In this document: piece by piece, positions 1 to 34,727 of the stretch | Layout: every line of letters starts with the position of its first letter | How positions within the stretch are numbered: the first letter of the stretch is position 1 | IMG/VR virus record: IMGVR_UViG_3300010885_053234 | Location: 1 to 34,727 of that record | Origin: a virus | DNA length: 34,727 nt | Strand: one strand, 5' to 3' | Notes under the pieces: generated by a model | What the model was told of the DNA's origin: nothing | Databases searched by the model: none | What the model saw: only the letters and a program-made list of their open reading frames with translations | Translations under genes and position numbers: made by a program

Positions 1-909
1 AAAGAAATCCGTCATGTTGTTACCGTGAAGCTCTTCTTCGAACCATATTGTAGACTTAATCAAATCTTTATCAATATCAAATACTGTTTTAAATCCAATT
101 TGTTTGAGCGATTCGTTGATTCTGTTCTTAATAAACTCCTTAAGGATAGGAGCCGAAAGACCTTCTTCCTTTATTCCGTTTACCATCCAATCAACAATCT
201 TAGCTTCAGACTTAAATGCCTCTTCTGCTTCATGAAGAATACGCTCTTCAAGTTCAGCATCAAATAACTCAGGATACTCCTCTCTAATTGTGTTAATAAT
301 CTTAGTACCAACAATACCATGAATGTTCTCTTCATTCCTTGTATACTTTACTTGTTGATCGGTATCCTTAAGAACATTCTTAAACCGTGCAAACCAATTG
401 ATAACGTAGAACTGACTAAAGAGAGAAACGTTCTCAACAAAGAGAGTAAAGAGAATAAGAGCATAAAGATACTGCTTCTTTGAATCCTTATAGAACTTAT
501 GAGTATACTTACGAAGATACTTTACTCTACCTTCAATCCAGTCAAGCTTTAAGTTCTCTTCAAAAACATTCTCTAAACCAAGAACACTTATTAAACGTTC
601 ATAAGCATTATTATGAATAACTTCGACGTTAGCCATAACATATCCTAAATCTTGAAAGCAAGGCTGAGGTAAATTCTCTCCTAACTTGGCCCAGAATGTT
701 TTAACAGCGATTTCAATCTGACCGATAGCAGACAAAGTACGAATGATAATCTCTCTTTCCTGCTCTGTTAAATTAACTTTAAACTGTTGAACATCAGACT
801 TAAATGAAAATTCTTTATCTGTCCAAAAGCCATTGTGCATTGCTTCAATGAACTCATCTGTCCATTTATAGTTGTTAGGTTTACGTGAGATTTGTTCTTC
901 AAAGATCAT
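1..909 (-). CDS. nrdB: Ribonucleoside-diphosphate reductase small (beta) subunit, class I, 3'-truncated by window edge
   Basis: Reading the minus strand from ATG at 909 gives 303 uninterrupted codons to the window edge. The product is the radical-generating subunit that, with NrdA, reduces ribonucleotides to deoxyribonucleotides for phage DNA synthesis. Di-iron ligands and the radical tyrosine are visible: E66 (QIEIAV), E96 and H99 (VEVIHNNAY), Y103, E159 (FVEN), and E194/H197 (RNEENIHG). The first ligand is Glu where E. coli NrdB has Asp84, and the LSAIGQIEIAVKTFW context is like that of many bacterial and phage NrdB proteins. The visible end (FEEELHGNNMTDFF) is near the usual C-terminus, so probably only a short tail is missing. 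A TAAATA element lies 10 nt before the start. No NrdA is in the window; it may lie to the left. The family call is firm; the subclass is not. Confidence 0.93.
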   Translation of the reverse strand, partial: MIFEEQISRKPNNYKWTDEFIEAMHNGFWTDKEFSFKSDVQQFKVNLTEQEREIIIRTLSAIGQIEIAVKTFWAKLGENLPQPCFQDLGYVMANVEVIHNNAYERLISVLGLENVFEENLKLDWIEGRVKYLRKYTHKFYKDSKKQYLYALILFTLFVENVSLFSQFYVINWFARFKNVLKDTDQQVKYTRNEENIHGIVGTKIINTIREEYPELFDAELEERILHEAEEAFKSEAKIVDWMVNGIKEEGLSAPILKEFIKNRINESLKQIGFKTVFDIDKDLIKSTIWFEEELHGNNMTDFF

Positions 910-919
910 AGTGTTTTTA

Positions 920-925
920 TATTTA
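920..925 (-). promoter_or_regulatory. TAAATA late-promoter-like element upstream of nrdB
   Basis: TATTTA on the plus strand reads TAAATA on the minus strand and ends 10 nt before the nrdB ATG. It is part of the recurrent start-proximal motif described in the findings. An early or middle promoter would be more usual for an nrd gene in T4, so its temporal class is uncertain. Confidence 0.35.
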
Positions 926-986
926 GGTTGCTGTACATAGTTTGAGTGTGTGTAGTATAGTATTTTTTTTAACGCTTATCTACTTT

Positions 987-1550
987 TTAAGCGCGTTTAT
1001 TTTTTGGAAGATCCTTCCATTCAGATCCTCCACCAGGTGAGTTTTTCCATTGCTTACCGCCTGGTAATTTAACGTTTACGTTCTTTAAATTAATTTCTGC
1101 CTTTGAATTGTTATTTCCTTTAGTTTTAACTTTTACAGGCTTATCTGAAACTTGATTATCATACCTGAGACTATCAGGAACAGGTCCACGATTAATACCA
1201 TCATCTTGAAGTTCAAGAGCTTCTATAGGAACAGTCATTGGATTACGATAAAGACCAGGAGCGTATTCAATGATAATATCAACGTAAATATGATCGGGAG
1301 ATTCAGTACCACCTCTATAATTCTGTGTTGTAGTAGGATAGATGCTCTTAATTGCTGATACTCTTAAGTTAAGATCAAACTTAGGATCCATACAAGCCTG
1401 TACCATTTCTACAAAATTACGTGCTTTACTTTTAAAAAAATCAAGCTTTAAGCAATCTTTGTGAAAGCGAATACGATCTCCAATTAAAAATCCACCTTGC
1501 TGGTAACGTTCCATCAAATTTTCAAGTACTAAATTAAACTTTGTTTCCAT
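987..1550 (-). CDS. Hypothetical phage protein, 187 aa
   Basis: I do not recognise a named family. The first ~125 residues look globular. They include GGFLIGDRIRF (about residues 20-30) and a beta-rich segment IYVDIIIEYAPGLYRNPMTV, which together suggest a small beta-barrel, though this is only an impression. The last ~60 residues are Lys/Asn/Gly-rich (VKVKTKGNNNSK, LPGGKQWKNSPGGG) and probably disordered and basic. The gene is codirectional with nrdB, 77 nt upstream of it, and divergent from the gp25-like gene across a 46-bp gap. That gap carries a TAAATA element for each direction, which suggests late expression. A virion or assembly role is possible from context but is not shown. Confidence 0.8.
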   Translation of the reverse strand: METKFNLVLENLMERYQQGGFLIGDRIRFHKDCLKLDFFKSKARNFVEMVQACMDPKFDLNLRVSAIKSIYPTTTQNYRGGTESPDHIYVDIIIEYAPGLYRNPMTVPIEALELQDDGINRGPVPDSLRYDNQVSDKPVKVKTKGNNNSKAEINLKNVNVKLPGGKQWKNSPGGGSEWKDLPKNKRA

Positions 1551-1561
1551 ATTATTGATAT

Positions 1562-1567
1562 TATTTA
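1562..1567 (-). promoter_or_regulatory. TAAATA late-promoter-like element for the 187-aa hypothetical gene
   Basis: The minus strand reads TAAATA 11 nt before ATG 1550. It lies back to back with the plus-strand element at 1582-1587, forming a compact divergent control region of 46 bp. Confidence 0.45.
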
Positions 1568-1581
1568 AGCAATTCTTACCC

Positions 1582-1587
1582 TAAATA
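1582..1587 (+). promoter_or_regulatory. TAAATA late-promoter-like element at the head of the baseplate operon
   Basis: CTAAATAATAGTATAA precedes ATG 1597, with a 9-nt gap from TAAATA to the start. No Shine-Dalgarno sequence is visible. It is the first such element of the long plus-strand tail operon. Confidence 0.5.
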
Positions 1588-1596
1588 ATAGTATAA

Positions 1597-2088
1597 ATGG
1601 CTGTTAAAATTGACATACTCGAAACATTATCTAAACAGTATATTGATAAAAAATATACTTATAAAGATTTAACACTCGATATTGCTAAAGCTGATTTATA
1701 CGAACCGGGTTATAAGACTCCGGTACCAGGGTCAGATATTAAAGCAAGTTTTGACGAAAATGCTATAGCTAACTCCCTTATTAACCTTTTTAATACATTA
1801 CCTGGGCAACGATTTTTATTTCCTGACTACGGTTTAAACGTAAATCAGTATCTTTTTTTACCTATAACACGAAGCATAGGGCAAGCTATAGGTGAACAAA
1901 TGTTAAATACTATAAATACATACGAACCTAGAGTAAGTGTAGAGAATATTAATGTTACCGCTGACCCTGACAACAATCGCTATCTCATTACTATTTCTAT
2001 TCTTATACCATCTTTAAATAAAGTGACAATTTTCAATAGTGAATTAAATACTGAATCGAGATCTTTTGCAATGCTAACCAAAAATTAA
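1597..2088 (+). CDS. Baseplate wedge protein, T4 gp25-like (GPW/gp25 family)
   Basis: A 163-aa protein with the signature of the GPW/gp25 family: LFNTLPGQRFLFPDYGLN at about residues 64-81, then a helix (ITRSIGQAIGEQMLNTIN) and YEPRVSVENI at 109-118, ending in beta strands (YLITISILI). T4 gp25 is 132 aa; the excess here is mainly N-terminal. In T4, gp25 sits in the inner baseplate wedge and contacts gp6 and the sheath. Here it directly precedes a gp6-like gene with a 3-nt gap, the same functional pairing as in contractile-tail systems generally. It is the first gene of the tail operon. Confidence 0.93.
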   Translation: MAVKIDILETLSKQYIDKKYTYKDLTLDIAKADLYEPGYKTPVPGSDIKASFDENAIANSLINLFNTLPGQRFLFPDYGLNVNQYLFLPITRSIGQAIGEQMLNTINTYEPRVSVENINVTADPDNNRYLITISILIPSLNKVTIFNSELNTESRSFAMLTKN

Positions 2089-2091
2089 TAT

Positions 2092-3897
2092 ATGGCCAAT
2101 ACTTCTACACAAAATAATAATTTTAATATATCAAAAGGTGGTTACGCTGCATTTGATGCAACCTCTCTTCGACAGCTTATTATTAACCGTCTTAATGAAC
2201 AGGGCGTATTTACTGATCAAAATTTTGTAGGTTCAAATTTAGCGGCTATAATTGATATTATATCTTATTCTTATAATACTTTAATTTACTATCTAAACAA
2301 AACATCAACTGAGACTATGTTTTCAGAAGCCCAGCTTTATGAAAACATAAATAAAATTGTTAAATTAATTGATTATTCACCAGTAGGTAATCAAACATCA
2401 ACACTTACCTTTAATTGTTCAGCTACAAATTTTACTCAAGGCACTTACACCATACCTCCTTATTCCTTTATTATAACAAATAATATACCGTTTACTTTTA
2501 ATACTAATATAACGTTTTTAAAAAATTTAAACGGTACTGCTGAGGAATTAACAGAAATATCTAATAATGTTCTTTTATATCAAGGTAAATATATTGAACA
2601 TCCTACTTATACAGCAGCAGGAAACGATAACGAAGTAGTTACTGTTAACCCCGGTAATGATATTATTGATCATTTTAATATAGATGTATACGTTAAGCCT
2701 GTATTAACAAATAAATGGCAGCTGTTTACAAAAACTGCTAATCTGTTTTTAGAAAATGGTACAGCTGCAAAATATCAAATACGTTTAAATGAAAATAAGT
2801 TTTACGAAATAACATTTGGTAACGATATTAACGGTGTTAAACTTCAACCCGGTGATCAAGTAGCCGTTTATTATATAAATTCGTTAGGTGATAATGGTGT
2901 TGTAGGCTCCAATTCTCTTAATAAGAATTCCCAGCTTTTAGCTTATAATACTATTCAATACAATCAAATAATAGCAGATGTTTATGGTGATCAGTACAAT
3001 TATATAAGCAATGCCAATATGTTTAATTTAGTATTTAGTAATAATACTAATTCAACTCCTTTCAATGCTGCAGAAACTGCAAATAATATTCGTACAAATG
3101 CACCTGCTAATTATAGAAGTCAAAATCGACTTGTTACTGCCCAAGATTATATAACATTTATTAAGACAAATTTTGCTAATTTAGTAGCAGACGTTTATTG
3201 TGTTAATAATACGGATTATATTTCAGGATACATGCAATATTTTTATAATATTGGTATATCGGAACCACAGATGTCCGACCGTGCACTTTATAATCAAATA
3301 AATTATTCTGATTCTTGTAATTTTAATAATGTGTATGTTATAGTAGTTCCTAAATCTAATGCTTTTGTACCGAATTATTTACTACCAGCTCAAAAACAAA
3401 TAATAAGATCATCTATTGGAGCAAGTAAAGTACTAACAACAGAAACTGTTTTTGTTGATCCTGTTTATAAAGCAGTAAGTATAGGTATAACATCTTCTCC
3501 TGAAACCTTCAACCCATCTATTGATAAAAATAATTGTATACTTAATATACTAAAAACTACTTCTACCTTAAGAAGTAATCAATCTATTATTAACGACATA
3601 GTAAAGGTGTTTTCTACGTATTTTGATATTAATAATACTACATTAGGTCGAGTTGTAGACACTCGTTCCTTATCTCAACAAATATACAGTATAGAAGGTA
3701 TACAAACTTTTTATACAACAAGATTAGATAACCCTGATGTAAAAATTGAAGGACTATCTTTATTTGTCTGGAACCCTGTATACCCCACTATTGATAGAAT
3801 AGCTACAACAAGTAATGTTATAACAAAATATTTTGAATTTAATTATTTTGATAATTTAGCTAACCTTAGCAATCAAATTAACTTTATTACTAGATAA
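2092..3897 (+). CDS. Baseplate wedge protein, T4 gp6-like (baseplate_J-like)
   Basis: A 601-aa protein, near T4 gp6 in length (660 aa). The N-terminal region (FDATSLRQLIINRLNEQG; NLAAIIDIISYSYNTLIYYLNKTSTETMFSEAQL, about residues 22-85) has the typical gp6/baseplate_J pattern of a long helix followed by KIVKLIDYSPVGNQT. A central beta region contains YEITFGNDINGVKLQPGDQVAVYYINSLGDNG (about 238-270), and NYRSQNRLVTAQDYITFIKTNF at about 337-358 matches the conserved 'R.VT..DY..F' segment. In T4, gp6 dimers form the ring that joins baseplate wedges. The gene follows the gp25-like gene by 3 nt and has no promoter motif of its own, so it is probably translated from the same mRNA. Confidence 0.92.
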   Translation: MANTSTQNNNFNISKGGYAAFDATSLRQLIINRLNEQGVFTDQNFVGSNLAAIIDIISYSYNTLIYYLNKTSTETMFSEAQLYENINKIVKLIDYSPVGNQTSTLTFNCSATNFTQGTYTIPPYSFIITNNIPFTFNTNITFLKNLNGTAEELTEISNNVLLYQGKYIEHPTYTAAGNDNEVVTVNPGNDIIDHFNIDVYVKPVLTNKWQLFTKTANLFLENGTAAKYQIRLNENKFYEITFGNDINGVKLQPGDQVAVYYINSLGDNGVVGSNSLNKNSQLLAYNTIQYNQIIADVYGDQYNYISNANMFNLVFSNNTNSTPFNAAETANNIRTNAPANYRSQNRLVTAQDYITFIKTNFANLVADVYCVNNTDYISGYMQYFYNIGISEPQMSDRALYNQINYSDSCNFNNVYVIVVPKSNAFVPNYLLPAQKQIIRSSIGASKVLTTETVFVDPVYKAVSIGITSSPETFNPSIDKNNCILNILKTTSTLRSNQSIINDIVKVFSTYFDINNTTLGRVVDTRSLSQQIYSIEGIQTFYTTRLDNPDVKIEGLSLFVWNPVYPTIDRIATTSNVITKYFEFNYFDNLANLSNQINFITR

Positions 3898-3899
3898 AC

Positions 3900-6800
3900 A
3901 TGATACAGGCTAATTTTACAGTCTCTCCGACGTCTGGCTATGTACTTGCAACTCAATACACAGTAACAAACCTTACAACGTCTGTTAATACTATAAGACG
4001 TTATAATTGGGATCCAGGTACAGGGGCTATAGTATATGATAAAAAAAGCCCTACTTTTACCTATAAGTATCCAGGTAGTTATGTAGTAACTTTAACAGCT
4101 ATTGATTTTAACGGCAATACAAGTACAGCAACTCAATATATAACAGCAGTAAGAGCGTATAACGATTATTTAACTTTTACAGATATACCAGATAGATATG
4201 CTGATCCTGGACTTTCTACCGAAACACCTTTTGAAATTTCTGTTGTTAGTTCTAATATAGACAGTCCTTTAGTAGTTGATTTACATGTAGCTAATTCTCT
4301 CTCTACCCCAAAACAATTCGTACTTGACAAGTGGGGATTTCTAACCCCTACCTGGTATTTTACTGATACAAATTTTAATACTATAAACTCTCTTAATATA
4401 GAGCCTGTACCTGTTTATATTAACGATGTTGTTGTAGCTGTATCCGGTACAGGTAAATTTTATTATATAGATTCAATGAGTACAGGGAACCCTACTAAAA
4501 ATTGTCCCTTACTTATAACTGCAACTTTACAAACATCTGGGTTTAATTACCCGTATAGTTCTATCAATAATCAGGAATATCTTGATGTCTATACCTATCC
4601 GTCGCATGCAAATAATGAAACAGTATGCGCCGGACTTATTTGGCAAGTAAACGACCTTGTACCCACAAATTTAAAAATAACAGGTAACTATATTAATGAT
4701 ATATATCCTGAACAGTATGTTGGTGTTAAAATACCTACACTCATTACCTATCATTGTAATAAAACAAATTTATTATCAGGTTCGCCTGACACTTATAGTA
4801 ATATTTTATTTTCTTATCCTCCTACAAACGATATAGGTAAATATTACACACTCGATCTTTTTTTAAGTGGCTTGAGTGGTAATAATTTAACTTGGGGTAA
4901 ACTCGATCCGTCTTATTATACTGTTGAACAAACACCGCTTTATGTTCAAAATACAGATATTAATAACGCTAAAATAGGCGGTTACGCATTTACCTCTATA
5001 ACACCTCTTTCTGCTATACCTTTAGTATCTATAGGAGCTTCAACAACAATTTTTAGTACAAATAACAGCAGTGAGGTATTTCCGTTTCCGCTCGGTTATA
5101 CACCAGCAGGATCAGTATGGATATCGAATCCAGAACAGAATTATTTAAATAAAATTACTCTTTCCCCGTATCCGAGTAGCTGTGACACTATTAACTATTT
5201 TAAAGATAAAAAAGCTTTAATAGATGGTTATAGAAAAGAAGTAAAAGTACCCCCTATTACCGGTACATCAACATTTAATTACTATATGTCCGGGTTCTCC
5301 GGAATATACGGTATAGCCATTGACCCTATAGATTATAGTATAGTAACTACAGATTCTGAAGCTGATAGGTTATACCGATTTACAAATACAGGTGTTTTAA
5401 CAGCTGAGTACGATTTTAAATATTTTGACATTACTAAAGAAAATCAAACAACTTTTCTTAGTAATAGTTTTATTATTAATACGCCGTTATTAAAGGATGA
5501 TCGCTACCCTCTCGATAATATAATTGATCCTTCGTTAGATGTTACAAATTATATTGTTGAATTAAACGGTCTTGTACAACCCGGAGATACTTATTCAATT
5601 AGTTTTGACGGTTACTTTCAGTTTACAGTAGATGATCCAACCCCTAACCCTGACTCAACATTAAGAGTTACGGCAATTTATAATACTGCTTTACCCCCAG
5701 GATATCAACAATCGACTCAAATTTGGGAATTTGTTACTGTAGAAGATCAGCAAGAATTCTACCTTACTGGAGCCCCACCAGAAATATCTCAAAATACTAG
5801 TAACTATATTATTACTGTAGACGGTGTTATACAATCCCCGTATATATATGAAATACAGTCGCGTAACTCTCTTGTTGTTTTTAATGAAATAGTACCTATT
5901 AATAGTTTTGTACGGGTGGTATATTTACCATTAATAATAAATGCCTATACATGGGTACGTAATTTTTCAACACCGACAAAAGTTATTTCTTTAGCAAATG
6001 AAAATCCGTTTTTAATATTTGATCCTTGGTCAACGTTTTTTATTACTGTTGGTGGTGTTTATCAAGGAGATTTATCATATAAGGTAGATGCAATTAATAA
6101 AACTTTAACGTTTGAAACATACCTACCTGTTAATACTGATATTTTTATAACCTATTCAACAACAACAGATGTTGTTGATCAGCCGTTTGTGTATACCCCT
6201 GCCGGTATATCGTTAGATAGTTTTTCTAATATGTGGGTTTCTCTTTTTAATAGAGTATTAGTTTTAAAATTTGATCGAAATTTTAATCTACTTTTTAAAA
6301 CCGATCCATCTTCACTTTTAAATATGAATGCGTTAGCTATTGACAAAGTAGCTGACAGATTAGATGGAGATTACTTGCTTAAACCTCCCACGGTAGAAAC
6401 TGATAGAGATAATAATTCCTGGGCTACTTATGCTCATCCTCTATGTAGTATATTAGTTAAATATGACTCTAATGGCGAACCTTTAACTGTTATTAAATTA
6501 CCACAATATAGTGTTCCTACTTCTTTAGCAATAGATGGAGGAAATAATGTATGGGTATCGAATACATATACTGTGCTTTCAACACCTGGTAATATACATC
6601 AATACAGAGGTGATAATTATGAATTAGTACGCACTATTGAAAATATACCAAAACCAGGAGAATTATGTTTTAGTAGAGGGGAAGATCTTTGGTTTACTCA
6701 CAGTATAAGAGGGGTAGGATGCTTTCAAAATTATAATGCCGGAGGTAATCTTTATTTATGGTATAATAATGTTTCAGGTACCAATATTAATTTAACAGAA

Positions 6801-7925
6801 ACAAATACTTATAATAGTTATGTTAGCACCTATACTAACGATGAAGATTTTAGTGGTTTAGCAGTAGATGTTTATGATCGAGTTTGGTACATTGACTCAA
6901 CTTATAATTACGTAAATGTTTTACAATCAGGAGATCCTACAAAATTTAATTCTAACACTCAAAGAAAAATAAAAATAACACCTAAGAATACTATAGGTTA
7001 TTATGTTGACCCGAATACGTTTCAAACATTTACAGTAGACTTTAGTGCAGATTATAAATCAGCTCAAGCGATAGGAGACTGGACAGGTAATAAGTGGTAT
7101 CAAAAATATGCTAAGTTTGAACGTATAACGGTAAGCCCTGTTTCAGCTGCGTCAACAACATTTTCTGTTTCAGCTTTTGAAAACCCTAATCAAATAAGAC
7201 GTATTAATGAAACATTTGATACAGCAGGTTATTATAAAGCCTTAGCCCTACCCGATAATCTTAATTCTAATACAGTACTATTTGATCAATTTTTTGCCGC
7301 CGCCGTAGGTACAGGTGCCTTAAGTGCTAATGAAGATATAGGACAGGTAACATACGAAAGAATAGCAAACTTCGTACAAAATCACTCCGACGTTGACAGC
7401 TGTTTAACCGATCAATTATTAAACTTAGCAGAATTGACTGATTTAAATCCATCTGTTTACGCCACACTATACCCCGTTGAGATAAAAAATATGCTCGATA
7501 TAGCGTCTACTCCTAAGAATAAGCTATGGGGAATACCTGATGAGGTACCTTTAATGCCTCAAAGTATAGGTAATAAATACGATACCTTTCATGATTATGT
7601 AACTGCAGGTACAAAGATAGTATTAAAAAATAAATTTGACTCCTCCACAACTATTACAGAAGTACCTAAATTGGGTAGTCTTACTGCCTACCCATTATCA
7701 AGTTTTGAAGGTCTCGGTTTTATACAGCCTGTTACTATAAACTATTTCTTTTATGATTTTGAACCTATATATACAGGTAACTATATTAGCAATATTATTG
7801 ACTGGAAATCAGAACAAACTACATTAACACCTTCCGCTTCAACGTTTGAAGAGTGGTATGGAGATAACGGTATTATAGAAAATACTTTTAAATACTTGTT
7901 AACTAAGAATCTCTTTCTTAAATAA
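3900..7925 (+). CDS. Large tail/baseplate structural protein with PKD, beta-propeller and three inserted fibre-type repeats
   Basis: A 1341-aa protein starting 2 nt after the gp6-like stop. Residues ~1-86 form a PKD-like beta sandwich (RYNWDPGTG, FTYKYPGSYVVTLTAID). A propeller-like blade appears at ~463-500 (YGIAIDPIDYSIVTTD). Residues ~543-763 carry three tandem ~55-65-aa beta repeats with pattern 'I.V.G..Q....Y......F......V.Y' (IVELNGLVQPGD; IITVDGVIQSP; FITVGGVYQGD). NHL-like blades follow at ~764-1013 (AGISLDSFSNMWVS; SLAIDGGNNVWVSN; LAVDVYDRVWYID). The C-terminal ~230 residues (FDQFFAAAVGTG; IANFVQNHSDVDSC) are alpha/beta and resemble segments of phage baseplate proteins. Its role as an outer baseplate or fibre-attachment protein is inferred from position and modules; no T4 equivalent is assigned. 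Confidence 0.8.
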   Translation: MIQANFTVSPTSGYVLATQYTVTNLTTSVNTIRRYNWDPGTGAIVYDKKSPTFTYKYPGSYVVTLTAIDFNGNTSTATQYITAVRAYNDYLTFTDIPDRYADPGLSTETPFEISVVSSNIDSPLVVDLHVANSLSTPKQFVLDKWGFLTPTWYFTDTNFNTINSLNIEPVPVYINDVVVAVSGTGKFYYIDSMSTGNPTKNCPLLITATLQTSGFNYPYSSINNQEYLDVYTYPSHANNETVCAGLIWQVNDLVPTNLKITGNYINDIYPEQYVGVKIPTLITYHCNKTNLLSGSPDTYSNILFSYPPTNDIGKYYTLDLFLSGLSGNNLTWGKLDPSYYTVEQTPLYVQNTDINNAKIGGYAFTSITPLSAIPLVSIGASTTIFSTNNSSEVFPFPLGYTPAGSVWISNPEQNYLNKITLSPYPSSCDTINYFKDKKALIDGYRKEVKVPPITGTSTFNYYMSGFSGIYGIAIDPIDYSIVTTDSEADRLYRFTNTGVLTAEYDFKYFDITKENQTTFLSNSFIINTPLLKDDRYPLDNIIDPSLDVTNYIVELNGLVQPGDTYSISFDGYFQFTVDDPTPNPDSTLRVTAIYNTALPPGYQQSTQIWEFVTVEDQQEFYLTGAPPEISQNTSNYIITVDGVIQSPYIYEIQSRNSLVVFNEIVPINSFVRVVYLPLIINAYTWVRNFSTPTKVISLANENPFLIFDPWSTFFITVGGVYQGDLSYKVDAINKTLTFETYLPVNTDIFITYSTTTDVVDQPFVYTPAGISLDSFSNMWVSLFNRVLVLKFDRNFNLLFKTDPSSLLNMNALAIDKVADRLDGDYLLKPPTVETDRDNNSWATYAHPLCSILVKYDSNGEPLTVIKLPQYSVPTSLAIDGGNNVWVSNTYTVLSTPGNIHQYRGDNYELVRTIENIPKPGELCFSRGEDLWFTHSIRGVGCFQNYNAGGNLYLWYNNVSGTNINLTETNTYNSYVSTYTNDEDFSGLAVDVYDRVWYIDSTYNYVNVLQSGDPTKFNSNTQRKIKITPKNTIGYYVDPNTFQTFTVDFSADYKSAQAIGDWTGNKWYQKYAKFERITVSPVSAASTTFSVSAFENPNQIRRINETFDTAGYYKALALPDNLNSNTVLFDQFFAAAVGTGALSANEDIGQVTYERIANFVQNHSDVDSCLTDQLLNLAELTDLNPSVYATLYPVEIKNMLDIASTPKNKLWGIPDEVPLMPQSIGNKYDTFHDYVTAGTKIVLKNKFDSSTTITEVPKLGSLTAYPLSSFEGLGFIQPVTINYFFYDFEPIYTGNYISNIIDWKSEQTTLTPSASTFEEWYGDNGIIENTFKYLLTKNLFLK
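7919..7924 (+). promoter_or_regulatory. TAAATA element overlapping a stop codon, upstream of the 1806-aa gene
   Basis: TAAATA spans the end of the previous coding region (its TAA stop is 7923-7925) and ends 6 nt before GTG 7931. The overlap with AAA-TAA makes chance occurrence likelier here than at other sites. Confidence 0.3.
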
Positions 7926-7930
7926 TTTAA

Positions 7931-10900
7931 GTGAGCACAGGTAATCAACAATATTTACAGAGATATAATAAACCGATTTTATCTACTGCTTTAAGCGATA
8001 ATAATTCTCCCTACTCGTTTAAAAATTGGTATAACGCTCATCAACTTATACTACCTGGCCAAGAATATGCTTTATACAACGCTTATCTTGTTGATTGGTT
8101 AAAAAATAAAAGTGCTGAAACTACTGATACAAGAAAAATAACACAGTTAAACTATTTAACACTCTTAAAGCAGTTACAACTCTTTTTTTCTCAAACAGAA
8201 ATTGAAAACTGGTACAATAATATAGATATTAATAATGAAAAAGAATTACTTTTAGCTATACCTTATTTTGCAAAAAAATTAAAAGAAATATCTCTTTACT
8301 ATCTTCAACTTAGAAGAACAATAAAAGAAACAAGATTAAACTATAATCAAGCAGGAACTAATAAAGGTACTGCTTTACAAATACAAAATTATTTATTAAA
8401 CACATATACTCAAAAGCCTAATTCGTTAATAACGCTACCTGCTACCATTTGGAATGGTGTTCCTGCTTTAAGTGCAATAAAAGATTATATTAATATTCAA
8501 ATTGAAGAATTATACGATAGCAGTAATTATTTCGATCAATCTCCTGTTTTACCTGTTTCTGCTTATTACGATACATCAGACCCTGTATTACAAAAATTTC
8601 TTACAACAAAAGGTCTCGCTTTAACATCTACTGATTGGATTTATAAATTAGGTACATACTCTCTATCTGCTAACCCTTTAATTCTAACTCCTATTTTATG
8701 TGCCGATCCTTTTTTTCAAGAAACACTTTATAACAATATTTTAACCCTTAATGATCAGTTAGCTCAAAACTATATAGGTCAAGACAAATATATTTCTCCT
8801 CTTTCTACAACATTAAGCTCTCAGCAACAAGATTTTTATAATATACAAATACAACAGGGTACAAATACTTTTTATTGGCCTAATGCTGCTTATGCTGAAA
8901 AAGCAATAAGCTACCCTCGTTATTTACCCACATTACTATCTGATATGGGTATTGAAACATTAGCGACAGGAGGCTCAAGTGTTGATACTGCAGATACTAT
9001 TTTTGTAAAAACATCTAAAGGTATAGAAGGAGCATGGCTTTGTAATAATTTATACAATTATATTCCAAGCACTATGGAAGCTACCTTAAAGGGTAATAAC
9101 AGTAAAACAGTCTTTAGATATCCATATCCAGGTTACGGTTTATCATCTGAGGATATTATGTGGACAGGACCTGATGTAGTATCCACTTTTCAATTTAACT
9201 ATTTAGATCCAGATTTAAAACAGTTAGTTCTTGATGCTTATTGGTCTGCAAGCATAACTCTCACATCAACAACAAACACTTTAAAAATTAATGATACTAC
9301 ACTTATAGATAATAAGGCATTTCCTAGCGTTAACTATAATAATGCAGATCAAATAAAAACTCAAACATCGTTTCCGGCTTATAATACTACTAATCAATTT
9401 CCTGATAATACAACTGGAGCCTGGCTTTATCAATTTTTAAAAACAGATATATCAATAGCAAATGGTAAAGATAGTGTTATTGTATGGCCATTTGAAAGTA
9501 TTGATCCTAATATGGATATACCTACATATTATCCAACCGATTTAACTAATTATTGTTCTACTATTAATGTAAACTCTTCAGCGTTTTTAATACCAAATGC
9601 TATTGCAGGTAACGCTTTATCAAGTGCTGATATTATTTATAAAGTAACAAATCCGAACGATACAAAAGATTTAGCAATAGAGTGTTGCTGGCTTTCCGGT
9701 GCACAGATGAATACAACTCCTAACGGAGGAGCCTTTAGCGTAAATACTGTTAATCAGACAACACTACAATGCTTAATAAGTTCGGGATATTATGCCCGCT
9801 TTGTATGGACTGGTCCTGATGATACTGATGTTAATGATGTAATACCAACATTTAATCATCAACCCGATTGTAAATATGTTACAACCCCTAATACAACCTA
9901 TTTAGATTATGATTTATGTACATGTAAACAGGTTTTATTTAACTCGTTTGGACATCCTGGGAGCAATTATACTGATAATAGTGCTTTAGGAGATTTTATT
10001 ATTCAAGATACTTTTTCACCAGGCACTTTAGACCTTACTACATGGACAGATTTAATATTACGTCCTTATTATAGTAGTGAAAACTTTTTTTGGTATAGTA
10101 CTAATAACGAAATAGGCTGGGGAGACGGTAGGTGGTATTCTACTACAGGAGATTTTTCTGCTAAATTAAAACATGGGGTACCTTATGTCTACTATCGTGC
10201 TAGTGCTAGACTTAATAATAAAAACGAAGTTACTTTACCTGCAATAATAATACGTAGTGTAGTACCAACTGTATACTCAACTAATGAAATTAAATCCCTT
10301 ACCGGTGTTACTGTAACAAGTTTTACTTCAGGAAATGGTTATACTTCAGCACCAACAGTTACTGTTAATACAAACAATGCTAGTGTTATTACACCTCTTG
10401 TAGCCACAGCTCTTATGCATAGTAATGGCGCAGGTGTAACAGGGGTTAATGTTACAACACCAGGGCTGTACATTCTAAATGCAAATGAACCAACAATCAC
10501 CTTCACTGGTGGAGGTTACACTACCCAGGCAACAGGTACAGCTATTCTTTCATCTGCAGGTAATTATATATCTACTCCACCATCTCCTGTATGGGTACAA
10601 GCAAAGAAAGATAAAAATAATAACTGGGTAAGCACACAAGAGACATCTCAAATGTCTCTTCATCCTGGTGATATTTTAATTTATAGTAGATCTAATACTA
10701 CTTCGTATAATCTATACAGTTATACTAATGTATATAAAGATGTATCGTTAAATAAAGGTTCTTTATGGTGTGATTTTGATTATATGTCTACAGGAATAAA
10801 TTCTCTTGGACAAGCTAAATTTATAACACTTAATTACCCTACACAATTATATACTACACCAACAGACGATTTATATCCCTTTCCTTATACCTCTCTCTCA

Positions 10901-13351
10901 GCAATAATAGGGTGGACCATAACTAATACTACTAATAATGATTCAGTAACATATCTTACTAATGCTGGTATATCATTTACGCCTAATGATGTTGAGCCAG
11001 GTAATATGGATATATACACTGTAACGGTAACAGCTCTTGAGTTAAATGGAACATACAGTGATTTAAGTGCTTTTAGAATACCAGATTTAACTGCTATTTC
11101 TTCTTTTGTATCATTACCTTCTCTTACTAGCTTTAGTGCACCGGTACCTGGTTTTGTTTTAAATACTCCTCTTCAAGGTTGGAATTATAATACTGCAACG
11201 TATCAACAATCTTACGATACCAATGTGTCAAATATTGGAGCAAGACCTTTTTGGGGAAAAATTTATACTCAAGATAATTCTAATTATAAAGGTATAGATT
11301 CATGGGGTACCCCTCAACGTATATTGGACGGTCATAATATTATTACTCAGCCTGAAATTTCTGATATTCAATTAGCATCAAATACATATATAGAATATAC
11401 TAATAAAAACAATACACCTCTTAATTGGGTACAGCCTATCGAGCTTGCAGTTCATGATAATAGTAATACCTGGTACACATTAAATTATACAACAACATCA
11501 TTTTCTAATTTAAGTTCCCAAATTAATAACATAGATACTGAGGTAGTAGTAGTAACACCAACAACAGATGTTTCTAATTTATCTATACAAAATTATATAG
11601 ATAATAACCCTGTACAAATAGTTTATTACGCTAATAATTCTTTTAACTGGGCTATAACAGCAACCCCGGTTGATGCTAATATTTTAGCGTACGATAATAA
11701 CCTTTCAGCAGTTCGTGCTATAAACTCTTTAGCTCCTTGGACCAATTTATCAAATCAAGTATACCCCTCTGTTGCTGCTTTTCCTTCTTTTGAAAATTTA
11801 TATAGTGCTGAAGACAGTGGTGTGTATTTTACACCTAGTAATCTAGGTGTATCTGTTTTTACTAATAAAGATTATACTACATCAACTAGTACATCTTCCT
11901 TTGCTTTAACAGCTTTTTTTGAAGATAAAACAAAAACAGTTGGTATAAGAGGCTTCAGTAAGACGGATCAACCAACACCTTATAATGTCATTTTAAACAA
12001 TAATATATGGTTAAAAGAAAACACGTTATCTAGCCCTATAGCAGGTAATATTAAAAAAGACGTATATAAAAAATATCAAAAATTTGTACCGTATCAGTCT
12101 ACATATGAAACAACACCTAATAATAATATAGGTTTATTACTACCTAACTCTCGTCAAACCCCTTGGGGCGGATATCAAGACTTACAATGGGTAGATGCAG
12201 GTAATGCACCAAAATCTTTTACAGGCACGTACAACGTAAGTGCTTGGGCAGGATCTCAAATATTAAAACAAAACAATTTACAACTAGACAATTGGGTTAC
12301 TGATATTTTTGGTAATCAATACGGTCTCTATAAAAATATAAAAAATGTATCTCCCGCTAACCGTAAAAAAACAACAGGAGAAATTTGGACACGTAATAGT
12401 ATACAAAACGTTTCCCCAGCATCAAAATCTCTATCAGGTGTATTTAACACTTACACAGGTACAAGTTTAATAAATGATTTAACAGGTAACAGTATAAACA
12501 AAATAGATACTTTTTTTGATGTATTGTATGTTGAAACATCAAAATATGCTATCTTAGATAAATTAAACTACGATTTTAATACAGGTATAATTTCAAGTAA
12601 TAATAATCTATCAAGAGGTTTATCTCTAGCAATACCGGTAACAGCAAGTTTAATTAGAGAGTTTAAAGGTCAAGATTTAAACGATCACACTTTCGCAAAA
12701 ATAGGAGATACTTGGTTTTTTCCAAATAGAAATATTGTTATATTATCGGTATGCGGATTAACTCAAGGATTATCAGGTATTAATTTAACACCTGAACTCT
12801 ATCAGTACGATATTAATACATATAATATTAAAAAAATATTTCCTTTAATTCAAAACGATATTGATACCTTTACCAGTTTAAGCGGTCTTAATATAAAAAC
12901 TATTGAAACCCCTGCACTTACCTATAACCCGCTAACATCTAAATACACCTTTGCTGTTTTTGGTAAAGGAAAAACAAATGATACATTAGTTGAAATAGTT
13001 ATTAAAGATTTAGTAACTTTGACAATAGATACATTAACAGTATACACAAGTAATGATACACCATTAATAGTAGATCCGCCTTATATACCTCAATCCCTTA
13101 CATTAACATTAAGTGCAAGTGGTAAACATAGCTATACTATTGTACCTAATACTTCAGCTAATGGCTATGGAAGTGATTTACTACCTCCTTGGGTAACTCT
13201 AATACCATTAACATTAGGAGGAGGAACGTACGCTTGCTTATTTAACATTACAACACCTTCCCTAACAGGTACTTACTACGCACCCTTCTCCGTACAAAAC
13301 CGCATAGGTTCAGCTTACTACACCCTCACAATAAATGTAACGAGTAATTAA
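7931..13351 (+). CDS. Giant virion structural protein, 1806 aa, GTG start
   Basis: This is the largest gene in the window. It starts with GTG 5 nt after the previous stop; an in-frame ATG is not needed because the N-terminal residues (STGNQQYLQRYNKPILS) read as ordinary protein. Residues 1-~160 are helical (LTLLKQLQLFFSQTEIENWYNNI; AKKLKEISLYYLQLRRTIKETRLNYNQAG), the type of N-terminal domain seen in large baseplate proteins. The rest is mostly beta-rich, with two similar 'MWTGPD/VWTGPDD' segments, the duplicated GYTSAPTV domain at about 791-876, and a C-terminal Ig-like strand set (PPWVTLIP...YAPFSVQNRIGSAYYTLTINV). No enzyme motif is seen. A peripheral baseplate or host-contact role is inferred from operon position. 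Confidence 0.78.
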   Translation: MSTGNQQYLQRYNKPILSTALSDNNSPYSFKNWYNAHQLILPGQEYALYNAYLVDWLKNKSAETTDTRKITQLNYLTLLKQLQLFFSQTEIENWYNNIDINNEKELLLAIPYFAKKLKEISLYYLQLRRTIKETRLNYNQAGTNKGTALQIQNYLLNTYTQKPNSLITLPATIWNGVPALSAIKDYINIQIEELYDSSNYFDQSPVLPVSAYYDTSDPVLQKFLTTKGLALTSTDWIYKLGTYSLSANPLILTPILCADPFFQETLYNNILTLNDQLAQNYIGQDKYISPLSTTLSSQQQDFYNIQIQQGTNTFYWPNAAYAEKAISYPRYLPTLLSDMGIETLATGGSSVDTADTIFVKTSKGIEGAWLCNNLYNYIPSTMEATLKGNNSKTVFRYPYPGYGLSSEDIMWTGPDVVSTFQFNYLDPDLKQLVLDAYWSASITLTSTTNTLKINDTTLIDNKAFPSVNYNNADQIKTQTSFPAYNTTNQFPDNTTGAWLYQFLKTDISIANGKDSVIVWPFESIDPNMDIPTYYPTDLTNYCSTINVNSSAFLIPNAIAGNALSSADIIYKVTNPNDTKDLAIECCWLSGAQMNTTPNGGAFSVNTVNQTTLQCLISSGYYARFVWTGPDDTDVNDVIPTFNHQPDCKYVTTPNTTYLDYDLCTCKQVLFNSFGHPGSNYTDNSALGDFIIQDTFSPGTLDLTTWTDLILRPYYSSENFFWYSTNNEIGWGDGRWYSTTGDFSAKLKHGVPYVYYRASARLNNKNEVTLPAIIIRSVVPTVYSTNEIKSLTGVTVTSFTSGNGYTSAPTVTVNTNNASVITPLVATALMHSNGAGVTGVNVTTPGLYILNANEPTITFTGGGYTTQATGTAILSSAGNYISTPPSPVWVQAKKDKNNNWVSTQETSQMSLHPGDILIYSRSNTTSYNLYSYTNVYKDVSLNKGSLWCDFDYMSTGINSLGQAKFITLNYPTQLYTTPTDDLYPFPYTSLSAIIGWTITNTTNNDSVTYLTNAGISFTPNDVEPGNMDIYTVTVTALELNGTYSDLSAFRIPDLTAISSFVSLPSLTSFSAPVPGFVLNTPLQGWNYNTATYQQSYDTNVSNIGARPFWGKIYTQDNSNYKGIDSWGTPQRILDGHNIITQPEISDIQLASNTYIEYTNKNNTPLNWVQPIELAVHDNSNTWYTLNYTTTSFSNLSSQINNIDTEVVVVTPTTDVSNLSIQNYIDNNPVQIVYYANNSFNWAITATPVDANILAYDNNLSAVRAINSLAPWTNLSNQVYPSVAAFPSFENLYSAEDSGVYFTPSNLGVSVFTNKDYTTSTSTSSFALTAFFEDKTKTVGIRGFSKTDQPTPYNVILNNNIWLKENTLSSPIAGNIKKDVYKKYQKFVPYQSTYETTPNNNIGLLLPNSRQTPWGGYQDLQWVDAGNAPKSFTGTYNVSAWAGSQILKQNNLQLDNWVTDIFGNQYGLYKNIKNVSPANRKKTTGEIWTRNSIQNVSPASKSLSGVFNTYTGTSLINDLTGNSINKIDTFFDVLYVETSKYAILDKLNYDFNTGIISSNNNLSRGLSLAIPVTASLIREFKGQDLNDHTFAKIGDTWFFPNRNIVILSVCGLTQGLSGINLTPELYQYDINTYNIKKIFPLIQNDIDTFTSLSGLNIKTIETPALTYNPLTSKYTFAVFGKGKTNDTLVEIVIKDLVTLTIDTLTVYTSNDTPLIVDPPYIPQSLTLTLSASGKHSYTIVPNTSANGYGSDLLPPWVTLIPLTLGGGTYACLFNITTPSLTGTYYAPFSVQNRIGSAYYTLTINVTSN
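10301..10560 (+). repeat. Duplicated 260-bp domain (copy 1), within the 1806-aa tail gene
   Basis: This segment encodes a GYTSAPTVTVNT...GGGYTTQATG domain and aligns without gaps to 31669-31928 at high nucleotide identity by eye, including identical runs such as GGTTATACTTCAGCACCAAC. See copy 2 and the findings. Confidence 0.88.
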
Positions 13352-13360
13352 TTATACAAC

Positions 13361-14692
13361 ATGATAAAAACTGATTTTACAATTTTAAGCGGTCGATCTG
13401 CTCCTTCAGATTATTCTTGGGATCAAGGTGTTACTATGCTTTCAAGCCGACCAGTAATTCCTCCCAGTAATAGTTTTATTACTGGTTACGCTCCTTATGT
13501 TTCAGTTAGTTTTGTAAATAACTCTGTATCTACTTTTGACCCTCAAGAAAATATTCTTGCAAGTGTACTGACTAATTTTTATTGGGATTTTAACGACTAT
13601 TATAATATTGAGAGTAACTCAATACATCTTACAGGGGCTGATACGGTAACACATACATATATTATGCCTGGTACGTATTATATATCACTTAAACAGACAC
13701 AAGCTATAAACACAAGTACAGATATTATTCTTGTTGGTTCTTGTTTTGGAGATTACAATTTAAATTGGTATTGGGATAATTTTAAACAAAATACTACATC
13801 ATCTATACAGAATGCTCCCAAACGCTGGGACGATTTAAAAAGTACATCTATTACTCCAAAAACTTGGGATACCAATAATGTATGTTTACAGCTCTATGGT
13901 GCAAATTGGCAGTGGAGTTTCTTAAGAAGAAATAGAGGTACCCCTTTTACATGGAGACAAACAAAAGCGGCTGGACAATACCCTAAGCGTTGGAGATATG
14001 AAGCTAATAATGTTGTTAGTGAGGCTCGAGCTACTCCGCATAAATCTGTTATATCCGCTGAACAATCATTAATAAATGCCTGCACAGTACAAGTACTCGA
14101 AATACCTCCAAAAGTTGGTATGTACAGTGTTACTACAACATTAACAGGTATAAACCGACTTCAAGTGCAGCTTACCCCTCGAACCACTATTTCCGGTTCT
14201 TTTCCGATTGATAGGATTGATTGGGATTTAGGAGATGGTACACCAGTTAAAACAGTAACAAGATATTCTATACCAACAGATTCAAGCTTTTTATATAACG
14301 GTGTTTTTTATAATGATACTTATGATGTTCGTAATTATGATATTATACATACATACTATCGCAACGGTCTAGATGCGTATCCTGTATTCTATCCGTCTTT
14401 AACTTGTTATAGCGCTAATACTAATACATCTGATTCTTGCTGTTTAACTATAGGACCTATAACACTATCTTCTGCTCCTGGTGACATACATTTAATAAAT
14501 GTTAAAAGTGATAATTTAGGTAATAATATGTACACTTTAAATATTGATAATAACATATCTTTTAATACAACAGTAACTACAACAACAAATCCAGTAAATA
14601 TAATACCTAATTTACCGCCTTCCACATTAAAAAATACTATAAGCGCTGCTGTTAAATATACAGGTAACCCAGGAAATACACTTATTGTTTAA
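13361..14692 (+). CDS. Structural protein with two PKD-like domains and a Trp-rich linker, 443 aa
   Basis: Two PKD-like beta sandwiches are visible. The first, ~45-126, contains FYWDFNDYYN and the closing strand THTYIMPGTYYISL. The second, ~262-370, contains the classical IDWDLGDGTP followed by IIHTYYRNG. Between them, residues 136-211 hold eight tryptophans in short K/R-W motifs (KRWDDL, KTWDTN, FTWRQT, KRWRYE), an unusual density. The gene starts 9 nt after the previous stop and lacks a clear TAAATA element, so it is probably cotranscribed. PKD folds in virion proteins usually act as spacer or adhesion modules; the tail role is inferred from context. No T4 equivalent is recognised. Confidence 0.8.
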   Translation: MIKTDFTILSGRSAPSDYSWDQGVTMLSSRPVIPPSNSFITGYAPYVSVSFVNNSVSTFDPQENILASVLTNFYWDFNDYYNIESNSIHLTGADTVTHTYIMPGTYYISLKQTQAINTSTDIILVGSCFGDYNLNWYWDNFKQNTTSSIQNAPKRWDDLKSTSITPKTWDTNNVCLQLYGANWQWSFLRRNRGTPFTWRQTKAAGQYPKRWRYEANNVVSEARATPHKSVISAEQSLINACTVQVLEIPPKVGMYSVTTTLTGINRLQVQLTPRTTISGSFPIDRIDWDLGDGTPVKTVTRYSIPTDSSFLYNGVFYNDTYDVRNYDIIHTYYRNGLDAYPVFYPSLTCYSANTNTSDSCCLTIGPITLSSAPGDIHLINVKSDNLGNNMYTLNIDNNISFNTTVTTTTNPVNIIPNLPPSTLKNTISAAVKYTGNPGNTLIV

Positions 14693-14701
14693 TTTTATAA
14701 T

Positions 14702-14707
14702 TAAATA
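14702..14707 (+). promoter_or_regulatory. TAAATA element upstream of the 307-aa gene
   Basis: TTAAATAATCAATA precedes ATG 14715, with a 7-nt gap. It lies in a 22-bp intergenic gap, one of the longer ones in the tail operon. Confidence 0.45.
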
Positions 14708-14714
14708 ATCAATA

Positions 14715-15638
14715 ATGGCTAATGTCTTTTATAAGTCTCTTTCCAGTCTTTCTCCTATTATATTAAAATATCAATATAATAGAAATGAAGAATTAGTATC
14801 TTCTAATACGTTTTATACAAACGGTTATAATACATCAAACCTACAAGGTCTTAATAGATACCAAGATATAGCTATTAATAAAGGTACATGTTTTGTATTA
14901 ACTTCATCAATAAGTTTAAGTTCTTTTTTTTCTGCACCAGAAGAAAATCGTATAGGTAAATTACCTGTATCTATCTTATTACAACCTCGCTTCAGTTCAA
15001 ACTTTTATGTAACATACAAAGAAAATAGTTTTAGTATGAGTTTAAGTAGTGATGCGTCTTTTTTCTATATATCAGAAATAAAAGACAGTAATCAGGTAGA
15101 AATATTTATAAACAATAAAATTTTACAAATAGAAAAAAATTATCCATACCAGGCTTATCTAAGCGATAGACCACTCTACGGTGTCAATTTACATAGACAA
15201 AGATTTAACGTTGTATATCAAAACAATAATATATCGTTTTACACATTAACAGATTCAGGCTATAGATATCTCGCTCTTAATAAATACGATTATACATTGA
15301 GAGCAACAGGTACATTACTAAACAATAGTGTGTATAATGATTATATTTTCAATTGCGTACCAATCACAAGCACTACACAACAATTAGGATTTAAGCCTAC
15401 TAATGATTGGGTAACTTACTATTTTGATATTGAATCAGGCGCAGAAAATAAATCCGTGGCTGTTAATAAAGATTTAAATCCAGTATCAAACTTCTTATTA
15501 GATTTTCCAGTTGAAACAGCAATTAAATCAGGTACTGCAACCATTAATATAGCTAATTTAAAAACAAATACAACTCCAACAGGTGGTCCTGCTTCAATAG
15601 ATAATACCTATATTAAAAACACTATAACCTCTAATTAA
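14715..15638 (+). CDS. Hypothetical structural protein in tail operon, 307 aa
   Basis: I do not recognise a family. The protein is beta-rich and Asn/Ser/Tyr-rich, without cysteine clusters, signal peptide or membrane segment. Readable features are an N-terminal FYKSLSSLSPIILKYQYNRNEELVSSNTFY, a central DSNQVEIFINNKILQIEKNY, and a flexible Thr/Gly/Pro-rich C-terminus (LKTNTTPTGGPAS). The size and position between the PKD protein and the LamG/propeller protein (the stop is 1 nt before the next ATG) suggest a smaller baseplate or fibre-joining subunit, but nothing in the sequence shows which. Translation of the downstream gene is probably coupled to it. Confidence 0.72.
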   Translation: MANVFYKSLSSLSPIILKYQYNRNEELVSSNTFYTNGYNTSNLQGLNRYQDIAINKGTCFVLTSSISLSSFFSAPEENRIGKLPVSILLQPRFSSNFYVTYKENSFSMSLSSDASFFYISEIKDSNQVEIFINNKILQIEKNYPYQAYLSDRPLYGVNLHRQRFNVVYQNNNISFYTLTDSGYRYLALNKYDYTLRATGTLLNNSVYNDYIFNCVPITSTTQQLGFKPTNDWVTYYFDIESGAENKSVAVNKDLNPVSNFLLDFPVETAIKSGTATINIANLKTNTTPTGGPASIDNTYIKNTITSN

Positions 15639-15639
15639 T

Positions 15640-18138
15640 ATGTCTGATTTAAAACAAAGAGAATATTATAAAATATACACTGGTACTAACCAAACCGATG
15701 GCTATGATAAAGTTCATTTAGGATATGAAGCTAAAACAAGCGAAGTTATCTTTAAAAAAGATTCTACTACATTTTTTCATGTGCCTTTTTTTGCAAGCGT
15801 ACAAACCCTCTTTGAATCTAGTTTAATAGGTGACGGAGCTGTAGCGGGTGTTATACCAGCTCTGTCTGATAGAATATATAAAAAACAAGGAGGTTACGAC
15901 AATACAACACCTTGGGGTAACTCTTTAATTCAAGATGGAACATGGCTCTGCTCTTGGCTTTATGCAGCAAGTGACGCTGATACACCTGTATGGTACGATA
16001 GGTATTATAACCCCGGTTACATAGACTACAAAAAAGCACTCGAACAAGGTTTAAAGTTTAAAGATAGTTATACCATAAATGAACCTTCATATATAGATGT
16101 AATATCTGAACTTACTTTAGAACCAGGAATAATTTATCAATATTTTCATAACGGTGAACAATCAGGTATTGATGCTGTACGGACGTTTGCAGGAGATAAT
16201 AATGATAGATTAAAATTAAATATTAATAATTGGTCAGAAACAACAGTTGATACGTCTATCTATAATAATAAAGTTATAATAAGCAATTATCAACCTAATT
16301 GGACAACAGTATCGTACGACCCAGGGTATTTGGATAGAAATATTTTAACTTTTGATAACTCTGATTTTATTAATGCAAAAGTTGAATATAACGATTCTTA
16401 TAATTCAGATAACGAATTTACTTTATCGTTTTGGGTCTTTCATAAGAACTGGAGCAACGCTACAAGCACTCAACTAGCAGGTAATTTTAATAGAGGTGGT
16501 TACGGAATTTTTTATAACAACCTTTATTATAATCCATTTTATGTAGTACCGGAAAATACTTACGGGCACCTAATTTACTTTAACCAGGATAATAATAATT
16601 ACACTGAAATAAACATCGGTTTTAATAAAGCAAACCCTGTCAATCCGATATATACTTGTATTAATTCAAATTCTGAAATTGTAACACTTGATTATAATAA
16701 TCGGTTAGTAACAAAATACGATCATCAAGGAGATACTCTTACTTACTCAAAAAATATCTCCGGTAATACATTTCAAGTAGAGGGTGAACCTACATTCTTA
16801 ACACTTGATAGATATAACAATTCTATTGTAGTAACAACAGCAGGTACATATATTTTTGATCAGAGTCTTTATCAGAAAGATATATTAAAAACTTCGTACA
16901 TAGGATTATCTTCTTATAGTTATAAAGCTAATGATCAACTTATTTTTGATATTGGAGGCAATTTACAAATTGTATCAAATTGTTTAGCTGCAATTTACGA
17001 TAATTATAACAATCTATGGATTGTAGGTACTGACGGTAATTTATATCTTAATAATACACCATTGCCTCCTGATGCGAAAACTTTTGCAGCATCTTTACCA
17101 TTTTTAACTTTAACACCAACCAATCATGCTAATTTAGCCATAGACCCTAATAACAACCTTTGGATACTAAACGATAAAACAAAAATTACTATACTAAATT
17201 TAGATACGTATGCTACTTCTACATTTAACTTAGGTGTTTATGAAATTGATAAAAAAAATATTAGCTTTATAAACAGTTATGACCGGTTAACAAATAATTT
17301 TACTTGGTACGGTTTAATATATTTTGATATAGAAAAGGTATTATACTATGTTGATTTAGCAGGTAACATTATTGATGCTGTTCGTCTTGACAACACACTT
17401 AACCTTTTAGACCCTCTTACTGTAACACAAGATAATTCACAAGTAACATTTACCGGTAAAGGAGATTTTACAGGTTACGAGTATAGAAGAATTTTTAATA
17501 AGGCCTTATACAATAATAATCCACAAATTCAGTTTAAAGTATCTGCAAAAACATTTACTCTACCTGCTCCTATTTATTATACGTATAATTTATCAGTGCC
17601 CGTACAATATCTCGTTAATAATGCATGGCATTTAATTACAGCAACATATAAAAATAATACACTTTCTCTTTATATAGATAACTTCTTAAGAGATACACTA
17701 ACTATACCTTCTAATTTAATATTAAATTATGATTTTAAAAATAGCTTTTTTATAGGTACACCTTCTGGAAGAAGTGATAACCTCAACGGAGAATTAAATA
17801 CAACATCAATTATTTGGAATGGTGCTATTGACACGGTAAGAATATATGATTATTCAATAAATCCGTCTTATATAACATACTTTATAAGAGAAAAAACTAT
17901 AGCTAGTGATATGGTATGGAATATACCAACAACACCAATTCAATACATCGAAACAATAGACCGCTTTTTTAAACATCAAACACCAGGTAGTAAAAGTACT
18001 TTCTTCAATATAAAAATTGCTGGAACTCAGATTACCGATCCAACTCTTAGACTTAAAATAGAAAATGATATTATACAGTCTATACAAAAAAATAAACCTA
18101 CTTACACTGAGCTACTTAATGTAGAATGGTTAAATTAA
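15640..18138 (+). CDS. Tail protein with a LamG/concanavalin-like domain apparently split by a beta-propeller, 832 aa
   Basis: Residues ~1-180 are an N-terminal virion-type domain (W-rich: TWLCSWLYAASDADTPVWYDRYYNPGYID). A LamG-like start follows at ~232-300 (LTFDNSDFINAKVEY; EFTLSFWVFHKNW). Residues ~330-580 look like propeller blades (LWIVGTDGNLYL; LAIDPNNNLWILN; VLYYVDLAGNI). The LamG-like fold then resumes at ~605-750 (NAWHLITATYKNNTLSLYIDN; DTVRIYDYSINPSYITYFI). A conserved-looking C-terminal tail (757-832; TPGSKSTFFNIKIAGTQITD, ENDIIQSIQKNKPTYTELLNVEW) may anchor it. LamG domains often bind glycans, so a receptor-binding or cell-surface role is plausible but inferred. It starts 1 nt after the previous stop. 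Confidence 0.8.
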   Translation: MSDLKQREYYKIYTGTNQTDGYDKVHLGYEAKTSEVIFKKDSTTFFHVPFFASVQTLFESSLIGDGAVAGVIPALSDRIYKKQGGYDNTTPWGNSLIQDGTWLCSWLYAASDADTPVWYDRYYNPGYIDYKKALEQGLKFKDSYTINEPSYIDVISELTLEPGIIYQYFHNGEQSGIDAVRTFAGDNNDRLKLNINNWSETTVDTSIYNNKVIISNYQPNWTTVSYDPGYLDRNILTFDNSDFINAKVEYNDSYNSDNEFTLSFWVFHKNWSNATSTQLAGNFNRGGYGIFYNNLYYNPFYVVPENTYGHLIYFNQDNNNYTEINIGFNKANPVNPIYTCINSNSEIVTLDYNNRLVTKYDHQGDTLTYSKNISGNTFQVEGEPTFLTLDRYNNSIVVTTAGTYIFDQSLYQKDILKTSYIGLSSYSYKANDQLIFDIGGNLQIVSNCLAAIYDNYNNLWIVGTDGNLYLNNTPLPPDAKTFAASLPFLTLTPTNHANLAIDPNNNLWILNDKTKITILNLDTYATSTFNLGVYEIDKKNISFINSYDRLTNNFTWYGLIYFDIEKVLYYVDLAGNIIDAVRLDNTLNLLDPLTVTQDNSQVTFTGKGDFTGYEYRRIFNKALYNNNPQIQFKVSAKTFTLPAPIYYTYNLSVPVQYLVNNAWHLITATYKNNTLSLYIDNFLRDTLTIPSNLILNYDFKNSFFIGTPSGRSDNLNGELNTTSIIWNGAIDTVRIYDYSINPSYITYFIREKTIASDMVWNIPTTPIQYIETIDRFFKHQTPGSKSTFFNIKIAGTQITDPTLRLKIENDIIQSIQKNKPTYTELLNVEWLN

Positions 18139-18143
18139 CGTAC

Positions 18144-18149
18144 TAAATA
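18144..18149 (+). promoter_or_regulatory. TAAATA element upstream of the 1424-aa gene
   Basis: ACTAAATATTAACA precedes ATG 18156, with a 6-nt gap. It supports this ATG, and hence inclusion of the Lys/Ala-rich tail in the protein. Confidence 0.45.
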
Positions 18150-18155
18150 TTAACA

Positions 18156-21100
18156 ATGGCTAAAAAACCCGCTGCAAAACAAAATAATGCTTCAGCTGCT
18201 GCAAAGAAGCAAGCTATAGCTGTAAAAAAAGCTACTGCTGCAGCTGCTAGTAAAGCTAAAGCACTTGCAAAAAAAGCCGCAGCAGCAGTAAAAGCAGCAG
18301 CAGTAAAAGCCGCAGCAGCTGCTAAAAGAAACGCTAAAAAGAAGAAAAAAATAACACCTGTTACTGTAGCTGTAGCAGCATCTCCTGTAATATTTAATGA
18401 CCCGGTAACAAATGATCCTATACCGGTACAGCCACTTATACCACCAAGACCGGCTACTCCTTTTTTAACAGGTTTATCTATTTCTGCAATAGGTTTCAAC
18501 AATCTTAATTTTACAAGATATTTAACAGCCTCTTTATTAACAAATAAACAAACTACAACCGGTGATCAATTAATCTATTGGTCTTTTCCTGCTTCTTTTC
18601 CAACATTTGTTACTGTATATTCAGGCATTCAGGCAATACCAAGCAACATTTACCCAACTTTACCTGTTACTGATTTATCTACTGGTGTTAATTACATTTC
18701 AGGCGCTGTAGCACAGGCTTCAGCTATAAGAACATTATATTTTCAATTTAGCGCTACAACTTACGATGATTCAACAACATCATACACTCTCTGTACACTA
18801 CCTCTTTCTTGCACTACAGTACCGATCAGTACTGAGAGAGGGTTTGTACCAGGGTCCTTAGACGAATTATATTATACAACCATTAACCCAGAAGTATACT
18901 ATATTACGGAATCAGCAACTTTAAATATTATCTTTGACACGTTTCCTGATATCGGACTTAATACTTTTATTAATTACGAAAACGCTGATTATACACCTTA
19001 TTTTTACCGCTTAACAGACCCTACTCCTTATCAAGCACAAATTGCGTTTAAATCAACAACTATAAATTTAACCTCTACTCCTTCTGTTTTTACCGTTAAT
19101 ACAACATTTAATAATGTAGCTACTGCAATAAGAGATTTAATACCAATACAGAGTATTGTACGCTCGTCTCCTACAGTATCGAGTGTTAGTATATATGTTT
19201 CCGCTCTATCTGGAACTAGTAGTTTTACCCCTTGGTATTCTGCTCATGCTTTTCAGCAAACTTTAAGTGCTAGTTTTGTACCTTATTTTTTATCAGCAGA
19301 TTTTTTTGGCTTTACTGATACTGTTTTTTTTAACGATACAATTCTTCCTGTTAATAATAGCAATTTTAAAACACTATCAGCAGGGTTATCGTTCGTTGGA
19401 GAAGGACATACATCTAATGTAACTTTAACTGCTATTGAAAAACCGAACGTCTCTTATTATAAATGGACTGTTAATAATTTTACCCATCCTATAAGCTCTT
19501 TAAAGTACAATACTCTTACCACTAACGGAAATTCTGTTATAACAACAAACCTTCAAGTAACTGCTATTGTACCTACATACCCCGGAGAGGGTGTTAAATT
19601 ACCTCTTTCTTTACAAACAGGAGATACTACATATTTTATTTTATCTAATAATCCGCCTATACGACAATATGATGATGAAAACGGAAACCCTATCTACTAC
19701 CCTTATTATACATCTACAGTTGATGCGCTAGGAACAGAAATAACAGGTAATAATATTAAACAATCTCTTAATATTAAACCGTATGATACGTCTACTTACG
19801 TCTTATACCCTGGTATAGATTCTACTATATATTTACCTGTAAATAATACACCGTACTCTTACGAATCTCGCTACACAAATTTAACTTCAACATCTCAGTT
19901 AAGATGCTTCGATATTAATAATATGCTAACGTGGACTTGGAACGGCTTATCAAGTGCTTCTGTTAACAATGTTAATAATTTAACATACCCTTTATCTACA
20001 CAAACAAAAGCACCATCCTCTTGGAGTATGACTCAATGTCTTTCAACTTGTGATAGTGTAGACTTAACTTCTGTAATACCTGCAACATCTGGTTTGTTTG
20101 CTAAAACAATAGGCTACATGCAACTTCCTACAAACCTTTCCAGTATACCTTCCCCGGTTACTCTTTCAGCAGGAGGTATTACTTGGTCTTTATATACCAA
20201 GGAATGGATATACCCTACAGTACCTTTTACAAATAACGCTACTGAAACTTTTGATTTTACTTTACAGCATACCTCTGATATTCTTGGAATAACTGAAACC
20301 GGGGGCAAGGTAAGTGTATATGATAACACTGAAGTTAATATCAAAGCAAGTCGTGTTATTAAAGCGAAAATATTCGATAACAATTTAGCACCAGGGGTAA
20401 CAAATGATTGGTTACCTAGAGATATATCTGTAAGCCCTGTCTTTAGTTTAACATCTATAGGCCTACCTCATCCAAGAATATATACTCCTAATCGGTATAA
20501 CTTAACAGGCACCAATATACTTTTTGAAAATGTATATACAAATTCTGAACTTGTAACCTCAATATATATTGATTTTGATAATACAACATTTTTACATTTA
20601 ACAAGTAATCCTTCCGTAACTGGTATACCTAATAATACAGTAAATCAAACATTCACTGTAATGAGTAGTACGATAGGTTATAAAGATATTAATATAACTT
20701 CTTACACTTCATATCCAGGACTGCCAGTTGTATATTCAAGCTTCCCTAATATTATACAGACTATTGCAGAGTACGATACAGTGGTACCTGAAGAGTATAG
20801 ATCAGTAAAAGCACCTATTACTTTACCTTGGCCTAATCAAATATCTGTTGGTTCTAATGATTGGGTTACTGATAACAATATTAACGAATGTTTTAGTAAA
20901 TTTTATGATAACCTTCAATATCTAATTTTACTGAGTAAAGCATATTCAGATAGTTATTCTGATTATTTTGGTTACCTTAGCCCGGTAGCTTACACTAATC
21001 AAACAGCATTAACTTCTAAAACAGCACACCCTTTATGGACATGGCAAAAGGCCAATTGCACATTAGCTCAATTTAAAATAGGTAATGATGTAACCTGGCA

Positions 21101-22430
21101 AGATGCAAAAATTGATGGTAGATTTGGTAGTTTTAGTTCTTGGGAAGAACAATTCTGTACATATACTGATAAGTTACCAACATTATCATCTAGTGTAAAG
21201 TTTACTGTATATTCAACTCTATGTAGTATTAACCCCCCAGGTCCAGTATGTAATGCAGGTAATTGGAGGGTTAATATTCCCGGTTTAGATAATAACTACG
21301 AAAATATATATAACGGTGATTATATTGATCCGAATTGTATTTACACCGGCATTGTATCAAAAAATAATAATATATACACAGCTCTACCAACTCAAATACA
21401 TTTACTCTCGTCTAGTTTTACACCAACACTTTACGGTGTTAGAAATTCTTTAGACGGTATAAAGCCGTTCGAATCTATTGCGAATATTAGTATTGATTCA
21501 AACGGTAAAATATTTGTACTTGATATTAACCTCTGTCGAGTAGTTACTTTTATTACTGATGAAAATAATAATTGGAACGAATTTAACAATTGGGGAGGTT
21601 TCGGTTTTTCATCTGCTAAGAGTAAATTTAATACACCAGGTGATATACATGTAGATCAGCTTGATAATGTCTGGATTTGTGATACAGGTAACAATGTTGT
21701 AAAGCAGTATTCAAATACTGGTACTTGGTTACTAACTATTAAGGATGAACATTTAGAAGCAGCTTCTCCTTTATCTCTTGCCGTAGATAGTCAAAAGAAC
21801 GTACATATTTTAACTGTTAATGGTATACATATATACAGTTATACAGGTGTTTATATAAGCACGTATACATACTTTGAACATACTGTTTCAACCTCTCCAA
21901 GACTTCTTAATGCTTCTTATAACAGAGAAATAATTTATCTAGCTCTCGATACACAAGTACTAAAGTTTTTTAGAAACGGTATCTTTGCCGGTTATATTAT
22001 TAAATCTCAACCCGGGGTTGATAATATTAACGGTATATTCCAAGATGAATATCGTAATATTTTAATTACAACAAATAATATAATATTAAAATATGCTGAT
22101 TTAATGACATTAAAACCCCTTGCAGGAACCTTACCCTCTTATTATTGGCAGTTAAAGGATCTTTTAATTGATAAAAACGAATATATACAAAATTGGGTTT
22201 ATACAAAATCCTTTCAACGACTTTGGGATAATATAGAATTTTTAAGAAACTCTATATATTACTCTGAGAAAGTATGTGGTACATATACCCCTCCAATGTA
22301 CGACAAGAGTGATATGATAGTGGGTCAAAACGAAATTGTTACATCAACAGTTATTAATCGTGTATTAGGATATCTCTGGATGAATTTTAGCTCTCTTATA
22401 AAACACTTTGACCCTTCTTGTAATTACTAA
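18156..22430 (+). CDS. Giant tail structural protein with histone-H1-like Lys/Ala N-terminus and C-terminal NHL propeller, 1424 aa
   Basis: Residues 1-66 are almost only Lys and Ala with a few Asn, Gln and Ser (AAAVKAAAVKAAAAAK, then KRNAKKKKK), like the tails of histone H1 or bacterial AlgP/Hc1-type proteins. A Pro-rich hinge follows (PVQPLIPPRPATPF, ~90-103). Residues ~110-1090 are beta-rich and Thr/Asn/Ser-rich without a family I can name. Residues ~1100-1325 are NHL-type blades (ISIDSNGKIFVLD; NTPGDIHVDQLDNVWICDTGNNVV; SLAVDSQKNVHIL). The C-terminus (WDNIEFLRNSIYYSEKVCG; LGYLWMNFSSLIKHFDPSCNY) is helical and may be the baseplate attachment. It is the last giant gene of the operon. The virion role is inferred; the basic tail is unexplained. 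Confidence 0.8.
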   Translation: MAKKPAAKQNNASAAAKKQAIAVKKATAAAASKAKALAKKAAAAVKAAAVKAAAAAKRNAKKKKKITPVTVAVAASPVIFNDPVTNDPIPVQPLIPPRPATPFLTGLSISAIGFNNLNFTRYLTASLLTNKQTTTGDQLIYWSFPASFPTFVTVYSGIQAIPSNIYPTLPVTDLSTGVNYISGAVAQASAIRTLYFQFSATTYDDSTTSYTLCTLPLSCTTVPISTERGFVPGSLDELYYTTINPEVYYITESATLNIIFDTFPDIGLNTFINYENADYTPYFYRLTDPTPYQAQIAFKSTTINLTSTPSVFTVNTTFNNVATAIRDLIPIQSIVRSSPTVSSVSIYVSALSGTSSFTPWYSAHAFQQTLSASFVPYFLSADFFGFTDTVFFNDTILPVNNSNFKTLSAGLSFVGEGHTSNVTLTAIEKPNVSYYKWTVNNFTHPISSLKYNTLTTNGNSVITTNLQVTAIVPTYPGEGVKLPLSLQTGDTTYFILSNNPPIRQYDDENGNPIYYPYYTSTVDALGTEITGNNIKQSLNIKPYDTSTYVLYPGIDSTIYLPVNNTPYSYESRYTNLTSTSQLRCFDINNMLTWTWNGLSSASVNNVNNLTYPLSTQTKAPSSWSMTQCLSTCDSVDLTSVIPATSGLFAKTIGYMQLPTNLSSIPSPVTLSAGGITWSLYTKEWIYPTVPFTNNATETFDFTLQHTSDILGITETGGKVSVYDNTEVNIKASRVIKAKIFDNNLAPGVTNDWLPRDISVSPVFSLTSIGLPHPRIYTPNRYNLTGTNILFENVYTNSELVTSIYIDFDNTTFLHLTSNPSVTGIPNNTVNQTFTVMSSTIGYKDINITSYTSYPGLPVVYSSFPNIIQTIAEYDTVVPEEYRSVKAPITLPWPNQISVGSNDWVTDNNINECFSKFYDNLQYLILLSKAYSDSYSDYFGYLSPVAYTNQTALTSKTAHPLWTWQKANCTLAQFKIGNDVTWQDAKIDGRFGSFSSWEEQFCTYTDKLPTLSSSVKFTVYSTLCSINPPGPVCNAGNWRVNIPGLDNNYENIYNGDYIDPNCIYTGIVSKNNNIYTALPTQIHLLSSSFTPTLYGVRNSLDGIKPFESIANISIDSNGKIFVLDINLCRVVTFITDENNNWNEFNNWGGFGFSSAKSKFNTPGDIHVDQLDNVWICDTGNNVVKQYSNTGTWLLTIKDEHLEAASPLSLAVDSQKNVHILTVNGIHIYSYTGVYISTYTYFEHTVSTSPRLLNASYNREIIYLALDTQVLKFFRNGIFAGYIIKSQPGVDNINGIFQDEYRNILITTNNIILKYADLMTLKPLAGTLPSYYWQLKDLLIDKNEYIQNWVYTKSFQRLWDNIEFLRNSIYYSEKVCGTYTPPMYDKSDMIVGQNEIVTSTVINRVLGYLWMNFSSLIKHFDPSCNY

Positions 22431-22439
22431 AAAGACTAA

Positions 22440-22445
22440 TAAATA
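22440..22445 (+). promoter_or_regulatory. TAAATA element upstream of the first tail-collar gene
   Basis: CTAATAAATAATC lies in the 27-bp gap before ATG 22458; the gap from TAAATA to ATG is 12 nt, the upper limit seen in this window. Confidence 0.4.
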
Positions 22446-22457
22446 ATCTATACCAAT

Positions 22458-23108
22458 ATGGCTAATGCTTCTTTCTTTATACAACCTACTGTAATACCTG
22501 CAACAGAGTGCATTGGTAACTCTTTAACTACTATTAATAACAATTTTAAAAGTTTATATGATGATTTACAAGCCTTACAAAATGTGGTAGCAGGACTAGC
22601 AACTGTACCAGTAGGTACTATAGCTTATTACGGACTACTTAGGGCACCTTCAGGTTGGGTACCTTGCGATGGTACAACTATAGGTAATGGTTCGCTTACT
22701 AAAACATTTAGTAATGGGCAAGTGATTACAGCTGATTTTACTGCCCTTTACCGCCTTATGGGTACAACATTACCAGATTTAAGAGGTATGTTTATTAGAG
22801 GTTCAGGTACCAATGCAATATATAAAAATGCAGCAGGTGCTTTTGCAGCAGGAGGTACCCCTAGAGCAACACATGCTACTGATAGCTTTGCCAGTCATAC
22901 CCATTATGATACAGGTCACTCTCATAACACTTATTCCCGTTCACCACAACCCGCTACAACTGGTGCTAAACAACCTGGACCCTTATATGTTGGTAAACCT
23001 GGTGGCGATCTTGTAGATATACAAGTAGGTCATGCACAAATTCAAGCCACTGGTAGTGCTGAAACTCAGCCTGTAAATATTTCTTTACTTGCTTGTATAA
23101 AATATTAA
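22458..23108 (+). CDS. Tail collar domain (short-tail-fibre type) protein, 216 aa
   Basis: The phage tail-collar fold is clear: VPVGTIAYYGLLRAPSGWVPCDGTT (~51-75), LPDLRGMFIRGSGTN (~105-119), SFASHTHYDTGHSHN with paired H-T-H and H-S-H motifs (~143-157), and a terminal IQATGSAETQPVNISLLACIKY. In T4 gp12-type fibres, such His pairs bind metal in the receptor-binding tip. The N-terminus carries TECIGNSLTTINNNFKSLYDDLQALQNVV, a motif shared with two proteins near 32.1-33.0 kb followed by a short heptad-like helix, probably the trimerisation or attachment part. It ends the tail operon. It probably forms a homotrimeric fibre tip; the receptor is unknown. Confidence 0.9.
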   Translation: MANASFFIQPTVIPATECIGNSLTTINNNFKSLYDDLQALQNVVAGLATVPVGTIAYYGLLRAPSGWVPCDGTTIGNGSLTKTFSNGQVITADFTALYRLMGTTLPDLRGMFIRGSGTNAIYKNAAGAFAAGGTPRATHATDSFASHTHYDTGHSHNTYSRSPQPATTGAKQPGPLYVGKPGGDLVDIQVGHAQIQATGSAETQPVNISLLACIKY

Positions 23109-23143
23109 TTACAACCTTAAAAAAACATACAAGCTAGAATAAA

Positions 23144-23151
23144 TATAAATA
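23144..23151 (+). promoter_or_regulatory. Exact TATAAATA late-promoter-like element
   Basis: A full match to the T4 late -10 consensus, preceded by an overlapping TAAATA at 23140-23145. It ends 8 nt before ATG 23160 and lies in a 51-bp gap after the tail operon, so it probably starts a new transcription unit. Confidence 0.6.
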
Positions 23152-23159
23152 TACACAAT

Positions 23160-23954
23160 ATGAAAAACCTTCTCTCAGATATCTACACTAACGAAGTCCT
23201 TCTTGAAAAAAAGAACAACGTTGTCGTTCCAGCCAATAAACAAGAAATTGCTAAGGGCGGAAAAGAGCCCCTTTCAAAGGGTAGCGGAACTGCTAAGGTT
23301 AAAGGTGTACCCGCTCCTAAGAGCGACAAGAAATTTACCGGTGTAAAAGCCAAAGGCAAAAATTTAAAAGAAAATATGAACACAACCACAAATAACGCTT
23401 ATGAAGGCGCTTTTGAAAAGCTCTTCAAGTCCACACTCACAGAAGGTTTCGGTGACGAAGCTGAAGCTGCTGAGGTAAATGATCACGCAGATGAAATTCC
23501 AACATCTGACGCAGACGTAGCTGAAGACATTGAGTCCCATGAAGATGAGGCCACTGATTTAGTTTCCGATATCAAGGCTGTCATCGATAGCTTAACTTCA
23601 ATTCTCGATAAGCTCTCCGAACATGAAAGCCACGAAGGCCACGAGATGGGCGAAGAAGAGGCTGGTGAGGAAGTTGGCGAAGAGGCCGGCGAAGAAGAGC
23701 CATTTGAAGAGTCCGTTGATTATGAAGACGAAGGACATGCATTAGTTAATGCTAAGTCTGGTAAGGATTTAGTCGGTCCTAAGGGTAAGTTTGACGTCAA
23801 GGGTGTTAAGGTTACCAAGGGTAAGGCTAACGATGGTGATGTCACCAACGAGCCTGAGACCAAGGAACTTCACGCAAGTGACACAGACCTTCGCAGTACA
23901 AAGAAGTTTAACGTCAAGACCTCCAATATTAAGGTCGGTGATTTCTTCAAGTAA
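23160..23954 (+). CDS. Highly charged, low-complexity putative head-core (internal) protein, 264 aa
   Basis: I recognise no named family. Residues ~18-72 are Lys/Gly/Pro-rich and basic (AKGGKEPLSKGSGTAKVKGVPAPKSDKK). Next comes a short globular-looking YEGAFEKLFKSTLTEGF (81-97). Residues ~98-200 are strongly acidic (EEEAGEEVGEEAGEEEPFEE), with one amphipathic helix (DLVSDIKAVIDSLTSILDKLSEHE). The C-terminal third is basic again and ends VGDFFK. LTE at 93-95 fits the (L/I)-x-E rule for T4 prohead protease cleavage. Codon use is more GC-rich than the tail genes and like the capsid genes. Charge pattern, cleavage-like site and single-gene unit with strong terminator suggest an abundant head-core or packaged protein; this is inference. 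Confidence 0.75.
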   Translation: MKNLLSDIYTNEVLLEKKNNVVVPANKQEIAKGGKEPLSKGSGTAKVKGVPAPKSDKKFTGVKAKGKNLKENMNTTTNNAYEGAFEKLFKSTLTEGFGDEAEAAEVNDHADEIPTSDADVAEDIESHEDEATDLVSDIKAVIDSLTSILDKLSEHESHEGHEMGEEEAGEEVGEEAGEEEPFEESVDYEDEGHALVNAKSGKDLVGPKGKFDVKGVKVTKGKANDGDVTNEPETKELHASDTDLRSTKKFNVKTSNIKVGDFFK

Positions 23955-23977
23955 GAAATAACTTCTTTAAAACTTTT

Positions 23978-24003
23978 AATAGCCCCTAGCAATAGGGGCT
24001 ATT
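23978..24003 (+). terminator. Strong rho-independent terminator after the charged head-core gene
   Basis: An 11-bp perfect stem, AATAGCCCCTA / TAGGGGCTATT, with a GCAA (GNRA-type) tetraloop, followed by TCTATTT. It lies 23 nt after the stop at 23954. The last five bases of its stem can also pair in an alternative hairpin at 23999-24020. Confidence 0.88.
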
Positions 24004-24022
24004 TCTATTTACAGAAATAGCT

Positions 24023-24028
24023 TAAATA
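24023..24028 (+). promoter_or_regulatory. TAAATA element just downstream of the terminator
   Basis: CTTAAATACTTTTATG: TAAATA ends 5 nt before ATG 24034, the shortest gap in the window. Its place directly after a terminator supports a new start of transcription here. Confidence 0.5.
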
Positions 24029-24033
24029 CTTTT

Positions 24034-24618
24034 ATGCAATTATTTGAAAAAGAATATAAGGATGAATATTTTAAGTATCATACAAAGCCTATTTCCCCTG
24101 ATGATTTAGATCCTAGAGTTTTTTATACAGAAATGGAGGGTGGAGACCCTAAGATGTTACCTGAGGTAAAGTTACAGATTATTAATGATATCGATGCTAT
24201 TAACTCAGCTGAAAATCAATCTGTTAAAACAAGAGTTAATGATTATATCGTTGTTGGTCCTATATTAAAGAAAGACAGTTCAAAGTTTTGCCCGATAACT
24301 GTTATCGTAAAGCTCAATACAACTAACTTAGATGATATGTTAAAAGAGAGATTATTAAACACAATTAACTCTCTTAACGATAGAAGAGCTCCTGGTACCA
24401 CTCACCCCATTCACTACATACCCACAGTAAGAGATTTTGATTTAAATTCGTATGAAAGTGTGTATCACCCATTTTATGAAAAATGGATTAAGAAGCCAAA
24501 ATATCTTGGAGAAGGTAAAAGAGATTTATCAGCTTTAGGAGACCCTATTAGACATAAAAAGCATACATATAAGAAAACTTCATTAAAAAAAGGACTTAAG
24601 AAGTTAGGTACTGTTTAA
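24034..24618 (+). CDS. Nucleotidyltransferase-like phage protein, apparently lacking catalytic acidic residues, 194 aa
   Basis: The segment DDLDPRVFYTEMEGGDPKML (~20-39), then VNDYIVVGPILKK (~68-80) and APGTTHPIHYIPTV (~124-137) followed by VYHPFYEKWIKKPKY, matches my recollection of a conserved large-phage protein with a nucleotidyltransferase-like fold. In those proteins a glycine-serine motif is followed by a D-x-D stretch. Here the equivalent positions read SSKFCPITVIVKLN with no D-x-D, so catalysis looks lost. The C-terminus is very basic (HKKHTYKKTSLKKGLKKLG). It starts a unit with neck genes, 4 nt before the gp14-like gene, so a role in head or neck assembly is possible. The family assignment is from memory and moderate. 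Confidence 0.68.
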   Translation: MQLFEKEYKDEYFKYHTKPISPDDLDPRVFYTEMEGGDPKMLPEVKLQIINDIDAINSAENQSVKTRVNDYIVVGPILKKDSSKFCPITVIVKLNTTNLDDMLKERLLNTINSLNDRRAPGTTHPIHYIPTVRDFDLNSYESVYHPFYEKWIKKPKYLGEGKRDLSALGDPIRHKKHTYKKTSLKKGLKKLGTV

Positions 24619-24622
24619 TAAC

Positions 24623-25318
24623 ATGCAACAAGTTCGTTATCTCAATAAAGGAATCACGAATAATGAACGTGAAAACTTCAGTGGTTGGTGGTATGAACAA
24701 ATCCAACACTATGGAGTACAGGTAAACTATTACACCAACGGATACACTCTTTCTACTCAAAACTATCTTTACGGAGAGGATCCTACAGCCACCTACGTTG
24801 AAGCAGGACCAGTGGTAATGCTAACAGATATTACAAATGATGCAATAATGTTATCTAAGTTTGGTATTATGGCAGATTGTGATATGACTGCTGTAATACA
24901 TATATCAGGATTTTATGATACGTTCGGCCCTGGTAGAGAGCCTAAGTCCGGAGACCTTATTGAATTACAAGAATATGGAGGAGCTGGAGACCGACCAGGT
25001 GGTAGAGGTGCACCTATTTATGAAGTAACCGAACGTGATGATCAAAACTTACCTATGAATGCTAATACCCTTATGGGTCATTATATATGGGTTATAAAAT
25101 GTAAACGTTGGGAGGGTTCTTCTGAACCTGGTGCACCGCATGAATTGGTTAATACCCAAGTTAACGATGGAGGTGAATACGGTATAATGCCAGATGGAGT
25201 TAGTACACCTACTCTGGTTCAACCTTATCCAGATAGTGCTAACACTGAAGGTGAAAAAATATTCAATCAACCTGAAGCAGGCAATCAAGGAGACCCTTAC
25301 GGGTATTACGGTTTGTAA
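24623..25318 (+). CDS. Neck protein, T4 gp14-like
   Basis: A 231-aa protein; T4 gp14 is 256 aa. The central block VVMLTDITNDAIMLSKFGIMADCDMTAVIHISGFYDTFG (~64-102), followed by PKSGDLIELQEYG (~106-118), then YEVTERDDQN, has the layout of gp14-type neck proteins (beta-rich core followed by an edge 'E.T.' strand). Immediate downstream pairing with a gp13-like gene, its T4 partner, strengthens the call. In T4, gp13 and gp14 form the neck that closes the filled head and receives the tail. The C-terminus is Pro/Gly/Asn-rich and probably flexible. It is translated 4 nt after the preceding stop. Confidence 0.78.
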   Translation: MQQVRYLNKGITNNERENFSGWWYEQIQHYGVQVNYYTNGYTLSTQNYLYGEDPTATYVEAGPVVMLTDITNDAIMLSKFGIMADCDMTAVIHISGFYDTFGPGREPKSGDLIELQEYGGAGDRPGGRGAPIYEVTERDDQNLPMNANTLMGHYIWVIKCKRWEGSSEPGAPHELVNTQVNDGGEYGIMPDGVSTPTLVQPYPDSANTEGEKIFNQPEAGNQGDPYGYYGL

Positions 25319-25324
25319 CTTGAT

Positions 25325-25330
25325 TAAATA
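25325..25330 (+). promoter_or_regulatory. TAAATA element upstream of the gp13-like gene
   Basis: GATTAAATAATCACAT precedes ATG 25338, with a 7-nt gap, in the 19-bp space after the gp14-like gene. Confidence 0.45.
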
Positions 25331-25337
25331 ATCACAT

Positions 25338-26225
25338 ATGAATGTTTTACCAAGGTATACACCAGGATCTACTAATTTAAATAGTAAGATTTCAAGCTAT
25401 GATGCTTTGGCTTTAAGAATTCGTCGTCAGTTAGGTGAACCTTTAGTTAATGTTGAAATAGCTAACGAGCAAATTTACGATAACATAGCCATAGCTATGG
25501 AGTACTATACTAAGTACGCCGGGTATACAGAAGAATATCTCGTATTTGATTCTAGAAAATATGTACCTGGAGTTGGTTTAGATGTTGCTACCATGATTAA
25601 TAGAACCCCGGAAATGACTTCCACAACTATTAATAATGCAATGTCAGCAACTACATCTGCTACTTTATCTGGAGGTTGGGATTTTGATTTAGAATCATAT
25701 AGAAGAGTATTAGATTGTTTTGCTTTTAATTACGGAGAATCAACTGGTATTAACACCCTCTTTACTTTAGAACAGGCAATGGCCCAGCAAATTTATTCTT
25801 CTTACATGATCGGTAATTTCGGTTTTGATCTTACTTCCTGGGAAGTATTAAAAGGTTTTATTGATACTAGAGATAAAGTTTTAGCACAAAAACCTCATTA
25901 TCGTTTTGACCCTAAAAATCAAATTCTTAGAATTATACCTGAGCCCATTGAACAAAATAGTTACTTAGGAGTCGTTGGTTGTTATATTGAAAGACCTATT
26001 AAAGACCTTATTAACGAAAGATGGATAGCAAGATATACCTTAGCCCTATCAAAAATTACTGTAGCTAATGTAAGAGGTAAGTTCTCTGGTACTGGTCTCT
26101 TTGCCGGTGGTTCTGTTAATGCCGGGGACTTTATGTCCCAAGGTATAGCAGAAAGAGACGCCCTTGAAATAGAATTAAAGCAGGTACATGAAGACTCGAT
26201 GCCGGCGATGTGGTTTATTGGATAA
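25338..26225 (+). CDS. Neck protein, T4 gp13-like
   Basis: A 295-aa protein; T4 gp13 is 309 aa. The diagnostic N-terminal segment is IRRQLGEPLVNVEIANEQIYDNIAIAMEYYTKYAGYTEEYLVF (~28-70), the 'LG.P.VNVE....Q.YD.I..A.E.Y' pattern of the family. Later segments also fit: YRFDPKNQILRIIPEP, and GVVGCYIERPIKDLINERWIARYTLALSKITVANVRGKFSG, a region typical of gp13 and related connector proteins. It ends with a helix (ALEIELKQVHEDSMPAMWFIG). In T4 it binds the portal after packaging and, with gp14, forms the tail attachment site. The stop is 1 nt before the next ATG at 26227. Confidence 0.88.
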   Translation: MNVLPRYTPGSTNLNSKISSYDALALRIRRQLGEPLVNVEIANEQIYDNIAIAMEYYTKYAGYTEEYLVFDSRKYVPGVGLDVATMINRTPEMTSTTINNAMSATTSATLSGGWDFDLESYRRVLDCFAFNYGESTGINTLFTLEQAMAQQIYSSYMIGNFGFDLTSWEVLKGFIDTRDKVLAQKPHYRFDPKNQILRIIPEPIEQNSYLGVVGCYIERPIKDLINERWIARYTLALSKITVANVRGKFSGTGLFAGGSVNAGDFMSQGIAERDALEIELKQVHEDSMPAMWFIG

Positions 26226-26226
26226 T

Positions 26227-26529
26227 ATGAACTTTAATAATACAGTATTAGAATTATTAGAAGAGAAAGGCCCTAACCTCTCCATTAAACGTGGTGAGAA
26301 ATTACCTGTAAGTCGAGGAGGCGGGTTAACTGCTAAGGGTAGAGCAAAATACAACCGCGCTACTGGTTCGCATCTCAAGGCTCCAGTCACCGGTAAAGTA
26401 AAAAAAGGATCTAAAGCTTCAAAACGTAGAAAGAGTTTTTGTGCTAGAAGTAGTGCTTGGATACCTGCTGGAGGTTGTGCTGGTAAAGATACTAGAGGGT
26501 GTGCTGCTAGAAGACGTTGGAAGTGTTAA
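26227..26529 (+). CDS. Small basic Cys-containing protein, DUF6321-like, 100 aa
   Basis: I chose ATG 26227, 1 nt after the gp13-like stop, rather than the earlier in-frame ATG 26188, which would overlap that gene by 38 nt and add a non-conserved Cys/Arg stretch. The core GGGLTAKGRAKYNRATGSHLKAPVTGKVKKGSKASKRRKSFCARSSAW (~33-80) matches, from memory, a family of small phage proteins of unknown function (DUF6321). Four cysteines occur in the C-terminal third, one as the last residue (RRRWKC), so metal binding is possible but not shown. Very high Lys/Arg content suggests nucleic acid or head-interior contact. It sits between the neck and head-completion genes. Confidence 0.82.
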   Translation: MNFNNTVLELLEEKGPNLSIKRGEKLPVSRGGGLTAKGRAKYNRATGSHLKAPVTGKVKKGSKASKRRKSFCARSSAWIPAGGCAGKDTRGCAARRRWKC

Positions 26530-26979
26530 GTGAATAGAAAACGTACAGTTAAGTTTAAACAAGGTTTATTTCAACCTGTTAATAAAGACAAATATAAAGG
26601 TACTCATCCTATTTTATACAGATCAAGTTATGAGTTGAGGTTTATGCGCTGGGCAGATCACAATCCTGCTGTTATTTCTTGGGGGTCAGAATCAATTATT
26701 ATACCTTACCCTAACCCTCTAACAGGTAGATTGTCTAGATATTTTGTTGATAACAATATAACAATTAGAGCTAAAGATGGTACTATTAAGAAATACCTAA
26801 TTGAAATTAAACCATCTATACAGACTATACCTCCTAAAGCAACTCGTAATACTAAATCCTTAATGCGTAGACAGGCTGAGTATATTAAAAATCAATGTAA
26901 ATGGAAAGCAGCAACAGAGTGGGCTAAAAAGAAAAATTACGAGTTTACTATTTTAACAGAAAAACATTTAGGTTTATAA
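26530..26979 (+). CDS. Head completion protein, T4 gp4-like (PD-(D/E)XK nuclease fold), GTG start
   Basis: A 149-aa protein, like T4 gp4 in size. Conserved features are YKGTHPILYRSSYELRFMRWADHN (~22-45), ISWGSESIIIPYPNPLTGRLSRYFVDN (~49-75) and YLIEIKPSIQT (~89-99). Candidate nuclease residues E35, D74 and E92-x-K94 are in the order expected of the TnsA/PD-(D/E)XK fold. T4 gp4 stabilises packaged DNA ends and completes heads before tail joining. The start is GTG directly abutting the previous TAA (0-nt gap); the first ATG downstream (Met39) would delete conserved residues. The stop abuts the stop of the convergent minus-strand gene with no gap. Confidence 0.9.
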   Translation: MNRKRTVKFKQGLFQPVNKDKYKGTHPILYRSSYELRFMRWADHNPAVISWGSESIIIPYPNPLTGRLSRYFVDNNITIRAKDGTIKKYLIEIKPSIQTIPPKATRNTKSLMRRQAEYIKNQCKWKAATEWAKKKNYEFTILTEKHLGL

Positions 26980-27819
26980 TTACTTCTGTTTAACATACCC
27001 GGTACCTGTTATGTTACCGAGTTTAAAGCTTCTTACTTTAGGTCTTTCTGTTGTCTCTTCTTCTATTGTTTCCTCTTCTTTAGTCATCTTACCTGTTAAA
27101 GCAATATTAAGAGCTAAAACTAAACTAACTGATAATGGGTCAAAGACTGATACAAGTATTAATATAAACCATTTAACCACTGTATCGAGTGGTGCATTAA
27201 AAGAGGCAGCTATAAATTTAAACGTCCCTATATCATTAGCATTACTTGTATTTGTTTTTAAACTTATAAGGTTATTATCTTTTTCAAATTTAGTTGTTTG
27301 TAAAGTTTGAAGTCTTTCAGTTAATGTTTTTATTTCAGCACTAGATTGTTTAATATCATCATAAACAATTCTAGCATTACGACTTGTCATACTAGGAAGT
27401 CGAGCCTCTTGTGATTTACGAGCACTGTTAAGTGTATCAATACGACTTTGAATTTGATTTATTTCATCATTAACAGATTGTTTTTGATTTTCTATTAATG
27501 CTATTTTATTATCATCTAATAAATTTTTAGAAGCATTTTTCTGATAAGCACTAGAAAGATAACCAAATATACCAGCGGAGGTAATAATCATCAGTACACC
27601 GACTGCTATGAGGAGATAGGACCTAAGAAACACGTTTGTCTTATACCAGTAACGATACAGAAAGGATGTAGCAATAAGCTTAGCAAATTCTAAAGATCCT
27701 GCCATAATCATTACTTGAAAATAACAACCAGAAAATAAGGACGCTATACCGAGTACAGAGAAAAACGCTGCACATCCTGCAACCAGTAATGAAGATAAAC
27801 TCAATAATACAATAAACAT
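26980..27819 (-). CDS. Conserved phage-type membrane and coiled-coil protein, 279 aa
   Basis: The frame is open from 27885 (301 aa), but I prefer ATG 27819. It is preceded by TAAATA with an 8-nt gap, like other genes here, and it starts exactly at a hydrophobic segment (MFIVLLSLSSLLVAG). Residues ~1-60 contain one or two membrane helices (FFSVLGIASLFSG; FQVMIMAGSLEFAKLIATSFLYRYW). Another spans ~67-92 (SYLLIAVGVLMIITSAGIFGYLS). A coiled coil runs ~105-190 (LIENQKQSVNDEINQIQSRIDTL), and a last helix ~212-240 (VVKWFILILVSVFDPLSVSLVLAL). I recall similar uncharacterised proteins in T4-like environmental phages. It is the only minus-strand gene inside the head cluster. Function is unknown; an inner-membrane role in assembly or lysis control are both guesses. 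Confidence 0.82.
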   Translation of the reverse strand: MFIVLLSLSSLLVAGCAAFFSVLGIASLFSGCYFQVMIMAGSLEFAKLIATSFLYRYWYKTNVFLRSYLLIAVGVLMIITSAGIFGYLSSAYQKNASKNLLDDNKIALIENQKQSVNDEINQIQSRIDTLNSARKSQEARLPSMTSRNARIVYDDIKQSSAEIKTLTERLQTLQTTKFEKDNNLISLKTNTSNANDIGTFKFIAASFNAPLDTVVKWFILILVSVFDPLSVSLVLALNIALTGKMTKEEETIEEETTERPKVRSFKLGNITGTGYVKQK

Positions 27820-27827
27820 ATATACAG

Positions 27828-27833
27828 TATTTA
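27828..27833 (-). promoter_or_regulatory. TAAATA element supporting the 27819 start of the membrane protein
   Basis: TATTTA on the plus strand; on the minus strand TAAATACTGTATAT precedes ATG 27819, with an 8-nt gap. Under the longer annotation it would lie inside codons, which is less consistent with the other genes. Confidence 0.5.
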
Positions 27834-27865
27834 TTAAAAAATAACGAGAAAACGTTGCCAAGCTG

Positions 27866-27873
27866 TATAAATA
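27866..27873 (+). promoter_or_regulatory. Exact TATAAATA late-promoter-like element upstream of the prohead protease
   Basis: A full T4 late -10 consensus match, ending 12 nt before ATG 27886. It faces away from the minus-strand element at 27828-27833 in a 66-bp divergent region. The start region contains the palindrome CATATG at 27883-27888. Confidence 0.6.
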
Positions 27874-27885
27874 ATTGTACAACAT

Positions 27886-28560
27886 ATGGGACTCAAATTT
27901 TTAGTCGAAGATATCCATGAAGGTTTAGACTTCTTAGTTGAAGAAAAGAACCGTCAAGGTGAACAAAAACTCTTTATTACTGGCCCATTCTTAATGGCCG
28001 AAGAAAAGAATCAAAACGGTCGTATTTATAAACTCGACGAAATGGTTAAGGAAGTAAATCGTTATACTTCTGACATGGTTAAGTCTCGCCGTGCTATTGG
28101 TGAAATGAATCACCCTCAGTCTACTGAAGTTAACCCTGTTAATGCCTGTCACCTTGTTACCGAGCTTACACAAAAGGATAATTACTTCTACGGTAAGTCT
28201 CAAGTTTTAAATACCCCTATGGGTCTTCTTCTTAAGTCACTCATTCAAGATAATATCAAAATGGGTATCTCATCCAGAGCATTAGGTAATGTTAATGAGA
28301 AGGGTGACACAAAAGAAGTATCTAACTTTCACCTTATTTGTTTAGACGTTGTTCATCAACCATCAGTACAGAGTGCTATGCTTGAATCCATTATGGAGTC
28401 AAAGGAATGGATGATCAAGCCCGATGGTTCAATAGTTGAATGCGCTGCTAGAGCCTATAAGGCTTTAGAAGAAAATCTTAGTAAGTATCCTAAACATGGA
28501 ACAGATTCTTTCTTAAGAGAATCGTTGATGAATTTCATTAACATGCTTAAATCAGCTTAA
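27886..28560 (+). CDS. Prohead core protein and protease, T4 gp21-like
   Basis: A 224-aa protein; T4 gp21 is 212 aa. Family motifs are ITGPFLMAEEKNQNGRIYKL (31-50), IGEMNHPQSTEVNPVNACHLV (71-91) and MGISSRALGNV (126-136), then LICLDVVHQPS. H76 and one of S129/S130 are the expected catalytic His and Ser of the herpes-assemblin-like fold; H89 is another candidate. The enzyme sits in the prohead core, cleaves scaffold and capsid proteins after (L/I)-x-E type sites, and destroys itself. It opens the capsid cassette, followed by a 47-aa gene, the scaffold and the major capsid gene, as in T4 (21-22-23). Confidence 0.93.
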   Translation: MGLKFLVEDIHEGLDFLVEEKNRQGEQKLFITGPFLMAEEKNQNGRIYKLDEMVKEVNRYTSDMVKSRRAIGEMNHPQSTEVNPVNACHLVTELTQKDNYFYGKSQVLNTPMGLLLKSLIQDNIKMGISSRALGNVNEKGDTKEVSNFHLICLDVVHQPSVQSAMLESIMESKEWMIKPDGSIVECAARAYKALEENLSKYPKHGTDSFLRESLMNFINMLKSA

Positions 28561-28568
28561 TTATTTTT

Positions 28569-28712
28569 ATGACACCTGTACAAAAAGCTACACAACATTT
28601 TATTTCACAAATAGCTAATAGAGACTTCTCTCAAGCTAAAATAGCCTTACAAAACGTAGTTGCCGAAAAAATAAAAAATAAAGTTCGTAACTATATTAAT
28701 CAGGAAAAATAA
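28569..28712 (+). CDS. Small hypothetical protein between protease and scaffold, 47 aa
   Basis: ATG 28569 to TAA 28710-28712 encodes MTPVQKATQHFISQIANRDF, then SQAKIALQNVVAEKIKNKV, then RNYINQEK. It begins 8 nt after the protease stop and fills the gap before the scaffold promoter, so it is probably real despite its size. The sequence is helical and basic, with an 'A..AL...V..KI...V' pattern I recall from short proteins in the head clusters of other T4-like phages. T4 has small core proteins gp67 and gp68 near gp21, so a core-component role is a reasonable guess. No TAAATA element or Shine-Dalgarno sequence is visible. Confidence 0.7.
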   Translation: MTPVQKATQHFISQIANRDFSQAKIALQNVVAEKIKNKVRNYINQEK

Positions 28713-28723
28713 GCTAAATAGAT

Positions 28724-28733
28724 TAAATAAATA
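28724..28733 (+). promoter_or_regulatory. Overlapping TAAATAAATA late-promoter-like element upstream of the scaffold gene
   Basis: Two overlapping TAAATA copies, with a third at 28715-28720. The nearest ends 8 nt before ATG 28742. The surrounding AAATATACAATATATG closely resembles the sequences before 23160 and 31351. Confidence 0.5.
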
Positions 28734-28741
28734 TACAATAT

Positions 28742-29707
28742 ATGGACTTCAAGAAAATTCTTCAAGAGCAATTTAAAGACCTTATTACTGAGGACACACT
28801 TACAGCTGTACACGAAGCCTTTGAACAGGCAGTAGAGGAAAAGGCTGAACAAAAGACACAACTTCAAGTTGAAGCCGTTACAGCAAAGATTGACGAAGAT
28901 CATTCTGAGAAGCTTCAAAAGCTCGTTGAGGCCATTGACGCCGATCACACTGCCAAGCTCAAGAAGCTTGTTGAGACAATTGATTTTGATCATGCACAGA
29001 AGCTTAGAAAGGTTCTTACCAAGATTGATGAAGAACACACCGGTAAGCTTAAACAGGTCATCAAGCATTACCAAACCGTTTTAAATGAAGAAGCTGAGAC
29101 TTTCCGTAGTCGTTTAGTAGATGAAGTATCTAACTATCTCGACCTTTATATGGAAAAGACAATACCGACTGAACAAGTTAACGAAGCCGTTGAGAATATC
29201 CGTGCTAAGAAGACACTTGATCAGATTCGTCAGCTTGTTGCTATCAATGAAGATTACATTGATAATGAGGTCAAGGAGGCCTTAGTTGATGGCAAGAGAA
29301 CAATTGATTCCCTCAAGAAGGAATTAAACGAAGCATTAGAGTCTAATACAGAGCTCAACCATAAGTTGAATCGCTCTGAAGCGGCTCTATTGCTTGAGAA
29401 TAAGACTAAGGAGTTACCAAGTGCAGCCAAGTCTTATGTCAATAAGTTACTCAAGGGTAAGAGCCCTGAGTATATTCAAGAGAACTATCAGTACGTAGTT
29501 GAGATGTTCGAGAAGGAAATTTCCGAACAGGAAGATATCGCTAAGGAAGGAGTTGAACAACGTATCGTTGAGTCCGTTGATCGTCCAGAATTAGAGGTTC
29601 TCCAAGAGGAAATTTCTTCACCGATGCAGGCTTCTGAGCCTGCGGTTGGCGGATATCTGAATGAGATGAAGAAATTAGACGGATCTAAGCTCCGGATTAG
29701 ACACTAA
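28742..29707 (+). CDS. Prohead core scaffolding protein, T4 gp22-like
   Basis: A 321-aa, strongly charged, almost wholly helical and coiled-coil protein; T4 gp22 is 269 aa. Four tandem 15-residue repeats occupy 49-108, each of form 'xIDxxHxxKLxxxxx' (KIDEDHSEKLQKLVE and three variants). The rest contains KKTLDQIRQLVAINEDYIDNEVKEAL and KELPSAAKSYVNKLLKGKSPEYIQENYQYVVEMFE. The C-terminal NEMKKLDGSKLRIRH probably contacts the capsid protein. Several (L/I)-x-E sites would allow degradation by the gp21-like protease. Position between protease and major capsid protein, composition and length together identify it. Codon use is more GC-rich than in tail genes. Confidence 0.88.
   Translation: MDFKKILQEQFKDLITEDTLTAVHEAFEQAVEEKAEQKTQLQVEAVTAKIDEDHSEKLQKLVEAIDADHTAKLKKLVETIDFDHAQKLRKVLTKIDEEHTGKLKQVIKHYQTVLNEEAETFRSRLVDEVSNYLDLYMEKTIPTEQVNEAVENIRAKKTLDQIRQLVAINEDYIDNEVKEALVDGKRTIDSLKKELNEALESNTELNHKLNRSEAALLLENKTKELPSAAKSYVNKLLKGKSPEYIQENYQYVVEMFEKEISEQEDIAKEGVEQRIVESVDRPELEVLQEEISSPMQASEPAVGGYLNEMKKLDGSKLRIRH
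28886..29065 (+). repeat. Four tandem 45-bp (15-aa) repeats in the scaffold gene
   Basis: Units KIDEDHSEKLQKLVE, AIDADHTAKLKKLVE, TIDFDHAQKLRKVLT and KIDEEHTGKLKQVIK are in register without gaps. The conserved core is I-D-x-x-H-x-x-K-L. The period of 15 is not a simple heptad multiple, though two 11/4 or 15-residue hendecad-like turns could still form a coil. Confidence 0.88.
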
Positions 29708-29717
29708 TTAGTGTCTA
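29698..29717. promoter_or_regulatory. Perfect 20-bp palindrome spanning the scaffold stop codon, upstream of the major capsid gene
   Basis: TAGACACTAATTAGTGTCTA is a perfect inverted repeat that includes the TAA stop (29705-29707). As RNA it would form a stem of about 8 bp with an AATT loop. A poor T-tract follows (GTATTTTCAT), so it is a weak terminator at best. It may be an attenuator, RNA processing or stability site, or a protein site. Confidence 0.55.
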
Positions 29718-29756
29718 GTATTTTCATACTCTAAAGGTCGAAATCCTATTTAAAAT

Positions 29757-29763
29757 AAAGGAG
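29757..29763 (+). promoter_or_regulatory. Shine-Dalgarno-like AAAGGAG upstream of the major capsid gene
   Basis: AAAGGAG is complementary to the 16S rRNA 3' end but lies 13 nt from ATG 29777, longer than usual spacing. It is the clearest Shine-Dalgarno-like sequence near a start in the window. A degenerate TAAAATA (29751-29757) overlaps it. Confidence 0.5.
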
Positions 29764-29776
29764 AATATATATAACT

Positions 29777-31240
29777 ATGGAACTTTTTCATATCAACAAG
29801 AACAAAGCCGAAGCCTTAGTCGAAAAGTGGGGTCCAGTATTGGATTACTCTTCAGACAAGGTTTCTGCTATCTCGAACGAAAACACACGTCTTAACACCG
29901 CCATCCTCTTGGAAAACCAGGAGCAGTGGTGCTTTGAGGCTTCTAACCAGGCTGGTGGCAGCACTTCCGTATTCGGTTCAGTTAATTCTGGCCAGTACGG
30001 TGGAGCAGTACCAAACACTGACACATACGCAACAGGTGACGCAAGACTTCCTAAGGTCCTTATCCCCATGATCCGCCGTACATTCCCCGAGCTCATCACA
30101 AATGAGATCGTTGGTGTACAGCCCATGACTGGACCTGTCGGACTTGCATTCGCTATGCGTTACAAGTACGAGGGCTCAGCTCTCGGCTACAGTGCTAATG
30201 GTGATGGAAACAATGGAGCCGGATCGATCAGTGGCACTACAGCTACCTCACAAGGTAAGGAAATCGGGTATAACTACCTGAACACCGCCTTCACAGGTAC
30301 CTCTAGCGCTCAGCTTTCTGGATTAACTGGTGTTTGGGACAATCTTCCTGAAGATTCTGGCGTTGCCCAGATCCTCAGTCAGTTTGAACTCAGCTCAAAG
30401 ATCCCCCAGATGACTGTTTCGTTCGAAAAGACCGCTGTCGAAGCCGGCACCCGCCGTCTCGCCGCTAAGTGGTCTGTTGAACTCGAGCAAGATCTTAAGA
30501 ACATGAATGGTATCGATATCGATGCCGAGCTTACAAATGCCATGTCCTACGAAATCCAGGCTGAAATCGACCGCGAGATGATCGCGCGTATGATTCAGAC
30601 CTGTTTAAACGCAGGAAATGGTGTTGGTTACTCGACATGGTCCGCTATTTCGGCTGATGGCCGTTGGAGCGGAGAGCGTGCACGTGACTTCTACAACAGA
30701 ATCGTTGTTGAAGCCAACCGTGTTGCGATTCGTAACCGCCGTGGTGCAGCCAATTTCATTATTGCTACACCCCGTATCTGCGCCATTCTTGAGACCCTCC
30801 CAACCTTCACCTGGCAGCCTGTCACAGGTAGTGTAAACACTACCCCCGTTGGCATTGCTAAGGTCGGAGCAGTTGGTGGTCGTTTCCAGATCTATCGTGA
30901 TACACGTACAGAAGCTGAAGTCAATACTGGATACAATCCATCTGGCTCTCAGTATGCCGGTGCAACCGGTACAACCGCTGCACGTAGCAACCCAATCGAC
31001 TACGCCCTCTTGGGCTACAAGGGTCCTGAGTACTACGACACCGGTATTGTCTACTGTCCGTACATCCCCGTTATGGTTCAAAGAACAATCGGCCCGAACG
31101 ACTTCAGTCCTCGCGTCGGTCTCTTGACCCGTTACGGTGTTGTTGATCACATCTTCGGTGCTAATCTTTACTATCACTTAGTAATTTGCACCGGTCTCGG
31201 TCAGCAGTTTACCCCTGGCTCAGCCGCAGTCTACCTCTAA
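29777..31240 (+). CDS. Major capsid protein, T4 gp23-like
   Basis: A 487-aa protein; T4 gp23 is 521 aa. Family segments are LNTAILLENQEQW (~39-51), FPELITNEIVGVQPMTGPVGLAFAMRYKYEG (~101-131), KIPQMTVSFEKTAVEAGTRRLAAKWSVELEQDLKNMNGIDIDAEL (~208-252), EIQAEIDREMIARMI, NFIIATPRICAILE, GRFQIYRDT, and LGYKGPEYYDTGIVYCPYIPVMVQRTIGPNDFSPRVGLLTRYGV (~414-457). It forms the hexameric HK97-fold shell. In T4 the N-terminus is removed by gp21; the corresponding region here (first ~50-55 residues) includes LLE and CFE as possible sites, but I cannot choose. Codon use is strongly biased and GC-rich, as expected for the most abundant protein. A terminator follows. Confidence 0.97.
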   Translation: MELFHINKNKAEALVEKWGPVLDYSSDKVSAISNENTRLNTAILLENQEQWCFEASNQAGGSTSVFGSVNSGQYGGAVPNTDTYATGDARLPKVLIPMIRRTFPELITNEIVGVQPMTGPVGLAFAMRYKYEGSALGYSANGDGNNGAGSISGTTATSQGKEIGYNYLNTAFTGTSSAQLSGLTGVWDNLPEDSGVAQILSQFELSSKIPQMTVSFEKTAVEAGTRRLAAKWSVELEQDLKNMNGIDIDAELTNAMSYEIQAEIDREMIARMIQTCLNAGNGVGYSTWSAISADGRWSGERARDFYNRIVVEANRVAIRNRRGAANFIIATPRICAILETLPTFTWQPVTGSVNTTPVGIAKVGAVGGRFQIYRDTRTEAEVNTGYNPSGSQYAGATGTTAARSNPIDYALLGYKGPEYYDTGIVYCPYIPVMVQRTIGPNDFSPRVGLLTRYGVVDHIFGANLYYHLVICTGLGQQFTPGSAAVYL

Positions 31241-31269
31241 TACAGGTAACGAAAATACTCAACGTAAAG

Positions 31270-31302
31270 AACCTCCGGTGAAAGCCGGAGGTTTCTTTTT
31301 TT
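31270..31302 (+). terminator. Rho-independent terminator after the major capsid gene
   Basis: A 9-bp perfect stem, AACCTCCGG / CCGGAGGTT, around TGAAAG (a GAAA tetraloop if the T-G pair forms), followed by TCTTTTTTTT. It lies 29 nt after the stop and closes the capsid cassette. Confidence 0.93.
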
Positions 31303-31335
31303 ATATTATACATAGAAAAAAATTACTCAATAGAA

Positions 31336-31341
31336 TAAATA
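31336..31341 (+). promoter_or_regulatory. TAAATA element upstream of the 223-aa gene
   Basis: AATAAATATATACACAT precedes ATG 31351, with a 9-nt gap. It follows a terminator by about 34 nt, so independent transcription is likely. Confidence 0.55.
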
Positions 31342-31350
31342 TATACACAT

Positions 31351-32022
31351 ATGGCAACAGTATACAAATACGAAGACAAAGCAGGAGATGCATTATACAC
31401 AAACGGTATTAGATATCTTTCTGCAACTACAACAAACAGGGTACTTTTTAATGACCCAAGTAAAGCATTAACAACAACAGCTTATACAACAGCTATTTAC
31501 TATCCTACAGAAGGAAGCCATGAAGGTTCTGGTACCGGTAAAATTGTTTTTGATAATGCTTATGATAAGAATGTTGTTTACATTATTGACAATGATGACC
31601 GCCGTAGCTGGGGAACAATACTTCTCAGTGCTACAAACAGTGTTGTATCTAATCCTCTTATAACAATTACTGGTATCACAGTAACAAGTTCAACATCAGG
31701 AGCTGGTTATACTTCAGCACCAACCGTTACTGTTAATACAAAGGGTGCTGGTGTTATTACACCTCTTGTTGCTACAGCTCTTATGCACAGCACCGGAGCC
31801 GGTGTTACTGGTGTAACAGTATCTACAAAGGGTGTATATGTTCCCGGAACTGAAGTACCAACAATTACCTTCACCGGTGGTGGTTATACAACCCAGGCAA
31901 CTGGAACTGTAACACTCTCCTCTGGTAGTACCTACAGTCAGTCTATATTATCTCTTTCGGCTAATGGTAATAATGCCTGGGGTCCAACAGAGCGTAGACT
32001 TCGTCTTTTAGAGTATATCTAA
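31351..32022 (+). CDS. Small virion structural protein with duplicated GYTSAPTV domain, 223 aa
   Basis: Residues 1-~105 form an N-terminal domain of unrecognised family (YKYEDKAGDALYTNGIRYLSATTTNRVLFND; NVVYIIDNDDRRSWGTILLSA). Residues ~107-192 are the Gly/Thr/Val-rich GYTSAPTVTVNT...GGGYTTQATG domain shared with the 1806-aa tail protein; similar 'GxGYTSAPTV' repeats are common in phage structural proteins. The end (GNNAWGPTERRLRLLEYI) is short and polar. It is a monocistronic unit between two terminators, directly after the major capsid gene, which would fit a highly expressed capsid decoration or whisker protein. This role is an inference from position only. Confidence 0.8.
   Translation: MATVYKYEDKAGDALYTNGIRYLSATTTNRVLFNDPSKALTTTAYTTAIYYPTEGSHEGSGTGKIVFDNAYDKNVVYIIDNDDRRSWGTILLSATNSVVSNPLITITGITVTSSTSGAGYTSAPTVTVNTKGAGVITPLVATALMHSTGAGVTGVTVSTKGVYVPGTEVPTITFTGGGYTTQATGTVTLSSGSTYSQSILSLSANGNNAWGPTERRLRLLEYI
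31669..31928 (+). repeat. Duplicated 260-bp domain (copy 2), within the 223-aa gene
   Basis: An ungapped counterpart of 10301-10560, read in the same orientation. Differences are scattered and include many third positions, so both copies remain coding and under constraint. Confidence 0.88.
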
Positions 32023-32044
32023 AATATAATACAGATAAAAATTG

Positions 32045-32075
32045 AAAAGCCTTTCATTAATTTGAAAGGCTTTTT
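32045..32075 (+). terminator. Rho-independent terminator after the 223-aa gene
   Basis: A 12-bp perfect stem, AAAAGCCTTTCA / TGAAAGGCTTTT, with a TTAATT loop. The A/T flanks of the stem give a T-tract on the 3' side and an A-tract on the 5' side, so it could also work on the minus strand. It begins 23 nt after the stop. Confidence 0.9.
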
Positions 32076-32099
32076 AGTTGTTTCTATATGTTAGAAGCA

Positions 32100-32105
32100 T
32101 AAATA
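32100..32105 (+). promoter_or_regulatory. TAAATA element upstream of the second tail-collar gene
   Basis: CATAAATAAACTATA precedes ATG 32113, with a 7-nt gap, 25 nt after the terminator stem. It probably drives 32113 and the closely spaced genes after it. Confidence 0.5.
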
Positions 32106-32112
32106 AACTATA

Positions 32113-32637
32113 ATGCCTACTATTACGACAATACCTGATGATCAATGTATCGGTGATTCACTTGTCACAATTAATAATAATTTTGCTAACTTACTTTCTT
32201 TAATAGAAGCAAATAGTGTACCAACTGGTACTATAGCATTTTATAGCTTACAAACTGCTCCTGCAGGTTGGATTAAGTGTGACGGTTCTACAATAACAAA
32301 TACCGGAGAAACAGCAAAATTGTATGCCCTTATTGGTAATACATTACCGGACCTTCAAGGTAAATTCATCCGAGGTGTTGGAGGTAATTCAGCAAGCTTT
32401 GGTGTAACTCAACAAGACGATTTTAAGAGTCACACCCACTCTGACGCCGGACATACTCATACTGTTTATGGTGTACCAGCCGCAGGAATCTCACAAAGTG
32501 GTTCCGGTAGTGATAGAACCCTTCGCAAAGGAAATGTTGATACCACAACAGGCTCTGGTAATGCAAACATTCAAGCTACAGGAGGTACAGAAACACGACC
32601 TATTAACGTAGCTTACCTACCTTGTATTAAACTTTAA
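32113..32637 (+). CDS. Second tail collar domain protein, 174 aa
   Basis: A shorter paralogue of the 216-aa collar protein. Matching segments are DQCIGDSLVTINNNFANLLSLI (~10-31), VPTGTIAFYSLQTAPAGWIKCDGST (~36-60), LPDLQGKFIRGVGGN (~79-93), FKSHTHSDAGHTHT with paired H-T-H motifs (~104-117), and ANIQATGGTETRPINVAYLPCIKL at the end. The loop after the His pairs differs in length and sequence, the part expected to vary with receptor. It has its own promoter-like element and is followed by two further fibre-type genes. It probably forms a trimeric tip or an alternative receptor-binding fibre. Confidence 0.9.
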   Translation: MPTITTIPDDQCIGDSLVTINNNFANLLSLIEANSVPTGTIAFYSLQTAPAGWIKCDGSTITNTGETAKLYALIGNTLPDLQGKFIRGVGGNSASFGVTQQDDFKSHTHSDAGHTHTVYGVPAAGISQSGSGSDRTLRKGNVDTTTGSGNANIQATGGTETRPINVAYLPCIKL

Positions 32638-32643
32638 AAAATT

Positions 32644-32955
32644 ATGTCAAATTATACCATTGTTATAAAAGGATCAGCTTGTATAGGAGATTCAAGAGCA
32701 GATATTAATACAAGTTTTGATAATCTTGATGTTGGATTAACAGCAGCGGTTGCAACTCTTGCAACTATTAATACAAATATTAGTAACACATTTAGTATTA
32801 ATAAACTCAATGCAACCGGTAACGTATCAGTGAGTAGTGTATCTATTAGTAATGCAACATCAGTAATACCTACTGGTTCCATAGTTAATAGTTTTCCTAT
32901 ATATGATGTATCTGGTAATTTATTAGGTTACGTACCGATATATGATTCTTTGTAG
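32644..32955 (+). CDS. Short fibre-adaptor-like protein sharing the CIGDS motif, 103 aa
   Basis: The N-terminus GSACIGDSRADINTSFDNLDVGL (~10-32) matches the N-terminal motif of the two collar proteins. There is no collar domain. The middle is helical (LTAAVATLATINTNISNTFSINKL), then Val/Ser-rich beta repeats (GNVSVSSVSISNATSV), and it ends VSGNLLGYVPIYDSL. It begins 6 nt after the collar stop and ends 13 nt before the long fibre gene, so all three probably form one unit. It could be a short connector or capping fibre subunit. No TAAATA element or Shine-Dalgarno sequence is visible. Confidence 0.75.
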   Translation: MSNYTIVIKGSACIGDSRADINTSFDNLDVGLTAAVATLATINTNISNTFSINKLNATGNVSVSSVSISNATSVIPTGSIVNSFPIYDVSGNLLGYVPIYDSL

Positions 32956-32968
32956 GAATTAACTTTTT

Positions 32969-34727
32969 ATGCCTAATGCTATATTAACTCCTATTTTAAC
33001 CGGAGGTAATGGCAAACCGACTTACAACCTCGGTATAGCCGAGACATATTCCTGGATACCTATTCAGAATGACCAGAATAGGCCCATGTATGCTAGGGCT
33101 AATTACATTACTAATTTATCCGATCTTAGTATATCCTTAAGTGCTGGTGATCTGAATATTGGAGCTGTTGAATTAATTGATCACGATACTAGTTATAAAG
33201 CATATATTACTCAAGATGGAGCCTTACACGTTTTACCACCTGACCAAGATTCTATTATTGATGATATAACAATAGGTGATAAGGATGGAAGTCTAGCCTC
33301 GGTGGTTAGAGCAACATCATCATTAAATGTTAATGTAACAAATTTTGCCGTATTAACGGCTAATCAGTTTATAACTAACACTCTGTTAAATGCAATAACA
33401 GCTAATGAAGCTACTGCAGTCAATCAAGTATCAACTAACACATTATTGAATAGTGTTACAGCTAACTTAGCTACCGAAATCACTTTACAGAAGTCTTTAA
33501 CAGCTAATAATTCTACTGCTGCTAATCAGGTTATATCTAATACGCTTTTAAATTCCGTTACAGCAAATCAAGGTATACAAATTACTCTTAGTAATAATTT
33601 AACAGCTAATTCAAATAACACAAATACTCTTCTTAATTCTGTTACAGCTAATCAATCTACTCAAATCACTTTAGAGAAAACACTATCGGCTAATAGTGTT
33701 TATGGTACTACATTTAATCAGCCTTTATATACAACAATAACATCACCAGTTTCTAATATATTAGTTAATGCTGCATTACCTATTTCTTTTGCTGATACTG
33801 TTCAAATTGATCAGGCTGGAAGACTTAGAGTAGCAACACCTAATACCCAATGGTGGTACCAGGCAAGTGTTGATAAGGATGGAGATGTAAGGTATAACGA
33901 ATCTTTTGTAGCTGGTGCAACTTCAATATTTGTTCAAAATTTAGGAAGTGTTAATATGACTTCTGGTACAACAAGTACTAGTGGTCAAGCAATAAGAGCA
34001 TCAAGAAAAAGACATAAGATTATTCCTGGTCAATCTCATGAATATGCAGGTGTATGGAACTGGGATGGACAACAAACAAATGTAGTTAAGAGAATTGGTA
34101 TCTTTACTCAATACAATGGTTACTTCTTTGAATTATCTGGAACAGACATGAATGTTGTTGTTCGTAGAAGGCTTGCAGATGGAACTACAATTGAAGAAAG
34201 AGTAAACCAGAATGCTTGGAATGGAGACAGACTTGATGGTACAGGTCCAAGTGGAGAAAATTGGAATGCATTAACTACAACTGCTACAATCACAGGATGG
34301 GTATCAACAACAGCAGTTACCCCTCAAAATGCTATTCCTGTTTATAATGTTGTATATGGATTATCAGCAGGTCAGGTTCAAAACTTCAGACAAGGAACCA
34401 AAGCAATAATAACTGGTATTACTCCATCAACATATAATGCTGTTGGTTTAATTGCCAAAACTGATACAACAACAAATAGATTGACAGCAACATATTTGTT
34501 TAATCCAGGAGTGTCTGCAAGTAATGCATCTGCTGGTTCAATGTATCAGAATGGCTATCATATGCAACACACCTATTGGATTGACTTCATGGGTGGAAGA
34601 ACAAATAGAGTTCGTTTTGGTAAGCAATCAGACTATGGTCAGATTGTTCTTCATACATTTAGATTTGATGGACTTCTTGGAACAGCATATGAAAATGCTC
34701 CAACTTTAACTGAAAGAAAAGAAATAT
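32969..34727 (+). CDS. Tail-fibre-like protein with coiled-coil repeats, truncated at window end (586+ aa)
   Basis: ATG 32969 opens a frame that stays open to the last base, so the C-terminus is missing. AGGAA (32954-32958) is a possible weak Shine-Dalgarno sequence. Residues 1-~120 are an N-terminal domain (TGGNGKPTYNLGIAETYSWIPIQND; LIDHDTSYKAYITQDGALHVLPP). Residues ~129-242 contain four NTLLN(S/A)(V/I)TAN units interleaved with ITLxKxLTAN segments, the pattern of a trimeric fibre coiled coil. After ~300, a beta domain (YAGVWNWDGQQ; RIGIFTQYNGYFFELSG; NAWNGDRLDGTGPSG; YWIDFMGGRTNRVRFG) resembles a domain I recall in fibre-like proteins of large aquatic phages and viruses. A host-contact or capsid-surface fibre is the likely role. 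Confidence 0.82.
   Translation, partial: MPNAILTPILTGGNGKPTYNLGIAETYSWIPIQNDQNRPMYARANYITNLSDLSISLSAGDLNIGAVELIDHDTSYKAYITQDGALHVLPPDQDSIIDDITIGDKDGSLASVVRATSSLNVNVTNFAVLTANQFITNTLLNAITANEATAVNQVSTNTLLNSVTANLATEITLQKSLTANNSTAANQVISNTLLNSVTANQGIQITLSNNLTANSNNTNTLLNSVTANQSTQITLEKTLSANSVYGTTFNQPLYTTITSPVSNILVNAALPISFADTVQIDQAGRLRVATPNTQWWYQASVDKDGDVRYNESFVAGATSIFVQNLGSVNMTSGTTSTSGQAIRASRKRHKIIPGQSHEYAGVWNWDGQQTNVVKRIGIFTQYNGYFFELSGTDMNVVVRRRLADGTTIEERVNQNAWNGDRLDGTGPSGENWNALTTTATITGWVSTTAVTPQNAIPVYNVVYGLSAGQVQNFRQGTKAIITGITPSTYNAVGLIAKTDTTTNRLTATYLFNPGVSASNASAGSMYQNGYHMQHTYWIDFMGGRTNRVRFGKQSDYGQIVLHTFRFDGLLGTAYENAPTLTERKEI
33353..33694 (+). repeat. Coiled-coil repeat region of the terminal fibre gene
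   Basis: Imperfect repeats at residues ~129-242. NTLLN(S/A)(V/I)TAN occurs at 137-146, 157-166, 191-200 and 219-228, at unequal spacing (20, 34, 28 residues). This suggests unit-wise insertion and deletion. Confidence 0.8.

Follow-up and report, generated by a model that had tools for sequence, protein, structure and literature searches.

In a widespread family of uncultured phages related to T4, the late promoter element TAAATA lies so close to the genes it precedes that the late messages should most likely begin at the start codon or a few bases before it, with no room for a normal ribosome-binding site. The window analyzed here is the whole public record IMGVR_UViG_3300010885_053234 (34,727 bp), a T4-like late region in which 15 of 25 gene starts carry TAAATA 5–12 nt upstream. 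In the absence of mapped RNA 5' ends, these elements are best explained as gp55-type late promoters giving predicted leaders of 0–7 nt.

Results

The position of TAAATA relative to each gene start in the window was measured as the gap between the last A of the element and the start codon. Of the 15 elements, the first two are on the minus strand, at 920..925 (10 nt before ATG 909 of an nrdB-like gene, ribonucleotide reductase small subunit; predicted leader 5 nt) and 1562..1567 (11 nt before ATG 1550; predicted leader 6 nt). The plus-strand elements in the first part of the window are located at 1582..1587 (9 nt before ATG 1597, a gp25-like baseplate wedge gene), 7919..7924 (6 nt before GTG 7931 of a giant tail protein, overlapping the stop codon of the upstream gene; predicted leader 1 nt), 14702..14707 (7 nt before ATG 14715), 18144..18149 (6 nt before ATG 18156, a giant tail protein) and 22440..22445 (12 nt before ATG 22458, a tail collar fibre). 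The full T4 late octamer TATAAATA is found at 23144..23151 (+), 8 nt before ATG 23160, and at 27866..27873 (+), 12 nt before ATG 27886 of a gp21-like prohead protease gene. The element at 24023..24028 (+), 5 nt before ATG 24034, has exact leaderless geometry. Further plus-strand elements lie at 25325..25330 (7 nt before ATG 25338, a gp13-like neck protein), 31336..31341 (9 nt before ATG 31351) and 32100..32105 (7 nt before ATG 32113, a tail collar fibre), and overlapping late elements, TAAATAAATA, lie at 28724..28733 (+), the nearest being 8 nt before ATG 28742 (gp22-like scaffold by position). The remaining minus-strand element, at 27828..27833, is 8 nt before ATG 27819 of a membrane protein gene; this ATG is an internal in-frame start of the open frame beginning at 27885, and the start of that gene is therefore inferred.

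The motif is absent before eight genes tightly coupled to an upstream gene (2092, 3900, 13361, 15640, 24623, 26227, 26530 and 32644), and also before 29777 (major capsid) and 32969. In 2,000 dinucleotide shuffles, at most 5 starts carried the hexamer at this distance, and no other hexamer came close to the observed count; the next, AAATAA, largely overlaps TAAATA. A sequence-only reading of the window had identified the 15 sites and the two octamers correctly but assumed that such a hexamer is common in an AT-rich genome. TAAATA and TATAAATA are in fact under-represented in the window (77 found versus 99 expected, and 6 versus 10.8, respectively), so the positional effect is not due to AT-richness. 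A search of the window with Rfam returned no match.

The analysis was extended to seven long relatives, giving 818 starts together with the window. The spacing is one-sided: 0, 4, 3, 0 and 0 genes were found at gaps 0–4, followed by 91, 54 and 26 genes at gaps 5, 6 and 7, with the signal fading by about 16. Gap 5 is the distance at which T4 late geometry places +1 on the start codon. In the relatives the TAAATA core is preceded by A or T in about 90% of cases. GTG starts were found at 21/91 genes with gap 5 but at 0/108 with gaps 7–15 (p=2e-8). Coupled genes carry the motif less often than others (8% versus 29–51%). The counts are not fully independent since the contigs share ancestry, and starts outside the window were assigned by a home-made gene caller.

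A compositional artefact, in which AT-rich spacers, stop codons such as TAA followed by ATA, or gene-caller bias create the pattern, was considered because the genomes are 33–37% GC and TAAATA contains a stop codon. This explanation is refuted by several controls. All eight contigs exceed order-1 simulations (e.g. 48 versus a maximum of 13), and the reverse complement and other AT hexamers lack the peak. Divergent genes alone show the same distribution (154 genes: 0, 1, 0, 0, 0, 24, 13 and 12 at gaps 0–7), which rules out an effect of upstream stop codons. Counting all in-frame ATGs keeps the peaks at 5 and 6, and the same gene caller finds no such peak in T4, P-SSM2, CJLB-12, RM378 or SynMITS9220M01.

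The near-start elements lack a -35 box and mark late but not early orthologues. TTG[ACT] at a spacer of 16–17 was found at 12/145 TAAATA sites with gap 5–6, compared to 38/47 TATA[AC]T sites. When TAAATA or TAAGTA was counted, 42/61 uncoupled late orthologues carried the element versus 0/14 uncoupled early orthologues (p=1.5e-6). TAAATA is present near 7 of 8 orthologous starts of the gp21-like gene and near the gp25 starts of three of the relative contigs (G001, G003 and G005), and orthologues of the gp13-like gene keep TAAATA or TAAGTA. However, gp17 mostly lacks the element, and the nrdB-like gene at 909, often early in T4-like phages, carries it. In the sister clade, A or G was observed at +6 in 38/50 sites with gap 7–13 (p=1e-4), consistent with an initiator purine at the predicted +1, whereas in the window's own clade gaps are broad (5–14) and the +6 initiator is weak (20/39 A). 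An SD-like string was present at only 2 of 169 near-start (gap 5–7) sites in the family contigs.

Early genes of the relatives use a different element, TTGnnn-N16-TATAAT, with the start exactly 6 nt on, which is the leaderless position for sigma70. TAAATA peaks at gap 5 and TATAAT at gap 6. These data bear on the possibility that TAAATA is a translation signal, i.e. an A/U-rich ribosome-recruiting or Kozak-like context of a host that ignores Shine-Dalgarno sequences, as in Bacteroidia. Such a signal would be compatible with the scarcity of SD sequences, with the motif ending at -6 relative to the start codon at the preferred gap, and with its scarcity at coupled genes, which need less recruitment. 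It is nevertheless considered unlikely. A translation signal would not change spacing with promoter class, yet TAAATA is absent from uncoupled early orthologues, lies at variable distance with one-sided spacing, is followed in the sister clade by a purine at +6 regardless of the start, and in Pelagibacter phage HTVC008M also sits 18–36 nt upstream with an SD.

Profile searches identified a gp55 homologue (phrog_234, E 1e-18 to 4e-29) in five relatives (G002, G003, G004, G005 and G009), including four of the five contigs longer than 90 kb. No gp55 was found in G001 or in the window, whose record ends without the gp55 region. The gp55 of the relatives lacks the T4 C-terminal clamp-binding stretch, though so does that of P-SSM2. 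No gp33 (PF16805) was found above cut-off, and no T4-type gp45 clamp was found with PF02916 or phrog_223; only a weak clamp match to phrog_947 (E 1e-4) was obtained in G002. Recognition of TAAATA by a host or other phage sigma factor, still with leaders near zero, is possible but unlikely. TAAATA differs little from TATAAT, and only two window sites are the T4 octamer, but the lack of a -35 box at TAAATA sites compared to sigma70-type sites of the same contigs, the retention of gp55, the spacing of 5 rather than 6 and the late specificity all argue against it.

The gp23 major capsid gene (29777) is an exception. Its upstream region (29708..29776, +) has no near TAAATA but contains AAAGGAG and GGTCGA, i.e. 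an apparent leader. Across 77 loci, near TAAATA was found in 2, a Shine-Dalgarno-like sequence in 56 and GGTCGA in 37.

The host was not identified by these analyses. Two scans of genome contigs found no relative of the capsid protein, WhiB, a hint of actinobacterial hosts, is absent, and the bS21 match to solved ribosomes is too weak to assign a host.

Discussion

The most likely explanation, held with good confidence, is that TAAATA, with A or T before it and often T two bases after, is the -10-type element of late promoters read by the gp55-like sigma factor of the phage on host RNA polymerase, as in T4. Transcription should start about six bases after the last A, and late mRNAs of first or uncoupled genes would begin at the start codon or up to about 7 nt before it and be translated by a leaderless or very-short-leader route. 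Genes immediately behind another gene have no element and probably rely on read-through or translational coupling. Early genes of the same phages use host sigma70 promoters placed equally tightly, suggesting that short or absent leaders are a genome-wide habit. The proposal of the sequence-only reading, that these are late promoters producing near-leaderless mRNAs, is supported, although "near-leaderless" fits the window's clade better than "leaderless". That reading did not recognize the leaderless position of early genes in relatives, the exception of the major capsid gene, or the partly shared layout of HTVC008M.

If this is correct, promoter and ribosome-binding site, which are separate modules in the textbook T4 system, appear fused, and the geometry of the promoter alone sets where translation can begin. 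Late-gene output would then be governed by leaderless initiation, most gene-start and promoter predictions for this abundant group of phages would need revision, and the rule (TAAATA-N5-ATG, TATAAT-N6-ATG) would give base-precise transcription start predictions from sequence alone. A more speculative and rather improbable possibility is that an entire T4-like lineage has dropped 5' leaders for both early and late messages, keeping one essentially only on the major capsid gene, and that the bS21 carried by some members retunes host ribosomes towards such messages.

The T4 late promoters (gp55/gp33/gp45 system) share the TAAATA core with an A/T-rich downstream segment and the restriction to late genes, and the T4 late element spans -13 to -6 without -35 conservation (PMC2988020). 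In T4, however, the late-region element mostly lies 24–39 nt before the start with an SD between, and T4, cyanophages and a Campylobacter phage keep late elements 15–30 nt away. HTVC008M, a cultured T4-like phage, has TAAATA exactly 5 nt before nine starts, mostly without SD, and encodes bS21 like two relatives here. It also has an equal class at 18–36 nt with SD and has no near-start sigma70 class; SD was found at 1/11 of its gap 5–7 sites and at 10/12 of its gap 16–38 sites (p=6e-4). A published mining of pelagimyophages reports that late-promoter prediction was attempted without success (PMC7029224). The TA-led leaderless genes of bacteria (Zheng et al. 2011, PMC3160421) have a -10 element about 10–12 bp upstream of the start and no SD, which the early genes of the relatives fit directly, but they use host sigma70 TANNNT elements while the late class here probably uses a gp55-type element. 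The phiKZ late promoters, in which a TATG motif overlaps the start of transcription, likewise place a phage late promoter motif immediately at the transcript 5' end (PMC7598289), although the motif is different and is read by a phage-encoded multisubunit RNA polymerase in an unrelated phage.

Genomic context

The window is a complete public virus record of 34,727 bp and is probably a fragment. It is the late region of a T4-like phage, encoding gp25-like and gp6-like baseplate proteins, very large tail proteins, collar fibres, gp14/gp13-like neck proteins, a gp4-like head completion protein, a gp21-like protease, a scaffold-position gene and a gp23-like capsid protein, with an nrdB-like gene at the left end. 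The nearest annotated capsids, found in cyanophages, are only about 33% identical, but viral metagenomes hold hundreds of relatives, of which the best 80 are 65–87% identical. Two paralogous collar-fibre genes (22458–23108 and 32113–32637) flank the head-gene block. Two different proteins, encoded at 7931–13351 and 31351–32022, share a repeat (TSAPTVTVNT...ITPLVATALMHS...GVTGV), suggesting exchange of a tail or fibre domain. A minus-strand membrane protein gene (26980–27885, −) is inserted among the plus-strand head genes; its start is probably 27819, with a late element on each strand between it and the protease gene.

Enrichment of TAAATA upstream of start codons

The sequence-only reading had placed TAAATA shortly before fifteen start codons, and all 15 sites were confirmed, with gaps of 5–12 nt. 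Of 25 starts, 15 have the motif in that range, whereas dinucleotide shuffles of the upstream 40 nt reached at most 5 in 2,000 trials. The next hexamer, which largely overlaps TAAATA, reached 9 genes. TAAATA is otherwise under-represented in the window, and coupled genes lack it, as the sequence-only reading had also noted.

To extend the observation, seven long relatives (48–140 kb) were retrieved, genes were called with a simple codon-based caller, and 818 starts were pooled. TAAATA is the most enriched upstream hexamer in this set. Its gap histogram is one-sided, with 0, 4, 3, 0 and 0 genes at gaps 0–4 followed by 91, 54, 26, 14, 19, 16, 13 and 9 genes at gaps 5–12, and reaches background near 16. 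Each contig separately exceeds order-1 simulations, and the peak is equally plain in divergently transcribed genes, where no upstream stop codon can contribute. Genes within 5 nt of an upstream gene have the motif in 8% of cases, compared to 29–51% of the others. In one relative, G004, three consecutive genes (12321–13705, −) share the identical upstream string tagcacggttcagattatTAAATA, a duplicated late promoter cassette.

Evidence for TAAATA as a promoter element

The late element of T4 spans −13 to −6 with no −35 conservation (PMC2988020), so five bases separate it from +1. The gap at which +1 is the start codon is therefore exactly 5, which is the observed edge. Four further sequence tests agree with a promoter, although the positions at which RNA starts and the way in which ribosomes begin are inferred. 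First, TAAATA sites have no −35 hexamer (12 of 145 at spacer 16–17), whereas the TATA[AC]T elements near other starts of the same contigs do (38 of 47). Those sigma70-type elements peak at gap 6, which is the leaderless distance for a −12 to −7 element. In G004 (L100), a run of small early genes at 3413–6881, probably host-takeover genes with near-identical leaderless promoters, is mostly preceded by TTGAC-N16-TATAAT-N6-ATG. Second, among orthologues of T4 genes not tightly coupled to a neighbour, TAAATA or TAAGTA is near 42 of 61 late starts and 0 of 14 early starts (p=1.5e-6). Third, in the sister clade, where gaps are 7–13, the sixth base after the motif is A or G in 38 of 50 sites, more than at neighbouring positions (p=1e-4), as expected for an initiating nucleotide. 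Fourth, GTG starts occur at gap 5 (21 of 91) and never at gaps 7–15 (0 of 108; p=2e-8), so gap-5 genes behave as a distinct class. The one GTG among the fifteen genes of the window, 7931, is at gap 6.

The main alternative is that TAAATA is a ribosome-recruiting context. This would explain the lack of Shine-Dalgarno (SD) sequences and the rarity of the motif in coupled genes, but not the late specificity, the initiator purine or the far sites of the Pelagibacter phage HTVC008M described below. Nor would it explain the element-dependent spacing, since a ribosome signal would not change its spacing to suit the promoter type.

The window and the related contigs G001 and G006, which form its own clade, have broader gaps (5–14, commonest 6–10). 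Predicted leaders consequently run from 0 to about 9 nt (0–7 in the window), and the initiator signal is less sharp. Early sigma70-type sites at gap 6 also occur in G001. Late messages of the window are therefore proposed to be near-leaderless rather than strictly leaderless.

The gp23 capsid gene is an exception, lacking a near TAAATA in 75 of 77 loci. Of the 77 loci, 56 have an SD-like sequence and 37 a GGTCGA element, usually 23–41 nt upstream. The region at 29708–29776 of the window and the related loci show the conserved GGTCGA element and an SD-like AAAGGA, often preceded by a TATACT-like string or a hairpin, and this looks like a dedicated leader or regulatory site. The capsid gene may be expressed from an upstream promoter with a real leader.

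Candidate late sigma factor

Homologues of gp55 were found in five relatives, and an alignment shows the conserved core. That gp55 reads the element is inferred, and a different sigma factor reading TAAATA would leave the leader prediction unchanged. The co-activator gp33 was not found above cut-off, and the clamp is seen only as a weak phrog_947 match. The gp55 of the relatives lacks the C-terminal stretch that binds the clamp in T4, as does that of P-SSM2, so these promoters may or may not be activated by the clamp.

Comparison with other phages

Control genomes were analyzed with the same gene caller. Late elements cluster at 23–28 nt from the start in T4, at 20–25 in P-SSM2, at 17–27 in SynMITS9220M01 and at 15–31 in a Campylobacter phage, while Rhodothermus phage RM378 has no peak. 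HTVC008M is the informative exception, in which nine TAAATA sites lie at gap exactly 5 and another class lies 18–36 nt away. SD-like sequences accompany 1 of 11 near sites but 10 of 12 far sites (p=6e-4). One phage thus appears to use the same element in a leaderless and in a leadered layout. A published survey of such phages reports that late-promoter prediction was attempted without success (PMC7029224).

Genes for ribosomal protein bS21 are present in HTVC008M (91237–91392) and in two relatives, G003 (48822–48959) and G004 (84906–85037), the same phages that show the gap-5 layout. These genes are a lead only. The HTVC008M bS21 was previously shown to enter E. coli ribosomes and to impair translation of one reporter (PMC6375957).

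No report of T4-type late promoters placed at the start codon was found among the open-licence papers searched, and it is this placement that appears to be new here. Leaderless genes, T4 late promoters and phage late motifs at the transcript 5' end, as in phiKZ (PMC7598289), are each already known.
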